A stretch of DNA of 64,000 nucleotides from Pseudomonas taiwanensis. Its GTDB lineage: Bacteria > Pseudomonadota > Gammaproteobacteria > Pseudomonadales > Pseudomonadaceae. Below the pieces are notes generated by a model. That model made no database searches and was not told where the DNA came from. It saw only the letters and a list, made by a program, of their open reading frames with translations. The stretch lies in the NCBI RefSeq assembly GCF_013393345.1, contig NZ_QJRF01000077.1, positions 283,129-347,128 of the forward strand, read 5' to 3'. Below, one piece after another: positions 1-64,000 of this stretch. A program made the translations under genes and the position numbers. Every line of letters begins with the position of its first letter. Position 1 is the first letter of the stretch.

Positions 1-1044
1 CCGGTGGTGAAAGTCGGCCGCATGGCCGGTCAGTTCGCCAAGCCGCGCTCATCCGGCAACGAAACCCAAGGCGACGTCACCCTGCCGGCCTACCGTGGCG
101 ACATCGTCAACGGCATCGGCTTCGACGCCGCCAGCCGCGTGCCGGACCCGGAGCGTCTGCTGCAGGCCTACCACCAGGCCACCGCCAGCCTCAACCTGCT
201 GCGTGCCTTCGCCCAGGGCGGCTTCGCCGACGTGCACCAGGTGCATCAGTGGAACCTCGATTTCATCGCCAACTCGGCGCTGACCGAGAAGTACAGCCAA
301 CTGGCCGACCGCATCGACGAAACCCTGGCCTTCATGCGCGCCTGCGGTTTGGACAGCGCGCCGCAATTGCGCGAAGCGAGCTTCTTCACCGCCCATGAAG
401 CGCTGCTGCTGAACTACGAGCAGGCCTTCGTCCGCCGCGACAGCCTCACCGGCAACTGGTACGACTGCTCCGCGCACATGCTCTGGATCGGCGACCGCAC
501 CCGCCAGCCTGACGGCGCCCATGTGGAGTTCCTGCGCGGTGTCGGCAACCCCATCGGGGTCAAGGTGGGACCGAGCATGGACAGCGACGATCTGATCCGC
601 CTGATCGACATTCTCAACCCGGAGAACGACCCCGGCCGCCTCAACCTGATCGTGCGCATGGGCGCCGAAAAGGTCGGCGATCACCTGCCCCGCCTGATCC
701 GCACCGTCGAAGGTGAAGGCCGCAAGGTGCTGTGGAGTTCGGACCCGATGCACGGCAATACCATCAAGGCTTCCAGCGGCTACAAGACCCGCGACTTCGC
801 CGCCATTCTCGGCGAGGTGAAGCAGTTCTTCGAGGTTCACCGCGCCGAGGGCACCTATGCCGGTGGCATCCACATCGAAATGACCGGACAGAACGTCACC
901 GAATGCATCGGCGGCGCCCGCCCGATCACCGAAGACGGCCTCTCCGACCGCTACCACACCCATTGCGACCCGCGCCTGAACGCCGACCAGTCCCTGGAAC
1001 TGGCCTTCCTGATCGCCGAGACGCTGAAGCAGATTCGGCGCTAG
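1..1044 (+). CDS. Class II 3-deoxy-7-phosphoheptulonate (DAHP) synthase, 5'-truncated by the window
   Basis: The reading frame is open from base 1, so the true start lies upstream; about 347 C-terminal residues of a protein normally near 450 are visible. The family condenses phosphoenolpyruvate with erythrose 4-phosphate, the first step of the shikimate pathway, in the cytoplasm. Class II hallmarks seen are [51 protein letters not shown] and HTHCDPRLN, which carry the metal and phosphate ligands. It converges with the ycaQ-like gene; the gap holds a long inverted repeat. From memory P. aeruginosa has a class II enzyme at PA2843 in a similar neighbourhood. The family is certain; whether it serves general aromatic or phenazine-type synthesis is not shown, and no phenazine genes are nearby. 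Confidence 0.93.
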
Positions 1045-1097
1045 GACCGCGCTTTTCCTGTGGCGGCGAATTCATCGACCGTCTGTCCAGGAGCCTT

Positions 1098-1151
1098 GTA
1101 GGAGCTAGCTTGCCAGCGAAAAGGGACATTCGCTGGCAAGCCAGCTCCTAC
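1098..1151. repeat. REP-like inverted repeat pair between convergent genes
   Basis: GTAGGAGCTAGCTTGCCAGC and its near-exact reverse complement face each other about 11 bases apart, able to form a long hairpin between two convergent genes. This is the Pseudomonas GTAGGAGC-type dispersed repeat, here in a TTGCCAGC variant; it may act as a bidirectional terminator. Confidence 0.7.
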
Positions 1152-1188
1152 GGGCAATGCAGCTACTTGCAACACCCACAAGGAACCA

Positions 1189-2415
1189 TCAGTTCCCCAG
1201 CCGGGACAGGCACGCCTGCAACCGCACAGTCCCCGGCCGCCGGCAGGTAACCGCCACCTCATTCAACCCCAGCCACGCCGCCATGCCCTGCAGGTTGTCG
1301 GCTAGGGCCTGCATGCCGGCTTCGCTGAGGCCGTGTTCCTCTTCATGCAACGCGTGCACCGCCAGGCGGCCCTGGGCGCGCTCGGCACGCAAATCGACAC
1401 GAGCAGCCAGGCGTTCGTCATGCAGGAACGGCAGCACGTAGTAGCCGAACTGGCGCTTGTGCTGGGGCGTGTAGATTTCCAGCCGGTAGCGGAAGTCGAA
1501 CAGGCGCTCGGTACGTGCCCGCTCCCAGATCAGCGAGTCGAAGGGCGACAACAGTGCGCTGGCCTTGACCTTGCGCGGCACCTTGGGATCACCCAGGCAA
1601 TAGGCGGGCTGCTTCCAGCCATCGACCTGCGCCGGCTGCAGCGCGCCCTCTTCCACCAGTTCGGCCAGCCGAGCCTGGCTGTCGCTGGTCTCCAGGCGGT
1701 AGTAATCCCGCAGGTCCCGCTCAGTGGCCACGCCCAGCGCCTGGGCCGCACGCAGCAGCAATTGTCGATGGGCATCAGCCTCGGCCATTTCGGGCTGGTT
1801 GAGGATGTCGGCGGGAATCACGCGCTCCGGCAAGTCGTAGAGACGCTCGAACCCCCGGCGCCCGGCTACCGTCACCTCGCCGGCAGCGAACAGCCATTCC
1901 ATCGCATGCTTTTCCGCGCTCCAGTCCCACCAGGGCCCGGCGCGCTCTTCGCGGGTGCTCAGCGCCCCAGCGCCCAAGGCACCCTGCTCGCGTACCGACT
2001 GCAGGACGCGCTGGATCACCTCCTGCTGCTCGAACCCAAATTTCGCCAGTTGCTGGTAGATGCCCTGGCCATTGGCCGCCCGGCGCATGCGCCAGCGCAT
2101 CAGCGGATAGAGGTCCAGCGGCAGCAGCGACGCCTCGTGGCCCCAGTACTCGAACAACGCCCGGCGCCGGGGCTTGCCCCAGGCCAGGTCGTCCAGCAGT
2201 TCACGGTCGTAGTGGCCCAGGCGGGAAAAGGCAGGCAGATAGTGGGAGCGCACCAGGGCGTTCACCGAGTCGATCTGCACCACCCCCAGCGCGTCCAGTT
2301 GCGCCAACAATTGCCGATGGCGGATCGCGCCGCGTGGCGCACGGGCGAAACCCTGTGCCGCCAGGGCCAGGCGACGGGCTTCGGGAAGGGACAGACTCAG
2401 CGTCATGGGCTTCAT
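1189..2415 (-). CDS. ycaQ: YcaQ/AlkZ-family winged-helix DNA glycosylase
   Basis: The 408-residue protein belongs to the HTH_42 (formerly DUF1006) family, whose E. coli member YcaQ (AlkX) removes alkylated bases and unhooks interstrand crosslinks. The motif VVQIDSVNAL at residues 45-54 carries Gln47-Ile48-Asp49, matching the catalytic Q-x-D of the YcaQ branch rather than the Q-x-Q of AlkZ. Further family features are the SHYLPAFSRLG block and the AllSPFDSLIWERART-type block in the C-terminal half. An alternative ATG lies three codons downstream. The DUF3291 gene lies 30 bases upstream on the same strand. The family is clear; substrate range is inferred from the Q-x-D motif. Confidence 0.85.
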   Translation of the reverse strand: MKPMTLSLSLPEARRLALAAQGFARAPRGAIRHRQLLAQLDALGVVQIDSVNALVRSHYLPAFSRLGHYDRELLDDLAWGKPRRRALFEYWGHEASLLPLDLYPLMRWRMRRAANGQGIYQQLAKFGFEQQEVIQRVLQSVREQGALGAGALSTREERAGPWWDWSAEKHAMEWLFAAGEVTVAGRRGFERLYDLPERVIPADILNQPEMAEADAHRQLLLRAAQALGVATERDLRDYYRLETSDSQARLAELVEEGALQPAQVDGWKQPAYCLGDPKVPRKVKASALLSPFDSLIWERARTERLFDFRYRLEIYTPQHKRQFGYYVLPFLHDERLAARVDLRAERAQGRLAVHALHEEEHGLSEAGMQALADNLQGMAAWLGLNEVAVTCRRPGTVRLQACLSRLGN

Positions 2416-2445
2416 GCCAACAGGGAATGACGCTTCACACTAGCA

Positions 2446-2946
2446 TCAGCCCGCCTGGCTTTCGCGCTCCAGTTCAGCAGGAACGAAAGGCACGGACTGG
2501 TCCGGTGCGAGGAAGGTCTGGCGGAAGGTGAAGGCCTCCGGCGTGGGGCCGGATTCACGCAACCGGGCCAGACGCGCCGCGGCTTCCTGGACATCGGGAC
2601 GATGCCCCCTGGGAATCCACCAGAGCACCTGGTGCGTGGAGGAGACTCGCTCGAACCATTCCTTGCGCCGCTTCAGCATCTCGACATGGGCCGAGCGGTA
2701 GACGAAATCAGTGAGGCTGCCCACATCGCGCCAGACCGACAGGTTGACCAGGATTTCCGGGCCGAAAGGACGCAGGGAGGTGGCATCACCCTCCTCGTCC
2801 TGAAGCCGCCAGACATAGCCGGGCGACCGCTCGGCAAGGGCATTGACCGGTGCCAGATTGGCCACGAAATCGGCCATTTCGGGAGAATCCAGAGGCGCCT
2901 TCATCAAGGCAATATTCAGTTGGGCAAGCTCGTAGGTGTTCGACAT
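2446..2946 (-). CDS. DUF3291 domain protein
   Basis: This 166-residue soluble protein has the DUF3291 pattern: an N-terminal LAQLNIALMKAPLDSP strand-helix, SPGYVWRLQDE, a VNLSVWRDVGSLTDFVYRS segment and WWIPRGHRP near the end. The fold is thought to be a ferredoxin-like dimeric alpha/beta barrel related to antibiotic-biosynthesis monooxygenases, but no enzyme activity is established and no catalytic set is evident. It has no signal peptide. It lies just upstream of the ycaQ-like gene on the same strand and may be co-transcribed with it. An AAGGGAAC sequence precedes the ATG. Confidence 0.8.
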   Translation of the reverse strand: MSNTYELAQLNIALMKAPLDSPEMADFVANLAPVNALAERSPGYVWRLQDEEGDATSLRPFGPEILVNLSVWRDVGSLTDFVYRSAHVEMLKRRKEWFERVSSTHQVLWWIPRGHRPDVQEAAARLARLRESGPTPEAFTFRQTFLAPDQSVPFVPAELERESQAG

Positions 2947-3016
2947 GGGTTCCGTTCCCTTTCATCAAATGTGCGGCCCGCCCTTCGCTTCACCGTTGGC
3001 GGGCCGCATCCGGGCG

Positions 3017-3250
3017 TCACTTCTGCAGGGGGTCTTCCCAGAAATGGCGCTCGCTTTCTTCCATGACATCAGCCCGGGACAAACCAATGTCCTTGAGCAT
3101 CGCATCGCTCATCCGCGACAACTGCTCGCGCTCGTGAGCCAGTTGCTCCCAGCGCCTTACCATGTGCCAGGCAGCGGCGAGCCAGCTTTCCCGATGAGGC
3201 TCATACCCAGCGTGACGTGAAGTACCGATAAAGCCGTGTTGACCTTTCAT
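3017..3250 (-). CDS. DUF1127 small arginine-rich-type protein
   Basis: The chosen ATG gives 77 residues and is preceded by GGAGG eight bases upstream; an in-frame start 18 codons earlier lacks such a site. The C-terminal half matches the DUF1127 motif: WHMVRRWEQLAHEREQLSRM followed by SDAMLKDIGLSRADV. Some DUF1127 proteins act in RNA metabolism and phosphate or nitrogen homeostasis in alphaproteobacteria; the role of Pseudomonas members is mostly unknown. The gene is divergent from a LysR regulator whose start is 97 bases away, an arrangement suggesting that the regulator controls it. Confidence 0.82.
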   Translation of the reverse strand: MKGQHGFIGTSRHAGYEPHRESWLAAAWHMVRRWEQLAHEREQLSRMSDAMLKDIGLSRADVMEESERHFWEDPLQK

Positions 3251-3347
3251 CTTGGTGTCCTCCCAGTGGGGATGGCGCCAGTTTCCAACCAGGACTAAGA
3301 TCAATCCAACGAATGTTTCTGATGCAGAGCATCTCAGGATTTGATGA

Positions 3348-4199
3348 ATGAACTACCCATCCATTGATACCGAATTGCTGCGCACCTTCGTTGCCATTGC
3401 GGATTACGGCGGCTTCACCCGTGCAGCCGAGATGGTCAACCGCACCCAATCAGCCGTGAGCATGCAGATGAAGCGGCTGGAGGAAGACGTGCTGCAGCGC
3501 GCGGTGTTCGAGCGCGACGGCCGCCAGGTCAAACTCACCGCCGAAGGGCAGATATTGCTGGGCTACGCGCGGCGCATCCTCAAGCTGCATGGCGAGGTGA
3601 TGAACACCCTGCGCCAGCCGCACATGGTGGGCACAGTGCGCATCGGCACGCCGGATGACTACGTCATGCGCTTCCTGCCGGGCATCCTCTCGCGCTTCGC
3701 CCAGGCCTATCCGCTGGTGCAGGTGGAGGTGCATTGCGAATCCACGTCCCAGTTGCTGCAGCGCCAGGACCTGGACCTGTCCATCGTCACCCGCATGCCG
3801 GGGCATGAAATCGGTGAACTGCTGCGCCAGGAGCGCTTCGTCTGGGCCGAAGCCATCGGCTTCAGCCCCCACGAGCAATCGCCCATGCCGCTGGCCATGT
3901 TCAACAGTGACTGCTTCTGCCGCGCCTGGGCCTGCAACGCGCTGGACGCCATGGGCCGCGAGTACCGCGTCGCCTACACCAGCCCGAGCCTGTCAGCGAT
4001 CATGGCCGTGGTGACCGCCGGCCTGGCAGTGACCGCACAACTGCAGAGCCTGATCACGCCGGAGCTACGCATCCTCGACGAGAGCGAGGGACTGCCCCAG
4101 CTGCCGCTGTGCAACATCATGCTGCTGCGCAATGAGCGCAATCAGTCGCCTGTGACCGACACCCTGGCCGAGCACATCATCGAAGGTTTCCGGATCTGA
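3348..4199 (+). CDS. LysR-family transcriptional regulator (divergent from DUF1127 gene)
   Basis: The 283-residue protein has the LysR layout: an N-terminal winged helix-turn-helix (residues about 5-64, LLRTFVAIADYGGFTRAAEM then TQSAVSMQMKRLE) and a periplasmic-binding-like effector domain starting near VGTVRIGTPDDY. Its inducer is unknown. It reads away from the DUF1127 gene and converges on the TauE/SafE gene with only 4 bases between stop codons. By the usual LysR logic it probably controls the divergent DUF1127 gene; this is inference from layout alone. Confidence 0.88.
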   Translation: MNYPSIDTELLRTFVAIADYGGFTRAAEMVNRTQSAVSMQMKRLEEDVLQRAVFERDGRQVKLTAEGQILLGYARRILKLHGEVMNTLRQPHMVGTVRIGTPDDYVMRFLPGILSRFAQAYPLVQVEVHCESTSQLLQRQDLDLSIVTRMPGHEIGELLRQERFVWAEAIGFSPHEQSPMPLAMFNSDCFCRAWACNALDAMGREYRVAYTSPSLSAIMAVVTAGLAVTAQLQSLITPELRILDESEGLPQLPLCNIMLLRNERNQSPVTDTLAEHIIEGFRI

Positions 4200-4203
4200 C
4201 GCG

Positions 4204-4956
4204 TCACTTGACCGCCAGCAACACGGCACACAGCAGCAGGAACGCGCAGAACAGCGAGCGCAGTACGCGCTCCGGCAAGGCGTGCGCCATGCGGACTCCC
4301 CAACTGATGCTGAGCAGGCCACCCACTGCCAGCGGCAGCCCCATTGCCCAGTTCACATGATCGTGCAGACCGTAGGTGGCGAGGGTCACCGCGGTACTCG
4401 GCGCCGCCAGGGCCAGGGAAAGGCCCTGGGCCATGACCTGGCTGGTGCCGAAAACGCTGGTCAGCACCGGCGTTGCAATCACCGCCCCGCCAACGCCGAA
4501 CAGGCCGCCCGCAGCACCTGCGATGCCGCCCAGCACCCCGAGCCAAGGCCAAGGGTGGCGCAATTCTGCGCTGGCCTGGGCCTTGGCCATGAACATCCGC
4601 GCGAAGTTGTACGCGGCAAGCGCCAGCAGGAAGACGACAAACGCCAGGCGCATGCTTTCCGCGTCGACCCGCACCGCGAACAACGACGCCAGCCAGGCGA
4701 AACCGAAACTGGTCGCCGCCAGCAGCAACGCATAGCGCAGGTCGATGCGGTTGCGCTGGTGATAGCGCCACAGCGCCAACAGCACATTGGGCACCACCAT
4801 CACCAGGGCCGTGCCCTGGGCCAATTGCTGGTCAAGACCGAAGAGCACGCCAAGGGCGGGAATGGCGATCAGCCCGCCACCAATGCCGAAAAGTCCACCT
4901 ACGGTGCCGAGCAACGCACCCAGCGCGATGTTCAGCACAAAAGCCAAAAGATCCAT
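4204..4956 (-). CDS. TauE/SafE-family membrane permease
   Basis: The 250-residue protein is almost entirely hydrophobic, with about eight transmembrane segments arranged as two repeats. Each repeat opens with the family's glycine-rich motif: GTVGGLFGIGGGLIAIP near residue 17 and AGAAGGLFGVGGAVIATP near residue 145. TauE/SafE proteins export sulfite, sulfoacetate or related organic anions across the inner membrane. No sulfonate genes are close, so the substrate is open. The start is divergent from a LysR gene 101 bases away, which is the likely regulator. Confidence 0.88.
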   Translation of the reverse strand: MDLLAFVLNIALGALLGTVGGLFGIGGGLIAIPALGVLFGLDQQLAQGTALVMVVPNVLLALWRYHQRNRIDLRYALLLAATSFGFAWLASLFAVRVDAESMRLAFVVFLLALAAYNFARMFMAKAQASAELRHPWPWLGVLGGIAGAAGGLFGVGGAVIATPVLTSVFGTSQVMAQGLSLALAAPSTAVTLATYGLHDHVNWAMGLPLAVGGLLSISWGVRMAHALPERVLRSLFCAFLLLCAVLLAVK

Positions 4957-5057
4957 GCCACCTCCAATTCGATGGGAGGGATGCTACCGGCGCCCGGTTG
5001 TCGCGGAAACGCACAGCGGCGCACAATGGCTTTGCGTTTTTCGCATAGGCAAACCTG

Positions 5058-6011
5058 ATGAACCCTGATGCCCTGACCGAGCAACTGGCCCTCTTCCTCG
5101 ACGTTCTGGAGGCCGGAAGCTTTTCCGCCGCGGCGCGTCGCCACCCGCTCACACCCTCTGCCGTCGCGCGGCGCATCGATGCCCTGGAGCGCGCCCTGGG
5201 CAGCAATCTGTTCGTTCGCAACACCCATGCGGTGAAAGCGACGCCCGCTGGCCTGGCCTTTGCCGAACGGGCAAAACGGGTCTTGGCGGAACTGCGCCTG
5301 GCCCGCGCCGAAGCGGTGTCCCTGAGCAGCGCACCGGAAGGGCTGATCCGCATCGATGCGCCAAGTCCTTTCGGTCGCAGGCACCTGGCACCGGCCATTG
5401 CGGAGTTTCTCACCCACTACCCCGGCCTCGATGTGCAATTGCGGTTGATCGACAGCTTCATCGACATGCATGGCGAAAGCCTCGGTCAGGTGGACCTGGT
5501 ACTGCGCATCGGCCCGCTCGCCGATACGCGCCTGGTTGCCACGCCACTGGCGCCACTGGTGCGGATTCTCTGCGCCAGCCCGGACTACCTGCGCCGTCGC
5601 GGCATCCCCCGCGATCCGCGCGAGCTGCCCGACCATGACGGCCTCGACTGGGACACGCTGGCACCGCCCTATGCCTGGCGCTTCGAAGTGGACGGCAAGC
5701 TCCAGCACATTCGACCGGGGCGCATGCGCATGACGGCCAACAACGCCGAGACCCTGCTCTTCAGTGCCGTGGCCGGCCACGGAATCGCCCACTTGCCGAC
5801 CTGGCTGATCAGCGAACACCTGGTCCGGGGCGAGCTGGTGCCGCTGTTCTGCGAAGACGGCTTGCCGCCGCCGGAGCCCAGCGGTATCTATGCGCTGCGC
5901 CTGGAGGGAGAAGCCAGCTCGCGGAGCCGGCTGTTGCTGGACTTCCTCAAGAGTCGATTCGGCCCGGTGCCGCCCTGGGACCTCGCCCTGGGCGGCCTCG
6001 GTCGCGGCTGA
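5058..6011 (+). CDS. LysR-family regulator divergent from the TauE/SafE permease
   Basis: This 317-residue protein has an N-terminal LysR helix-turn-helix (LFLDVLEAGSFSAAARR, then TPSAVARRIDALERALG) and an effector domain with the typical LIRIDAPSPFGRRHLAPAI start and a late GIAHLPTWLISEHLVRGEL stretch. The latter is typical of the CrgA/DsdC-like subgroup found beside transporters and oxidoreductases. Being divergent from the permease, it probably controls that gene. Its stop codon directly abuts the stop of the RDD-family gene on the other strand. The effector is unknown. Confidence 0.88.
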   Translation: MNPDALTEQLALFLDVLEAGSFSAAARRHPLTPSAVARRIDALERALGSNLFVRNTHAVKATPAGLAFAERAKRVLAELRLARAEAVSLSSAPEGLIRIDAPSPFGRRHLAPAIAEFLTHYPGLDVQLRLIDSFIDMHGESLGQVDLVLRIGPLADTRLVATPLAPLVRILCASPDYLRRRGIPRDPRELPDHDGLDWDTLAPPYAWRFEVDGKLQHIRPGRMRMTANNAETLLFSAVAGHGIAHLPTWLISEHLVRGELVPLFCEDGLPPPEPSGIYALRLEGEASSRSRLLLDFLKSRFGPVPPWDLALGGLGRG

Positions 6012-6521
6012 TCAACGCGGTAGCTGCACCACCCGCGTGCCCGCCAGCAGGTCATGCAGGCAACGGCGATCGGCGCGGAAGATGAACAGGTAATCCACCA
6101 GCACCAGGAGCACGCCCACGACCGGGATATAGGCCAGCAGCCACCAGAGCAGATATCGCTTGAGCAGCAGGTTGCCCAGTTCGGGCACCTGGCCATCGAG
6201 GGTGACGATGGCGATCTTCAGCAGCCGCTTGCCGAGCGTCTGGCCGAAGTTCTTGAGGAAATGCCCGTTGACCAGCAGGAACACCGCGATCCCGACCACG
6301 AGACTCAGCAACTGCTGGCCCAGGCTCGGTTCGATGCCCTGCTGGGCGGCGGCGAAGGTGCCCGAGAAATAGGCCACCGGTACGGTCACCAGGCTCATGA
6401 TCAAGCCATCTATCAGCGCCGCAGCCAGGCGCGTCCAGCGTGAAGCGAGCAGAGGTTCGGCGGCACTGTTGACGGTGAGTTCCGCAGCGGGTGCCTGATA
6501 GGGGTTTTGCAGGTTGTCCAT
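6012..6521 (-). CDS. RDD-family membrane protein
   Basis: Starting at the ATG giving MDNLQNPYQAPAAEL, the product is 169 residues. It has the RDD signature: SRWTRLAAALIDGLI with the first Arg and Asp in helix one, a second hydrophobic segment, GQTLGKRLLKIAIV, and two more hydrophobic segments before RRCLHDLLAGTRVV. RDD proteins are small inner-membrane proteins, and some act in sodium or compatible-solute transport; the role here is unknown. The longer frame upstream lacks protein-like character and a ribosome binding site. Convergent with the LysR gene. Confidence 0.85.
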   Translation of the reverse strand: MDNLQNPYQAPAAELTVNSAAEPLLASRWTRLAAALIDGLIMSLVTVPVAYFSGTFAAAQQGIEPSLGQQLLSLVVGIAVFLLVNGHFLKNFGQTLGKRLLKIAIVTLDGQVPELGNLLLKRYLLWWLLAYIPVVGVLLVLVDYLFIFRADRRCLHDLLAGTRVVQLPR

Positions 6522-6600
6522 GACGCAGTCCTTGCAGTGGTTGACCGGGAAATTGTGGCCTACGCGAGAACACCTTGCTGCGCGATGGGAAGAATGAATT

Positions 6601-6629
6601 TTGCCCACGAAAGGCTTGCGCGCTAAATT
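6601..6629 (+). promoter_or_regulatory. Probable ohrR promoter with OhrR-type operator
   Basis: TTGCCC and TAAATT are spaced by 17 bases and fit -35 and -10 boxes about 30 bases before the ohrR start codon. The stretch TTGCGCGCTAA (6616-6626) lies between and over the -10. The same 11-mer recurs twice before the downstream esterase gene, so it is a good candidate for an autoregulatory OhrR site. Confidence 0.6.
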
Positions 6630-6659
6630 GGTCACCATCACTGCCCATGGAGACCGACC

Positions 6660-7106
6660 ATGTCCGATTCCACCTGCAAGGAGCTGCTGCTCGACAACCA
6701 GCTCTGCTTCGCCCTCTATTCGACCTCGTTGATGATGACCAAGGTCTACAAGCCGCTTCTCCAGGAGCTGGGCCTGACCTACCCGCAGTACCTCGCCATG
6801 ATGGTGCTCTGGGAAGGAGACGGCATCACGGTCGGTGAAATCAGCAACCGCATGCTCACCGATCCCGGCTCCCTCACCCCCCTCCTCAAGCGTCTGGAAG
6901 CCGAAGGTTTCATCACCCGCACGCGCAGCAGCAAGGACGAGCGCGTGGTGGAACTGCGCCTTACCGAGCAAGGCCGTGTCCTGCAGGAGAAGGCCAGGAA
7001 GGTGCCGGCGTGCATTCTCGCGGCGACCGAACGTACGACGGATGAGCTGACCGTCCTCAAGGAAGACCTCGTGTCACTGCGCAACAGCTTGGGAAAGGCC
7101 GTCTGA
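6660..7106 (+). CDS. ohrR: Organic-hydroperoxide-sensing MarR regulator OhrR
   Basis: The 148-residue MarR-family protein carries the OhrR N-terminal motif LLLDNQLCFALYSTSLMMTK with the peroxide-sensing cysteine at residue 16. Other cysteines are at 6 and 118; from memory P. aeruginosa OhrR has Cys9, Cys19 and Cys121, the same spacing shifted by three. The winged helix spans roughly residues 45-100 (LTYPQYLAMMVLW, DPGSLTPLLKRLE, RSSKDERVVELRLT). Oxidation of the reactive cysteine by organic hydroperoxides releases DNA in known members. It is followed by a secreted esterase rather than by ohr, and shared TTGCGCGCTAA motifs suggest that it controls both itself and the esterase. Confidence 0.92.
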   Translation: MSDSTCKELLLDNQLCFALYSTSLMMTKVYKPLLQELGLTYPQYLAMMVLWEGDGITVGEISNRMLTDPGSLTPLLKRLEAEGFITRTRSSKDERVVELRLTEQGRVLQEKARKVPACILAATERTTDELTVLKEDLVSLRNSLGKAV

Positions 7107-7160
7107 CGGCCTTATACCCATATCCTCACGGCGTTATTCCAAAGTCTTCCAACATTTATC

Positions 7161-7217
7161 TTGCGCGCTAAATAAATCGCGATTAATTTCTGCCTCACGC
7201 ACTTACTTAGCGCGCAA
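7161..7217 (+). promoter_or_regulatory. Two inverted OhrR-like operator motifs before the esterase gene
   Basis: TTGCGCGCTAA occurs at 7161-7171 on the plus strand and again as its reverse complement TTAGCGCGCAA at 7207-7217, with centres about 46 bases apart. A possible promoter, TTGCGC then TAATTT with a 17-base spacer (7161-7189), overlaps the first copy. The paired inverted arrangement suggests binding of two OhrR dimers and repression of the esterase gene. Confidence 0.6.
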
Positions 7218-7256
7218 TATTTTAGCCAGCAAATTAAACAGACGGAGGAACACGCC

Positions 7257-8276
7257 ATGAAATCGATCAGCACCGTAGTCGCAGGCAGCCTTCTCGCCCT
7301 CTCCGTGAGCCACGCGTTCGCCGCTGGCAGCCCGGGCGTCGAACGCAACACCCAGGCCTTCCTCGAAGCCCTGGCCGCCGGCGGTGGCCAGCCCCTGGAA
7401 ACCCTGGCACCCAAGGATGCCCGCGCGGTGCTGGTAGGCGCACAGGCCAGTGTGAAGCTGGAGCTGCCGAAAGCCGATGTCAGCACGAAGACCATCGACG
7501 CTGATGGCCAGAAGATCGACCTGACCATCGTCCGCCCTGAAGGCGCCAAGGGTGAACTGCCCGTGTTCATGTTCTTCCACGGCGGCGGCTGGGTGCTGGG
7601 CGACTACCCGACTCACGAGCGCCTGATCCGTGATCTGGTGGCCAACTCCGGCGCGGTGGCTGTCTACGTCAACTACACGCCCTCCCCCGAGGCCAAATAC
7701 CCGACCGCCATCAACCAGGCCTATGCCGCCACTAAATGGGTGGCCGAGCACGGCAAGGAGATCGGCGTGGACGGCAAGCGCCTGGCGGTGGCCGGCAACA
7801 GTGTCGGCGGCAACATGGCCGCAGTGGTCAGCCTGATGGCCAAGGACAAGGGCACGCCGAAGATCCGCTTCCAGGCGCTGCTGTGGCCGGTAACCGATTC
7901 GAACTTCAACAACGCCTCGTACAACCAGTTCGAGAACGGCCACTTCCTCACCCGCAACATGATGAAGTGGTTCTGGGACAGCTACACCGCTGACCCGAAA
8001 CAGCGCGCCGAGATCTACGCCTCGCCGCTGCAGGCTTCGACCGAGCAGCTGAAAGGCCTGCCGCCGGCACTGGTACAGACCGCCGAGTTCGATGTACTGC
8101 GGGATGAAGGTGAGGCCTACGCCCGCAAGTTGGACGCCGCTGGCGTCGAGGTCACCTCGGTACGTTACAACGGGATGATTCACGACTTCGGCCTGCTCAA
8201 CGTGCTGGCCAAGGTCCCGGGTACCCGCGCCGCCATGCTGCAAGCCGGCGAGGCGATCAAGGAACACCTTAAGTAA
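7257..8276 (+). CDS. Secreted alpha/beta hydrolase of the hormone-sensitive-lipase family (family IV esterase)
   Basis: The 339-residue protein begins with a cleavable Sec signal peptide (MKSISTVVAGSLLALSVSHAFAA) and has the HSL hallmarks: oxyanion-hole motif FFHGGGWVLGDY near residue 105, nucleophile motif GNSVGGNMA near residue 180, an acid region around AEFDVLRDEGEAYA and a catalytic His in GMIHDFGLLN. Such enzymes hydrolyse short- to medium-chain esters. GGAGGA lies eight bases before the ATG. It follows ohrR, and its leader holds two copies of the motif also found in the ohrR promoter, so peroxide control is likely. A hairpin with T-run follows the gene. Confidence 0.9.
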   Translation: MKSISTVVAGSLLALSVSHAFAAGSPGVERNTQAFLEALAAGGGQPLETLAPKDARAVLVGAQASVKLELPKADVSTKTIDADGQKIDLTIVRPEGAKGELPVFMFFHGGGWVLGDYPTHERLIRDLVANSGAVAVYVNYTPSPEAKYPTAINQAYAATKWVAEHGKEIGVDGKRLAVAGNSVGGNMAAVVSLMAKDKGTPKIRFQALLWPVTDSNFNNASYNQFENGHFLTRNMMKWFWDSYTADPKQRAEIYASPLQASTEQLKGLPPALVQTAEFDVLRDEGEAYARKLDAAGVEVTSVRYNGMIHDFGLLNVLAKVPGTRAAMLQAGEAIKEHLK

Positions 8277-8290
8277 GAACCGCAGAAATG

Positions 8291-8319
8291 AAAAAGCCCG
8301 GCATCAGCCGGGCTTTTTC
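8291..8319. terminator. Bidirectional rho-independent terminator
   Basis: AGCCCGGC and GCCGGGCT form an 8-bp stem around ATCA, flanked by A-run and T-run, so it works for both the esterase (plus) and efp (minus). Confidence 0.9.
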
Positions 8320-8336
8320 TTGTCCTGCCAGAAGGC

Positions 8337-8903
8337 TTAGGCCTTGACGCGGGACTTGTACTCGCCGGTACGGGTGTCGATCTCGATGGAATCACCGATT
8401 TCGCAGAAGGCGGATACTTGCAGCTCGGCACCGTTGTTCAGGCGAGCAGTCTTCATGACCTTGCCGGAAGTGTCGCCACGTACGGACGGTTCGGTGTAGG
8501 CGATCTCGCGAACGATGGTGGTCGGCAGTTCAACCGAGATCACGCGATCGTTGTAGAACACGGCTTCGCAGACGTCGGTCATGCCGTCTTCGATGAAGGT
8601 CAGGACGCCTTCCAGGTCGGCTTTCTCGATCTCGTACTGGTTAAACTCGGTGTCCATGAACACGTACAGAGGATCGGCGAAGTAGGAGTAGGTCACTTCC
8701 TTGCGTTCAAGGATGACCGGCTCCAGCTTGTCGTCGGCCTTGAACACAGTCTCGGTGCCGGCACCGGTCAGCAGGTTCTTCAGCTTCATCTTGACGACAG
8801 CGCTGTTACGGCCGGATTTGTTGAACTCGGCCTTCTGGATGACCCAGGGAGCGCCATTGATGTTGGCAACTTGGCCGGCGCGGAACTCTTGAGCGGTTTT
8901 CAT
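8337..8903 (-). CDS. efp: Translation elongation factor P
   Basis: The 188-residue start at [12 protein letters not shown] gives the normal EF-P length with three beta-barrel domains. EF-P enters the ribosomal E site and relieves stalling at consecutive prolines. The loop KSGRNSA places Arg at residue 32, the residue rhamnosylated by EarP in Pseudomonas and Neisseria rather than the lysine used in E. coli. The C-terminal signature [21 protein letters not shown] is present. The earP gene ends 43 bases upstream on the same strand, so substrate and modifier are adjacent and may be co-transcribed. Confidence 0.97.
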
Positions 8904-8946
8904 ACGAATATCCGATGTGGATTGGTGACAAAAAACAGGCCGCGTA

Positions 8947-10074
8947 TCATAGCGGTTTTGTACAAATCTGCACCAGACCCGTCGCGAGGTCCGTGCGCGC
9001 GGCCTGCTGCCGGCACCAATGATCGGCATGCCGACTGACTTCCGGCCACTGCGCCAACAGCCCATTCCACGCCTCACCCATGCCCTCGCCCCGGTTCCAC
9101 GCCCGCCAGCCCTCGGTCAGCGCAGTCGCCGCGGCCGACGACAGGCCACCGCAATAGAGGGTGAGGAATGCCTCGAGCTTGTCCCAGTGGGCATCTTCCT
9201 CCTGCTGGTAGATGTGCCAGAGCAGCGGCTTCCCCGCCCATTGGGCACGGACAAAGGAATCCTCACCGCGCACGGCATTGAAGTCGCAGCACCAGAGGAT
9301 GCGGTCGTAATCGTCCTGGCTGACGAAAGGCAGGACCTGTATCGCCAGTTTTCCTCGACTGAAGCGAACGCCCGCAGTCAGCTTTTCCTCACCCAGCCAA
9401 TGGGCGAGATCGGCCAGTACCCGACCGACGGGCACCAGCAGTTGCACCGGCCGATCGCCCGCTGCGAGGACGTCCAACCAACCGGCCAGGGCGGCATTCT
9501 CATAGGCGAACAGCGATATCAGTAGCGCGTCGTCGTCCAGCTCCACGCCGAGTTCTTCGAGGAAGGCCCGCCGCGCATCAGGATCGGTCAGGAACGCCTG
9601 GCGCCGCTCCAGCAGTCCGGACTCTCGCAGCAACCCGCCGGTGCCTTCGATGAAGCCGGGGAAGTAGAAAGCCTTCTGCAATCCATTGGCCTGGAACGAC
9701 GGCAGGCCGTGGCAGCCGGCCACCCAGTCCTCGGCACTGAGGTACTCCAGGTTCAACCAGGTGGGCTTTTCCAGCCTCGCGGCCATGGCGTCCAGATAGG
9801 CGCCAGGGAGCTGGCAGGCAAAGGCCTCGATCACCACATCCGCCGTCTCGGCCGGCTGCCAGTCCTGGCGCCAGTGGCGGATTTCCACGCCCTGTTGCCA
9901 CTGGCTATCCGCATCGGGGTCGGCCTGCGGACAGAGCGGCGCGAAGACGGCGGGCTCATCCACCCAGAGACGCACCGATTGGCCATGCTCGGCGACCAGT
10001 TGGCGAGCCAGCCGCCAGGTCACGCCGATGTCGCCAAAGTTGTCGACGACGTTGCAGAAGATGTCCCACTTCAC
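8947..10074 (-). CDS. earP: EF-P arginine-32 rhamnosyltransferase EarP
   Basis: The likely start is a GTG giving [20 protein letters not shown], 375 residues, the usual EarP length; the frame extends 23 codons further up without family similarity. EarP transfers rhamnose from dTDP-rhamnose to Arg32 of EF-P and inverts the anomeric centre (GT-B fold). The N-terminal DNFGDIG motif supplies the two aspartates reported as essential (here Asp11 and Asp15), and the late [18 protein letters not shown] block contains the conserved nucleotide-sugar-binding region. It precedes efp on the same strand. Confidence 0.93.
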
Positions 10075-10120
10075 GGTGCGTGATTCCCAGGAAAAAACGC
10101 AGTTTAACCAAGACCGGGGA

Positions 10121-10153
10121 GACAAAAACAAAATGCCCGCCATGAAGGCGGGC
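10121..10153 (-). terminator. Rho-independent terminator, minus strand
   Basis: GCCCGCC and GGCGGGC pair around a 5-base loop; on the minus strand the stem is followed by ATTTTGTTTTTG. It fits the end of the small minus-strand gene that stops at 10197. Confidence 0.7.
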
Positions 10154-10196
10154 CAAGGGGAGCATGGTGCCGAAAAGGGGTTGCGTGGCGCGGGGC

Positions 10197-10406
10197 TCAG
10201 GCCGCCAGTCGATAGGGCGTGCCTTCGCGACGGGCCAGTTCCAGCTGCCAGATCGCCTGGTTGGCGCCGGCCGCGTCACGGGACGTGAAGGGACCGGAAC
10301 GCATCACCCCATCCACTACCACGAACCAGCAAGCCATATGGCCAGCGGTCCTGAGGGCTTCCGGAACGGCAGTCCCGACCAGGGACATGACATCAACGTG
10401 GGACAT
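10197..10406 (-). CDS. Small conserved-looking protein of unknown function (69 aa)
   Basis: The ATG giving MSHVDVMSLVG is preceded by GGAGGTG at good spacing; an upstream in-frame start is less well placed. The product is soluble, with a central WFVVVDGVMRSGPF strand pair and an amphipathic C-terminal helix (GANQAIWQLELARREG). I do not recognise the family. It ends with its own hairpin terminator, which supports a real transcript. It sits alone between earP and a chemoreceptor gene on the other strand. Confidence 0.6.
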   Translation of the reverse strand: MSHVDVMSLVGTAVPEALRTAGHMACWFVVVDGVMRSGPFTSRDAAGANQAIWQLELARREGTPYRLAA

Positions 10407-10674
10407 GGCCTCACCTCCATCACTTTGCATGGGGAAAGCCTATGGGACGGGTTCGACCAATAGAAATCAGTTGCTTCAATAGTGGCTATCCGAAACAGCA
10501 ATTGTCCGGACGAACTGGACAGCACCGAAATGGCGCGGCTAGATTGGTGGCTCATAGCCATTAGCCGTGGATGGCGCTCCCCCTGACAGGATGTCAAGCG
10601 ATGCTCTCCCCCGCCTGCATTGCCTTCGCTCGCACCCTGCCTCTCCTTCGACCACTCGATACGAGGCGTCTGCC

Positions 10675-12639
10675 ATGAACAGCTCCATCAAAGGCTTCTT
10701 CAATGACCTCAGCGTCCGCCAGAAGCTGCTCACCGGATTCGGCCTGGTACTCGCCATCACCTTGCTGGTGGCCTGGACCAGCTGGCGCGCACTGGAAGGC
10801 GCCTTGCACCGCTTCGACATCCTGCTGCGGGTCAACGACATCGATACCAAGCTCTATCAGGTGCGCCAGCACGAGAAGGACTTCATCATTCGCAGTGATG
10901 AACAGGCCATCGACAATGCGCTGCAGATCATCGGGGAGATCCAGGGCATCGCCGACAACACCCTCAAGGTGATGACCGTTCCCAAGACCATCGACCTGAT
11001 GAAGCAGATTCAGACCGATCTCGGCCAGTACCAGCAGAACCTGACGGGACTGGCGGAAATGGAGAAGAACAAGCGCAGCGCCCAGCAGAACATGGAGCAG
11101 GCAGCCCGAGAGGCGCTCAAGCAGTTCGATGAACTGGAGCAACACCTGACCCAGGAAGCCCTCCAGCAAATCCGTGAGAGCGGTGATGAAGACGGCATTC
11201 GCGCCCTGGAAAGCGCGACCCATGCGTCCGGCATGGCCAAGGACGTGCTCACCGCACGGCGGCACGAGAAAGACTTCGTCATGCGCCGCGACGGCCAGTA
11301 CGCCGACAAGCTCAACGCCTTGTTCGACGCCCTCGACAGCCGCGCCAACGAACTGGCCACACGCATCAGCGAACCCTCCGCCCGCGAGGACCTGGATTCA
11401 GCGCGCAAGCAGATCGCACGCTACCGCAGTGAATTCGCCAACCTGCGCCAGAGCATCCAACTCCACGCCGATTCCGAGTCCACCCTCACAACGCGCGCCA
11501 AGGGCATTTCCGGCTCCTCCACCGACGCGCTCAACATTCAGATGCAGTTGCTGGAAGCCGATGCACATCAGGCCAAGACCATCCTGGCCACGGCAGCCGC
11601 CATCGGTTTCGTGGTCGGATTGCTGTCCGCCCTGGTCATTGCCCAGTTGATCGTGGTCCCCCTTCGCCAGGCCGTACAACAGGCCCGCAAGGTAGCCGCT
11701 GGCGACCTGACCTCGGACATCCGCAGCGATCGCAAGGACGAGCTCGGTCAATTGATGCAGGCCATGCAGGACATGACCGAGGGCCTGCGCAGCCTGCTCA
11801 AGCGTCTTGGCAGCGGAATCGAGCAGTTGGCCACGGCCGCGGAGGAGATGTCCGCCGTCACCGAACAGACCAGCGCCGGTGTGACCCAGCAGAAGATGGA
11901 AACCGAGCAGGTGGCTACCGCCATGAACCAGATGGTCGCCACCGTCCAGGACGTCGCCCGCAACGCCGAATCCGCCGCCGACTCCGCCAGCCATGCCGAT
12001 CGCCAGGCGCAGCACGGAACCGCGGTCGTCCAGCAGGCCATCGAGCGCATCGAACACCTGGCACAGGCCATCGAGCAGTCGGCCGGGGCCATCGAGCGGC
12101 TCAAGCACGACAGCACCAACATCGGCACCGTGCTCGACGTGATCAAGAGCATTGCCGAGCAGACCAACCTGCTTGCCCTCAATGCCGCCATCGAAGCCGC
12201 GCGAGCCGGGGATGCCGGCCGTGGCTTCGCCGTCGTCGCCGACGAAGTACGCGCCCTCGCCCGCCGAACCCAGGAATCCACCACGCAGATCGAGCAACTG
12301 GTCAGCACCTTGCAGGACGGTGCCCAGGGCGCGGTGGACATGATGGGCCGCAGCCGCACCCAGGCCGGCCATACGGTGGATGCTGCCAAGGAGGCCGGAA
12401 CTGCGCTGGAGGCCATCAACCACTCGGTCTCCAGCATCCAGCAGCTCAACCAGCAGATCGCCACTGCCGCCGAGCAGCAGAGCGCCGTGGCCGAAGAGAT
12501 CAACCGCAGCGTCACCAGCATCCGTGACGTGGCCGAGCAGTCCGCGGCGGCCACCGAGGAAACCTCAGCCGCCAGCATCGACCTCGCCCGCCTCGGCGGT
12601 GAACTGCAGACCGAGGTCAACCGCTTCCGTCTGGCCTGA
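10675..12639 (+). CDS. Methyl-accepting chemotaxis protein with an HBM (helical bimodular) sensor domain
   Basis: The preferred ATG ([14 protein letters not shown], 654 residues) follows GAGG; an in-frame start 36 codons earlier lacks homology. A transmembrane helix at about 18-38, a periplasmic domain of about 260 residues, a second helix ([20 protein letters not shown]), a HAMP domain and a cytoplasmic signalling domain follow in order. The periplasmic part has two related motifs, [15 protein letters not shown] and [15 protein letters not shown], the mark of the duplicated four-helix HBM domain. Known HBM receptors (P. putida McpS, P. aeruginosa TlpQ) sense TCA acids or polyamines; the ligand here is open. 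The hairpin tip ([20 protein letters not shown]) is canonical. No CheR-binding pentapeptide ends the protein. Confidence 0.93.
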
Positions 12640-12980
12640 ATGCAAAAGCCCCCTGCCCGCTCGTGCGGCCAGGGGGCAAACCAGAGACAACCTGGCGCCG
12701 TCAGGAAGGCGGCCCCGTGGCCCAGAACCACATCTTCAGCCAGCCCCGCCACGCCGCATCACGACCTGCGGCACGAAACCCATCACACCCTGTGCAGCCT
12801 GAGCTACCGGGCGGTGGTATCGCGGGTGGCGGACTGGCCCCGTCCTTGCGGGTTTTCCTCATTATCCTTGAGCGCCCTTGGCAATCCGTTGGTTGCGGAC
12901 TACCATAATCACGTTTCGCACACTATGCAAACACGATAAGTGAGCCAAGTACGCTTCATTCCGTCATTAAGATTCGCGGC
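12640..12980. other. Intergenic, no convincing gene; hairpin after the chemoreceptor gene
   Basis: GCCCCCTG and CAGGGGGC (12648-12677) could form a hairpin after the chemoreceptor stop but lack a clear T-run. The last ~100 bases before the XRE gene are AT-richer and probably hold its promoter, though no clean -35/-10 pair was found. The open frames here have no ribosome binding site and look like GC-rich background. Confidence 0.5.
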
Positions 12981-13355
12981 ATGAACACGCTTGGATCGCG
13001 CATTGCGCACTACAGAAAGCTGAAAGGACTCTCTCAGCAGGCCCTGGCCAACGAGTGCGGCTGGGAATCACAATCCCGTATCGGCAACTACGAGCGGGAT
13101 ACCCGCGAGCCCTCGTTCGAAGACCTCAAGCGCATCGCCAAGGCGTTGGAGGTCACGCTCAACGACCTGCTCAATCCCGTTATGCAGATCGCCGAATCCA
13201 AAGAGGGCCGTTATGGCCCGGAACAAACACTGAGCCCGCGCTCCCGCCAGGTGCTCGACCGTCTCAACCGCGCCGCCAGCGAAGGCCGCCTGGTCGAACA
13301 GGACCTGGTGCTGCTGGAACAGATCGCCCGACGCCTGGAAAAGCCGGCCGATTGA
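12981..13355 (+). CDS. XRE-family helix-turn-helix regulator
   Basis: The 124-residue protein has an N-terminal Cro/CI-type DNA-binding domain (residues about 5-62): GSRIAHYRKLKGLSQQALAN, recognition helix near SQSRIGNYERDTREPS, then LKRIAKALEVTLNDLL. The C-terminal 50 residues form a charged helical tail without a peptidase domain, so it is not LexA- or CI-like. The target is unknown. It stands alone, followed by a tiny lipoprotein-like ORF and a terminator. Confidence 0.85.
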   Translation: MNTLGSRIAHYRKLKGLSQQALANECGWESQSRIGNYERDTREPSFEDLKRIAKALEVTLNDLLNPVMQIAESKEGRYGPEQTLSPRSRQVLDRLNRAASEGRLVEQDLVLLEQIARRLEKPAD

Positions 13356-13427
13356 TCGATCCTTTTCGCCGGCTACCTGTCTCAAGGACATGGGGGATCC
13401 GATCCCCGCGCCCGAGAGGTAACGCGC

Positions 13428-13592
13428 ATGCTCGCCAAAGTCGTGAAGATCGCCTTGCTGGCTGTGCTGCTCGCCAGCAACAGCGGCTGCATCATCCATC
13501 ATTACGATGACGACGACCGCCGAGGTGGCTGGGACGACCACCGGGACGACGATGACCGAGACCGGGATGGCCATAGGAAAGGTCACCGATAA
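13428..13592 (+). CDS. Small Asp/His/Arg-rich lipoprotein-like peptide (54 aa)
   Basis: The frame encodes a lysine-containing hydrophobic leader (MLAKVVKIALLAVLLASNSG) followed by Cys21 and then a strongly charged tail IIHHYDDDDRRGGW with further Asp, His and Arg repeats. The leader resembles a lipoprotein signal, although Asn at -3 of the presumed lipobox is unusual. GAGAGGT lies about 9 bases before the ATG, and a perfect hairpin terminator follows the stop, so it is probably a true transcript. The tail could bind cations or contact the envelope; no family is recognised. Confidence 0.65.
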   Translation: MLAKVVKIALLAVLLASNSGCIIHHYDDDDRRGGWDDHRDDDDRDRDGHRKGHR

Positions 13593-13601
13593 GTAACGAT
13601 A

Positions 13602-13625
13602 AGCCCCGCGATCGCGGGGCTTTTT
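13602..13625 (+). terminator. Rho-independent terminator
   Basis: AGCCCCGCG/CGCGGGGCT stem with a two-base loop region and TTTTT directly after the small lipoprotein ORF. Confidence 0.9.
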
Positions 13626-13697
13626 CTGAGATCTTCTGCAGTTTTCGCGACCGGGTGTATAGTCGATCACCCCCGATCTCCCAGCGAGCGGTTGCCC

Positions 13698-14363
13698 ATG
13701 GCTGCCTCCTCTCCCGGAATCTCCAGACGCCAGGTACTCAAGGCTTTCGCCGCCCTCGGCGCGGCCCTGGTCACGGGCGATGTCCTGGCCGCCCGGATCG
13801 AGACGACGCTGCGTCCCCGCAACCTTCATGCGCGCCTGCTAAATCGTGATCGCCACCTGCGTCTGGAACGCCCGGCCTCAGGGGAAGTCGCCACCTTCTG
13901 TTACTTCCGCAAGGGCAAGGGCTGGGACCTGAAAGGCTATCGCCAGGGCTGCCGCATCCTGCGGGACGTGAAATACAAGAGCACGGTGAAGATCAACGTC
14001 AAATTGCTCGACCTGCTATTCCTCATCCAGGCCTGGCTGCGCATCAACAAGCTCCCCACCCGCATCCTGGTGAACAGCGGCTACCGCACCCCGCAGCACA
14101 ACGCCACCCTGGAAGGCGCCGCCCGGCAGTCCCTGCACATCCGCGGCATGGCCGCCGACATCCGCATCCCCGGCGTCAGCGTCGAACGGCTGGGCAAGCT
14201 GGTTCGCGCCATCGGTGCCGGAGGCGTGGGCTTCTATCCATCCAAGGGGTTCATCCACGTGGACGTCGGCCGCGTCAGGACCTGGCGCGCTGCCGCCCTG
14301 GTGGAGCCGGGGCAGGAAGAATGGGCCCTGGCCGTGCTGGACCAGGGCGAGCACTTCGCCTGA
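13698..14363 (+). CDS. YcbK/DUF882 family (M15-like) peptidoglycan peptidase with Tat signal
   Basis: The ATG giving MAASSPGISRRQVLKAFAAL is chosen over a TTG two codons upstream; the product is 221 residues. The N-terminus has a twin-arginine motif SRRQVLKAF followed by a hydrophobic segment and DVLAAR, so export by Tat is likely. The peptidase part has VNSGYRTPQHN, QSLHIRGMAADIRI and a late GFIHVDVGRVR, giving the zinc ligands H..D and H of the M15/DUF882 fold. E. coli YcbK (MepK) cleaves 3-3 crosslinks in peptidoglycan. A role in cell-wall remodelling in the periplasm is inferred from the family. Confidence 0.88.
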   Translation: MAASSPGISRRQVLKAFAALGAALVTGDVLAARIETTLRPRNLHARLLNRDRHLRLERPASGEVATFCYFRKGKGWDLKGYRQGCRILRDVKYKSTVKINVKLLDLLFLIQAWLRINKLPTRILVNSGYRTPQHNATLEGAARQSLHIRGMAADIRIPGVSVERLGKLVRAIGAGGVGFYPSKGFIHVDVGRVRTWRAAALVEPGQEEWALAVLDQGEHFA

Positions 14364-14365
14364 CT

Positions 14366-14569
14366 TCAGTCGAAGTCAGCGCAGTCGGCGCAAACGAACT
14401 GACCCCGCCGATCGGTGCGCTCGGTCAGTTCGCCGCAGTAATCGCACTCTCCATCCACGACGTCGAGCGGATCGGCGTCTTCGTCGTCGAAGCACTCGTC
14501 GTCCAGGTCATCGTCGTTGTCGAGCAGATGATCGTGTTCGGGTTCGTGGAGATCGAGATCGTCGTCCAT
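14366..14569 (-). CDS. Acidic zinc-ribbon-like small protein (67 aa)
   Basis: The N-terminal 38 residues are almost wholly acidic (MDDDLDLHEPEHDHLLDNDD and onward). The rest holds two CxxC pairs, CDYC and CADC, 17 residues apart, typical of a small zinc ribbon. It ends three bases after the stop of the convergent DUF882 gene. No family name is recognised; an acidic arm plus zinc ribbon suggests binding to a basic partner such as a nucleic-acid-binding protein or RNA polymerase, which is only a guess. Confidence 0.65.
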   Translation of the reverse strand: MDDDLDLHEPEHDHLLDNDDDLDDECFDDEDADPLDVVDGECDYCGELTERTDRRGQFVCADCADFD

Positions 14570-14691
14570 AGCACCGCACCAGGTGGAAATTCGAAAAGCC
14601 GCGGACTATAGCGCCGAGGCTGAGCTATCGCCAGGCGGCGCGCCCAACGGTGATGGCAGACCGAATGCCGGACCAAGGGTCACGGCCCACG

Positions 14692-14726
14692 CAAAAAAAA
14701 AGCCCCGCATGAGGCGGGGCTTTTTT
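14692..14726. terminator. Bidirectional rho-independent terminator
   Basis: AGCCCCGC and GCGGGGCT pair around ATGAG, with nine A before and six T after. It ends the minus-strand cold-shock gene just downstream and would also stop plus-strand reading. Confidence 0.92.
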
Positions 14727-14737
14727 CTGAGCGGCTC

Positions 14738-14947
14738 TTACAGAGCGCGAACCTGCTCAGCCTGCGGGCCTTTGGCACCGGCAGTGACGATGAAGCTTAC
14801 GCGCTGGCCTTCGTCCAGGGACTTGTAGCCGTCGCCTTCGATCTGGCGGAAGTGTACGAACACGTCCGGACCCTGCTCGGGGGTGATGAAGCCGAAGCCT
14901 TTTTCAGAGTTGAACCACTTGACGGTACCGTTTTGGCGGGTGGACAT
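14738..14947 (-). CDS. CspA-family cold-shock protein
   Basis: The 69-residue product from [13 protein letters not shown] is the usual CspA size. It has RNP1 (KGFGFI) and RNP2 (VFVHF) RNA-binding motifs and the NG-VKWFN start. Such proteins melt RNA structure, as chaperones or antiterminators. GGAG precedes the ATG. An upstream frame extension of 41 codons is leader, not protein. Whether it is cold-induced cannot be told; the 5' region has no recognised cold box. Confidence 0.95.
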
Positions 14948-15250
14948 GATGCTGTCTCCAAGGTGTAGGAATACGTGGCAGGCAAAAACCTGGCCGGTGA
15001 CTGTATGCGTAGTGAAGGGTGCCGAGGAGATGGAACATCGAAAGGACAGAACATCAAAACGGTGCCGCAAGACTGAGCAGGCAGTGGGCGAAGAATACAG
15101 GGTTCGTCAGGATTGAAAAGTAATTTCTGGGCCTGGCCATTCTCGACCCGTTTGGCCAGCTGGCCGATTTTACGGGTTGACCGAATGGGGAGCCTGTATA
15201 GTCAGGGACTGAGCCTCGCTTCCGAGGGCTCACAAATCAAAGGTGCCCTC
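14948..15250. other. Divergent intergenic region between csp and small ORF
   Basis: This 303-base stretch holds the leader of the cold-shock gene on one side. On the other side there is a -10-like TATAGT at 15197-15202 about 48 bases before the small plus-strand ORF. A TTGACC at 15177 is too close (14 bases) to be a standard -35. No other gene is seen. Confidence 0.45.
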
Positions 15251-15421
15251 ATGTCTGACAACCCATCAAGCCGCGCCAGATCCGAGCTGGACGAACAGAC
15301 CAGGGCCTTTCTGTCGAAGGGCGGAGAGATCACCGAGGTCCCGACCGGCAAGACCGGATGGAATACCGGCCGCCAGAAGTCACAGTGGACAAAAGGACAG
15401 GCGAAGAAGCCGGAAGAATGA
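15251..15421 (+). CDS. Small hydrophilic protein of unknown function (56 aa)
   Basis: The ATG at 15251 follows AAAGGTG. The product is highly polar: an N-terminal MSDNPSSRARSELDEQT segment, a central AFLSKGGEITEVPTGKTGW and a basic, lysine-rich tail. It resembles small DNA- or RNA-binding accessory proteins annotated in Pseudomonas genomes as hypothetical, but I cannot name the family. A perfect terminator seven bases past the stop supports expression as a single gene. Confidence 0.6.
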   Translation: MSDNPSSRARSELDEQTRAFLSKGGEITEVPTGKTGWNTGRQKSQWTKGQAKKPEE

Positions 15422-15427
15422 TGAGAA

Positions 15428-15451
15428 AGCGAGCCAAAGGCTCGCTTTTTT
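15428..15451 (+). terminator. Rho-independent terminator
   Basis: AGCGAGCC and GGCTCGCT pair around AAA and are followed by six T. Confidence 0.92.
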
Positions 15452-15497
15452 CGTCAGGGGTGCTCGCGACGTCCACTGCCTGCTCCCGGGACAGCCA

Positions 15498-16406
15498 TCA
15501 ATCGCCCTCCCCCATCAGCGCCTGCAGGCGCTGGCGCAGCCAGCTTTCCGCCGGATCGCTGTCGAGCATGCTGAGCCAGACCATGTCCAGGTCCAGTTCA
15601 GGGGTCTCGAAAGGCAGCGCTTCGTAACGCAGCTGGCCGGACGAGGCCATGGCCTCGGCGATGTAGTCGGGCAGGCTGACCAGCAGGTCGGTATCCGCCA
15701 GCAAGGCCGGCAAGGCGCTGAACTGCGGAACCGACAACACCACCCGGCGCGTGCGCCCAACCGCCTGCAACCAGTCATCCGCCAACCCGTGGGTACTGGC
15801 GGTGTGGGACACCTGGACGTGCGGCCGGGCGCAATACTCGTCCAGGGTCAGGGGTGCGCCGTCCAGGTCCGCTCGCAGCACCTTCGGGGAGACGCGGCGC
15901 AGGCGCTTACAGCGGGCGTTGGCCGGCAGGTCGCGGGTCTGGGTGATACCCACGGTGATCTCGCCATTGGCCAGCAGCTCTGGAATCCGCCAGTAGTTGG
16001 CGTGCTGGACCACGATCACGATGTTCGGCGCTTCATTGCGCAATGTCCGTAGCACTGGCGGCAGCAGTGCGAACTCGACATCGTCCGACAACCCGATACG
16101 GAAAGTCATGTTGCTGGTGGCCGGATCGAACTCGTGGGTCAGGCTGAGCGCCACGGACAGCGCATCCAGCGCCGGCGACAGGTGCCGGGAGATCATCTCG
16201 GCGCGGGCGGTGGGCTCCATGCGGTGACCGACGCGGACGAACAGCGGGTCGTTGAACAGCGCGCGCAGGCGATTCAGGGCTGCACTGATAGTGGGCTGGA
16301 CGAGAAACAGCTTTTCCGCGGCCTTGGTGACATTGCGCTCCTGCATCAGCGTCTCGAACACCACCATCAGGTTGATGTCGGCCTTGCGCAATTCGTTGCG
16401 ATTCAT
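15498..16406 (-). CDS. MexT-like LysR-family regulator
   Basis: The 302-residue product starts MNRNELRKADINLMVVFETL, with helix-turn-helix VTKAAEKLFLVQPTISAALN. From memory it aligns along its length with P. aeruginosa MexT (matching blocks FDPATS, RIGLSDDVEFALLP, DLPANA, RVVLSVPQFSALPALLA, DPAESWLR). MexT activates the mexEF-oprN multidrug efflux operon. No RND pump is present here; instead the gene is divergent from a marR gene and a FUSC-type export operon 200 bases away, so it may activate that pump. Orthology to MexT itself is uncertain because the genome has other LysR paralogues. Confidence 0.85.
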   Translation of the reverse strand: MNRNELRKADINLMVVFETLMQERNVTKAAEKLFLVQPTISAALNRLRALFNDPLFVRVGHRMEPTARAEMISRHLSPALDALSVALSLTHEFDPATSNMTFRIGLSDDVEFALLPPVLRTLRNEAPNIVIVVQHANYWRIPELLANGEITVGITQTRDLPANARCKRLRRVSPKVLRADLDGAPLTLDEYCARPHVQVSHTASTHGLADDWLQAVGRTRRVVLSVPQFSALPALLADTDLLVSLPDYIAEAMASSGQLRYEALPFETPELDLDMVWLSMLDSDPAESWLRQRLQALMGEGD

Positions 16407-16566
16407 ACCCCGCTCCTCTCGTCGTTCGCAGTTGCCCCGCCGTGGAAACACCCGTGGCAGAGCGTCCGGCCGGCGCTTTGATGGCGCAGCATGGAAACTC
16501 GCGCAAGCATCGGAAGCGAAACACACTGTTGCGCGATTTCGCCCTTGAAGCGCATCCAGCCGAATG

Positions 16567-16603
16567 ATTAGATAGCATCCTAATAGATAGCTAGCATTCT
16601 TTG
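16567..16603. promoter_or_regulatory. Repeated TAGATAGC motifs before marR (candidate operator)
   Basis: TTAGATAGCAT (16568-16578) and a near-direct repeat ATAGATAGCTAGCAT follow within 30 bases, in an AT-rich pocket directly upstream of the marR start. Such repeats are a likely site for the adjacent MarR or LysR regulator. No footprint evidence is possible here. Confidence 0.4.
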
Positions 16604-16606
16604 TAT

Positions 16607-17044
16607 ATGTCTGTCGAAACCCTTCATCTGCAAGTCAGCAGCCGCCTGGTCATCAGCGGACGCAATTGGCGGCGTATCTGCCAGATCAACCTGTCGAAGT
16701 TCGGTATCAGTGAAGCCTGTTGCGGGCCCTTGCTGATGATCGGCCGGCTGGGCGGTGGCGTGCGCCAGGTGCAATTGGCCCAGGCCATCGGCATCGAGGG
16801 GCCTTCCCTGGTGCGCCTGCTCGATCAGTTGTGCAGCGCCGGCCTGATCGAACGCCAGGAAGATGCCAGCGACCGCCGCGCGAAGACGCTCAGCGTCACC
16901 CGTGCCGGACGCGAGCTCAGCGAGAAGCTGGAGAACGAACTGATTCTGCTGCGCAGCCAGGCCCTGGCGCATTTGTCGACTGAGGACCTGCAAGCCGCTC
17001 TGCGCGTATTCGACGCCTTCGACCAGTTCAGCCAGGCCCATTGA
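16607..17044 (+). CDS. MarR-family regulator of the FUSC export operon
   Basis: ATG at 16607 (MSVETLHLQVSSRLV, 145 residues) is preferred over a TTG two codons upstream. The winged helix covers about residues 45-100 (VRQVQLAQAIGIEGPSLVRL, GLIERQEDASDRRAKTLSVT). MarR proteins usually repress neighbouring efflux genes and release DNA on binding phenolic or lipophilic ligands. Its stop overlaps the FUSC gene by 4 bases, so regulator and pump are one transcript, a typical autoregulated efflux layout. Confidence 0.88.
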   Translation: MSVETLHLQVSSRLVISGRNWRRICQINLSKFGISEACCGPLLMIGRLGGGVRQVQLAQAIGIEGPSLVRLLDQLCSAGLIERQEDASDRRAKTLSVTRAGRELSEKLENELILLRSQALAHLSTEDLQAALRVFDAFDQFSQAH

Positions 17045-19110
17045 TCGTGCTCAACCTGCCCCCCGCCCGCGACTGGTTCTACTCGATCAAGGTCTTCGCC
17101 GCTTCCATGCTGGCGTTGTACATCGCCCTGTACATGCAACTGCCCCGCCCCTACTGGGCCATGGCGACGGTGTACATCGTCGCCAACCCCTTCGTCGGGC
17201 CCACGAGTTCCAAAGCCCTGTACCGCGCGCTCGGGACCCTGCTCGGCGCCAGTGCCGCCGTATTCATCGTGCCACTGCTGTCCCAGCAACCGCTGTTGCT
17301 GAGCCTGGTGGTGGCGTTCTGGACAGGCGGCATGCTGTTCCTTTCGATGCATGTGCGCACCGCCGACAACTACGCGCTGATGCTGGCCGGCTACACCATG
17401 CCGATGATCGCCCTGCCGGTGGTGGACAACCCCCAGGCGGTCTTCGACCTCGCCTACTCGCGTTTTCTGGAGATTCTCCTGGGCATCATCTGCGCCAGCG
17501 TGGTCGGCAGCCTGTTCTGGCCCAGCCGGCTGGCCCCGGTGCTGGCCGGCAACGCCAAGCGCTGGTTCGGCGACGCCCGCGACTACTGCGCCCTGCAATT
17601 GCAGCGCCCGCGTGACCTGCAACGACTGGTACAGCTGCGCGCCAACATGGTCACCACCTTCAACGGCCTGGAACTGATGATCGGCCAGTTGCCGCATGAG
17701 GGCGCGCACCCGCGTGTCGTGCGCAACGCCCGCGAGCTTCGCGAACGCATGGCCCTGCTGTTGCCGGCGGTGGACACCCTGCACGACAGCCTGATCGCCT
17801 TGCGGGAAAAGGCGCCGCACCTCGCCGCGCGGCTTGCCCCGAGCCTGCATGCCTGCCTCGACTGGTTGCAGGGCGAGGCGGACGACGAGACGCGCACCCG
17901 TCTCCGCCTGGAGCTGGACACCTTGCAGCCGGATATCAGCACCCTGGGTGATGCCGGCCAGTCGCTGCTCAGCAGCACCCTCTATCGCCTGCGGCAGTGG
18001 CTCGACCTCTGGCAGGACTGCCGCGACCTGCATCAGCGGCTGGACAAGGACGACAATTCTCCGTGGACATCGGTCTACCGCCATTGGCACCTGGGCAGTG
18101 GCGCGCGTTTCTTCGACCGCGGCCTGATGCTGTACTCCGTCGCCTACATCATCCTCGGCATCTTCGTCGCCACGCAGCTATGGATCTGGCTGCAATGGAC
18201 CGATGGCGCCAGCGCCGTGGTCCTGGCCGCCGTGGCGTGCTGCTTCTTCGCCACCCTCGACGAACCGGCGGTGCAGATCAGGCGCTTCTTCGTCTGGACC
18301 AGCTTCAGCGTGGTGCTGGCCAGCCTCTACCTCTTCCTCGTGCTGCCCAACGTCCACGACTTCCCGCTGCTGGTACTGGCTTTCGCCGGCCCCTTCATCT
18401 GCGTCGGCACCCTGACCGTGCAACCCCGTTTCTACCTGCCGACACTCCTGATCGCGGTGAACACGGCCACCTTCATCAGCATCCAGGGCGCTTACGAAGC
18501 CAACGTCCAGGTCTTCCTCAACAGCAACCTGGCCGGCCCCATCGGCCTGCTGTTCGCCTTCCTCTGGACCCTGGTGTTCCGCCCCTTCGGCGCCGAGTTG
18601 CTGGCCCGGCGCATGACCCGTTCCAGCTGGCAGGACCTCGCCGACATGAGCCGCGCCGACACCCTCGTGGCCCAGCGCCGACTCGCCGGACGCCTGCTCG
18701 ACCGCTTCGCCCAGCACCTGCCGCGCCTGAACCTGAGCGGCCAGGACAGCAGCGGCGCCGAGCGCGAACTGCGCATCGCCTACAACCTGCTGGACATCAA
18801 GGCCCACCAGGGCCGGCTGCCTGAAGACCTGCAACGACCGCTGCAGCTGGTGGTGCGCGGTGTCGGCCGGCACTTCCGGCGCAACCTGCGCAGCGCCGTC
18901 GCCCGTGACGTGGCGCCGTCGCTGCTGAACCTGATCGAACACGCCCGCCAGGCCGTGGCCGCTGCCGCGCCGCAGCATGGAGAGGACGCATTGGCCGTCC
19001 TGCACGCCCTGGCCGGGCTGGAAATCGCCTTGCGTCCGGCACTTGCCGCGCCGCCGGTACAAGGCACGGAACAACCCATCCCCGCGGGCCTGGACGGAGC
19101 AGCGCTGTGA
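17041..19110 (+). CDS. FUSC-family (AaeB/fusaric acid resistance-like) inner-membrane efflux protein
   Basis: The frame opens with TTG at 17041 (overlapping the marR stop) or GTG two codons later; about 689 residues. Two blocks of transmembrane helices, residues about 15-165 and 365-520, are separated by a soluble helical domain, the AaeB layout. The N-terminal RDWFYSIKVFAASMLALYIAL and WAMATVYIVANPFVGPTSSKA are typical. AaeB-type pumps export aromatic carboxylic acids or fusaric acid. It is followed by DUF1656, HlyD and NodT-type genes, each overlapping by about 4 bases, so a complete tripartite exporter is encoded. Confidence 0.9.
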   Translation: MIVLNLPPARDWFYSIKVFAASMLALYIALYMQLPRPYWAMATVYIVANPFVGPTSSKALYRALGTLLGASAAVFIVPLLSQQPLLLSLVVAFWTGGMLFLSMHVRTADNYALMLAGYTMPMIALPVVDNPQAVFDLAYSRFLEILLGIICASVVGSLFWPSRLAPVLAGNAKRWFGDARDYCALQLQRPRDLQRLVQLRANMVTTFNGLELMIGQLPHEGAHPRVVRNARELRERMALLLPAVDTLHDSLIALREKAPHLAARLAPSLHACLDWLQGEADDETRTRLRLELDTLQPDISTLGDAGQSLLSSTLYRLRQWLDLWQDCRDLHQRLDKDDNSPWTSVYRHWHLGSGARFFDRGLMLYSVAYIILGIFVATQLWIWLQWTDGASAVVLAAVACCFFATLDEPAVQIRRFFVWTSFSVVLASLYLFLVLPNVHDFPLLVLAFAGPFICVGTLTVQPRFYLPTLLIAVNTATFISIQGAYEANVQVFLNSNLAGPIGLLFAFLWTLVFRPFGAELLARRMTRSSWQDLADMSRADTLVAQRRLAGRLLDRFAQHLPRLNLSGQDSSGAERELRIAYNLLDIKAHQGRLPEDLQRPLQLVVRGVGRHFRRNLRSAVARDVAPSLLNLIEHARQAVAAAAPQHGEDALAVLHALAGLEIALRPALAAPPVQGTEQPIPAGLDGAAL

Positions 19111-19319
19111 TCGGCGACATCAATATCTTCGGAGTCTTCCTGCCCACCGCACTGGTGCTGATGCTCCTGGCCTACCTAGTCTACCTGCCGCTGCAGAAGC
19201 TGCTCAATGCCCTGCATGTCTATCGCCTGGTCTGGCACCGCGCCCTGTTCAACATCGCGCTGTACGCCGCCCTGCTGGGCACCCTCGAACATTTCAGCCG
19301 AATCCTGATGCAATCATGA
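19107..19319 (+). CDS. DUF1656 (AaeX-like) small membrane protein
   Basis: GTG start overlapping the FUSC stop; 70 residues with two hydrophobic helices (VFLPTALVLMLLAYLVYLPL and ALFNIALYAALLGTLE). DUF1656 proteins accompany FUSC pumps as AaeX does in the E. coli aaeXAB operon; their biochemical role is unknown. Overlaps the HlyD gene start by 4 bases. Confidence 0.9.
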   Translation: MIGDINIFGVFLPTALVLMLLAYLVYLPLQKLLNALHVYRLVWHRALFNIALYAALLGTLEHFSRILMQS

Positions 19320-20194
19320 AACGACTCGCGTTTTCCTCCGCCCGCCTGCTGGTCACCCTGCTCGCCGTTGCCGTCGCCGCCGTCCTGATCTGGCAGATGG
19401 TCAGCTATTACCTGTTCGCACCCTGGACCCGCGATGGCCACATCCGCGTGGACGTGGTCCAGGTGGCGCCCGATGTTTCGGGTTTGATCGACAAGGTGGA
19501 GGTCCATGACAACCAGCCGGTCAGCAAGGGCCAGGTGCTGTTCGTCATCGACCAGGCGCGTTTCAAGGTCGCCCTTCAGCAAGCGCAAGCCATGCGCGAC
19601 GACCGCCGCGAAACCCTCGCCCAGGCGCGCCGGGAGCAGGCACGCAATCGCACCCTGGGCCGACTCGTCGCCCAGGAAATCGCCGAGGCCAGCGATTCTT
19701 CCGTGCTGCGTGCCAGCGCCGCGCTGTCCGAAGCCGAAGCCACGGTGGAAGGGGCAAAGCTCAACCTCGCCCGCACCGTCATCACCAGCCCGGTGGACGG
19801 CTACCTGAATGACCGGGCGCCGCGCACGGGTGAATTCGTCAGCGCCGGGCACAACGTGCTGTCGGTGGTGGACAAGGATTCCTTCCACCTGGACGGCTAC
19901 TTCGAAGAAACCAAGCTCGGGCAGATCCAGGTCGGCCAGGCCGTGGACATCCGCGTGATGGGCGACGGGCGCCGCCTGACCGGCCGCGTGCGCAGCATCG
20001 CCGCCGCCATCGAGGACCGCGACCGCACCAGCGGCGCCAACCTGCTGCCCAACGTCAACCCGGCCTTCAGCTGGGTGCGCCTGGCCCAGCGGGTTCCGGT
20101 GCGCATCCTGTTCGATGAGGTACCGGACGACTTCCGCATGGTGGCCGGGCGAACCGCCACCGTGTCCATCCTCGAAGCGCCGGTGCAGCCATGA
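19316..20194 (+). CDS. HlyD-family periplasmic adaptor (AaeA/EmrA-like)
   Basis: 292 residues starting MKRLAFSSARLLVTLLAVAV with a single membrane anchor (about 8-29). A split biotinyl-lipoyl domain follows (VQVAPDVSGLIDKVEVHDNQ and later ITSPVDGYLNDRAPRTGEFV), flanking a coiled-coil hairpin at about 85-145, then a beta-barrel part. Its short length fits the AaeA subgroup. It links the FUSC pump to the outer-membrane channel encoded next. ATGA overlaps join it to both neighbours. Confidence 0.92.
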   Translation: MKRLAFSSARLLVTLLAVAVAAVLIWQMVSYYLFAPWTRDGHIRVDVVQVAPDVSGLIDKVEVHDNQPVSKGQVLFVIDQARFKVALQQAQAMRDDRRETLAQARREQARNRTLGRLVAQEIAEASDSSVLRASAALSEAEATVEGAKLNLARTVITSPVDGYLNDRAPRTGEFVSAGHNVLSVVDKDSFHLDGYFEETKLGQIQVGQAVDIRVMGDGRRLTGRVRSIAAAIEDRDRTSGANLLPNVNPAFSWVRLAQRVPVRILFDEVPDDFRMVAGRTATVSILEAPVQP

Positions 20195-21630
20195 GATTGC
20201 GCCTGCTCGCCGCCAGCACCAGCCTGGCCCTGAGCCTCTCCGCCTGCCAGGTGGTCGGCCCTGACTACGCACTGCCCGAAGACGCCGCGATCAACCGGGC
20301 CGACGCCCAGGGAGAACTCGCCACACGCGACGCACCGGTTATCTCCGCGCCGGTGCCCGCTGACTGGTGGCGCCTGTACCACGCACCGGAGCTCGAACGC
20401 CTGGTGGAACAGGCGCTGGCTGCCAACACCGACCTGCGTGTGGCCGCTGCCAACCTCGGCCGCGCCGCCGCTCAGGTGACGGAAGCGGAAGATCGCGGCG
20501 GCTTCGAGGAATCCCTCAGCGCCGACCTGCAGCGCACCCAGGTCGCCGGCCAACAGTTCCTGCTGATGGAAAAAGTGCCGGTGGTGAACTTCGCCAACCT
20601 CAATGCCAGCCTGTCCTATCAGTTCGACCTGTTCGGCAAGCTCCAGCGCGGCGTCGAGGCCTCCCGCGCCGATGCCGACGCGGCGCAGGCGGCCGCCGAC
20701 CTGGTGCGCATCAACGTGGTGGCGCGGGTGGTGAGTGCCTATGCGCAGGTCTGCTCGGCCAATGAAGAACGCGAGGTAGCCCAGCACTCCCTGGACCTGC
20801 AGCGCCAGAGCCTGGAACTCACCGAGCAGCTGCACGCCGCCGGGCGCGGCAACGAAACCGAAGTGACGCGCTCGGCCACCCAGTTCAAATCACTGCGCGC
20901 CGCCCTGCCGCGCTACACCGCCGCCCAGCAGGCCGGCATCTACCAACTGGCCATGCTCACTGCCCAGCCGGCATCGGCGTTGCCACCAGGCGTCACCAAA
21001 TGCCGTCATCTGCCCGAACTCACCCAGCCGCTGCCAGTGGGCAATGGCGCCGAACTGCTCAAGCGCCGGCCGGACATTCGCCAGGCCGAGCGCCAGCTCG
21101 CTGCCGCCACCGCTCGCATAGGCGTGGCCACCGGTGAGCTGTACCCGGACATCAGCATCGGTGCCTCGACGGGCCTGATCGGCATCCTCGATGACATGGG
21201 CGATCCCTCCACCCAGCACTGGGGCTTCGGCCCGCTCATCCACTGGAACATTCCCACCACCGGCGCCCGTGCCCGGGTACAGCAGGCGGAAGCCGCGACC
21301 CAGGCATCGCTCGCGCATTTTGACGGCGTGGTACTCAATGCCCTGCGGGAAACCCAGACAGCCCTCGCCCAGTACGCCGCCGCCCTTCAGCAGCACGCGG
21401 CACTGGATGAAACCGCCCGCTCGGCGCAGCTGAGCGCCGAACAGACCCACGCGTTCTACCAAGCCGGCCGCGAATCCTTCCTGGCCGAACTGGAAGCCCA
21501 GCGCACCCAGGCGCAAGTCGCCGAGCAACTGGCCGCCAGCCAGAGCCAGGTCGTCCAGGCGCAGATCGGCCTGTTCATGGCCCTGGGCGGTGGCTGGCAG
21601 CAGGCTACGGCAGCCCTCTCTTCTCCCTGA
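20191..21630 (+). CDS. NodT/OprM-family outer-membrane efflux lipoprotein
   Basis: 479 residues. The signal peptide ends in lipobox LSAC with Cys19, so the protein is lipid-anchored. Two TolC-type repeats are visible; the family signature DWWRLYHAPELERLVEQAL begins the first, and LLKRRPDIRQAERQLAAATA with ATGELYPDISIGASTGL begins the second. It completes the tripartite pump with the preceding FUSC, DUF1656 and HlyD genes. Last gene of the operon, followed by a single REP-like element. Confidence 0.93.
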   Translation: MRLRLLAASTSLALSLSACQVVGPDYALPEDAAINRADAQGELATRDAPVISAPVPADWWRLYHAPELERLVEQALAANTDLRVAAANLGRAAAQVTEAEDRGGFEESLSADLQRTQVAGQQFLLMEKVPVVNFANLNASLSYQFDLFGKLQRGVEASRADADAAQAAADLVRINVVARVVSAYAQVCSANEEREVAQHSLDLQRQSLELTEQLHAAGRGNETEVTRSATQFKSLRAALPRYTAAQQAGIYQLAMLTAQPASALPPGVTKCRHLPELTQPLPVGNGAELLKRRPDIRQAERQLAAATARIGVATGELYPDISIGASTGLIGILDDMGDPSTQHWGFGPLIHWNIPTTGARARVQQAEAATQASLAHFDGVVLNALRETQTALAQYAAALQQHAALDETARSAQLSAEQTHAFYQAGRESFLAELEAQRTQAQVAEQLAASQSQVVQAQIGLFMALGGGWQQATAALSSP

Positions 21631-21659
21631 AGAAGAGAGGGCTCACTCGCGCTTCATCC

Positions 21660-21683
21660 GTAGGAGCGAACTCTGCTCGCGAA
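21660..21683. repeat. Single REP-like element
   Basis: GTAGGAGCGAACTCTGCTCG CGAA, one copy of the Pseudomonas REP-type palindrome after the efflux operon. Confidence 0.65.
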
Positions 21684-21848
21684 GCCCCCCGCTAAACGGG
21701 ACCACTGCGCCCGCCTAACGCTACCCTCTCCCCAGCCCCCTCACCCAACCCACGGTTTCCCGACCCACCTACCCCTCCGGGGTGGGCCATTCTTGCCGAC
21801 CTTCTGTTGAACTCTGCGCGATTGATTTCGCAACCTTCGGAGTTCTCC

Positions 21849-22697
21849 ATGAGCCTCAACAGAATCGGCGTGATAGGTGCCGGCACCATGGGCAGCGGCA
21901 TTGCCCAGGTCTGCGCCTCCGCTGGCCTGCACGTCACCCTGATCGATGTCACCGAATCTGCCCTGGCCCGTGGTATGACGGCCATGGACGAAGGCCTGCA
22001 GCGCCAGGTCCGCAAAGCGAGGATCTGCGAAGGCGAGCGCGAAGCGACACTGGCGCGCGTGCAGGCCACCACGGACTACGCCAGCCTGGCCGACGCCGAC
22101 CTGGTGATCGAAGCCGCCACCGAGAACCTCGACCTCAAGCTGCGCATCCTGCGGCAGATCGATGCGGTGGTTTCAGGCCATGCAGTGATTGCCACCAACA
22201 CCTCGTCCATTTCCATCACCCAGCTGGCCGCCGTGCTGGAACGCCCCGAGCGCTTCATCGGCGTGCACTTCTTCAATCCCGTGCCGGCCATGCAGCTGCT
22301 GGAGCTGATTCGTGGCTTGCAGACGTCCAGCCAGACCCACGCCGCAGTGGAAGCCTTCGCGAAGGCGGTCGGCAAGACCGCCATCAACGTAGACAACGCC
22401 CCCGGATTCGTCGTCAACCGCATCCTCATCCCGATGATCAACGAGGCCGTCTTCGTGCTCCAGGAAGGCCTGGCCAGCGCCCGCGACATCGACACCGGCA
22501 TGCAGTTGGGTTGCAACCACCCCATCGGACCGCTGGCCCTGGCCGACATGATCGGCCTCGACACCCTGCTCGCCATCATGCAGGTCCTGCACGAAGGTTT
22601 CGGCGATCCCAAGTACCGCCCTGCCCGCCTGCTCAAGGACCTGGTCGCCGCCGGCCACCTCGGTCGCAAGAGCGGCCGCGGCTTCCACAGCTACTGA
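21849..22697 (+). CDS. 3-hydroxyacyl-CoA (3-hydroxybutyryl-CoA) dehydrogenase
   Basis: 282 residues from [20 protein letters not shown], with GGAG before the ATG. The Rossmann motif GAGTMGSGIA is at 10-19, TNTSSISI holds the conserved serine, HFFNPVPAMQLLELI contains the catalytic His, and NAPGFVVNRI starts the C-terminal helical domain. The enzyme oxidises L-3-hydroxyacyl-CoA with NAD. It is single-function and short, like Hbd/PaaH, unlike the FadB-type protein at 50 kb. It is followed after 22 bases by an acyl-CoA dehydrogenase gene, so the two probably act in sequence. Confidence 0.93.
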   Translation: MSLNRIGVIGAGTMGSGIAQVCASAGLHVTLIDVTESALARGMTAMDEGLQRQVRKARICEGEREATLARVQATTDYASLADADLVIEAATENLDLKLRILRQIDAVVSGHAVIATNTSSISITQLAAVLERPERFIGVHFFNPVPAMQLLELIRGLQTSSQTHAAVEAFAKAVGKTAINVDNAPGFVVNRILIPMINEAVFVLQEGLASARDIDTGMQLGCNHPIGPLALADMIGLDTLLAIMQVLHEGFGDPKYRPARLLKDLVAAGHLGRKSGRGFHSY

Positions 22698-22719
22698 CAC
22701 GCCCCTCGAGGTTTCAGCC

Positions 22720-24516
22720 ATGAGTGAATACAGCGCCCCCCTGCGCGACATGCAGTTCGTCCTCAACGAACTGGGATACCTGGAACAAGTGAGTGAGTTG
22801 CCTGGCTGCGAAGAGCTGGGTGCCGATCTCGTCGATGCCATCCTCGGTGAGGCCGGCAAGTTCGCCCAGGGCGTGCTCTCGCCCCTGAACGTCATCGGTG
22901 ACCGTGACGGCGCGCGCTGGCACGAAGGCGAAGTGACCACCGCAAAAGGCTGGCACGAGGCCTACGGCCAGTTCGTCGACGGCGGCTGGAACGCCCTCTC
23001 CTGCCACCCGGAATTCGGCGGCCAGGGCCTGCCGCGACTGATTTCCGCGCTGGTGGAAGAAATGTGGAACGGCGCCAACGTTTCCTTCGGCCTGTGCCCC
23101 ATGCTCACCCGCGGCGCCATCGAAGCCATCGAGCTCTGCGGGTCTTCCTACCTGAAGGAAACCTACCTGCCGAAGATGATCAGCGGCGAATGGACCGGCA
23201 CCATGAACCTGACCGAGCCCCAGGCCGGTTCGGACCTCGCTGCCGTGCGCAGCCGCGCCGAGCCCCAAGGCGACGGCACCTACCGCGTGTTCGGCCAGAA
23301 GATCTTCATCACCTATGGCGAGCACGACCTGACCGACAACATCGTGCACCTGGTGCTGGCCCGCGTTCCGGGCGCGCCGGAGGGTGTGAAAGGCATTTCG
23401 CTGTTCGTGGTGCCGAAGTTCCTGGTGAACCCCGATGGCAGCCTGGGTGCACGCAACGACGTGCGCTGCGCCTCCATCGAACACAAGCTGGGCATCCATG
23501 GCAGCCCCACCGCCGTACTGGCCTTCGGTGACAACGAAGGCGCCCTGGGCTGGCTGGTGGGCGAAGAGAATCGCGGGCTGGAATACATGTTCATCATGAT
23601 GAACGCCGCGCGCTTCTCCGTCGGTATCGAAGGGATCGGCCTGTCCGAGCGTGCCTACCAGCGTGCACTAGCCTACGCCCGTGAGCGCGTTCAAGGCACC
23701 GAGGCCGGCGCGAAGAGTCGCGACAAGGTGGCGATCATTCGCCATCCGGACGTTCGCCGCATGCTGCTGTCGATGAAAGCCCGCACCGAGGCGATGCGCG
23801 CCATCGCCTGCGAAGTCGCCACCGCAATGGACTGCGCCGAACGCCACCCCGACCCCGCACGCCGCGAGGAATCGCAAGCCTTCGTCGACCTGATGATCCC
23901 CGTGGTCAAGGGCTGCGGCACCGAGAACGCGGTGGATATCGCTTCCCTGGGCGTGCAGATCCATGGCGGCATGGGCTTCATCGAGGAAACCGGTGCCGCC
24001 CAGCATCTGCGGGACGCACGCATCACCACCATCTACGAAGGCACCACCGGCATCCAGGCGTCCGACCTCGTCGGCCGCAAGATCGCCCGCGATGGCGGCA
24101 AGGCCATCGGGCTGGTGACCAAGCGGATGCGCTACGTCATGGAGCGCCTCGTCTGGGCCGATGATCCTCAGCTGCAGGACATCGCCAGCGCTCTCGCCAC
24201 CTCCGTGGTATCGCTGAACGCGGCGGTCGAGTTCATCGTCGAGAACTTCAATGGTCAGGCACCCCGCGTCCTGGCTGGCGCCGTGCCTTTCCTGGAGCTG
24301 TTCGGCACCGTGGCCGGTGGCTGGCAGATGGCCCGCGCCGCGCTTGTCGCCCATGAGCAGCTCAAGGCGGGAACCGTCGAGCAGGACTTCTATCGCGGCA
24401 AGCTGCAGACCGCGCGCTTCTACGCCGAGCACCTGCTGCCGCGCGCCGAAGGGCTGTCGCGGATCGTGATCCAGGGCGGCGATGCGATCCTGGAAATGGA
24501 CGACACGTTGTTCTGA
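22720..24516 (+). CDS. DmdC-type long acyl-CoA dehydrogenase
   Basis: 598 residues, about 200 longer than ordinary acyl-CoA dehydrogenases. An N-terminal extension is followed by the FAD core (TGTMNLTEPQAGSDLAAVRS, GQKIFITYGEHDLTDNIVHL), a catalytic Glu in RITTIYEGTTGIQASDL, and an extra C-terminal helical domain. This is the DmdC/AidB-like group, which acts on 3-methylmercaptopropionyl-CoA or longer and unusual acyl-CoAs. It is co-directional with the HBD gene. A paralogue with the same layout begins at 48274. A terminator follows. Confidence 0.9.
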   Translation: MSEYSAPLRDMQFVLNELGYLEQVSELPGCEELGADLVDAILGEAGKFAQGVLSPLNVIGDRDGARWHEGEVTTAKGWHEAYGQFVDGGWNALSCHPEFGGQGLPRLISALVEEMWNGANVSFGLCPMLTRGAIEAIELCGSSYLKETYLPKMISGEWTGTMNLTEPQAGSDLAAVRSRAEPQGDGTYRVFGQKIFITYGEHDLTDNIVHLVLARVPGAPEGVKGISLFVVPKFLVNPDGSLGARNDVRCASIEHKLGIHGSPTAVLAFGDNEGALGWLVGEENRGLEYMFIMMNAARFSVGIEGIGLSERAYQRALAYARERVQGTEAGAKSRDKVAIIRHPDVRRMLLSMKARTEAMRAIACEVATAMDCAERHPDPARREESQAFVDLMIPVVKGCGTENAVDIASLGVQIHGGMGFIEETGAAQHLRDARITTIYEGTTGIQASDLVGRKIARDGGKAIGLVTKRMRYVMERLVWADDPQLQDIASALATSVVSLNAAVEFIVENFNGQAPRVLAGAVPFLELFGTVAGGWQMARAALVAHEQLKAGTVEQDFYRGKLQTARFYAEHLLPRAEGLSRIVIQGGDAILEMDDTLF

Positions 24517-24585
24517 GTTTCCACCGCCCGTTCATGGCGGGCGGAGGAAGGGGCCGGCGAGTGTCGACCGCCGGTACGGAGCTTC

Positions 24586-24611
24586 GGCCGTCCTCGTGAC
24601 GGCCTTTTTTT
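24586..24611 (+). terminator. Rho-independent terminator
   Basis: GGCCGTC/GACGGCC stem with CTCGT loop and seven T, about 70 bases after the acyl-CoA dehydrogenase stop. Confidence 0.88.
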
Positions 24612-24641
24612 CGACCCAACCCCGACGCACCCACCGCACCT

Positions 24642-24811
24642 GTAGGAGCGGGCTTGCCCGCGAACAGTCCGAGCACAACCCTTCGCGAGCAAGCTCGCTC
24701 CTACACCAGCAACGCTCCGGTCCAACCCCGGCCCACACGCGGCACCCGTAGGAGCGAGCTCTGCTCGCGAAAATTCCGAGCGCGGTCTTTCGCGAGCAAG
24801 CTCGCTCCTAC
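24642..24811. repeat. Cluster of two REP-like inverted pairs
   Basis: Two inverted pairs, 24642-24704 and 24748-24811, each start GTAGGAGCG and end CGCTCCTAC, enclosing short spacers. They fill most of the 387-base gap between the convergent dehydrogenase and DUF2889 genes. No gene is seen in the gap. Confidence 0.75.
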
Positions 24812-24831
24812 GTGAAGCTCGCTACGGTTCT

Positions 24832-24874
24832 GTAGGTTGTGGCTGAGCGCCGCGAAGCCCAACGCGCAGCCTAC
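24832..24874. repeat. Short inverted repeat of the GTAGGTTGTGG type
   Basis: TGTAGGTTGTGGCTGAGCGC and the ending GCAGCCTAC are imperfect inverted arms. Longer relatives of this element occur at 32180-32256 and 35408-35481. Confidence 0.5.
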
Positions 24875-24903
24875 CGGGAGCCGCTGGGTTTCGCCCCGCT
24901 CTT

Positions 24904-25476
24904 TCAGCCCCTGGATCGGCTATCGGTCGGCCGCCACTCACGAACACGGAGTGCGGCATCGCCTTCCGGGCGGTAGGCGTGGCAGGTGCCGATGGCCCAA
25001 TGGGTGGGCATCTCGAAATCGGGGTCGCGGGCGGCGCGCTCGCGCAAGCGCTTCTGCACCACGGGCGCCAGGGTCTGAATGGCGGTCGTAGCCATGGGAC
25101 CGAGCAGTTCGGTGAGGTGCGTGCAGCCCTTCATGCCGCCAACCCGCTCGGCCACGCGCTTCTTGAACCCCGGGCCGATGCTGACTCCCACCAACGCGGC
25201 ATAGGCCTGGTTGATATGGCTGCACACGGGCGTGGGTGCCTGTTCGGAAACGGCTTCGATCCGCTGGATCACCAGCTTGCGGTCGAGGGTCATGCGGATA
25301 AGCATCTGGTGCAGCACACCGTTGGCGGGAATGACCCCATAGGGGAACTCGGTGTCGACCCCCTTGGTATCCAGCAGCCGTCCCTCGATCTCGAACAGCC
25401 CGTCGTCGCGTTCATAACCGGTGCAGGTCACCTGGCGGGTGTGCAGCAGACGACGGCTGACAGTGTTTTCTTCCAT
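24904..25476 (-). CDS. DUF2889 domain protein (first copy)
   Basis: Starting at MEENTVSRRLLHTRQVTCTG gives 190 residues; ACTGTTGC with AAGGAGAC just upstream supplies the ribosome site. DUF2889 features seen are CTGYERDDGLFEIEGRLLDT, MLIRMTLDRKLVIQRIEA, and the strongly conserved GPGFKKRVAERVGGMKGCTH then LTELLGPMATTAIQTL, ending with IGTCHAYRPEG. No function is assigned to this family. It is the last gene of the thiolase/MaoC/SDR operon. A homologue lies at the right end of the window next to an acyl-CoA synthetase, tying the family to acyl-CoA metabolism. Confidence 0.88.
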   Translation of the reverse strand: MEENTVSRRLLHTRQVTCTGYERDDGLFEIEGRLLDTKGVDTEFPYGVIPANGVLHQMLIRMTLDRKLVIQRIEAVSEQAPTPVCSHINQAYAALVGVSIGPGFKKRVAERVGGMKGCTHLTELLGPMATTAIQTLAPVVQKRLRERAARDPDFEMPTHWAIGTCHAYRPEGDAALRVREWRPTDSRSRG

Positions 25477-25525
25477 GCAACAGTCTCCTTGAAAGAAGGG
25501 GCGCATGTGCGCCCCGTCAGTCGCA

Positions 25526-26353
25526 TCAGACGTTGCCGATGCCGCCACCGCAGACCAGGACCTGGCCGGAGACGTAGTCGGATTCCGGGATGCAGAACAG
25601 GTATACCGCACCTGCCGCCTCCTCGGTATTGCCCGGACGGCCCAGCGGGATCATGGTCTTCGACTGTTCGACGATGGCCGGGCTGATGCCCACCTTGATC
25701 TCGCGGCCTTCGATGTTGATGTAGTTCGGGTCGCCTTCCACTGGCTGGGTCTGGCGGGTCTCGATGTGGCCGAAGGCAACGGCGTTGACGTTGACCTTCA
25801 TGCGGCCCCACTCCTTGGCCAGGCACTTGGTCATGCCCAGCACGCCGGCCTTGGCCGTGGAGTAGTTGACCTGGCCCGGGTTACCGCCAGCCGAAGTCGA
25901 GGCGATGTTGACCACCTTGCGGTTGACCACGCGACCCTCGGCGGCTTCTTTCTTGGCCATGGCACTGATGATCGGCTGGGCGGCGCGCAGGATGCGGAAC
26001 GGCGCGGTGATGTGGCAGTCGATGATCGCGTACCACTGCTCGTCGCTCATTTTCTGGATCACGTTGTCCCAGGTGTAGCCGGCGTTGTTGACGATGATGT
26101 CGATGCCACCGTAGCTGTCCACCGCAGTCTTGACGAAGCGGTCGGCGAAATCGACGGCGGTGACGCTGCCAACGCAAGCGACGGCTTCGCCACCAGCGGC
26201 GCGGATTTCCGCGACCACTTCCTCGGCCGGGCCGGCGTCCAGGTCATTGACCACCACGCGGGCGCCATCAGCGGCCAGTTTCAGGGCGACGCTGCGGCCT
26301 ATGCCACGGCCAGAACCGGTGACCAGGGCGACTTTACCTTCGAGCTTTTTCAT
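25526..26353 (-). CDS. Short-chain dehydrogenase/reductase (3-hydroxyacyl-CoA-type)
   Basis: 275 residues with SDR motifs TGSGRGIGRSVA (cofactor glycines, residues about 12-20), VNDLDA (Asp after beta-2, favouring NAD), VNNAGYTW, and the catalytic Ser-Tyr-Lys in NIASTSAGGN and VNYSTAKAG. The C-terminal VSGQVLVCGGG is usual. In this operon, with two MaoC-type hydratases and a thiolase, it probably oxidises a (3R)-hydroxyacyl-CoA. 49 bases separate it from the DUF2889 gene and 25 from the MaoC gene. Confidence 0.9.
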   Translation of the reverse strand: MKKLEGKVALVTGSGRGIGRSVALKLAADGARVVVNDLDAGPAEEVVAEIRAAGGEAVACVGSVTAVDFADRFVKTAVDSYGGIDIIVNNAGYTWDNVIQKMSDEQWYAIIDCHITAPFRILRAAQPIISAMAKKEAAEGRVVNRKVVNIASTSAGGNPGQVNYSTAKAGVLGMTKCLAKEWGRMKVNVNAVAFGHIETRQTQPVEGDPNYINIEGREIKVGISPAIVEQSKTMIPLGRPGNTEEAAGAVYLFCIPESDYVSGQVLVCGGGIGNV

Positions 26354-26378
26354 GGGTTGTTCCTTGTTCTTCTGGGGT

Positions 26379-26798
26379 TCAGGCGAGGGCCACGACGGCT
26401 TCGCCGATCAGTTTTTCTTCGCCGTACTGGTTGCCGCAGCGAATCGCCAGGCGCACGCGCCGTTCGCCATCGGCCTCGAATTTTTCGATGACCTTGCCGC
26501 TGCAGGTGGGAACGTGGCCCAGCTGGGTGATGCCGGTGAAGCGCACCGACAGGCTGCAAATCTGCGTCTGCGACACCCAGCCGGTGAGCAGACGGCCGAG
26601 GTACGCCACCGAGAGCATGCCGTGGGCAAACACATCGGGCTGGCGCGCCTTGCGGGCGAAGTCGAGATCGATATGCACCTGGTTGTGGTCACCGGATGCG
26701 CCGGCATACAGGGCCAGCGTGGTGCGGTTGACCGCGGGCAGCGTCAGCGGCGGCAGCTCAAAGCCAATCTGCAGCTCGTCGAATAAGGGAAGGCTCAT
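26379..26798 (-). CDS. MaoC-type (R)-hydratase / dehydratase
   Basis: 139 residues with the hot-dog-fold motif ALYAGASGDHNQVHIDLDFA, which supplies the hydratase-2 Asp and His (D-x-N-x-x-H), then DVFAHGMLSVAYLGRLL. Such enzymes hydrate 2-enoyl-CoA to (3R)-hydroxyacyl-CoA. It lies 10 bases after the FAS1-dehydratase-like gene; the pair probably forms a heterodimer in which this subunit carries the active site, as known for heteromeric MaoC enzymes of steroid side-chain degradation. Confidence 0.88.
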   Translation of the reverse strand: MSLPLFDELQIGFELPPLTLPAVNRTTLALYAGASGDHNQVHIDLDFARKARQPDVFAHGMLSVAYLGRLLTGWVSQTQICSLSVRFTGITQLGHVPTCSGKVIEKFEADGERRVRLAIRCGNQYGEEKLIGEAVVALA

Positions 26799-26808
26799 TG
26801 CACGATCC

Positions 26809-27249
26809 TCAGCGCTGCACGAGGGAGGAACGGATGTCGGCGATGTGCCGGCCGTCCTGGTTGGTAACCCGGGTCTCCTGGACCACGAAGGTCAGCGCCC
26901 CACCCTTCTTCTCGTAGACGTCCACTACCCGCGTATCGAAGGTCAGCACGTCGCCGGCATAGGCCATGCCGTGATAGGTGAAACCCTGCTCGGCATGCAG
27001 GATGCGCCCGAGGTCGAAGCCGAAGATGCCTTCGACGATATGGTCGGAGTCGCGCCCTTCGGCTTCCAGGCACATCAGGAAGCTCGGCGGCACCGGCAAT
27101 CCGGGATGCCCGGCCGACCTGGCAGCGGCTTCGTCGGTGTAGACCGGATCGGTCTCGCCGATGGCCTTGGCGAAGAAGCGCAGGCGGCCCTTCTCCACGT
27201 CGGCGGTGGTCACTCCCAGGGAACGGCCGATCAGACTCTTGTCTGCCAT
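26809..27249 (-). CDS. MaoC-like N-terminal (FAS1-type dehydratase) subunit
   Basis: 146 residues from MADKSLIGRSLGVTTADVEK. It has the N-terminal MaoC-like hot-dog pattern (GETDPVYTDEAAARSAGHPG then PPSFLMCLEAEG and YHGMAYAGDVLTFDTRVVDV) but lacks the catalytic D-x-N-P-x-H motif of its neighbour. It is therefore a likely structural or substrate-binding partner of the MaoC protein encoded directly downstream. The start is chosen because the longer frame would run into non-homologous leader. Confidence 0.85.
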   Translation of the reverse strand: MADKSLIGRSLGVTTADVEKGRLRFFAKAIGETDPVYTDEAAARSAGHPGLPVPPSFLMCLEAEGRDSDHIVEGIFGFDLGRILHAEQGFTYHGMAYAGDVLTFDTRVVDVYEKKGGALTFVVQETRVTNQDGRHIADIRSSLVQR

Positions 27250-27305
27250 GTCATGGAGTCCTCGAGTGAATTGAAACGCGCGCCCGCGAGGGGCGCGCAC
27301 TGGCT

Positions 27306-28493
27306 TCAGCCGCGACCGAAGAGGGTCACGATGCCGGCGCCGCCCAGGCCCAGGTTGTGCTGCAGGGCGTGCTGCAGGCCCTCCACCTGGCGGGCTCCGG
27401 CGGTGCCGCGCAGCTGATGGGTCAGCTCATAGCACTGGGCCAGGCCGGTGGCGCCCAGCGGGTGGCCCTTGGAGAGCAGGCCGCCGGACGGGTTGACCAC
27501 CACCTGGCCGCCATAAGTGTTGTCGCCATCCATCACGAACTTCTCGGCGCCGCCTTCCGGGCAGAAACCCAGGCCTTCATAGGTCAGCAGTTCGTTGTGG
27601 GCGAAGCAGTCGTGCAGCTCGCAGACACGGATATCTTCAGGACCAACGCCAGCCTTTTCGTACACCTCGGTGGCGGCCTGACGGGTCATGCCGACGCCGA
27701 CGATGCTGATCAGCGACGGCGGGTCGAAGGCTTCCGGCTTATCGGTCACCAGGGCCTGGGCCAGGATGCTCACGTCGGTACGCAGGCCGTGCTGCTTGGC
27801 GAAGCGCTCGGATACCACGATGGCTGCGGCACCGCCGCACGTGGGCGGGCACGCCATCAGGCGGGTCATTACGCCGGGGAAGATCACCTGGTCGGCCATC
27901 ACTTCCTCGGTGGTCACCACCTTCTTGAATACCGACAGCGGGTTGTTGGCGGCATGGCGGCTGGCCTTGGCGCGAATGGCGGCGAAGGTTTCCATCTTCG
28001 TGCCGTACTTCTGCATGTGTTCGAGACCGGCGCCGCCGAAGAACTTGAGGGCGTCAGGCATATCGCGGCCCTGCGGGAAGATCGCGTCGGCCACGTCGTG
28101 GCCCTTGCCGTAGGTGATCGGGCGGTCGAGCCAATGGGACTTCAGGGCGCCGGGTTGCATCTGCTCGAAGCCGAAGGCCAGGGCGCAATCCACCGCACCG
28201 CTCTCCACCGCCTGGCGAGCCAGGTAAAGCGCAGTGGAACCGCTGCCACAGTTGTTGTTGACGTTGATCACCGGGATGCCGGAGAGGCCCACCTCGTAAA
28301 GGGCCGACTGGCCGCTGGTGGAGTCGCCATAGACGTACCCGGCGTAGGCCTGCTGGACCTTGCCGTAATCCACGCCGGCATCCTGCAGCGCCAGGCGGAT
28401 GGCCTGGGCGCCCATCTCGATATAGGTACCGCTCTGGCCAGGCTTGGCAAACGGAATCATGCCGACACCGGCGACAAACACTTTCTGCGACAT
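27306..28493 (-). CDS. SCP2-type thiolase, catalytically intact
   Basis: 395 residues from MSQKVFVAGVGMIPFAKPGQ. The thiolase residues are all present: nucleophile Cys82 in NNCGSGSTAL, His294 and Cys296 in CELHDCFAHN, and His344 in KGHPLGATG. This subgroup resembles the thiolase part of SCP-2/SCPx, used on branched or steroid-derived 3-ketoacyl-CoA. It is the first gene of the operon thiolase-MaoC-MaoC-SDR-DUF2889, which by itself could run a hydration, oxidation and cleavage round. It is divergent from the DUF1302 gene. Confidence 0.92.
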   Translation of the reverse strand: MSQKVFVAGVGMIPFAKPGQSGTYIEMGAQAIRLALQDAGVDYGKVQQAYAGYVYGDSTSGQSALYEVGLSGIPVINVNNNCGSGSTALYLARQAVESGAVDCALAFGFEQMQPGALKSHWLDRPITYGKGHDVADAIFPQGRDMPDALKFFGGAGLEHMQKYGTKMETFAAIRAKASRHAANNPLSVFKKVVTTEEVMADQVIFPGVMTRLMACPPTCGGAAAIVVSERFAKQHGLRTDVSILAQALVTDKPEAFDPPSLISIVGVGMTRQAATEVYEKAGVGPEDIRVCELHDCFAHNELLTYEGLGFCPEGGAEKFVMDGDNTYGGQVVVNPSGGLLSKGHPLGATGLAQCYELTHQLRGTAGARQVEGLQHALQHNLGLGGAGIVTLFGRG

Positions 28494-28769
28494 CACTTTC
28501 TCCAGGTTCAGGTGACAAGGTCCGGGCTGCGTGCCTGTCTTCGACGGCAATGGCAGCACTCCTTGGACCGATGGTTGCGCAGCGACGAACAGCCACGCCC
28601 CCCCTCATGGAGGGGGCGCGGGCCTGTCCGGCCAAGGGGGGATGGCGAGGGGTACGACGGGAGGGAAATATCCCCCCCTACTGGAGGGGGAAGGGTGGGG
28701 GACGCCGGGGATAGCGTGTGCTTGCGGTCCTGAAAAACAACAAGAAAGACTCCATAGAGGAACCAACAC
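28494..28769. promoter_or_regulatory. Divergent promoter region of the thiolase operon and DUF1302/1329 pair
   Basis: The 276 bases between two divergent catabolic units must hold both promoters, but no clear -35/-10 pair was identified. Two G/C hairpins stand out: CGCCCCCCCTC..GAGGGGGCG at 28596-28618 and CCCCCCTACTGGAGGGGG at 28673-28690. Similar CCCCCTC/GAGGGGG stretches occur near 42870 and 46825. Confidence 0.45.
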
Positions 28770-30707
28770 GTGACACAGGCAAGACACACAACCTCATTGA
28801 ATCAGCAGTCGCCGGCCAGTGGTTCCACCCGCGGTCTGGCGACCTTCACACCCCGGCTGCTGGCGGTCGCGGTGGCGCTCGGCACCTGCGCCAACGCCGA
28901 TGCGGTCAGCTTCCAGCTGGGCGAGATCGAAGGACAGTTCGACTCGTCGATTTCCGTCGGCGCCAGCTGGGCGGTGCGCGGGCCGGACCCGATGTTCATC
29001 AACTCCGCCAACACCCAGGGATTGCGCGGCAAGTCGGCCACCCGCACGGCCGACGACAACCGCCAGAACTTCAAGAAGGGCGAGACCTTCTCGAAGATCT
29101 TCAAGGGCGTGCATGACCTGGAGCTGAAGTACGGCGACAGTGGCGTGTTCGTACGCGGCAAGTACTGGTACGACTTCGAACTGAAGGACGAGCACCGCCT
29201 GTTCTACGACATCGACGACAGCGGCCGTGACGACCTGGCCAAGGCCTCCGGCGCCGAGTTCCTCGATGCCTTCGTCTACCACAACTACAACCTGGGCGAC
29301 CTGGCCGGCAACGTGCGTCTGGGCAAGCAGGTAGTGAGCTGGGGCGAGAGCACCTTCATCGGCAACTCGATCAACAGCATCAACCCCATCGACGTCGCCG
29401 CCCTGCGCCGTCCGGGTGCCGAGGTGAAGGAAGGCCTGATCCCGGTGAACATGTTCTACCTCTCCCAGGGCCTGACCGAGAACCTCACCGCCGAAGCCTT
29501 CTACCAGCTGGAGTGGGACAACTCGGTGGTCGACAACTGCGGCACCTTCTTCGGTTCCGACCCGCTGCCCCAGGGCTGCAACGACCGCCTGGTCTTCGCC
29601 GGCCCGGACCTCGCTCCCGGCGTTGCCAACAACACCGCGACTGCCGCGCAGATCCTCACCAATGCCGTGGTAGACGACGTCTACATGCCGCGCCTGGAAG
29701 ACAACGACCCGCGCGACAGCGGCCAGTACGGCGTTGCCCTGCGCTGGTTCGTGCCGGAGCTGAACGACACCGAGTTCGGCTTCTATGCCATGAACTACCA
29801 CAGCCGCAACCCCTACCTGAGCTTCAAGCAGACCACCGTCGCGCCGATCACCGCCGCACAGATTGGCGCCCTGCCCGCCGCCGCCCGCCAGGTCGCCGCC
29901 GTGCAGAACCAGTTCAACCGGGTCCGTGCCGCGCGCTACTTCGTGGACTACCCGGAAGACATCCGCCTGTATGGCCTGAGCTTCCAGACCACTCTGGGGG
30001 CGACCTCCGTCGGTGGCGAGCTGAGTTACCGGCCGAACATGCCGCTGCAGATCAACACCGCTGACCTCAACCTGGCGGCGATCCAGTCCACCGACACCGA
30101 CTTCCGCACCCAGACCTCCCCGGTCTTCACCAGCGGAGAAACGGCGCAGGCACTGGGCGGCGATCTGCCCGGCTACAAGCGCATGCCGGTCATGCAGGCG
30201 CAGGTAACGGCCACCCAGTTCTTCGACCAGGTCATGGGCGCCAGCCGCCTGACCCTGGTGGGCGAAGTCGGCTACAACCGCATAAACGGCCTGGGCGACG
30301 CCGACGGCACCGACGTGCGCTTCGGCCGCAGCCCGGTCTATGGCGCGGGCGAATTCCCCGGCACCCAGAACACCACCGTCTGCGCCACCTCCACCAACCC
30401 GCAGAAGGAATGCAACAGCCACGGCTTCTACACCACGGATTCCTGGGGCTATCGCGTGCGCGCCAAGCTCGATTACCCGAACGTAGTCGCCGGCATCAAC
30501 CTCTCCCCCAACCTGGCCTGGTCCCATGACGTCGACGGCTGGGGGCCGAACTTCGAAGAAGGCGCCAAGGCCGTCAGCGTCGGCCTCGACGCCGATTACC
30601 TGAACACCTACACCGCGAGCCTGAGTTACACCGACTTCTTCGGTGGCAACTTCAACACCAGCACTGACCGCGACTTCGTCTCGCTCAGCTTCGGCGTGAA
30701 CTTCTGA
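28770..30707 (+). CDS. DUF1302 outer-membrane-type protein
   Basis: 645 residues beginning with GTG preceded by AGAGGAAC. An N-terminal stretch with a hydrophobic core (LLAVAVALGTCANADA) acts as signal, then FQLGEIEGQFDSSISVGASW starts the mature part. The body is rich in aromatic, Gly and Asn residues in alternating strands (GVFVRGKYWYDF, LAGNVRLGKQVVSWGES) and ends in LSFGVNF, a terminal aromatic typical of beta-barrels. Cysteine pairs occur in inserted loops. DUF1302 proteins accompany DUF1329 in clusters for hydrophobic-substrate catabolism; transport of the substrate across the outer membrane is likely but unproven. Confidence 0.88.
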   Translation: MTQARHTTSLNQQSPASGSTRGLATFTPRLLAVAVALGTCANADAVSFQLGEIEGQFDSSISVGASWAVRGPDPMFINSANTQGLRGKSATRTADDNRQNFKKGETFSKIFKGVHDLELKYGDSGVFVRGKYWYDFELKDEHRLFYDIDDSGRDDLAKASGAEFLDAFVYHNYNLGDLAGNVRLGKQVVSWGESTFIGNSINSINPIDVAALRRPGAEVKEGLIPVNMFYLSQGLTENLTAEAFYQLEWDNSVVDNCGTFFGSDPLPQGCNDRLVFAGPDLAPGVANNTATAAQILTNAVVDDVYMPRLEDNDPRDSGQYGVALRWFVPELNDTEFGFYAMNYHSRNPYLSFKQTTVAPITAAQIGALPAAARQVAAVQNQFNRVRAARYFVDYPEDIRLYGLSFQTTLGATSVGGELSYRPNMPLQINTADLNLAAIQSTDTDFRTQTSPVFTSGETAQALGGDLPGYKRMPVMQAQVTATQFFDQVMGASRLTLVGEVGYNRINGLGDADGTDVRFGRSPVYGAGEFPGTQNTTVCATSTNPQKECNSHGFYTTDSWGYRVRAKLDYPNVVAGINLSPNLAWSHDVDGWGPNFEEGAKAVSVGLDADYLNTYTASLSYTDFFGGNFNTSTDRDFVSLSFGVNF

Positions 30708-30732
30708 GCCGAAACCGGCAGAGGGTATTTCC

Positions 30733-32103
30733 ATGAAAGCAAGCATGATCATCAAAACCGGCGCCCTGGCGCTGTCGCTGCTGGCTACCAGCGTCATGGC
30801 CGCTGTTTCCGAGCAGGAAGCGACCCAGCTGGGTACCACCCTGACGCCGCTGGGTGCGCAGAAGGAAGGCAACGCCGACGGCAGCATTCCGGGATGGGAC
30901 GGCGGCCTCAAGCCGGGCGCCGCACCGGTGGATGCCAAGGGCTTCCTCGGCGATCCGTTCAAGGATGAGAAGCCGCTGTTCACCATCACCGCAGCCAACG
31001 CCGAGCAGTACAAGGACAAGCTCACCCCCGGCCAGATGGCGATGTTCAAACGCTACGCCAGCACCTACAAGATTCCGGTGTACCCGAGCCACCGTACCGC
31101 CTGGGCACCGTCGAACATCTACGACGCGGCGAAGAAGAGCGCCACCGGCGTGCAACTGGTCAGCGACGGCAACGGCCTGGGCAACTTCTCCGACTCGCGC
31201 TACTACGCCTTCCCGATTCCGAAGAATGGCGTCGAGGTCTACTGGAACCACGTGACCCGCTATCGCGGCGACAACATCCACCGCTGGGCAGTGCAGGCCG
31301 TGCCTCAGGTCGATGGCGCGTACACCATCGTCGAGACCGAAGACCAGAACAGCTTCCCGCAGTTCATGGACGGCGTGAACGTGGAGGAAGCGAAGAACGT
31401 CCTCTACTACTACATCTTCGCGGTCAATGCGCCAGCTCGCCTGGCCGGCACCGTATCCATGGCCCACGAGACCATCGACCAGGTGAAGGACCCGCGCAAG
31501 GCCTGGACCTACAACGCCGGCCAGCGTCGCGTGCGCCGCGCCCCCCAGCTCGCCTACGACGCCCCCGGCCTGGCCGCCGACGGCATGCGCACCTCCGACA
31601 ACGCCGACATGATGAACGGCTCGCCGGACCGCTATGACTGGAAGCTGATCGGCAAGAAGGAGATCTACATCCCCTACAACAACTACAAGCTGCAGTCCCC
31701 GAGCGTGAAGTACGCCGATATCGTCAAACCCGGCCATATCAACCAGGACCTGACCCGCTACGAGCTGCACCGCGTGTGGCACGTGCAGGCCACCCTGAAA
31801 TCGGGCGAACGGCATATCTACGCCAAGCGCGACATGTACTTCGACGAAGACACCTGGGTCCTGTCCGAAGTCGACCATTACGACGGCCGTGGCCAACTCT
31901 GGCGGGTGGGCGAGAACTACACCTACACCAACTATGAAAAGGGCCTCAACGCCCCCGCGGCCCAGGGCTTCTACGACCTGATCGCCGGCCGCTACATAGT
32001 CGCGGCCATGAGCAACGAATCGAAGCTCGCACCGCAGTATGGCCAACGCACCAAGATGTCCGAGTTCACCCCCGCGGCCCTGCGCAATGCGGGTATTCGC
32101 TGA
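30733..32103 (+). CDS. DUF1329 periplasmic/outer-membrane-associated protein
   Basis: 456 residues with a signal peptide MKASMIIKTGALALSLLATS followed by VMA and mature AVSEQEATQLG. Family landmarks are GNADGSIPGWDGGL, YPSHRTAWAP, the GQRRVRRAPQLAYDAP block, YDWKLIGKKEIYIPYNNYKL and YFDEDTWVLSEVDHYDGRG. The fold is thought to be LolA/LolB-like, able to bind lipophilic ligands. It lies 25 bases after the DUF1302 gene as the second of a two-gene operon and is followed by a terminator. The pair plausibly handles a hydrophobic growth substrate at the envelope. Confidence 0.88.
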   Translation: MKASMIIKTGALALSLLATSVMAAVSEQEATQLGTTLTPLGAQKEGNADGSIPGWDGGLKPGAAPVDAKGFLGDPFKDEKPLFTITAANAEQYKDKLTPGQMAMFKRYASTYKIPVYPSHRTAWAPSNIYDAAKKSATGVQLVSDGNGLGNFSDSRYYAFPIPKNGVEVYWNHVTRYRGDNIHRWAVQAVPQVDGAYTIVETEDQNSFPQFMDGVNVEEAKNVLYYYIFAVNAPARLAGTVSMAHETIDQVKDPRKAWTYNAGQRRVRRAPQLAYDAPGLAADGMRTSDNADMMNGSPDRYDWKLIGKKEIYIPYNNYKLQSPSVKYADIVKPGHINQDLTRYELHRVWHVQATLKSGERHIYAKRDMYFDEDTWVLSEVDHYDGRGQLWRVGENYTYTNYEKGLNAPAAQGFYDLIAGRYIVAAMSNESKLAPQYGQRTKMSEFTPAALRNAGIR

Positions 32104-32126
32104 CCTCCTGAGTTGAAGCAAGGAAG

Positions 32127-32151
32127 ACGCCCCGCACCTGCGGGGCGTTGT
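32127..32151 (+). terminator. Hairpin terminator after the DUF1329 gene
   Basis: ACGCCCCGC and GCGGGGCGT pair around ACCT, followed by TGTTC; the T-run is weak but the position is right. Confidence 0.7.
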
Positions 32152-32179
32152 TCATTCCGCGCAGCCGCCGGGAAACATT

Positions 32180-32256
32180 GATGGGTTTCGCTGCGCTCTA
32201 CCACATCCTACGTGGCGAGTTTCCGTAGGTTGGCGTAGAGCGCAGCGAAACCCAAC
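32180..32256. repeat. Long inverted repeat of the GGGTTTCGCTGCGCTC type
   Basis: Two ~33-base arms, starting GATGGGTTTCGCTGCGCTCT and ending CGCAGCGAAACCCAAC, face each other across TGGCGAGTTTC. This dispersed Pseudomonas element lies in the 361-base gap before the hydrolase gene. No gene is seen in the gap, which also holds a single REP-like copy at 32356-32379 (GTAGGAGCGAGCTCTGCTCG). Confidence 0.65.
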
Positions 32257-32464
32257 AGCCCTCACTCCCGGCCCCTCTCCCTAAAGCGGCGAGGGGTGAC
32301 TCGCGCCGGACAGGACGCAGCACTCCTGAAACCACATGCGGCAGCGGCTTCATCTGTAGGAGCGAGCTCTGCTCGCGAACAGCCCCAGCGCCTGAGCCCC
32401 AATTCCGGGACGCAAAAAAGCCCCCTACCCTCACGAGCAGGAGGCTTGCGTAACCCGCGCTGCG

Positions 32465-33649
32465 CTACACCCCGGAGTACCGATCCATCAACTCGCCCAT
32501 ACGCCCCAGGTACTCCCGACGGCCCAGGTGCAGGATGTGGTTGCCAGGGAACCAATGCAGGTCGCTGCCCGGCCAGTGCCGTTGTAGCAGGCGCAGGTGA
32601 CGCGGCATGGTCACCCGGTCGCCGGCGCCGCCGATGATCAGCATGCGCTGACCGTCCAGGGGCGAGGCGTAGCTCAGCGGATTGTGCACCGCGAGCAGGC
32701 CACGCATTTCGGCGACGCCAACCCCCTGGCTGCGCATCAGCCGAGAGAGCAACAGGCCGGTGGGTTGCCATTCGAGGAACACATCGATCGGGCTGACCGC
32801 CGGCACGATCGGAATGCAGTACGCCAGGCGATCGTCGACGGCTGCCAGGAGCGCTGCGGTGTAACCACCGAGGGAGATGCCCGCCACACCGATCTGCTCG
32901 ACCCCGCGCCCCTGCAAGTAGTCGATGAACACGCGCAGGTCATGGATCGCATGCAAGGGTGCCTCATTGAAGGACACCAATCCGTTGCCGAACAGGCCCT
33001 GACCGCTGAACCAGGAACCGCGCTCGGCACGCCGGCCGTGGTGCGGGTAGGTGAACAGCAGAATGTCGTAACCGCGCTGGTAGAAATCGGCCAGCGACAA
33101 CGCATGGGCATTCAGCCAGTGGGGGTCCGCGGCAAAACCGTGAATGAGGATCAGCGTCGGCCTTGGCCGGTCGCCGTGACACCAGTGTTGGGCATGGGCG
33201 CGGGTATTGCGCTGCATGGCCGCGAAGCGCGGACGCGCGTACGGATTCAATGGCTGGAAGGGACTGGCGAAACTCAGCTTGAAACGCCGGATGCCGTCGC
33301 CTTTCAGCAGCTCTTGCGCGTCGACGGCAATGCCGCCAGGTGGCGGCAGGAAAACCTGCGTCGCATCCCCCGCTCGCGCCAGGGGTTCGTAGAGGCGCAA
33401 GGCGTCGAACTCTTCCTGCATGTTGCCGCTGCCTTTCAGCGAGGCCAGCACGGCGGCGGCCACCGTGGTCGACAGCGACGTGCGCATTACACGCTCGACC
33501 GCCGCGGTGCCATGGACCTTCAGAGGGTGCACGGAGTCCAGTGCTGTCCCATCCGCATGCAGCCAGAAATCCTCCGGCAGCCTTTCCCACCAGGGGCTGC
33601 GCGTACGGTCCGCCACCCTCTCGCCTGCACGCCTCTCTTCGTTCAACAC
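32465..33649 (-). CDS. Alpha/beta hydrolase (ABHD18-like)
   Basis: 394 residues, no signal peptide. The oxyanion-type motif LILIHGFAADPHWLN is near residue 165, the nucleophile elbow GVAGISLGGYTAAL near 255, an acid in IGGAGDRVTMP and the catalytic His in FPGNHILHLGR near the end. The long N-terminal half before the hydrolase core is typical of the ABHD18/DUF2048-like group, whose substrates are unknown. It is divergent from the WS/DGAT gene 231 bases away, so it might hydrolyse an ester linked to the neighbouring lipid genes; this is inferred from position only. Confidence 0.82.
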   Translation of the reverse strand: MLNEERRAGERVADRTRSPWWERLPEDFWLHADGTALDSVHPLKVHGTAAVERVMRTSLSTTVAAAVLASLKGSGNMQEEFDALRLYEPLARAGDATQVFLPPPGGIAVDAQELLKGDGIRRFKLSFASPFQPLNPYARPRFAAMQRNTRAHAQHWCHGDRPRPTLILIHGFAADPHWLNAHALSLADFYQRGYDILLFTYPHHGRRAERGSWFSGQGLFGNGLVSFNEAPLHAIHDLRVFIDYLQGRGVEQIGVAGISLGGYTAALLAAVDDRLAYCIPIVPAVSPIDVFLEWQPTGLLLSRLMRSQGVGVAEMRGLLAVHNPLSYASPLDGQRMLIIGGAGDRVTMPRHLRLLQRHWPGSDLHWFPGNHILHLGRREYLGRMGELMDRYSGV

Positions 33650-33880
33650 GCGGATTCTCCCGGCAAAGTCCAGCCCATCGCCCTGCCGATCGGCACCTGG
33701 GCGTCTTATGGTTGCAACAGCTTAAAGGCGTGCCCGACGCGCCTCTCCCCCCGAATGTAGGGGGACGGGTTGCACCTGCGAACGAGGAACATGGCTTACC
33801 TGGGAGAGGCCCTCCCTCGCCAGGTCGATTGATCCAGCCGCTGGATCAACCTCTATCACCACCTTGCGGGTACCCCAACG

Positions 33881-35368
33881 ATGAGCAAACTCAGCGGGCA
33901 AGACGCGCTGTTCCTGAAAGTCGACAGGCCCCACGCGGCCTCTCACTGCACCATGATCTACATCTATGACCAGTCCACCGTGGAAGGACAGCGCCTCGGG
34001 TTCCGCGAGATCGTCCGTCATATCTCCGATCGCCTCGACGTTTCGCCGGTGTTCCGCCGCAAGATCGTCCAGGTGCCCTACGGGCTGGGCTATCCGTATT
34101 GGGTGGAAGACGACCTGTTCGACATCGACTTTCACGTCCGTCATTTCGCCCTGCCCAAACCGGGCGACTGGCGACAATTCTGCATCCTCGTGTCGCGCAT
34201 CCACGCCCGCTCGGTGGACCTGGCCCGCGCGCCCTGGGAGATGTACGTCATCGAAGGGCTGGACAATATCGAGGGCATTCCCAAGGGCAGCTTCGCCATC
34301 CTCACCAAGTCCCACCATGCCGCCATGGACGGCACCGCCGCGGCGGAGCTGACCTGGGCCCTGCACGACATCGCCGGCGCCCAGGGCAAGCCCGTCGCGG
34401 TGGTTCCCGACAGACCCTCGGCAAGCCCGCGACGGCCGATCTGGGGACCGCTGGACACGGTCAGCCGCATGCTCACCGACAACATCTCCGCCTCGGCGCG
34501 GATGGCCCTGCCCCTGGCGCGTGTGCTGCCCAAACTGGCGGTAGCCGGCCTGCGTTCGATGGCCCGTTCGGTACTCACCACCGGGGGTGGCGCACCTCGC
34601 ACGCGCTTCAACACCAATGTCACTGCCGCGCGCGTGTGGAACTCGGTCACCCTCGACCTCGCCACGGTGAAACAGATCAAGGCCCTGGTACCAGGGGCGA
34701 CGGTCAACGATGCGGTCCTGACCATCATCGGCGGAGCGATGCGCCGCTATCTGGAGGCGAAGGACGAACTGCCTGACAAGTCCCTGGTCACCCTCGCGCC
34801 GGTCAATACCCGCCAGGGCGGGGAAGCCGCGGCCAGCGGCAATACGATCTCGATGGTTACCTTCCCCTTGCGCACCGACATCGAGGACCCGCTCGAGCGA
34901 CTGGAAGCGGTGTTCACCGCCACCTCGGAGTCCAAGGCCATCCAGAACGGGATCGGCGCGGAGGACCTGACCAACCTGCAGAAATTCGCACCGCCCGCCA
35001 CCCTCGGCCTCGCCGGTCGGCTGGCCACCATGATGGGCATTGGCGGCAAGGGGCCGGTGATCCTGCACAACTGCCTGGTGACCAACGTGCCCGGCCCCAA
35101 CGTGCCGCTCTACATGCTCGGCGCCAAGCTGGTCTACTGGTGCGGCGTCGGCCCGCTGGTGGACGGCCTCTCGCTGATCTGGAACCCCACCAGCTACTGC
35201 GGAAAGATGTTCGTCTCGCTGACCAGCTCACCCAACGTGGTGCCCGACCCGGACTTCCTCGCGCAGTGCCTGAAGGACTCGTATGAGGAGATGCAGGCGC
35301 TGGCGGCAGCCAGCCTCGAGGCCGTGGAAAAGCACGCGCCGAAAAAGCGCACCGCCGCCCGCAAATGA
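33881..35368 (+). CDS. Wax ester synthase / diacylglycerol acyltransferase (WS/DGAT family)
   Basis: 495 residues, the usual length. The catalytic HHxxxDG motif is SHHAAMDG, with His145, His146 and Asp150. The second conserved block is VTNVPGPNVPLYMLGAKL, and PLVDGLSLIWNPTSYCGKM is also typical. The family esterifies fatty alcohols or diacylglycerol with acyl-CoA. WS/DGAT proteins make storage lipids, or may use unusual alcohols such as isoprenoids. Here it stands between a hydrolase and an acyl-CoA synthetase in a catabolic region, suggesting temporary storage or detoxification of the substrate or its acyl-CoA. Tail is basic (APKKRTAARK). Confidence 0.92.
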   Translation: MSKLSGQDALFLKVDRPHAASHCTMIYIYDQSTVEGQRLGFREIVRHISDRLDVSPVFRRKIVQVPYGLGYPYWVEDDLFDIDFHVRHFALPKPGDWRQFCILVSRIHARSVDLARAPWEMYVIEGLDNIEGIPKGSFAILTKSHHAAMDGTAAAELTWALHDIAGAQGKPVAVVPDRPSASPRRPIWGPLDTVSRMLTDNISASARMALPLARVLPKLAVAGLRSMARSVLTTGGGAPRTRFNTNVTAARVWNSVTLDLATVKQIKALVPGATVNDAVLTIIGGAMRRYLEAKDELPDKSLVTLAPVNTRQGGEAAASGNTISMVTFPLRTDIEDPLERLEAVFTATSESKAIQNGIGAEDLTNLQKFAPPATLGLAGRLATMMGIGGKGPVILHNCLVTNVPGPNVPLYMLGAKLVYWCGVGPLVDGLSLIWNPTSYCGKMFVSLTSSPNVVPDPDFLAQCLKDSYEEMQALAAASLEAVEKHAPKKRTAARK

Positions 35369-35407
35369 TGGATTCCGCACGTCCTATCAAGCCAATGGCA
35401 CGGCCCA

Positions 35408-35481
35408 CGTAGGATGGGTGGAGCCTGCGATACCCATCAACCAGGTCCGATGGGTATCGCTTCGCTCAACCACATCCTACG
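35408..35481. repeat. Inverted repeat of the CGTAGGATGGGTGGAGC type
   Basis: CGTAGGATGGGTGGAGCCTG on the left and CTCAACCACATCCTACG on the right form the arms, with an inner GATACCCATCAA / GATGGGTATC pair. Same family as the element at 32180. Confidence 0.65.
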
Positions 35482-35529
35482 AATTGGACCGGTGCACCGG
35501 GCTACCTTTCCTTAAATTTCCGCACCTAC

Positions 35530-35562
35530 AAAAAAGGCCGACCCGGAATCCGGATCGGCCTT
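35530..35562 (-). terminator. Rho-independent terminator of the acyl-CoA synthetase operon
   Basis: On the minus strand AAGGCCGA and TCGGCCTT pair and are followed by a run of T (35530-35535). It lies 17 bases past the synthetase stop. Confidence 0.88.
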
Positions 35563-35578
35563 CTTCCTTGCCCGAGCC

Positions 35579-37276
35579 TTATTCGAAAATCACCTTGCAA
35601 CCGCTCTCGCCCCAGACTTCCACCTTGTCCTGGTAGCGGTCCTCGATCAGGTTGCGGCGAATCTTCAGGGTTGGCGTGAGCAGGCCGTTGGCGATGCTCC
35701 AGGGTTCACGCACCACCACCAGGCACGCCAGCTGTTCGTGCGGCTCGAACTGGGCATTCACCTCCGCGAGGAATACCTCCAGTTCGGTGGCCACTGTGTC
35801 GCGCCCCTCGGCGCTGGCCAGGGTGGCACGGGTATCCGGTGATACGTTGAGCAGCGCCACGGGCTGCGGCAGGCCGACGCCCGTCACGCAGGACGCCTCG
35901 ACGCGCGCATGGTTGCCAAGCTTGGCCTCGATGGGCACAGGCGCGACGTACTTGCCCTTGGCGGTCTTGAACAGTTCCTTGACCCGCCCGGTAATGCGCA
36001 GGCGCCCTTGCTCGTCCAGTTCGCCACGGTCGCCGGTGCGGAACAGGCCATCGGCGGTGTAGCTCTCGGCGGTCAGTTCGTCCTGCTTGTAGTAACCCAG
36101 CATCTGCGCCGGGCTCTTCACCAGGATTTCGTTGTTGTCGCCGATGCGGCACTCGACGCCCGGGATCGCGGCGCCGACGTAACCGACGCGCACCTGCCCC
36201 GGCAGGCTGAAATGCGAGGTGCCGAAGTTTTCCGACATGCCGTAGCCTTCGAGCAGCTCCAAGCCCAGCTGGCGGTACCACTCCATGACCTTGACCGGCA
36301 GCGGCGCCGAGCCGGACAGGCCGGTGTGCACCTGGTCCAGACCCAGGGCGGAGAGGATCTGCGCCTTCATCAGCTCACCCTCGACCGGATCGGCGAAGGC
36401 CGCGGCCTGCACAGCAGCCGGAATCCGCTCGTTGATCCCCTGGTAGAACTTGCCCCACAGACGCGGCATGGACAGGAAGATGGTCGGCCGCGCGCGGCGC
36501 AGGTCTTCGCTGAAGGTTTCCAGGCCGAGGTTGAAGAACACCCGGCAACCGCTGAACAGCGACACGGCCTCAACCACCGCACGTTCGGCGGTATGGGCGA
36601 GCGGCAGGTAGGACAGCAGGCGGTCGCTCGATTGCGGCCCCCGGCCCTTGTCGTACATGCAGCCGGTCACCGCTGGAGCGTTGTACATGGCATCGAAGCT
36701 GTGCATGACCCCCTTGGGATTCCCGGTGCTGCCGGAGGTGTAGATGATGGTGGCCATCTCGCCCGGCTCCGGCAGCAGCACCCGCTGCAGTGGCGTGAAG
36801 GCGGCGACGATGCGCTCCCAGGACTCACCCTCGCCGCAGGCAGACATCGGCAGGTCGATCAGCGGCAGGCCGACGGGCACCCCGGCACGAATGGCGTTCC
36901 AGCCCGCGGCATCGCCATCGAGGCGGCCAACGAACAGCACGCGCACCTCGGCATGCTCCAGCACGTAACGCACGGTATCGGCGTTGGCGGTCGAGTACAG
37001 CGGGACGCTGATGTGCCCGGCCATCCAGATCGCCAGGTCGGCGATGATCCAGTGGGCGGTGTTCTTGCCGAAGATCCCGATGGAGGATCGCGGCGGCAGG
37101 TCAAGGGAAACCAGGTAGGCCGCCATGCGCCGGGCCTGGTCGCCCACCTCGCGCCAGCTGTAGTCCACCACGCTGCCGTCCGGCAGGGGTTGGGTCAGGT
37201 AGATGGCGTCGGGCGTGCTGCTCTCCCAGTGGAGGAAGCGGTGCAACAGCGTAGGGTGCTCATTGTTCTTGTTCAT
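35579..37276 (-). CDS. Long-chain-type acyl-CoA synthetase (AMP-binding)
   Basis: 565 residues from MNKNNEHPTLLHRFLHWESS. The AMP-binding motif is TIIYTSGSTGNPKGVMHS, A5 is GYGMSENFG, A7 FRTGDRGELDEQGRLRITGR, and A10 carries the lysine in the C-terminal TPTLKIRRN. This resembles the FACL/bubblegum-type group (ACSBG-like), active on long or bulky acids. It makes the CoA thioester that the rest of the operon would use. It is the last gene of a five-gene operon with two acyl-CoA dehydrogenases, an MFE-2-type protein and an altered thiolase. Confidence 0.92.
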   Translation of the reverse strand: MNKNNEHPTLLHRFLHWESSTPDAIYLTQPLPDGSVVDYSWREVGDQARRMAAYLVSLDLPPRSSIGIFGKNTAHWIIADLAIWMAGHISVPLYSTANADTVRYVLEHAEVRVLFVGRLDGDAAGWNAIRAGVPVGLPLIDLPMSACGEGESWERIVAAFTPLQRVLLPEPGEMATIIYTSGSTGNPKGVMHSFDAMYNAPAVTGCMYDKGRGPQSSDRLLSYLPLAHTAERAVVEAVSLFSGCRVFFNLGLETFSEDLRRARPTIFLSMPRLWGKFYQGINERIPAAVQAAAFADPVEGELMKAQILSALGLDQVHTGLSGSAPLPVKVMEWYRQLGLELLEGYGMSENFGTSHFSLPGQVRVGYVGAAIPGVECRIGDNNEILVKSPAQMLGYYKQDELTAESYTADGLFRTGDRGELDEQGRLRITGRVKELFKTAKGKYVAPVPIEAKLGNHARVEASCVTGVGLPQPVALLNVSPDTRATLASAEGRDTVATELEVFLAEVNAQFEPHEQLACLVVVREPWSIANGLLTPTLKIRRNLIEDRYQDKVEVWGESGCKVIFE

Positions 37277-37354
37277 GGCATGTCCTGCGTCTGAAGGGTG
37301 GTGTACCACCCATTGAAATTGTTCTGTCGGCGGCGAAAGCAGCGCCGCGTCGGT

Positions 37355-38464
37355 TCACTCGCGCTGATAGAGGGTGGTCACCACCGTGCCGTCCTGCCCG
37401 CTTTGGTGCTGCAGGGCAATGTGCGCATCGGCAACCTGGCGCCGGCCGGCGTTGCCACGCAGGTGATGCACCAGCTCGATGCATTGCGCCAGTCCGCTCA
37501 CCGCCGGTGCCTGGCCCAGCGAAAGCAGTCCCCCGGAGGGATTCACCACCAGGTTGCCGCCATAGGTGTTGTCGCCATCCTCGACCAGCTTCTCGGCGCT
37601 TCCCTCGGGGCAGAAACCAAGTGCCTCATACAGCAGCAGTTCGCTGAGGGTACTGCTGTCGTGAAGTTCGCACACCCCCACTTCCTGCGGTCCCCTGCCC
37701 GCCTGCTCATAGAGTTCCCGCGCAGCGACAACGTTGACCTCATAGCCCGCACAAGGGAACACCGAGGCCGGATCGAAGCGGGTCACCTGGACCGGTGAAA
37801 CGCATGCCTGGGCGATGACTTGCACCGCCTGGCCGTTGCCGTGGCGGCGGGCGAAGTCAGCGGAGCACAGCAGCACCGCGGCCACGCCGGAAGAGGGCCA
37901 GGCGAACTGGGAATGGGTCAGTGGGTCGGCGATGACACTGGCTTCCAGCACCTCCTCGAGCGTCAACGGTTGGCTTGACACCGCCAGGGGGTTGAGCGCG
38001 GCATGCTGGCGTGCCTTGACCGCTACCATGGCGAAGGTTTCCCGTCGCGCCTGGTAGCGCGTCATGTACGCCCGCGCCGCCGCACCGAGGCGCTCGAAGA
38101 CGGCGCCGAGATCCGGTAGCGGTGCCGGCGCACCCTGTACGCCCAGCACCAGCACGCATTCGGCAAGGCCCAGTTCGATGGCCTGGCAGGCCTGGTAGAA
38201 CAGGACGCCGCTGCCCTCTTCGCCTTTCGGCAAATGCTGGAGCGGCACACGCCCCAGTCCTGTCTGTTCGAGAGCCCGTTGCAGGGTCCCGCCATCCATC
38301 AGTCCCGAGGCGGCGAAGACGGTTCCGATGTCCCGCGCGGACAATCCTGCGTCCGCCAGCGCCTGCCGTATCGTCTCGCCGACCAGACCGGTCGGATTGA
38401 CGCTCAGCGAAGCCGGGCCGAAGGGGGACATGCCTACGCCAATCACATTGACGCAACGTTGCAT
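37355..38464 (-). CDS. Thiolase-fold protein lacking the thiolase catalytic residues
   Basis: 369 residues, homologous along its length to the SCP2-type thiolase at 27306-28493 (shared EDGDNTYGG-LVVNPSGGLLS, LGFCPEG-AEK and CELHD blocks). The nucleophile Cys is replaced by Glu83 (EEGSG for NCGSG), the HDCF Cys by Ser270 (HDSS), and the His of GHPLGATG by Gln318 (GQAPAVSG). Ordinary thiolysis is therefore not expected. Thiolase-fold proteins without Cys can be aldolases (Ltp2-like) or binding partners; no DUF35 partner is seen nearby. The frame is intact and sits in an operon, so it is not simply a decaying pseudogene. Confidence 0.88.
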   Translation of the reverse strand: MQRCVNVIGVGMSPFGPASLSVNPTGLVGETIRQALADAGLSARDIGTVFAASGLMDGGTLQRALEQTGLGRVPLQHLPKGEEGSGVLFYQACQAIELGLAECVLVLGVQGAPAPLPDLGAVFERLGAAARAYMTRYQARRETFAMVAVKARQHAALNPLAVSSQPLTLEEVLEASVIADPLTHSQFAWPSSGVAAVLLCSADFARRHGNGQAVQVIAQACVSPVQVTRFDPASVFPCAGYEVNVVAARELYEQAGRGPQEVGVCELHDSSTLSELLLYEALGFCPEGSAEKLVEDGDNTYGGNLVVNPSGGLLSLGQAPAVSGLAQCIELVHHLRGNAGRRQVADAHIALQHQSGQDGTVVTTLYQRE

Positions 38465-38528
38465 CGTGCTCTCCTGAAATAGAAAAGCTGCCACTTCCGG
38501 GGCTCGGAAGCGGCAGGTGGCCAAAGGG

Positions 38529-40346
38529 TCAGGCCGGCACTTGCTCGAAGATCTCGACGGAGCCGCCCTTGAGCACGACTACGTCACGCTCGACGGCGCG
38601 GGTCTCGAACACAACGCGAGTCGGCGACTCGCGCCACATGCGGGTTTCCAGGGTATCGCCCGGCATCACGATGGCTGCGAAACGCACGCGGATGCTCTTG
38701 AACAGGCGCGAGTCGTTGTTGCAGAACGCCTTGATCACATGGCGACCGGCATAGCCGAAAGTGCACAGACCATGCAGGAACGGCTTCTCGTAACCGGCCT
38801 TGGCGGCGTAGTCGGGATCGACGTGCATCGGGTTCCAGTCACCGCACAGGCGGTACAGCAGGGCCTGGTTGACCTCGGTCTGCTCGGCGATCACCGCGTC
38901 CGGCGCGCGTTCGGGCAGCGGGGTAGCCGCCACGCTCGGCACGCGCTTCAGGCCAGCACCCGGAGTGCCGGTGTAGAAGCTGGTGAACTCGTTGTAGTAC
39001 AGCGGGGTGCCGTTCTCGTCGGTGGTGTGGATTTCCAGCACGCTGACCGAGCTCTTGCCTTTGTCCAGCGCTTCTTTCAGGCGCATGGTGTGCTTGAGCT
39101 TGGCCTTTGGCGGCATCGGACGGTACATCTCGGTGTACTGCTCGCCGTGCAGGCCCTTGGCGAACGGCAGCTCCAGACCTTCGAGGGTCGGCTTACCGGC
39201 GAGGATCGCCTTGAGGAACACCTGGGTCGCCGGCAGCACCGCCATGGTCGGCAGTACGCGGAACTCTTCACCCTTGAACTCATTGATATAGAGCAGCTCG
39301 GTACGATCCAGCGGGTCCTTGGCGGCGCCCACGGCCAGCGCGTAGAGCGCGGCGTCAGTCTGGGTGTACTCGGTTTCCAGGGTGGCGACGGCGTTGGCGG
39401 CCACTTCCATGTCGACGTACTGGTTACCGCCAATGGCGTTGCCAGCCATGCGCTCGAACAGCTCCTTGAAGCCTTCGCCGCCATTGGCGTGGTGCACGCT
39501 CTTGTCGTCGAAGCGGGTGATGCGCTCCCAGTTCTCGCGTACCAGTTCCGGGCTCAGCGAGTCGGTGTGCAGGAAGCGGCCGTAGGAACGCTCCCAACGG
39601 TACTTGGCGTGGAAGCCGCCACCGACCTCGAACAGGCCGCCGGTGTCCTGGCATTCCTCGCTGCACAGCCAGCCCACCAGCGGGGCGACGTCTTCCACCT
39701 TCAGCTTGTCATGCAGCTCTTCCGGGAAGATGCCGCTGGCGATCACCATGCGCGAGGCCGCGATCGGGGCGATGGTGTTGACGCGGATGTTCTTGCTCGC
39801 GCCTTCGATGGCCAGCGCGTTGGTGAAGCCGATCAGGCCGGACTTGGCGGTGGCGTAGTTGCACTGGCCGAAGTTGCCGAAGATGCCGGCGCCGGAGGCG
39901 GTCATGACGATGCGGCCGTAGCCCTTGTCGCGCATGATCGGCCAGACGGCGTGGGTCAGGCGGAAGGCGCCCTTCACGTGCACGTCCTGGATCAGGTCCC
40001 ACTGCTCTTCGGTCATCTTGTGGAACGAGGTGTCGCGCAGGATGCCGGCGTTGTTGATCAGGATGTCGACGGTGCCGAACGCCTCCAGGGCGGTGGCGAC
40101 GATCTTCTCGCCCTCGGTCACCGAGTTGTAGTCGGCCACCGCCTCGCCGCCCATGGCCTGGATTTCGGCGACCACGGCGTCGGCCGCGGCGGACGAGCTG
40201 CCTACGCCAGCGGTGGTCACGCCCAGGTCATTGACCACGACCTTGGCACCACGGGAACCCAGCAGCAGCGCGTGGGCACGGCCCAGGCCGTTGCCGGCGC
40301 CAGTAACGATGGCGACTTTGCCGTCGAAGCGAATTTCTTGAGACAC
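38529..40346 (-). CDS. MFE-2-type bifunctional enzyme: SDR 3-hydroxyacyl-CoA dehydrogenase fused to MaoC hydratase
   Basis: 605 residues. The SDR part (about 1-300) has TGAGNGLGRA (15-24), LINNAGILRD, Ser151 and Tyr164/Lys168 in CNYATAKSG. A central domain of about 300-440 is the non-catalytic hot-dog. The C-terminal MaoC domain has LCGDWNPMHVDPDYAAKAGY, the hydratase-2 motif, and KPFLHGLCTFGYAGRHV. This is the bacterial relative of peroxisomal multifunctional enzyme 2 without the SCP2 tail. It would hydrate 2-enoyl-CoA and oxidise (3R)-hydroxyacyl-CoA. The operon at 25-28 kb encodes the same steps on separate chains. Confidence 0.92.
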   Translation of the reverse strand: MSQEIRFDGKVAIVTGAGNGLGRAHALLLGSRGAKVVVNDLGVTTAGVGSSSAAADAVVAEIQAMGGEAVADYNSVTEGEKIVATALEAFGTVDILINNAGILRDTSFHKMTEEQWDLIQDVHVKGAFRLTHAVWPIMRDKGYGRIVMTASGAGIFGNFGQCNYATAKSGLIGFTNALAIEGASKNIRVNTIAPIAASRMVIASGIFPEELHDKLKVEDVAPLVGWLCSEECQDTGGLFEVGGGFHAKYRWERSYGRFLHTDSLSPELVRENWERITRFDDKSVHHANGGEGFKELFERMAGNAIGGNQYVDMEVAANAVATLETEYTQTDAALYALAVGAAKDPLDRTELLYINEFKGEEFRVLPTMAVLPATQVFLKAILAGKPTLEGLELPFAKGLHGEQYTEMYRPMPPKAKLKHTMRLKEALDKGKSSVSVLEIHTTDENGTPLYYNEFTSFYTGTPGAGLKRVPSVAATPLPERAPDAVIAEQTEVNQALLYRLCGDWNPMHVDPDYAAKAGYEKPFLHGLCTFGYAGRHVIKAFCNNDSRLFKSIRVRFAAIVMPGDTLETRMWRESPTRVVFETRAVERDVVVLKGGSVEIFEQVPA

Positions 40347-40461
40347 GTTAGGGCTCCTCTCCTGAAGAGATAGTTGTTATCGCGACGCAGGGCTCCAGCG
40401 CCCGGCCGCCCTGATGGACGAACCGACGCGGATTGCGACCGCAGGTTGGCTCAGGCTCGCC

Positions 40462-41610
40462 TCACAGGGTGCGGGCGATGATTTCCTTCATGATTTCGTT
40501 GGTGCCGCCCCAGATGCGGTTGCCTCGGGTATCGAGGTAGAGCCGGGCGATGGGGTACTCGGTCATGTAGCCGTTGCCGCCATGCAGTTGCAGGCAGGCA
40601 TCGACCACCCGGCTGCTCAGCTCGGCGGTCCAGTACTTGGCCACCGCCGCCGTTTCGGCGCTCAGCTCGCCGCGCAGCAGCAGCTCCATGCAGCTGTCGA
40701 TCCACGAGCGGCCGATCTGCACTTCGGTCTTCAGTTGCGCCAGGGTGAAGCGCGAGTTCTGGAAATCCAGCACCGGCTTGCCGAAGACGATGCGCGTGCG
40801 GGTGTACTCGACCGTGTGCTCCAGGGCTGCCTCGGCCTGGGCCTGGAAGCCCACGGCACCGATGATGCGTTCCCAGGCCAGGTCGTGCATGAGTTGGTAG
40901 AAGCCCTGTCCTTCCACACCGCCGAGGACGTTCTCGGACGGCACGCGGCAATCGTCGAAGAACAGCATGCTGGTGTCCTGGGCGTGCAGGCCGATCTTTT
41001 CCAATGGTTGGGAACGGGCGAAGCCCTCGCGCTCCTTCTCCACGATGACCAGTGAGATGTCCTTGGCGCTGCCGCTGTTGCCGGTCTTGCACACCACCAG
41101 CGCCAGGTCGCACGAGGCGCCGTTGGAAATGAAGGTCTTGGAACCGTTGAGCACGAACTCGTCGCCCTCGCGCACGGCGCGGGTCCTGACTGCCTGCAGG
41201 TCGGAGCCGGTGTTGGGCTCGGTCATGGCGATGGCGCCCACCGCCTCGCCGGCGATCATTCTCGGCAGCCAGGCCTGCTTCTGCGCCTCGGTGCCGTAGT
41301 TGAGGATGTAGAACGCCACCAGGCCGTGTACGCCGAAGCCGATCAGGCCGGTGGCGCCCACCCGCATGAATTCCTCGGCGAAGATCATGTCGAACAGCCG
41401 GTCGGCGCCAGGACCACCGTATTCCTCGGGCATGGAAGGCAGCAGCATTCCCAGGTCACCGGCCTTGCGCCAGACCTCGCGGGGGACGCACTTGTCCTTC
41501 TCCCACTGGGCATGGAAGGGCGCGACCTCTTCCTCCATGAACCGGCGGCAGGCGCGGCGGAACTCTTCGTGCTCGGAGCTGAACAGGGTACGGGGGATCA
41601 GATATTCCAT
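40462..41610 (-). CDS. LCAD-type acyl-CoA dehydrogenase (A)
   Basis: 382 residues from MEYLIPRTLFSSEHEEFRRA. FAD/substrate motifs AIAMTEPNTGSDLQAVRTRA, NGSKTFISNG and LQLHGGNGYM are present. The usual C-terminal YEGT Glu is replaced (WGGTNEIMKE), while Glu264 in ALEHTVEYTR occupies the helix-G position used as base by long-chain and isovaleryl-CoA dehydrogenases. It would insert the alpha-beta double bond in an acyl-CoA, giving electrons to ETF. It lies 23 bases after its paralogue B and 115 bases before the MFE-2 gene. An in-frame upstream extension is non-homologous. Confidence 0.93.
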   Translation of the reverse strand: MEYLIPRTLFSSEHEEFRRACRRFMEEEVAPFHAQWEKDKCVPREVWRKAGDLGMLLPSMPEEYGGPGADRLFDMIFAEEFMRVGATGLIGFGVHGLVAFYILNYGTEAQKQAWLPRMIAGEAVGAIAMTEPNTGSDLQAVRTRAVREGDEFVLNGSKTFISNGASCDLALVVCKTGNSGSAKDISLVIVEKEREGFARSQPLEKIGLHAQDTSMLFFDDCRVPSENVLGGVEGQGFYQLMHDLAWERIIGAVGFQAQAEAALEHTVEYTRTRIVFGKPVLDFQNSRFTLAQLKTEVQIGRSWIDSCMELLLRGELSAETAAVAKYWTAELSSRVVDACLQLHGGNGYMTEYPIARLYLDTRGNRIWGGTNEIMKEIIARTL

Positions 41611-41633
41611 TGCGTATTCCTCTGCGACCCGGA

Positions 41634-42779
41634 TCAGAGCGTGCGCCCGACCAGATCCTTCATGATGTCGTTGGCGCCGCCGGCGATGCGCAGCACGCGG
41701 TGGTCGAGGTAGTGGCGGGCAACCGGGTACTCGAGCATGTAGCCGTTGCCGCCGTGCAGTTGGACGCACTCGTCCACTACCTTGGTGTAGAGGTCGGAAC
41801 ACCACAGCTTGGCGGAGGCTGCCGCCTCGGGGCTGAGGGTCCGCGCCAGGCACTGTTCCATGCAGCGGTCGACGTAGTTCTGCGACACCGCCAGCTGCAT
41901 CTTCAGGTCGGCCAATTTGAAGCGGGTGTTCTGGAAGGCGAAGATCGGCTTGCCGAAAACGGTGCGGCCCTTGGTGTACTCCAAGGTGCTTTCCAGCACT
42001 GCCTGGGCGCCGGCGACGCTGCTGATGGCGATGGACAGGCGCTCCCAGGCCAGCTCCTTCATCAACTGGATGAAGCCCTTCCCTTCCACCCCGCCCAGCA
42101 GGTTCTCGCGCGGTACGCGGACGTCCTCGAAGAACAGCATGGTGGTGTCCTGGGCGTGCAGTCCGACCTTGCGCAACGGCTTGGATTTGCTGAAGCCCAC
42201 ACGGTCAGCTTCCACCAGGATCAGCGAGATGTCCTGGGCGCCCTTGCCGGAACTGCCGGTCTTGGCGACCACGACGACGATGTCGCAGTTGGTGCCATTG
42301 GAGATGAACGTCTTGGCGCCATTGATGACGTACTCGTCACCGTCCAGCACCGCGCGGGTCTTCACCGCCTGCAGGTCGGAACCGGTATCCGGCTCGGTCA
42401 TGGCTACGGCGCCAATGGCTTCGCCCGCCGCCATCTTCGGCAGCCAGGCCTGCTTCTGCGCTTCGTTGCCGAAGTTCACCAGGTAGCCGGCGACGATGTC
42501 GTGCACGCCAAAGCCGATCAGGCCGGATGCCTGGCCTGCGCGGTAGATCTCTTCGGTTGCGACCATCGAGAAACGACGGTCAAGGCCCAGGCCGCCATAG
42601 GCTTCCGGGGTGGTGGCATTGAGCATGCCCAGCTCGCCGGCGCGCTTCCAGATTTCACGGGGTACCCGGTGATCCTCTTCCCACTGCTCCAGATGGGGAG
42701 CGCACTCCTCCGCCAGGAAGCGTCGCACGGTGCTGCGAAACTCCTCGTGCTCGTGATCAAACAGGGTACGCGGAATCAT
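41634..42779 (-). CDS. LCAD-type acyl-CoA dehydrogenase (B)
   Basis: 381 residues, MIPRTLFDHEHEEFRSTVRR. The catalytic Glu is Glu263 (VLESTLEYTK) by the LCAD pattern, and the C-terminus has AGGANDIMKDLVGRTL. The protein is strikingly similar to the one encoded at 46885-48027: the first 26 residues are identical and long internal blocks are shared. It is the first gene of the five-gene minus-strand operon. GAGGAGAC precedes the ATG. Paired adjacent dehydrogenases often form heterotetramers in steroid side-chain pathways; whether A and B do so here is a guess. Confidence 0.93.
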   Translation of the reverse strand: MIPRTLFDHEHEEFRSTVRRFLAEECAPHLEQWEEDHRVPREIWKRAGELGMLNATTPEAYGGLGLDRRFSMVATEEIYRAGQASGLIGFGVHDIVAGYLVNFGNEAQKQAWLPKMAAGEAIGAVAMTEPDTGSDLQAVKTRAVLDGDEYVINGAKTFISNGTNCDIVVVVAKTGSSGKGAQDISLILVEADRVGFSKSKPLRKVGLHAQDTTMLFFEDVRVPRENLLGGVEGKGFIQLMKELAWERLSIAISSVAGAQAVLESTLEYTKGRTVFGKPIFAFQNTRFKLADLKMQLAVSQNYVDRCMEQCLARTLSPEAAASAKLWCSDLYTKVVDECVQLHGGNGYMLEYPVARHYLDHRVLRIAGGANDIMKDLVGRTL

Positions 42780-43202
42780 GGGGGGGGTCTCCTCGGCTCA
42801 ATCGTTCCGCCACCCCTTCGGGCGGCTCTGGATCGATCATAGGAGGAGGTATTCGGGGTCAGCCCCCTCAGGGAGGGGGGGATACGGGGGCCTGCGAGGC
42901 ACCGCCCTGCCCAACCTTTCGAACTGCCCCGCTGCGATGTGGGGGCGATTTCAATCGCCAAGCGGACCGCAGGTTCGCCACTGATGCCTGCATGGGGCAG
43001 CTACGCCGCCCTTAGCGAATGAATTCGCCCCCACAGGGAGAGACGCCCTGCCCACCATTTCGGACCGACCGGGATGCAATGTGGGAGAGCCACTATCCGT
43101 AGAACTACGGAGCGGCGCAGGTAGTCGGGCGCATACCGCGGCGCAAGCGTTCTGGCCAGACTGCTCGCATCTCGACACCTCATCCACCTGAAGGACATCA
43201 CC
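42780..43202. other. Intergenic region with dispersed repeats and a perfect palindrome
   Basis: The 423 bases between divergent genes include a hairpin at 42808-42825, a CCCCTC/GAGGGGG stretch near 42870, and sequence related to the tandem array at 54-56 kb (GGGGGCGATTTCAATCGCCA at 42943 and GCGAATGAATTCGCCCCCAC near 43015). A perfect palindrome TCCGTAG-AA-CTACGGA sits at 43096-43111. No gene is seen. Confidence 0.6.
43096..43111. promoter_or_regulatory. Perfect 16-bp palindrome upstream of the HbpS-like gene
   Basis: TCCGTAG, two A, CTACGGA; it lies about 92 bases before the ATG of the secreted HbpS/GlcG-like gene. It could be an operator, for instance for one of the two MalT-like regulators. 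No second copy was found, so this is only a candidate. Confidence 0.35.
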
Positions 43203-43691
43203 ATGAATCGTCACGCCATTGCCGCACTGTTCTCCGCCCTGACTTTCGCCGGCACCACCCACGCCGCCGTGCTGAGCGAAAGCAACATTTCCACCGCCGA
43301 CGCGCAGAAGCTGGCCAGCGCCACGGTCGCCGCCTGCCAGGCCAAGGGCTACAACGTCAGCGCTGCGGTGGTGGACCGCGCCGGCCTGCTGAAGGCCTTC
43401 GCCCGTGCCGACAACGCTGGCCCGCACACCATCGAAGCCAGTCAGGCCAAGGCATTCACGTCCGCCTCGGCCAAGGCACCGACCCTGACCATCATGGAAA
43501 ACGCCCAGAAGAACCCGGCCGCCGCCAACCTGACCGACATCCCCGGCTTCCTGCTGCTAGGCGGCGGTGTACCGGTCAAGGCTGGTGATGCGGTCATCGG
43601 CGCCATCGGCGTAGCCGGCGCTCCGGGCGGCCACCTGGACGCGCAGTGCGCTGACGAAGTGCTCGCCGCGAACGCTGGGCTGTTCAAGTAA
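43203..43691 (+). CDS. Secreted HbpS/GlcG-family protein
   Basis: 162 residues with a Sec signal peptide (MNRHAIAALFSALTFAGTTH). The mature part has the family pattern: ISTADAQKLASATVAACQAK, VSAAVVDRAGLLKAFARADN, ASQAKAFTSASAKAPT, PGFLLLGGGVPVKAGDAVIG and GAIGVAGAPGGHLDAQCADE. HbpS of Streptomyces binds haem; others are found beside PQQ-dependent alcohol dehydrogenase and glycolate genes. The role is not settled. It sits alone between two catabolic units, followed by a REP pair. Confidence 0.88.
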   Translation: MNRHAIAALFSALTFAGTTHAAVLSESNISTADAQKLASATVAACQAKGYNVSAAVVDRAGLLKAFARADNAGPHTIEASQAKAFTSASAKAPTLTIMENAQKNPAAANLTDIPGFLLLGGGVPVKAGDAVIGAIGVAGAPGGHLDAQCADEVLAANAGLFK

Positions 43692-43709
43692 GACGAAGTC
43701 GGCCTTTCT

Positions 43710-43772
43710 GTAGGAGCGAGCTTGCTCGCGAACAGCCCGGGCACGATCTTTCGCGAGCAAGCTCGCTCCTAC
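43710..43772. repeat. REP-like inverted pair
   Basis: GTAGGAGCGAGCTTGCTCGC and CGCGAGCAAGCTCGCTCCTA face each other between the convergent HbpS-like and MalT-like genes. Confidence 0.75.
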
Positions 43773-43945
43773 CCAGTCAGTAGCCTGCTCCCCCTCGCAT
43801 GGGGTGGTTTGCGAAATGAGTACGCGGCATAGACTCGCCCGGCGAATTGCCAGCGGACGGAGCGCATGGCGCGTCCACGCAACGCTCCACGTCTCCGCCC
43901 TGCTGGCGATTTCGCGTCAGACGCAGGGTGGACTGCCGCGTGCGT

Positions 43946-46627
43946 TTACTCGATCAGCCCGTGCTTGCGCGCCCAGGACACTGCGTCATAGCGGCTGGAG
44001 ACGCCCAGCTTCACGTAGATGTTCTTCAGATTCCATTTCACCGTTTCCAGTGAAATGTTCAACGTCAGCGCCACACGCTTGTTCGACATCGCCTGGCTGA
44101 TCAGTTCCAGGATCGCCACTTCACGCGGCGTCAGCATCGACGGTGCGCTGCTGGTGGCGGATTCGTTGGCATGGCCCACGCGGCCTGGTCCGAAGCGTTC
44201 CAGCAGCTGTGTCAGATAAGCGCCCTGCTCTTCGGCCATCGGCTTGCTCGCCAGGGCCGCCAGCAACTTGCGCAGCACCTCGCCTTCATCGAGGAAAGTG
44301 CGCACCAGTCCCAGCTGGCTGCCCAGCGTCAGCGCTTCGAGCAGGTGTTCTTCAGCTCGCTCCGGTTGCAGCAGATCGGAGTGGGCGATGGCCATCAGCA
44401 ATTGGCCGGTGACGAGCAGTTGGCCGCGGCGGAAACGGGTGGCGTACTCGCGAAGGATTTCCAGCTCCGCCAGGGCCTTGTCCGGGTAATTGGTGGCCAG
44501 CAGCAGGCGCGCACGTGCCAGCGCCGCCAGCGCCGGGACTTCAGCCTGAAAACCCTGGGCATCCCGGTATTGCAGCGCCAACGGCTCCAGCTTGGCGACC
44601 CGCTCGGCGGCGTAGGTACGGTCATTCTCCAACAGGGCGATGCGCGACTGCTCGGTGAGGCACTGCGCCAGCGCGCGGTCCTGGCCAATGCTGCGGAAGT
44701 GGCGCTCCTGACGTTCGAGGAAGGCCATGGCCACCGCTGCGGAATCCTGTAGCAGGTCCAGGCGGGCGCGGCAGAGCGTGGCATGCAGCATGGTGTCGGG
44801 CATGGTCCACTGCAGCAGGCCGCTGCGATTGGCAAGGATTTCCCGCGCCTCGTCGGTTCGATCCAGTTCGCGATAGACCTCGGCCAGGGTCGCCGCCCCC
44901 AGGTAGGCGCTGGCGGACCGGTGACCGTGGACGGCCACGGAGCGGGCCAGTTGCGCCGAACCGACGCGCTCCGCCTCACGGATACGGCCTTCCTGCAGAT
45001 AACAGGTGGTTCTCGCCCCTTCGGCCACCAGGGCCATTTCCGCATCCCGTTCGGCTTCAGGAATGGGGTTTTCGTCCAGGCAGCGCAGCGCGTCCTCGTG
45101 CCTTCCCGCCGCCGAATAGGCGATGGCCAGCAGTGCCGGAGCGCCATAGCGGGTCACCGTGTAGTCGTCCGGCAGGGCCTGGAAGTCTTCCAGCAGGCCG
45201 ATGATCGGCTCGCTGCGATCGCGCTGGACCTCGATCGCCGCCTGCACCAGCGGCAGGCGATAAGCCTCGTCGGCCTGCTGGGCCGCGCCACTGCGCTTGA
45301 ATTGCTCCATCCAGGCTTCGGCCTTGGCCGGACGGGCGGTCAGCGCGTAGGCCAGGCAGCCGAGGAAGAACAGCCGCGGCCGGGAAAACAGAATGTCCTG
45401 CGGCAACTGGTCCAACAGGCGCAGCAGCGGGCTCAACTGATCGAGGCTCCAGGTGGCAGGAGCCGCCCCTTCGACCAATTGCGCGGCAAAGTCCAGGTCC
45501 CCCGCCTGGGTTGCATGACGCACTGCCTCGGCCAGCAGCTTGCGCTCGGCGAACCAGCGCGCGGCGCGACGGTGCAACTGGTCCTGGCTCTCGCGATCGC
45601 GACGCTGCAGCCGTGTCGCGAGGAAGTCGCCAAACAGCGCATGGAAGCGATACCAGGGTTGGCGGTCATCGGCTTCCACGCGAAAAATCAGCAGGTTCTC
45701 TTCATCCAGCCGCTTGAGCATGGCCTGCGCCGATGCACATCCGGTCACCGCTTCCGCCAACGAGGCATTGAAGCGCCGCAGGATGCTCACGTCCTCCATG
45801 AATGACGCCAGATCGGCGGGCAAATGCGCCATGACGTTCTCGGCCAGATAGCTCTGCAGGTCGTCGGAACGCCAGCCCATCTCACGCAGGGTGTCCCGCG
45901 CCGCGGGGTCGCTGCGCAGCAGGATGACCACCAGCTGCAGGGTGGCCGGCCAACCGCTGGTGAGCTGGTGGATCTGGTGCAACTCCTCCGGGCTGAGCTT
46001 CAGCGCGGCCAGGCCCTGTTCGAGGAAGGCGTGGGTTTCCGCCAGATCGAATGGCAGCGTGGCGCAATCCAGCTCCACCAGCTGGCCGCTGAGCCGCAGC
46101 CGGCTGAAGCTGAGCGGCGGACCGACACGGGACGAAATCACGAAATGCAGGTTGTCGGGGCTGTGGTCCAGCAGCTTCTGCACGAGCTGGTGGGAGCGCG
46201 GGTCCACCACATGCTGGTAGTCGTCTATGACCAGGAACAGCTCTTTGTTGATGCTGGCGGCGCCTTCGACGATGGCCGCCACCACGCCATCGATGAATTC
46301 CGGCCGCGTGCCTTCCGGGGGAATGCCGCTGTCCAGCGGAATCCCCAGGCGCTGCAGGGCACCGCGCAGGTAAGCGAAGAAAATCGCCAGATGCTTGTCG
46401 TCGGTGCTCAGCGACAGCCAGGCCACGTCCGCCCCGGAACGCATCATCTCCTGCCGCCACTGCGCCAGCAGGGTGGTCTTGCCGAAGCCCGGACTGCCGG
46501 TGACCAGGCCGACGCGGCAGTGCGCCATCCGCTGCAACTCCTCCAGCAGACGCTGGCGCTGGATGGTCTGGGTGCCGATGCGTGGTGGTGCGAACTTCGT
46601 CGATACGAGCAGTTTGTCTGTGTGCAT
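43946..46627 (-). CDS. MalT-like LuxR-family ATP-binding regulator (LAL), first copy
   Basis: 893 residues. The N-terminus TKFAPPRIGTQTIQRQRLLE leads to Walker A TGSPGFGKTTLLAQW (Gly44-Thr51), then Walker B FLVIDDYQHV near 133, a winged-helix/TPR-rich sensor region of about 500 residues, and a C-terminal LuxR helix-turn-helix (LTPREVAILELISQAMSNKR then VKWNLKNIYVKLGVSSRYDA). LAL regulators are inducer- and ATP-dependent activators such as MalT. It lies between catabolic operons and is probably their activator. A second LAL with a nearly identical DNA-recognition helix is at 56526. Both share the SxxKRxALxLNxSLxTVKWNL pattern. Confidence 0.93.
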   Translation of the reverse strand: MHTDKLLVSTKFAPPRIGTQTIQRQRLLEELQRMAHCRVGLVTGSPGFGKTTLLAQWRQEMMRSGADVAWLSLSTDDKHLAIFFAYLRGALQRLGIPLDSGIPPEGTRPEFIDGVVAAIVEGAASINKELFLVIDDYQHVVDPRSHQLVQKLLDHSPDNLHFVISSRVGPPLSFSRLRLSGQLVELDCATLPFDLAETHAFLEQGLAALKLSPEELHQIHQLTSGWPATLQLVVILLRSDPAARDTLREMGWRSDDLQSYLAENVMAHLPADLASFMEDVSILRRFNASLAEAVTGCASAQAMLKRLDEENLLIFRVEADDRQPWYRFHALFGDFLATRLQRRDRESQDQLHRRAARWFAERKLLAEAVRHATQAGDLDFAAQLVEGAAPATWSLDQLSPLLRLLDQLPQDILFSRPRLFFLGCLAYALTARPAKAEAWMEQFKRSGAAQQADEAYRLPLVQAAIEVQRDRSEPIIGLLEDFQALPDDYTVTRYGAPALLAIAYSAAGRHEDALRCLDENPIPEAERDAEMALVAEGARTTCYLQEGRIREAERVGSAQLARSVAVHGHRSASAYLGAATLAEVYRELDRTDEAREILANRSGLLQWTMPDTMLHATLCRARLDLLQDSAAVAMAFLERQERHFRSIGQDRALAQCLTEQSRIALLENDRTYAAERVAKLEPLALQYRDAQGFQAEVPALAALARARLLLATNYPDKALAELEILREYATRFRRGQLLVTGQLLMAIAHSDLLQPERAEEHLLEALTLGSQLGLVRTFLDEGEVLRKLLAALASKPMAEEQGAYLTQLLERFGPGRVGHANESATSSAPSMLTPREVAILELISQAMSNKRVALTLNISLETVKWNLKNIYVKLGVSSRYDAVSWARKHGLIE

Positions 46628-46732
46628 GTCCAGACCGGGTCTCCGATTCGCAAATGGCCTACCAAAACGCAGCGGACAGGCATGCGCGGGTTGGAATCAG
46701 GGTAGGTACGGCCAGGTGGTAAGCCGGTTTTT

Positions 46733-46753
46733 ACCTGAAGCTTAGCCTCAGGT
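46733..46753. promoter_or_regulatory. Inverted repeat ACCTGA-N9-TCAGGT upstream of the LAL gene
   Basis: The two arms ACCTGA (46733-46738) and TCAGGT (46748-46753) lie about 106 bases before the LAL start. A candidate regulator site; a single copy and no supporting repeat elsewhere was found. Confidence 0.35.
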
Positions 46754-46884
46754 CAGTAGCCGCCTTGTTTCCGGGCATTTGGGCGACCTTTTCTGCAACA
46801 GATGGTGGCGGGGAAAGCGAGGGGGCCGCCCCCTCGAACCGAGGGGGTGGAACGGCGGTACCAGGACGGGACCGCCGGAGCGGA

Positions 46885-48027
<1,143 letters not shown>

Positions 48028-48273
48028 GGATATACCCCTGGATGCGGTTGGCTATGCGGGCGCCGATCGGTCAGAACCCTTCTCGCCACCTTAGGGCGGC
48101 TACAGGCACTCGTGCCCCCTCCAAGCGGGTAGGCGCAGGCGAATCAGCCGCGCATTCGTGGACCTCGTCCGCTCCCACTCCATAAGGGTGGGGGCGACCT
48201 CGTCGGCAATTCGATTTACTGGCAAAGCCCACTCCCCCGGCCGCCCGTCGGCCAGAAAGTACAAGAGAACGAG

Positions 48274-50076
48274 ATGACCGATTCGCTCCTGAACGAACGC
48301 GAACTGAGCTTCCAGCTCTATGAGCTGCTCGATACCGAAGCCCTGCTGCAGCGCCCCCGCTATGCGGATCATGATCGCGCCGTATTCGACGCCACGCTGG
48401 AAACAGCGCGCGGCGTCGCCGCCGAATACTTCGCTCCGCACAACCAGAAGGGCGACGCCAATGAGCCGACCTTCGACGGCGAAAAGGTGACGCTCATTCC
48501 GGAAACCAAGGTCGCCTGGGACGCCTTCGCCCAGGCCGGTTTTCTCGCCGCCCATCACGATGCCGAGGACGGTGGCCTGCAGCTGCCGGAGGTCATCCTG
48601 CGGGCCAGCATGGCCTACTTCAACGCCGCCAACATCGCCACGGTGGCCTACTCGTTCCTGACCATCGGCGCTGCCAACCTGGTCAAGAGCTTCGCCGGCG
48701 ATGCACTGCGCGAACGCTTCCTGCCGCCGATGCTCGATGGTCGCTTCAGCGGCACCATGGCCCTGACCGAGCCCGGCCAGGGTTCCGCCCTTGGCGACCT
48801 GCGCACCAGCGCCCGCCCGGCCGGCGATGGCAGCTACCGCATTCACGGCCAGAAGATGTTCATCTCCGGCGGCGACCACTCGCTGACCGACAACATCGTT
48901 CACATGGTGCTGGCCCGCATAGAAGGCGCGCCGGCAGGCACCCGTGGCATTTCCCTGTTCCTCGTGCCGAAGTTCCTGGTCAACGAAGACGGCAGCCTGG
49001 GTGCGCGCAACGACGTGGCCCTGGCCGGCCTGCTGCACAAGCACGGCTACCGCAACACCACCTCCACCGTGCTCAGCTTCGGTGAGAAGGACGGCGCAGT
49101 CGGCTACCTGGTGGGCGAGGCCAACAAGGGCCTGTCGTACATGTTCCAGATGATGAACGAAGCGCGCATCGGCGTGGCCCTCGGCGCCTCGGCGCTGGCC
49201 TACCAGAGCTTCAATCACGCCCTGGACTACGCCCGCGAACGGCCGCAGGGCCGCCTGCCGGGCGCCAAGGACCCGCTGGCGCCGCAGGTGCGTATCGTCG
49301 AGCACGCCGACGTGCGTCGCATGCTCCTGCAGCAGAAGGTCTACGCCGAAGGCAGCCTCGCGCTGTGCCTGTACGCCAGCAGCCTGTTCGAAGATGCCCA
49401 CACCGCACCCGAAGACACCCAGCGACGCGAAGCCGGGGAACTGCTGGACCTGCTGATTCCCATGGTCAAGTCCTACCCGTCGAAGTACTGCGTCATGGCC
49501 TCGGACATCGGCATCCAGGTGCTCGGCGGTTCCGGTTACATCCGCGAGTACCCGCTGGAGCAGTACTACCGGGACAACCGCCTGAACCCCATCCACGAAG
49601 GAACCGAGGGCATCCACGGTCTCGATCTGCTCGGTCGCAAGCTGCAGCAGAACGGTGGCGCCGGCTATCGCCTGTTCCTGTCGCGCGTGCGTGACACCTT
49701 GAAGGAAGCCGGTCACGACGACCGCTGCGCGCCGCTCGCCTTCGTGCTGGCCGGCGCCCTGGACCGCCTGCAGGAAGTCACCGAAAGCCTGCTCGACCAG
49801 GTGGCCGCCGACACCAACCTCGGCCTGGCCAACGCCACCCCCTACCTCGACCTGTTCGGCCGCGTGCTGGTGGGCTGGCTGTGGCTGCGCATGGCGCTGG
49901 TCGCGAGCCGTGCCCTCGACGCCGGCGCGGTCGGCAGCGAGGCGGACTTCTACCTCGGCAAGCTCCAGGCGGCTCGCTACTTCATCGACTGGGAGCTGGC
50001 AACCGTCGAAGCCCAGGCGCGCCTGTTGATCGCCGGCAACCGCAGCAGCTTCGACATGCAGGACCCGTGGTTCTGA
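48274..50076 (+). CDS. DmdC-type acyl-CoA dehydrogenase, second copy
   Basis: 600 residues in the same layout as the gene at 22720: N-terminal extension, core with SGTMALTEPGQGSALGDLRT and GQKMFISGGDHSLTDNIVHM, catalytic Glu in LNPIHEGTEGIHGLDLLGR, and an extra C-terminal helical domain ending in MQDPWF. The two copies are clearly divergent (for example different N-terminal 80 residues), suggesting different substrates. It heads a four-gene plus-strand operon with a FadB-like enzyme, a thiolase and an SDR. GAGAACGAG precedes the ATG. Confidence 0.92.
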   Translation: MTDSLLNERELSFQLYELLDTEALLQRPRYADHDRAVFDATLETARGVAAEYFAPHNQKGDANEPTFDGEKVTLIPETKVAWDAFAQAGFLAAHHDAEDGGLQLPEVILRASMAYFNAANIATVAYSFLTIGAANLVKSFAGDALRERFLPPMLDGRFSGTMALTEPGQGSALGDLRTSARPAGDGSYRIHGQKMFISGGDHSLTDNIVHMVLARIEGAPAGTRGISLFLVPKFLVNEDGSLGARNDVALAGLLHKHGYRNTTSTVLSFGEKDGAVGYLVGEANKGLSYMFQMMNEARIGVALGASALAYQSFNHALDYARERPQGRLPGAKDPLAPQVRIVEHADVRRMLLQQKVYAEGSLALCLYASSLFEDAHTAPEDTQRREAGELLDLLIPMVKSYPSKYCVMASDIGIQVLGGSGYIREYPLEQYYRDNRLNPIHEGTEGIHGLDLLGRKLQQNGGAGYRLFLSRVRDTLKEAGHDDRCAPLAFVLAGALDRLQEVTESLLDQVAADTNLGLANATPYLDLFGRVLVGWLWLRMALVASRALDAGAVGSEADFYLGKLQAARYFIDWELATVEAQARLLIAGNRSSFDMQDPWF

Positions 50077-50114
50077 CCCGCCCTCCGACTTCCAACCCTT
50101 TACAAGGAGCCACC

Positions 50115-52226
50115 ATGAACGCCCTGGTTACCTATCAGGTTGAAGACAACCTGGCCCTGATCGGCCTCGCCCGCCCGCCGGTCAATGCCCTTGGCCAACC
50201 CCTGCGCGCCGCTGTTCTCGAAGCCTGCGAGCACGCCGCTGCCGATCCTTCGGTGAAGGCGCTCGTCCTCCATGGCGCCAACGGTCTGTTCAGCGCCGGT
50301 GCCGACATCAGCGAATTCGGCAGTGATGCGTCCTTCGCCGCGCCCGATCTGCCCACCCTGCTCCTGCGCCTCACGCAACTGGACAAGCCGCTGGTGGCCG
50401 CCATCGGCAAACTCGCCCTCGGCGGTGGCCTGGAACTGGCGCTGGCCTGCGGCTACCGCATTGGCGAACCGGCCACCCGCGTCGGGCTGCCGGAAATCAA
50501 CCTCGGCCTGCTTCCCGGTGCCGGTGGCACCCAGCGCCTGCCGCGCCTGATCGGTGCCGAGGCGGCACTCGACATGATGCTCTCGGGCACCCCGGTCGGC
50601 GCCGAAAGCGCCCGTAACCTGGGCATCCTCGACAGGCTGTCGGCAAGTGCCGACACCTTGCTCGACGAAGCCCGCGCCTATGCCCGTGAGCTGGTTTCCA
50701 GTCAGGCACCCGCGCGGCCTGCCGTCCCCTTCCCGGCACCCGCCGAAGGCCTGCCCGAGGACTTCCTCGTGCGTTTCCGCCAGGACAACGAGCCGCGCTG
50801 GAAGAGTCGCCTGGCGCCCCGCCTGGTGCTGTCCGCCGTGGAAGCCGCCTGCCTGCTGCCGCTGGAGGAAGGCCTGGCCCGCGAAGTGGCGCTGTTCAAG
50901 CAGGCCGAGGCTTCGGTCCAGTCCCAAGCGCTGCGCCATGTGTTCTTCGCCGAGCGCGAGGCCGGACGGATTCCCGGTATCGATAGCGACATCCCGCTCC
51001 GCCCGATCCGCAAGGTCGCGGTGATCGGTGCCGGCACCATGGGCGGCGGCATTGCCATGAACTTCGCCAACGCCGGCATTCCCGTGATCCTGCTGGAACG
51101 CCAGGGCGAGGCCCTGGATCGCGGTCTGGCGCAGATCCGCAACAACTACGAGATCAGCGTCAAGCGCGGCAAGCTGACCCAGGCCCGCCTGGAGCAGCGC
51201 ATGACCCTGCTCGGCGGCACGCTCGACTATGCCGACCTGGCCGACGCCGACCTGGTGATCGAAGCGGTGTTCGAAAAGATGGAGATCAAGCAGGAGGTCT
51301 TCCGCACCCTGGACCAGGTGTGCAAGCCCGGCGCGATCCTCGCCACCAACACCTCGTCCCTGGACGTCGATCAGATCGCCGCCGTGACCTCGCGCCCGCA
51401 GGATGTCATCGGCCTGCACTTCTTCAGCCCGGCGAACGTCATGCGCCTGCTGGAAGTCGTGCGTGGACGGGAAACCGCGCCAGACGTGCTGGCCACCACC
51501 CTGAAGATGGGCCGCACCATCGGCAAGATGCCCGTGGTCTCCGGTGTGTGCTTCGGCTTCATCGGCAACCGCATGCTCGAACCCTACGCCCGCGAAGCCC
51601 ATCGCCTGGTGCTGGAAGGCGCAACCCCGGCACAGGTGGACGGCGTGCTCACCGGCCTCGACCTGAACATGGGCGTGTTCAGCATGCTCGACCTGGCCGG
51701 CGTGGACGTGAACTTCCTGGTCCGTGACTCCAACCGCGCGGCCATCGCCCATGACGACAGCTACTGCCGCCTCGGCGACGAGCTCTATGCCCTGGGCCGC
51801 TACGGCCAGAAGACCGGTCGCGGCTTCTACGCCTATGAAGGCCGCAATCGCCAGGACGACTACGAAGTCGTCGCGCTGGCCGAACGTCTGGCCGGCGAGC
51901 TCCACGTCCCCCGCCGCCCCATCAGCGAGCAGGAAATCCACGACCGCTGCCTGTACATGCTGATCAGCGAGGGCATCCAGTTGCTGGACGAAGGCATCGC
52001 CCTGCGGGCCAGCGACATCGACCTCGTATGGATCAACGGCTACGGCTTCCCGGCCCACCTGGGCGGCCCGATGCATTACGCCGAACAGCTTGGCCTGGAC
52101 AAGGTGCTGGCCGGCATCGACCAGTACCGCCAGTCCCTCGGCGAATACGGCGAGATGTGGTTCCAGCCGGCGCCGCTGCTGGAGCGCCTGGTGGCCGCCG
52201 GCAAGACCCGCATCGAGCGCATCTGA
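50115..52226 (+). CDS. FadB/FadJ-like bifunctional enoyl-CoA hydratase / 3-hydroxyacyl-CoA dehydrogenase
   Basis: 703 residues from [20 protein letters not shown], preceded by AAGGAG. The crotonase domain (1-190) has [26 protein letters not shown] and [20 protein letters not shown] with both catalytic Glu. The dehydrogenase domain (about 300-690) has [39 protein letters not shown] and a second C-terminal helical module ([17 protein letters not shown]). It makes (3S)-hydroxyacyl-CoA and oxidises it, unlike the MaoC/SDR systems, which use the (3R) isomer. It sits between the DmdC-like and thiolase genes. Confidence 0.95.
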
Positions 52227-52288
52227 TTGCAACCGGCGGGCGGCCGATTCCTATCGGTGCCCGCCCCTACTCCCAACTGGACACGACC

Positions 52289-53473
52289 ATGAAAGAAGCC
52301 GTCATTCTCTCCACCGCACGCACGCCCATCGGCAAGGCGTTTCGCGGTGCCTTCAACGCGACCACCGCACCCAGCATGTCCGCCTTCGCCATTCGCGCCG
52401 CCGTTGAGCGCGCCGGTATCGAAGCAGCGGAAATCGAAGACCTCGTGATGGGCACTGGCATGCCCGCTGGCACCGCCGGCTGGAACCTCGGCCGCATGAG
52501 CGTGCTGGCCGCCGGCCTGCCGATTACCGTCAGCGGCCAGACCCTCGACCGTCAATGCGCTTCGGGCCTGATGGCCATCGCCACCGCCGCCAAGCAGATC
52601 GTGGTCGACGGCATGGCCGTGACCATCGGCGCCGGCCAGGAGCACATCAGCCTGGTGCAGAACCGCCATATGGAATGGGTGGGCGAGTACCACGACACCC
52701 AGGTCATCAACCATGTGCCCCATGCCTACATGCCCATGCTGCAGACCGCCGAACTGGTGGCCGAGCGCTACGGCATCAGCCGCGAGGCGCAGGACGCCTA
52801 CTCGCTTCAGTCCCAACAGCGCACGGCGGCTGCCCAGCAGGCAGGGCTTTTCGAGGGCGAGATCGTCCCGGTGACCGTCACCCGCCAGGTGGTCGACAAG
52901 GCCAGTGGCGCCATCAGCTTCGAAGACGTGACCCTCGCCCAGGACGAAGGCAACCGTCCGCAGACCGTCCTCGAAGACCTGGCCCGCCTCAAGCCGGTTA
53001 TCGCCGGCGGCTGCATCACCGCCGGCAACGCCAGCCAGCTGTCCGACGGTGCCAGCGCCTGCGTGCTGATGGACGGCCGCCTGGCCGAGCAACGCAACCT
53101 GGAACCCCTGGGCGCGTATCGCGGCATGGCCGTCGTGGGCCTCGCGCCGGAAGAGATGGGCATCGGCCCAGTACTGGCCGTGCCTCGCCTGCTCAAGCAG
53201 CACGGCCTGAAGGTCGACGACATCGGCCTCTGGGAACTCAACGAAGCCTTCGCCTGCCAGGCGATCTACTGCCGCGACAAGCTGGGCATCGACAACGAGC
53301 GCTACAACGTCAATGGCGGCGCCATCGCCATTGGCCACCCCTACGGCATGAGCGGCGCGCGGATGGTCGGCCACGCCCTGCTGGAGGGCAAGCGTCGCGG
53401 CGTGAAGTACGTCGTGGTAACCATGTGCGTCGGCGGTGGCATGGGTGCCGCTGGCCTGTTCGAGGTGTTCTGA
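52289..53473 (+). CDS. Acetyl-CoA C-acyltransferase (3-ketoacyl-CoA thiolase)
   Basis: 394 residues. Nucleophile Cys90 in [23 protein letters not shown], His in [16 protein letters not shown] and the second Cys in [14 protein letters not shown] are all present, so it is a standard FadA-type thiolase that completes the round begun by the two upstream genes. Its stop overlaps the ATG of the SDR gene by one base (TGATG), a sign of translational coupling. Confidence 0.95.
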
Positions 53474-54249
53474 TGAGTGTCTTCGCCCCCTTCTCCCTGG
53501 CCAGCCGCACCGTGCTGGTCACCGGCGCCTCCAGTGGTATCGGCGCCCACCTTGCTCGCGTAGCCGGCCGTGCCGGTGCGCGCGTGGTCCTGGCAGCGCG
53601 TCGCGTCGAGCGCCTGCAACAACTGGCCGATGCCATCCGTCGTGACGGCGGCCAGGCGCTGCCGGTCGCCATGGACGTCACCGACCGCGCCAGCGTCGAA
53701 GCCGCCTTCGACGCCGCCGAAGTGGCTTTCGGACCGGTGGATGTGGTGCTCAACAACGCTGGCATCGGCAGCGGCCTGCGCGTGCTGGACATCAGCGAGG
53801 AAGAATGGCGCGCCATGCTCGCGACCAACCTCGACGGCGTCTGGCGCGTCGCCCAATGCGCGGCGCAACGCCTGGCACGCGCGGAGCGACCGGGGAGCAT
53901 CGTCAACATTGCCTCCATGCTCGGCCTGCGCGTCGGCACCGGCTACAGCCACTACTGCACGGCAAAGGCCGGTGTGGTTCAGTTGACCAAGTCCCTGGCG
54001 CTGGAACTGGCGCGCTACAACATTCGCGTCAACGCCATCGCGCCGGGTTACTTCGCAACCGAGATGACCGACGGCTACTTCGACAGCGAGAAAGGCCAGG
54101 CCTACATCCGCGCGGCTGTGCCCATGCGTCGCCTCGGCCGGCTGGAAGAGCTGGATGGTCCGTTCCTGCTGCTGGCCAGCGAAGCGGGGGCCTACATGTC
54201 CGGGTCCGTGCTGGCGGTGGATGGCGGGCAACTGGTGGGGAGTCTGTAG
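53473..54249 (+). CDS. Short-chain dehydrogenase/reductase at the operon end
   Basis: 258 residues: TGASSGIGAHLA cofactor motif, LNNAGIGSGL, and Ser-Tyr-Lys in NIASMLGLRVGT and YSHYCTAKAGVVQ. Arg residues in AARRVERL after beta-2 suggest NADP use. It may act as a 3-ketoacyl reductase or on a ring or side-chain hydroxyl. Coupled to the thiolase gene by overlap. Beyond it begins the repeat array. Confidence 0.9.
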   Translation: MSVFAPFSLASRTVLVTGASSGIGAHLARVAGRAGARVVLAARRVERLQQLADAIRRDGGQALPVAMDVTDRASVEAAFDAAEVAFGPVDVVLNNAGIGSGLRVLDISEEEWRAMLATNLDGVWRVAQCAAQRLARAERPGSIVNIASMLGLRVGTGYSHYCTAKAGVVQLTKSLALELARYNIRVNAIAPGYFATEMTDGYFDSEKGQAYIRAAVPMRRLGRLEELDGPFLLLASEAGAYMSGSVLAVDGGQLVGSL

Positions 54250-54640
54250 GGGCTCCAGGGTGCTGGCAGGCTTTTGTGCCAGCCTGATGCAGCCCTCTCC
54301 CCCGGCCCCTCTCCCTGAAGTGGAGAGGGGTGACGCTCGGCCCACCTCCGGCGCAATCCTGTGGGGGCGATTTCAATCGCCAAGCAGGACGCAGTCCTGC
54401 CCGCTCTTGTAGGAGCGAATTCATTCGCGAAATGGTTAGGCACCGAGCCGGCCTGCAATCACCCTCTCCCCCGGCCCCTCTCCCGCAGGCGGGAGAGGGG
54501 TGACTCTCGGCTCACCTCCGCATCTCCCTGTGGGGCACATCCCCTGTGGGGGCGATTTCAATCGCTAAGCAGGATGAAGTGGCCTAATGATTCTGGACAC
54601 CCCGATAGGGCGTTAAGATTCGCCCACAGCAGAGGTGTTC

Positions 54641-55782
<1,142 letters not shown>

Positions 55783-56525
55783 ACCTAAACCGGTGTCCAG
55801 TTTTACTTGACCACTTCAACCACTTCACACCGAGCTGGCCGGCTACAACCCTCACCCCCAGCCCCTCTCCCAGAGGTAGAGGGGTGACTCTCGGCTCACC
55901 TCCGCATCTCCCTGTGGGGCACATCCCCTGTGGGGGCGATTTCAATCGCTAAGCAGGACGCAGTCCTGCCCGCTCTTGTAGGAGCGAATTCATTCGCGAA
56001 ATGGTTAGGCTCCGAGCCGGCCTGCAATCACCCTCACCCCCGGCCCCTCTCCCGCAGGCGGGAGAGGGGTGACTCTCGGCTCACCTCCGCATCTCCCTGT
56101 GGGGCACATCCCCTGTAGGGGCGAATTCATTCGCCAAGCAGGACGCAGTCCTGCCCGCTCTTGTAGGAGCGAATTCATTCGCGAAATGGTTAGGCACCGA
56201 GCCGGCCGGGTGCCACCCTCACCCCCGGCCCCTCTCCCGCAGGCGGGAGAGGGGTGACTCTCGGCTCACCTCCGCATCTCCCTGTGGGGCACATCCCCTG
56301 TGGGGGCGATTTCAATCGCTAAGCAGGACGCAGTCCTGCCCGCTCTTGTGGGAGCGAATTCATTCGCGAAATGGTTAGGCACCGAGCTGGCCTGCAATCA
56401 CCCTCACCCCCAACCCCTCTCCCAGAGGTAGAGGGGTGACTCGCGCCGGCGAGGGTCGAGTCATCCTGAAGCAATCAGTGGCCTGAAACAGAGATGGGGC
56501 GGCAACTTCACGCGTCGCTGGCGAG

Positions 56526-59201
56526 TCAGGAACCCTCTTCCCGCCGCCTACGCATCGCAATAATGGCGTCGTAACGGCTGGACACGCCGAGCTTGGCGAA
56601 GATGTTCTTCAGGTTCCATTTCACCGTCTGCAAACTCAGGTTCAATGCCAGCGCAATCCGCTTGTTGGACATCGACTGTTCCAGCAGATCGAGAATCTCC
56701 AGCTCGCGCCGGGTCATCATCTGGTTTGCCTGGGCACTGGACGGCCGGGCAGCGCACGGCTCGGGCCGGGCCACCGGACCTTTTCGGTCCAGGCTCCGGC
56801 AGTAACCGCCCAACACCGAATCCTCGTCCAGTTCAAGCTGGCCGAGCATCGACTGGAAGCGTTCCCCCTCGTCCAGGAAGGTTCTAACCAACCCCAGGCG
56901 GTAGCCACAGGCGAGTGCCGCGTGGAGTCTTTCCCGTGCCTCGGTGCGGCGCTCCAGTGCCTCCAGGGCAAAGGCACGCAACAGGTCCACCTGGACGCGC
57001 CAGCGGCCCCTGTCGAACTCGCTGGCATAGCGATGGGCAATGTCCAGCGCCTGCATGGCCGCCTCCGGCTGATACCTCGCCAGGGAAAGCCGCGCCTTGG
57101 CCAGGGCAGCCAGGGTCATGATTTCCGCGTCGCACGGCGTCGCGCCACGATGGCTGCGGGCCAGGTCGTCGAGCTTGGCCAACAAGGTCTCGGCGTGGCT
57201 CCAATCGCCGCACGCGAGCACGAGGCGCAATTGCTCGGCGAGCATGCTGCCGACACCGCGATCGAGCCCCAGGCTACGGAAGTGATCTTCCTTCTCCGCC
57301 AGGTATTCCAGCGCGGCTCGGGGAGATTCCCGCAAGCTCTTCAGGCGCGCCTGGCAGAGCGCGGCGCCGATCATGAAGACCGGCGCGGAGAAGCGCAGGA
57401 TATCCAGGCGGTTCGCCAGGGCTTGATGAACGTCCTCGATGCGATCGAGTTCGTAGCAAGCCTCAGCCATCACCACGGCGGCAGTGCAGGCACTCACCGA
57501 GCGCCGGCCATGCAACGCTTCGGCTCGTTCCAGGATCGGCGCGCAGAGGCGCTCCGCCTCAAGCACCTTGCCCTCCAGGAAGTTTGCCGAGGCCATGGCT
57601 ATGACGCCAATCAGGGCCATCTCGTCGTCGCTGCGCAGACAGCGTGCCGCGGGCTGCCGGTACAGACTGCGGGCTTCGCCGTGACGCCCCGCCGTGGCAA
57701 GGCCGCTGAGGGTCAGGCCAATCCGTACCTGCTCCAGAAAGGGTGTCTCGAGCGGCTCGTGCTCGATGGACTCCAGCAGCGCCATGCAGGTCGTATCGTC
57801 GTCACGGTGCATGGCCAGTGAAGCCTTGAGCAGCACCAGCTGGGATGCCCGCCCCACGCCCAGCGACTCTCGTTCCACCACACCAAGCCACGTTTCCGCT
57901 TTGCTGGTGAGAACCGTCAGCACCGCGCCCCAGATGCCCTGCAGCAACAGGCTGGGATGTGCGGCCAGCACATTCAGCGGAATCGGCTCCAGCCAACGCA
58001 TGAACTGGCTGAGATGACTCACACGGCGCGTATCGGGCTGAACGCGCTCCAGCAGGCCGACGATCACGTCGAAGTCCTCGCAGAGCAGACCGTGACGCAA
58101 CGCGTCCTGAACCAGCCCGGCCTGCTCGAACCACTGGGCAGCGCGACGATGGAGGCGCGGGACATCCACACCGCTCTCCTGCAGGCGCTTGCCCAGGAAC
58201 TCCACGAACAGCGGATGCAGGCGGTACCACTGGTGTTGCCCCGCCAGGTCCACCGGCTGGATGAACAGGTTGCGCTCCTCGATGGCGGCGATCATCGCGG
58301 CCGCCTGCGGCGAGTCCGTCAAGTAGGCGGCCACCTCCGCGTTGAAGCGGCGCAGGATGGAGATCTTCAGCAGGAAATCGAACAGCTCCGCTGGCAGGTT
58401 CGCCATCACGTCTTCCGACAGGTACTCCACCAGCCCCGAGCTGTTGTGCATCAGGACAGCGCCATGCATGGGCTTTTTCGAGTTGGCCTTGAGCGCGATG
58501 GACATCAGTTGCAAGCCGATGGGCCAGCCGCGGGTCAGTTCGTGGATCACGTGCACGGCGTCCAGTTCCACCCCCTGATCCAGGTGTGTCTTGACGAAGG
58601 CCACCGTCTCGCGGAAATCGAACGGCAACTCCTTGCAGTCCACCTCGCACAGCTCGCCCAGCCCCCGCAGGCGTCCGAGGAGAAGCGACGGCGTAGTACG
58701 CGATGCCAGGAGCAGATGCACCTCCTGGGGCAGGTTATCCACCAGCGATTGCATCAGTGTGGCGATGCGCGGATCGACGGCATGGTGGAAGTCGTCGAGC
58801 ATCAGGTAGAGCGAGCCGCTGGTCCTGGCCAGGGCGTTGACCAGCAACCCGGATATCGTCTGCAGACCTGTGCTTTCGGCACCCGCCAGCAGCAGCAAGT
58901 CCTCATCCAGCGGCAACCCGGCCTGCCGCAACGCCCCCAGCAGACTGGCGCAGAACGACTCCAGCGTGCCGTCATCGGGCGTCAGGGACAGCCAGGCTAT
59001 CCGCGCCCCTTCCTTTATCAGCTGCTGGCGCCACTGGGCAATCAATGTGGTCTTGCCGAATCCGGCACCACCGGTCACCAGCAGCAGGCGGCTATGGCGT
59101 CCGCGTTGCAGCTTGTCCAGCAATTGCTCGCGGGAAACGGTCTGGGGGCTGATGCGTGGTGGCGCGAACCGGGTAGTGATCAACGGGGCGGATGCAATCA
59201 T
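56526..59201 (-). CDS. MalT-like LuxR-family ATP-binding regulator (LAL), second copy
   Basis: 891 residues from MIASAPLITTRFAPPRISPQ; an in-frame start 27 codons earlier is leader. Walker A is TGGAGFGKTTLIAQW at about 43-57, Walker B LYLMLDDFHHAVDP, and the C-terminal helix-turn-helix has MTRRELEILDLLEQSMSNKR then VKWNLKNIFAKLGVSSRYDA. It is homologous along its length to the LAL at 43946, with the most alike part at the DNA-binding end, so both may read related sites but sense different inducers. It lies 146 bases downstream of the DUF1254-type genes on the same strand, probably with its own promoter. Confidence 0.93.
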   Translation of the reverse strand: MIASAPLITTRFAPPRISPQTVSREQLLDKLQRGRHSRLLLVTGGAGFGKTTLIAQWRQQLIKEGARIAWLSLTPDDGTLESFCASLLGALRQAGLPLDEDLLLLAGAESTGLQTISGLLVNALARTSGSLYLMLDDFHHAVDPRIATLMQSLVDNLPQEVHLLLASRTTPSLLLGRLRGLGELCEVDCKELPFDFRETVAFVKTHLDQGVELDAVHVIHELTRGWPIGLQLMSIALKANSKKPMHGAVLMHNSSGLVEYLSEDVMANLPAELFDFLLKISILRRFNAEVAAYLTDSPQAAAMIAAIEERNLFIQPVDLAGQHQWYRLHPLFVEFLGKRLQESGVDVPRLHRRAAQWFEQAGLVQDALRHGLLCEDFDVIVGLLERVQPDTRRVSHLSQFMRWLEPIPLNVLAAHPSLLLQGIWGAVLTVLTSKAETWLGVVERESLGVGRASQLVLLKASLAMHRDDDTTCMALLESIEHEPLETPFLEQVRIGLTLSGLATAGRHGEARSLYRQPAARCLRSDDEMALIGVIAMASANFLEGKVLEAERLCAPILERAEALHGRRSVSACTAAVVMAEACYELDRIEDVHQALANRLDILRFSAPVFMIGAALCQARLKSLRESPRAALEYLAEKEDHFRSLGLDRGVGSMLAEQLRLVLACGDWSHAETLLAKLDDLARSHRGATPCDAEIMTLAALAKARLSLARYQPEAAMQALDIAHRYASEFDRGRWRVQVDLLRAFALEALERRTEARERLHAALACGYRLGLVRTFLDEGERFQSMLGQLELDEDSVLGGYCRSLDRKGPVARPEPCAARPSSAQANQMMTRRELEILDLLEQSMSNKRIALALNLSLQTVKWNLKNIFAKLGVSSRYDAIIAMRRRREEGS

Positions 59202-59347
59202 GGCAAAGGAACTCGGAATCGAAACGAGCCGTGGCGAGTGGGGCCAGCCACTCCATTCGAGTGGTGGCCCGACCGGTGCCACGGATTAAGCTTTGTCCTG
59301 TTCCCGGCGGGAGCAGGTGCCGCGGCCGGAGTCGCGGGTCAACGGTG

Positions 59348-60370
59348 TCAGTTCAGCGGACGGGCTTCGGGGAAGCTCCAGGTTCCATCCAGCACCTCGG
59401 CGCCGGGGCGGTAGAGGCGAACCATGTAGTTCCAGCCAGGCATCACGGGCAGGCAGTTGACGACCTTGCCGTCACAACCGCCGAACTGCACGGTCACCGA
59501 ACCGTCGGCCGCCTTCTTCGCGGTGATGCTGTTCAGGGTGTAGGCGTTGTAGGGATTGGCTTCGAAATAGCCCTTGGCGTTGTAGAGGCTGATCGACCAG
59601 AAGTCCTTGACCGGTACATCGCGCACAGTGAGCCGGTAGACGGTCTTACCGTCATTGGCGGCAGGCGTGACGTTGAGGTAGGTGGCGTCCTTGTCGGGGT
59701 TGCCACCCCAGGCCGCAGCGGCACCGATCAGGTGACGCACCGGCTCGACCTGCCCCTTGGTGCCGAATGCATTTTTCAAGCTTGGAAGGGTCGCGTTGAG
59801 CGCAACCAGGGCATCGCGTACACGCTTTTGGCTCTCGGGGTCCCACTTCGGCACCTCGAACTTTCCGCTGCTCGCCTGCTGCACCTGGATCTGGTCCTGC
59901 AGTGCGCTTACCTGCTGGACATCGTTCGGATCATTCGGATCGACCAGGGTGCGGATCCCTACCGCCGCATAGCGCGTGCCGACGCTTTCGCGCGTCACGG
60001 TGTACGTCCCGGCGCCATAGAAAACGTTGGGGACATAGTGCTCCTCGCTGATCACCTGCAGCGACATGAAGCGCGTGCCTGCGTCGGGCAGGGTGACAGT
60101 CACCGGCCCAGCGTCGAGGTCGAACACACCCGACGAATACAGGGTGTCGCGGTTGATGCGCACAACCGTCTGTTGGTCGATGGGCGCCAGCGCTCGATTG
60201 TGGTTGAGTTTGCCAAAGCCGCCTTTATTCACCATCCGGGTGAAGTACATGTCGGATTCGGCCTGAGCGAAGTTATCGACCGTAACGGTCACGCTGTCTT
60301 CCGCCTGGGCCGTCGAGACGCCCATGATCCCCAGGAGCAACGCGGCGGCCAGGTTGAGTGGCTGATTCAT
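59348..60370 (-). CDS. Secreted DUF1254/DUF1214 protein (short form)
   Basis: 340 residues with signal peptide MNQPLNLAAALLLGIMGVST and AQA cleavage site. DUF1254 features: VDNFAQAESDMYFTRMV, VVRINRDTLYSSGVFDLDAG, ISEEHYVPNVFYGAG. The DUF1214-like C-terminal part has DFWSISLYNAKGYFEANPYN and MPGWNYMVRLYRPG. The function of this family is unknown. GAGGAAAA precedes the ATG. It follows a longer paralogue 32 bases upstream, so they are co-transcribed. Confidence 0.85.
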   Translation of the reverse strand: MNQPLNLAAALLLGIMGVSTAQAEDSVTVTVDNFAQAESDMYFTRMVNKGGFGKLNHNRALAPIDQQTVVRINRDTLYSSGVFDLDAGPVTVTLPDAGTRFMSLQVISEEHYVPNVFYGAGTYTVTRESVGTRYAAVGIRTLVDPNDPNDVQQVSALQDQIQVQQASSGKFEVPKWDPESQKRVRDALVALNATLPSLKNAFGTKGQVEPVRHLIGAAAAWGGNPDKDATYLNVTPAANDGKTVYRLTVRDVPVKDFWSISLYNAKGYFEANPYNAYTLNSITAKKAADGSVTVQFGGCDGKVVNCLPVMPGWNYMVRLYRPGAEVLDGTWSFPEARPLN

Positions 60371-60402
60371 CGGGTTTTCCTCTGCATGAATGGGTGGTGG
60401 CG

Positions 60403-61806
60403 TCAGTCGACGCGTACCAGTTCAGGGCGTTTCCAAGTGCCATTGCTGGCGGCCGGCTCGGGCCAGTACAAGCGCATCGCCAGGAAGAACGGCCCTGCCG
60501 GCACCGGCAACCAGTTGCTTTCCCGGTCGGCACTCGGGCGCTCGTGCTGCACATAGAGCGTCACGCCCCCATCGGCATCGCGCTTGAGGCTGGGCAGCAT
60601 CGGTGAATTGATCAGGTAACGATTCAGCGGGTTTTCCACCAGCAGCCGGGACGGCAGGCTGTAGGCCGTCAGCGACCAGAAGGCCTTGACCGGGGGCAAC
60701 TGGCCGGCCGAGAAGCGAAGTGCATAGCGGTGCTTGGCGGCGTCCAGTTTCTGGCCGGTGGAGTCGAGGAAATAGCTTGGATAAAGAGCTTCCTCCGCCG
60801 AATTGCCGTAGATGCCACCGACGGCCCCTCCCATGCGGTAGAGGTAATTGCCGGCCAGGTGCTCGCGCGTGCCGAAGACATCGGCGCTGCCTACTTTCCT
60901 GGCGTCGCGCAGGCGTTCGAACCCGGCATAGGATTGGCTCCAGGCATCGCCAATACCCGCCTGGACAGCCTGGCGCAGTTCAGGGGAAAGCGAAGCCGCA
61001 TCGAAGCTTCCACCCGGACCGATCCCCAACTTGGCGAACCGCTCCATCAATGCCTTCTCGGAAGGATGGGTGGGGCAGAAACGCAGCACGAAGTTCAGTA
61101 CCTCGAAGAACTCGACGGACTTGCGTTCATCTTCGACGCTGAGCGGCCTGATGAAGTCGACCTCGGGCGCGGCCGCAGGTGCCGGTTGCCCAAGGAAGGT
61201 GGACAGCGGCTGCACCTTGTAGCCGGCCTGGACCTTCTTGACCTCGTCCAGGTCCTCGGGGCCGAACAGCTGGGTGCGATAGAGCAGGAAGGCGAACTGG
61301 GTTTCCGAACGGATGACCGACTTGATGCCCGGTGGTGTCGCGCCTTTCCAGTCAGGTCCGGCCAGCAGGAAGTTGCCTGCCTCGTTGCCCGTCGCCCGGC
61401 TGCCGACATAGGCGAAGTTATGCGTGTAGGCGTCGACGAACTGCACCGAGTAGTAACGATCCTTGGCGACCGCCGGCATGGAGAGGACCAGCGGCTCGGC
61501 GCGCAGGTCGGCTCCCAGTTGCGAATAGGGAGTATCGGAATTGGGCGTCTGGATCGCCTTGTCGGCCGGCGTATAGACCCGCGCAGTGTTGTTCAACTGG
61601 TTCCAGGGCGCCTTGTATTCCGGGCTCTCGCGGTCCACGAAGTAGGCGTACTGAATGCGATAGTGATCCACCAGCGGGTAGCCGTAGACATAAGCGTCCC
61701 GCGCGATAGCGCGGGCCTCTTCAGCGGACAGGTCCTGGGCATTGGCCGGCAGCGCCAGGAAGGCGGAAAAAAGGGCCGCAGCCATGAGAACGGGTTGCTT
61801 GCTCAT
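60403..61806 (-). CDS. Secreted DUF1254/DUF1214 protein (long form)
   Basis: 467 residues with signal peptide MSKQPVLMAAALFSAFLALP and ANAQ. DUF1254 part: AYVYGYPLVDHYRIQYAYFV, QTPNSDTPYSQLGADLRAEP, VDAYTHNFAYVGSRATG. DUF1214 part: PPVKAFWSLTAYSLPSRLLV, PLNRYLINS and FFLAMRLYWPEP at the end. Family function is unknown; these proteins occur beside degradation clusters. It lies 47 bases after the acyl-CoA synthetase gene, so envelope and ligase functions are co-expressed. Confidence 0.86.
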   Translation of the reverse strand: MSKQPVLMAAALFSAFLALPANAQDLSAEEARAIARDAYVYGYPLVDHYRIQYAYFVDRESPEYKAPWNQLNNTARVYTPADKAIQTPNSDTPYSQLGADLRAEPLVLSMPAVAKDRYYSVQFVDAYTHNFAYVGSRATGNEAGNFLLAGPDWKGATPPGIKSVIRSETQFAFLLYRTQLFGPEDLDEVKKVQAGYKVQPLSTFLGQPAPAAAPEVDFIRPLSVEDERKSVEFFEVLNFVLRFCPTHPSEKALMERFAKLGIGPGGSFDAASLSPELRQAVQAGIGDAWSQSYAGFERLRDARKVGSADVFGTREHLAGNYLYRMGGAVGGIYGNSAEEALYPSYFLDSTGQKLDAAKHRYALRFSAGQLPPVKAFWSLTAYSLPSRLLVENPLNRYLINSPMLPSLKRDADGGVTLYVQHERPSADRESNWLPVPAGPFFLAMRLYWPEPAASNGTWKRPELVRVD

Positions 61807-61853
61807 ATTGGAATGCTTCCTTGAGCCGCCCCCACAGGGGCGGCTCGATCCGG

Positions 61854-63422
61854 TTAGCCGACGTTGCGTGCGCGGTTTTCCCAGAAGGGCTTGCGCAGCT
61901 CGTTCTTGAGTATCTTGCCGACGCCGGACAGCGGCATCGCCGTGCGGAACTCGACGCTGCGCGGGCACTTGTAACCAGCGATCCGCTCACGGCAATGGGC
62001 GACGACTTCTTCCTCGCTGGCCGTTGCGCCCGGCTTCAGCACGATCACCGCATGCACGGTTTCGCCCCACTTGTCCGAGGGAATACCGATGGCGGCGCAC
62101 TGGGCGACGCCCGGATGGCTGGCAATGGCGTTTTCCACTTCGGCCGAATAGATGTTCTCGCCGCCGCTGACGATCATGTCCTTGAGGCGGTCAACGATGT
62201 AGACGAAGCCCTCGCTGTCCATGTAGCCGCCATCGCCGGTGTGCATCCAGCCGTCCTTGAGGACTTCTGCGGTGGCTTCCGGACGGTTCCAGTAGCCGAG
62301 CATGACGTTGGGTCCACGTACGGTGATCTCGCCGACCGTGCCGCGCGGCACTTCTCGCCCCAGCTCGTCGACGATCTTCACCTCTACGCAGGTCACCGCT
62401 CGCCCGGCGGAGTACATCTTGCCGCTGGCCTGGTGCTCGGCGCAGTGGTATTCGGCATCCAGCATGGTGCCGCCGGTGGTGAGCTCGGTCATGCCGTAGC
62501 CCTGGAAGAACCCGGCTGCCGGGAAGGCTTCACAGGCGCGATCCAGCAGAGCCGGGGATATGGGCGAAGCGCCATAGACGATGTGCCGGATGGTACCCAG
62601 TTCCAGTTTGGCCTTGGCCGGGTTCGCCTGGCGGGCATCCAGCATCATCTGGATCATGGTCGGCGCCAGCATCAGGTCGGTGACCCGCTCGGTGAGAATG
62701 GTGTCCAGCGCCGCCTCACCGGTAAAGGCCGGCAGGATGACGTGGGTGCCGCCGGAGACCATCAGTCCGTACATGGCCGAGAAGTCGGCGAGGTGGAACA
62801 TCGGCATCGCGTGCATGAACACCGCGTTGCGGCCGAAGAAACCCTTCACCTGGGCACAAAGCGCAGCGAACGCCAGATTGCTGTGGCTGATCATCACGCC
62901 CTTGGGGAAACCGGTGGTGCCGCCGGTGTAGAAAATGCCCAGCAGTGCATCGCCGCCGCGACGCACGTCCTCTACCGCCTCCGCCTCCGCCAGCAGGGCT
63001 TCGTAGGACAGCATGCCCGCCGGGGTCTCGCCGTCGCCGGCATAGATGAGATGACGGATGGTCCTGGCCTGATCGGCAATGACCGCGCCGACGTCCTTGA
63101 AGGTGTCGTCGACGATGAGCATGGTCGAGCCGGAGTCGTCCAGGGAATAGACGATCTCCGCCACGCTCCAGCGGGTGTTCACCGGATTGAGCACACCGTC
63201 CGCCCAGGGCACGCCCAGGCTGTATTCGATGTAGCGCTGCGAGTTGCGCGAGAGCATGGCGATGCAGTCGCCGCTGGCCAGGCCCAGCTGCTTCAGGGCA
63301 CCCGCCAGGCGGGCGACCCGGTCGGCGAGCTGGGAAAAGGTCAGGCTACGGCCCAGTTCGCGGATCGCGACCGCGTCGGGGCGTTGCTGGACATGGCGAT
63401 GCAAGCCTTGGGTGATGTACAT
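61854..63422 (-). CDS. Acyl-CoA synthetase (AMP-binding), second copy
   Basis: The ATG at 63422 (MYITQGLHRHVQQRPDAVAI, 522 residues) has GGAGG six bases upstream; a TTG four codons earlier is less likely. AMP-binding motif GIFYTGGTTGFPKGVMISHS, GYGMTELTTGG, HTGDGGYMDSEGFVYIVDR, DMIVSGGENIYSAEVE and the late catalytic Lys in GVGKILKNELRKPFW are present. Its size and motif set fit the medium-chain / FadD13-like group. It is followed by two DUF1254-type genes and preceded by a DUF2889 gene. Confidence 0.92.
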   Translation of the reverse strand: MYITQGLHRHVQQRPDAVAIRELGRSLTFSQLADRVARLAGALKQLGLASGDCIAMLSRNSQRYIEYSLGVPWADGVLNPVNTRWSVAEIVYSLDDSGSTMLIVDDTFKDVGAVIADQARTIRHLIYAGDGETPAGMLSYEALLAEAEAVEDVRRGGDALLGIFYTGGTTGFPKGVMISHSNLAFAALCAQVKGFFGRNAVFMHAMPMFHLADFSAMYGLMVSGGTHVILPAFTGEAALDTILTERVTDLMLAPTMIQMMLDARQANPAKAKLELGTIRHIVYGASPISPALLDRACEAFPAAGFFQGYGMTELTTGGTMLDAEYHCAEHQASGKMYSAGRAVTCVEVKIVDELGREVPRGTVGEITVRGPNVMLGYWNRPEATAEVLKDGWMHTGDGGYMDSEGFVYIVDRLKDMIVSGGENIYSAEVENAIASHPGVAQCAAIGIPSDKWGETVHAVIVLKPGATASEEEVVAHCRERIAGYKCPRSVEFRTAMPLSGVGKILKNELRKPFWENRARNVG

Positions 63423-63454
63423 CGGGGCCTCCAATCTTGTTGTTATCGTGAAAA

Positions 63455-64000
63455 TCAGTCAGCCCCGGCATCCGGGGCGGGTGCACTGGCGATTTCCGGC
63501 CAGAGCTTGCGGACCAGTTCGCCGTCCGGGCGATAGACGTGGCAGGTGCCGATCACCCAGCGCTGGGCTTCGGCGCGAGTCCTTACCTGCTCCTCCGGCG
63601 AGGCGTCGTTTTCTGCAGGGATCAGCGAGAGGGTTTGCAGCACGGTGGTTGCCAGCGGACCGAGCAGCTCGGTGAGATGGGTGCACCCCCTGACACCGCC
63701 TACCCGCTCGATAACCTTGCGCTTGAATCCGGGTCCGATCTTCAGTCCTACCAATCCAGCATAGGCAGCGTTGACCTGGGTGCAGGCCGGGTTTGGCACA
63801 GTGCGGCTGAGCACCTCGACGGCGCAGATCTGCAGGCTCCGGTCGAGGGTCAGGCGCAAACCCAGATCATGCACCGGCTCGCCGGCCGCAACGGCCTTGG
63901 CGGACAGCTGGATATCGTGGGTCTTGGTGTCCAGCAACCAGCCCTCGAATTCGAACAGGCCGTCTTCGCGCAGGTAGCCCGTGCAGTCGACCCGGCGGGT
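63455..64000 (-). CDS. DUF2889 domain protein (second copy), 5' end beyond the window
   Basis: The frame is open to the window edge: upstream codons read TRRVDCTGYLREDGLFEFEG, matching the N-terminal motif of the first copy (CTGYERDDGLFEIEG), so the true start is outside. The rest has IGPGFKRKVIERVGGVRGCT, LTELLGPLATTVLQTL and IGTCHVYRPDG. It precedes the acyl-CoA synthetase by 32 bases on the same strand. Function unknown; the repeated link to acyl-CoA genes is the only clue. Confidence 0.88.
   Translation of the reverse strand, partial: TRRVDCTGYLREDGLFEFEGWLLDTKTHDIQLSAKAVAAGEPVHDLGLRLTLDRSLQICAVEVLSRTVPNPACTQVNAAYAGLVGLKIGPGFKRKVIERVGGVRGCTHLTELLGPLATTVLQTLSLIPAENDASPEEQVRTRAEAQRWVIGTCHVYRPDGELVRKLWPEIASAPAPDAGAD

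Follow-up and report, generated by a model that had tools for sequence, protein, structure and literature searches.

The nearest solved relatives of two enzymes of the locus described here, MFE-2 and the SCP2-type thiolase, belong to the peroxisomal branched-chain β-oxidation of animals and yeast, a pathway comprising AMACR, acyl-CoA oxidase, MFE-2, and SCPx, which in animals acts on 2-methyl-branched and bulky chains such as pristanate and bile-acid intermediates. Knowledge of MFE-2/SCPx chemistry comes chiefly from peroxisomal disease, and literature searches for bacterial SCP2 thiolases or MFE-2 gave nothing relevant among the papers listed. A second group of systems, the bile-acid and cholesterol side-chain catabolism of Pseudomonas stutzeri Chol1, P. 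putida DOC21, and Mycobacterium, has ligases, acyl-CoA dehydrogenases (ACADs), hydratases, and thiolase-fold lipid-transfer proteins in common with this locus, but uses a retro-aldolase, an enzyme that needs a DUF35 partner, where the locus has a thiolytic Ltp1. In bile-acid degraders such as Chol1, retro-aldol cleavage follows a proposed heteromeric Scd1AB, according to passages of one study (PMC6678751). Passages of another describe the adjacent P. putida genes PP_0765 and PP_0766, of the DUF1302 and DUF1329 families, as essential for use of Tween 20 and model their products within a transport complex (PMC10866462). For the pristane proteome of Alcanivorax, the available passages report fadAB and ACADs, and a racemase is not among the findings they give (PMC6850023).

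The locus lies within a window of 64,000 nucleotides, by which the whole stretch of DNA analyzed is meant. Pfam scans covering 30 window ORFs, whose starts are the longest possible and in some cases over-extended, match the families that an earlier, sequence-only reading had named. Its counts of five ACADs (starting at 22720, 40462, 41634, 46885, and 48274), two AMP-binding acyl-CoA synthetases (35579 and 61854), two DUF1254/DUF1214 proteins, two DUF2889 proteins, and two MalT-like regulators are all reproduced, as are the DUF1302 and DUF1329 genes and the wax ester synthase. Three proteins of thiolase fold are likewise present (27306, 37355, and ~52289), but the second lacks the nucleophilic cysteine, so that two look catalytic. 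The proposal that these genes form one 42-kb island with one purpose did not survive. The stretch is instead two modules meeting at 54.3-56.5 kb, of which module A (~24.9-48.0 kb) is a conserved unit, patchily distributed in Pseudomonas, containing an SCP2-type thiolase, MaoC subunits, an SDR, DUF2889, DUF1302/DUF1329, an ACAD-ACAD-MFE-2-pseudothiolase-ligase operon, and a MalT-like regulator. The best reading of its gene content is that it represents a dedicated β-oxidation regulon for bulky or 2-methyl-branched acyl-CoAs using enzymes of the SCPx/MFE-2 type.

At the left of module A, a minus-strand operon ends with DUF2889 (a) (24904-25476; PF11136), preceded by an SDR that is a candidate 3-hydroxyacyl-CoA dehydrogenase (25526-26353; PF00106/PF13561), two MaoC-like subunits, and Ltp1, an SCP2-thiolase of type 1 (27306-28493; PF22691, NCBIfam NF006102 at 660 bits, PDB 6hsj/6hrv at 424 bits). 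MaoC-like subunit 1 (26809-27300; FAS1_DH_region, PF13452, PF22622) also scores slightly below the Pfam cut-off for the MFE-2 hydratase 2 N-terminal domain; it is the one member of the pair that was Pfam-scanned, subunit 2 (26379-26798) being assigned from its position and from orthologues adjoining MaoC1. The motifs expected of a peroxisomal-type thiolase are all intact in Ltp1 (NNNCGSGST with its cysteine, HDCF, and GHPLGATG), and Pfam found no SCP2 domain on it. For DUF2889 (a), an AF2 model built from four sequences has a mean pLDDT of 63 and no PDB match by Foldseek at E<=0.001; a literature search on the family found nothing useful. Divergent from this operon, on the plus strand, are DUF1302, of a predicted outer-membrane barrel family (28770-30707; PF06980, 571 bits), and its LolA-like partner DUF1329 (30733-32103; PF07044, 496 bits). 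This pair belongs to the families of the likewise adjacent PP_0765/PP_0766, but here stands under a 19-bp box and adjoins an SCPx-type operon. Beyond it lie an ABHD18-like α/β hydrolase (32465-33649, minus strand; PF09752/PF00561), the orthologue of which adjoins the wax ester synthase in three genomes (G006, G062, and G072), and the accessory wax ester synthase/DGAT itself (33881-35368, plus strand; PF03007, PF06974).

The second main operon of module A, also on the minus strand, begins with ACAD3 (41634-42779; Pfam) and continues through ACAD2 (40462-41610; Pfam and translation), MFE-2 (38529-40346), Ltp2 (37355-38464), and acyl-CoA ligase 1 (35579-37276; PF00501); ACAD4 (46885-48027, minus strand; Pfam) lies further to the right. 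Each of ACAD2-4 has the glutamate of an AWER motif, which we take to be catalytic and which, in ACAD2, presumably marks the LCAD/IVD type. MFE-2 is an SDR-hydratase-2 fusion by both Pfam and PDB matches (2et6 at 498 bits, 3oml at 482, and 1gz6 at 340), and its YxxxK and GDWNPMH[VI]D motifs are intact in 18/18 aligned rows, so that it has the two domains and the motifs of the peroxisomal type. Because fusions of this type at 31-45% identity also occur in other bacteria (among the best 80 of 111 matches), the MFE-2 fusion alone is not special. Ltp2 is a pseudoenzyme of SCP2-thiolase fold, with PF22691 as its sole Pfam match and 6hsj as its best PDB match; the column of the nucleophilic cysteine is without cysteine in 17/17 aligned rows. 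The fusion and the MaoC pair with its SDR (25526-27300) are the (3R) systems that the sequence-only reading had described, and its (3S) systems correspond by Pfam to the 3HCDH and the ECH-3HCDH fusion of the flanks.

The promoters of module A share a 19-bp palindrome, CCCCCYC-N5-GRGGGGG, of which the 6.69-Mb genome has four exact copies, all within module A; a reversed control pattern gives no exact match in the same genome and one match per strand with one mismatch. Pattern search placed two of these candidate operators between the divergent Ltp1 and DUF1302 genes (box 1, CCCCCCCTCATGGAGGGGG, 28598-28616; box 2, CCCCCCCTACTGGAGGGGG, 28672-28690), a third ~93 bp upstream of ACAD3 (42863-42881), and a fourth, with arms forming a perfect dyad, ~211 bp upstream of MalT1 (46829-46847). 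The boxes thus stand upstream of the Ltp1 operon, DUF1302-DUF1329, the ACAD3-ACAD2-MFE2-Ltp2-ligase operon, and the regulator gene, at distances conserved across Pseudomonas: the box-to-ACAD3 distance is 91-95 bp in 13/17 regions and 106 and 110 bp in two, while the remaining two have no site at 14 bits yet carry one-mismatch copies nearby. A weak box with two mismatches lies between the hydrolase and WS/DGAT genes (33746-33764), where G062 carries a one-mismatch copy.

For comparison across genomes, a carrier was defined as a genome with a full-length MFE-2 match of at least 81%, giving 18 carriers (three from the same GTDB genus and 15 named) against 15 non-carriers, all of the same genus; the same-genus sample is thus 18 genomes, carriers from other species groups are without matched non-carriers, and Fisher values for the contrast ignore relatedness. 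An exact box occurs in 18/18 carriers and 1/15 same-genus non-carriers, although the counts for G065 and G068 include, besides true sites near module A, poly-C/poly-G runs, where the control pattern matched too, and the single exact site of G069 is at a position not among the matches listed. When the 108-kb island was shuffled, a mean of 0.15 sites of at least 14 bits was obtained versus 5 observed, in a scan that is partly circular, its weight matrix having been derived from these same boxes. Among the matches listed, 14 boxes divide into four in the main clusters and ten elsewhere; five of the latter precede ACAD4, DUF1302, FeADH, DUF1254, or a second ACAD3-MFE2 copy, and the other five have weak or unclear targets. 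Because the gene order from ACAD4 to the SDR is kept in other Pseudomonas and the promoters share this rare palindrome, the clustering seen here is more than chance. That ordinary fatty-acid degradation genes were simply assembled by chance with no common substrate is therefore very improbable, for even though the FadB operon and module B each occur separately, module A has kept its gene order and its common box.

The candidate activator, MalT1 (43946-46627, minus strand; PF17874, PF00196, PF13191), has the STAND/MalT architecture of NTPase, MalT-TPR, and C-terminal LuxR HTH domains, and its HTH is nearly identical in 12 aligned orthologues. Its AAA, MalT-TPR, and GerE domains are those of Escherichia coli MalT, but the operator proposed here is a long palindrome, whereas those of E. 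coli MalT are short and lack palindromic symmetry; no MalT-box consensus was found in the available literature passages on MalT. MalT2 of module B (56526-59201, minus strand; Pfam, assigned by position) has a similar recognition helix, and because of this similarity the box need not belong to MalT1 alone.

Other genes flank module A. To the left, on the plus strand, 3HCDH (21849-22697; PF02737/PF00725) and ACAD1 (22720-24516; 598 aa, with a PF12806 C terminus by Pfam) form a two-gene stretch, and the 3HCDH orthologue adjoins module A in G006. To the right, also on the plus strand, is the FadB operon of ACAD5 (48274-50076; Pfam), a FadB-like ECH-3HCDH fusion (50115-52226; Pfam), and a classical thiolase (52289-53473; PF00108, PF02803). 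Orthologues of ACAD5 at 77% or more are found in 18/18 carriers and in 3/15 non-carriers. No box reaches 14 bits in the promoter of this operon, whose conservation is independent of module A. In the comparisons of gene order and box position between loci, the ACAD2 and FadB queries were out of frame, and their orthologues appear as ACAD3/ACAD4 (60-65%) and HBD (36-43%); the counts given for the FadB operon come from a separate search. An array of 185-bp direct repeats at the junction (54272-56519), interrupted by an IS3-type element (54635-55782), leads into module B, which extends from 56.5 kb to ~75.2 kb on the contig, past the window edge. Within the window its minus-strand genes include, besides MalT2, the two DUF1254/DUF1214 proteins (59348-60370 and 60403-61806; Pfam), the acyl-CoA synthetase ACS2 (61854-63422; Pfam, NF004837 at 514 bits versus a cut-off of 476), and DUF2889 (b), cut at the window edge (63455-64000; PF11136).

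Module B is a relative in its own right, with MalT-like genes of its own and an AMACR-type racemase (PDB 1x74, 358 bits); no box in it reaches 14 bits, and it sits elsewhere in other carriers that possess it. The racemase is found in 15/18 carriers and 2/15 non-carriers, and is missing at E<=1e-80 in G006, G062, and G065, which are among the carriers with fewest SCPx copies. Because it is missing in these 3/18 carriers, module A can apparently do without it. The separate conservation that would speak against a single island was thus found for module B, which is separated from module A in relatives, and for the FadB operon, which also occurs where module A is missing, while module A itself holds together; the single 42-kb island was rejected on these grounds.

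The earlier suggestion of a hydrophobic or branched acyl substrate remains the natural reading of the structural matches of Ltp1 (6hsj) and MFE-2 (2et6, 3oml). Taken as a whole, a scheme in which module A is one catabolic regulon under MalT1 control, dedicated to branched or bulky acyl-CoAs, is somewhat favored. MalT1 would bind the box and activate the set together with its own gene when the substrate or its CoA ester appears. DUF1302 and DUF1329 would help the substrate across the outer membrane, a role assigned to DUF1302 because of the PP_0765 study, as far as its passages go (PMC10866462). The substrate would arrive as an alcohol or aldehyde, sometimes released from a sulfate ester, and be converted to an acyl-CoA, which ACAD2-4 would dehydrogenate. 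The (3R) route, by MFE-2 or by MaoC and SDR, would then hydrate and oxidize it, and the SCPx-type thiolase would perform the final cleavage, with Ltp2, its nucleophile lost, as a non-catalytic partner subunit and the neighboring FadB-thiolase operon taking the straight steps. Compared with the peroxisomal system, module A has acyl-CoA dehydrogenases in place of oxidases and a thiolase on which no SCP2 domain was found, and the racemase, encoded here in module B, is outside it. Entry is probably at the alcohol or aldehyde level. A LuxC acyl-CoA reductase is encoded in 18/18 carriers versus 1/15 non-carriers (3/3 versus 1/15 within the genus alone). The LuxC-LuxE-ADH set could also run reductively, since its ADH is closest to Ahr, an aldehyde reductase (317 bits, where the cut-off is 470).

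A bolder form of the proposal is tentative and rather doubtful: that module A represents a bacterial peroxisomal-type branched-chain pathway scattered among Pseudomonas, organized as a MalT-like STAND regulon with a seemingly undescribed operator, pairing Ltp1 with a dead Ltp2, and acting on unrecognized branched alcohols or sulfate esters. If the regulon reading is right, one short DNA motif would mark an entire catabolic regulon that is as yet unexplored, and its member genes could be traced with this motif through additional Pseudomonas genomes, as partly done here. It would also make MFE-2/SCPx chemistry accessible in a bacterium amenable to genetics and provide a defined setting for the roles of DUF1302, DUF1329, DUF2889, and DUF1254, with the substrate question open to direct test through a box-reporter strain.

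The alternative that fares best, though unlikely, is that the system degrades alkyl sulfates, branched or secondary, from surfactants or natural sulfolipids: a sulfatase resembling Pisa1 would release the alcohol for oxidation by dehydrogenases, and module A would burn the chain. About 30 kb past the window, on the same contig, a sulfatase (94657-96645 in continued contig numbering) is closer to Pisa1 of Pseudomonas sp. DSM 6611 (927 bits) than to SdsA1 (614 bits). In G006 its orthologue is preceded by an exact box at a distance of 78 bp, a one-mismatch box stands upstream of it in the present genome (G000), and four carriers (G000, G062, G067, and G063) have a site of at least 14 bits before a LacI-HpsN-like operon. 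Pisa1 is reported inactive on SDS in passages of PMC3920027, and the carrier P. umsongensis DSM 16611 is reported without SDS degradation in passages of PMC6107682; a point against this reading is that SdsAP1/2, nearest to Pisa1, come from SDS degraders and, by the latter passages, are seemingly active on SDS. The homologue nevertheless behaves as an accessory gene, present at 78% or more in 10/18 carriers, missing in 8/18, and found in 1/15 non-carriers; in this non-carrier, G015, which lacks module A, a 16.6-bit site precedes the sulfatase. A second sulfatase at 83065 is only generally arylsulfatase-like, as judged from its first 312 residues.

Steroid or bile-acid side-chain degradation, in which the module would trim the side chain of a sterol-like compound, with the genes for the rings elsewhere in the genome, is less probable still. 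Animal SCP2-thiolase, MFE-2, and AMACR, whose families recur here and in module B, act on bile-acid intermediates, and two KshA-like Rieske oxygenases are encoded on the same contig (C70) ~150-165 kb upstream of the window, one with 4qdc as its best PDB match (108 bits). However, KshA_C matches above 200 bits are about equally common in carriers (13/18) and non-carriers (10/15) and show no link to module A, and copies like the two on C70 (96-98 bits) occur, among the matches listed, only in G000 and, once, in G006. Moreover, none of the thiolase motifs is missing from Ltp1 and ACAD2-4 each have the AWER glutamate, unlike the Chol1 system as given in passages of PMC6678751. As the sequence-only reading had observed, no ring-cleaving enzyme is found among the 30 window ORFs scanned; nor is a DUF35 match. 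Steroid-ring catabolism as a shared purpose was rejected on the KshA distribution only. The likeness to acyclic-terpene (Atu/Liu) systems fails as well, with no biotin-dependent geranyl-CoA or methylcrotonyl-CoA carboxylase among the same ORFs.

Set against the catabolic regulon, a storage or biosynthetic role, with LuxC-LuxE-ADH reducing acyl groups, WS/DGAT making wax esters, and the β-oxidation genes recycling them, is improbable. LuxC is universal in carriers, WS/DGAT and the hydrolase sit inside module A with the weak box between them, and in G061 a WS/DGAT-like gene (34%) has a box immediately in front of it. Yet the boxed operons are of degradative families, and WS/DGAT, present in 2/5 long carrier regions, is missing between DUF1329 and the ligase in the other three (G067, G071, and G058). 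Module A here also encodes an HbpS-like (DUF336) protein (43203-43691, plus strand; PF03928), present among the loci compared only in G000 and BN102.

Gene placement in relatives divides the 42-kb stretch from 21849 to 64000, which the sequence-only reading had taken for a single catabolic island, into two modules, designated here A and B, plus a separately conserved FadB operon. The gene families named in that reading are all present in the window (G000, contig C70, 283129-347128; the genome comprises 6.69 Mb on 77 contigs), as Pfam scans confirm. The ACAD5-FadB-thiolase operon (48.3-53.5 kb) is conserved independently of both modules. Matches to ACAD5 of at least 77% occur in all 18 carriers, that is, genomes with a full-length match of at least 81% to the multifunctional MFE-2 protein of module A, and also in 3 of 15 non-carriers of the window's own genus (G007, G009, and G015); in genome G062, some 370 kb separate ACAD5 from module A. 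The carriers include P. umsongensis DSM 16611, the type strain of its species.

Module B begins at 56.5 kb with the regulator MalT2 (56526), DUF1254a/b, the synthetase ACS2 (61854, above the NCBIfam cut-off for NF004837), and DUF2889b, and continues past the window with ACAD6, an SDR, a MaoC, a second SCP2 thiolase, an AMACR (best structure 1x74, 358 bits), MalT3, and another LuxR-like regulator. A similar order is found in Pseudomonas sp. H9, about 260 kb from the module A of that strain. ACS2 is matched at 80% or above in 7 of the 18 carriers versus none of the 15 non-carriers, and in the six other genomes that carry it, it sits on a different contig from the module A thiolase Ltp1 in four and 91 and 258 kb away in two. 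The junction between the modules is itself an array of direct repeats of about 185 bp with 26-nt palindromes (54272-56519), interrupted by an IS3-type element with HTH_Tnp_1 and rve ORFs.

Module A recurs in the order ACAD4, MalT1, ACAD3, ACAD2, MFE-2, Ltp2, ligase, DUF1329/DUF1302, Ltp1, MaoC1, MaoC2, SDR, and DUF2889, as judged within the available flanks and with individual genes absent at some loci. Among the best 80 of 111 matches to MFE-2 (38529) in genome contigs, 17 are full-length loci of 81-99% identity, all from Pseudomonas; the others reach at most 60% and are mostly partial, with some near full length at 31-45%. Across 57 genomes, a full-length match of at least 96% is found in three, the source genome included (G000, G006, and G008, with G000 and G008 in the same GTDB genus), and one distant genome has a 39% match with an internal stop. 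G008 is Pseudomonas sp. BN102, because hits in it coincide in contig coordinates with those in G057, the source of locus L031; the window is therefore part of a Pseudomonas chromosome. The nearest solved structures of 38529 are MFE-2 proteins (2et6, 498 bits; 3oml, 482; 1gz6, 340), and all 18 aligned MFE-2 rows have both the YxxxK motif of the SDR part and the GDWNPMH[VI]D motif of the hydratase. Ltp1 (27306) is assigned by NCBIfam to NF006102, a lipid-transfer subfamily (660 bits), is nearest to the type 1 SCP2-thiolase structures 6hsj/6hrv (424 bits), and has its NNNC, HDCF, and GHP motifs intact. Between ACAD3 and MalT1, an HbpS-like (DUF336) gene (43203-43691) is seen only in G000 and BN102 among the loci compared.

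The protein adjoining MFE-2, Ltp2 (37355), is by its residues a conserved pseudo-thiolase. It retains the thiolase C-terminal domain and aligns best with the same structures as Ltp1, and the column of the nucleophilic Cys lacks a Cys in all 17 aligned rows, which comprise the window and every one of the 17 Pseudomonas loci except schmalbachii, where no match was found. In one row (put31303b), a Cys is shifted by one column; the His of GHP is retained in 4 of the 17 rows. Four rows at 45-49% identity may represent another subtype.

A 19-bp palindrome is a putative operator common to promoters of module A. Alignment of the Ltp1-DUF1302 intergenic region from eight genomes revealed two conserved GC-rich dyads, and the pattern CCCCCYC-N5-GRGGGGG has four exact copies in the entire 6.69 Mb, every one within module A (at 28598, 28672, 42863, and 46829), the last two of which took no part in finding the dyad. 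Ten more dyads in the genome differ by one mismatch: one overlaps the first box, two lie further along the same contig, at a LacI-HpsN-like operon and at alkylsulfatase/MFS genes, and seven are elsewhere. Weak sites carry little meaning because a two-mismatch pattern, run on the window only, gives 15 matches versus 7.7 expected. Among 33 genomes, an exact site occurs in 18 of 18 carriers (in G069 a single one, its place not among the matches listed) versus 1 of 15 non-carriers, G013, where it stands before no module A genes; the genus-wide scan covers the same 18 genomes of the genus.

The scan by weight matrix of a 108-kb stretch of G000 found five sites of at least 14 bits, every one intergenic, versus a mean of 0.15 and a maximum of 1 in 20 first-order Markov shuffles; as the matrix includes the scanned sites, counts of the exact pattern give cleaner evidence. 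The box lies 91-95 bp upstream of ACAD3 in 13 of 17 regions and 106 and 110 bp upstream of it in two, and the remaining two, with no site of at least 14 bits before ACAD3, have one-mismatch copies near the same place. With the 5-bp spacer, six long regions contain 4, 3, 3, 4, 5, and 3 sites, versus 0-2 with other spacers from 0 to 12, and the same control finds none in the 200 kb upstream of the window on its contig. Fourteen stretches, each chosen from the boxes listed for other genomes, hold 14 boxes, of which four are in main clusters and five precede FeADH, ACAD4, DUF1302, DUF1254b, and a second ACAD3-MFE2 copy. Targets of the other five are weaker or not clear. G061 offers a WS/DGAT-like gene (34%), G066 a MalT1-like piece, and G070 a sulfatase-like ORF (30%) for one box and no clear target for another; the fifth is the G013 site. 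MalT1 (43946) is a candidate binder of the box; its HTH is near-identical in 12 aligned orthologues whose overall identity falls to 63%, and the HTH of MalT2 resembles it.

P. putida 31303 has a second, divergent ACAD3-MFE2-thiolase operon (L181, on C97) with its own exact box, and SCP2-type thiolases are multiplied in carriers, with 12 matches at E<=1e-100 in P. sp. H9 and 8 each in schmalbachii, izuensis, and putida 31753. In the H9 stretches examined, they are often accompanied by a MaoC pair and an SDR.

Several genes outside the window co-occur with module A. LuxC, an acyl-CoA reductase, is present in 18 of 18 carriers versus 1 of 15 non-carriers (3 of 3 versus 1 of 15 within the genus), and of the eight regions in which it was located, all eight have a LuxE-like neighbor and six have the Zn-ADH. 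The LuxE-like protein (476 aa; 92313-93743 in window numbering continued along the contig, L114:8313-9743) is so labeled from its position beside LuxC alone and has no Pfam or NCBIfam match. A nearby sulfatase, nearer Pisa1 (927 bits) than SdsA1 (614), is matched at 78% or above in only 10 of the 18 carriers, and in 1 of the 15 non-carriers. AMACR matches at E<=1e-80 occur in 15 of 18 carriers versus 2 of 15 non-carriers, and the three carriers that lack them are among those with the fewest SCPx copies. A HisD-like protein is nearer sulfopropanediol 3-dehydrogenase (405 bits) than histidinol dehydrogenase (255); its gene (81268-82551, continued numbering; L113:17268-18551) runs with LacI, 4HBT thioesterase, and sulfatase genes and has a box upstream.

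MFE-2 and SCPx act on 2-methyl-branched or bulky acyl-CoAs in peroxisomes. We interpret module A as a beta-oxidation route dedicated to acyl-CoAs poorly handled by ordinary FadAB, for which 2-methyl-branched or bulky acyl chains would be candidate substrates, probably entering at the alcohol or aldehyde level. DUF1302/1329 may aid their passage across the envelope, the role proposed for PP_0765/0766 (PMC10866462). Among the matches listed from open-access papers, no description of this cluster was found.

The resemblance to steroid side-chain degradation was assessed with KshA_C, the sole ring gene covered genome-wide, which is matched above 200 bits in 13 of the 18 carriers but also in 10 of the 15 non-carriers and therefore does not track module A. 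Two weaker KshA-like oxygenases on the window's contig in G000 may be part of another pathway. These Rieske oxygenases lie upstream in a second large catabolic region (C70:90-225 kb; L139-L143, L116-L118), together with several ACAD homologues, a second LuxC-LuxE-like pair, and three DUF1302/DUF1329 pairs, one of which adjoins a gene that by eye is RND-like.
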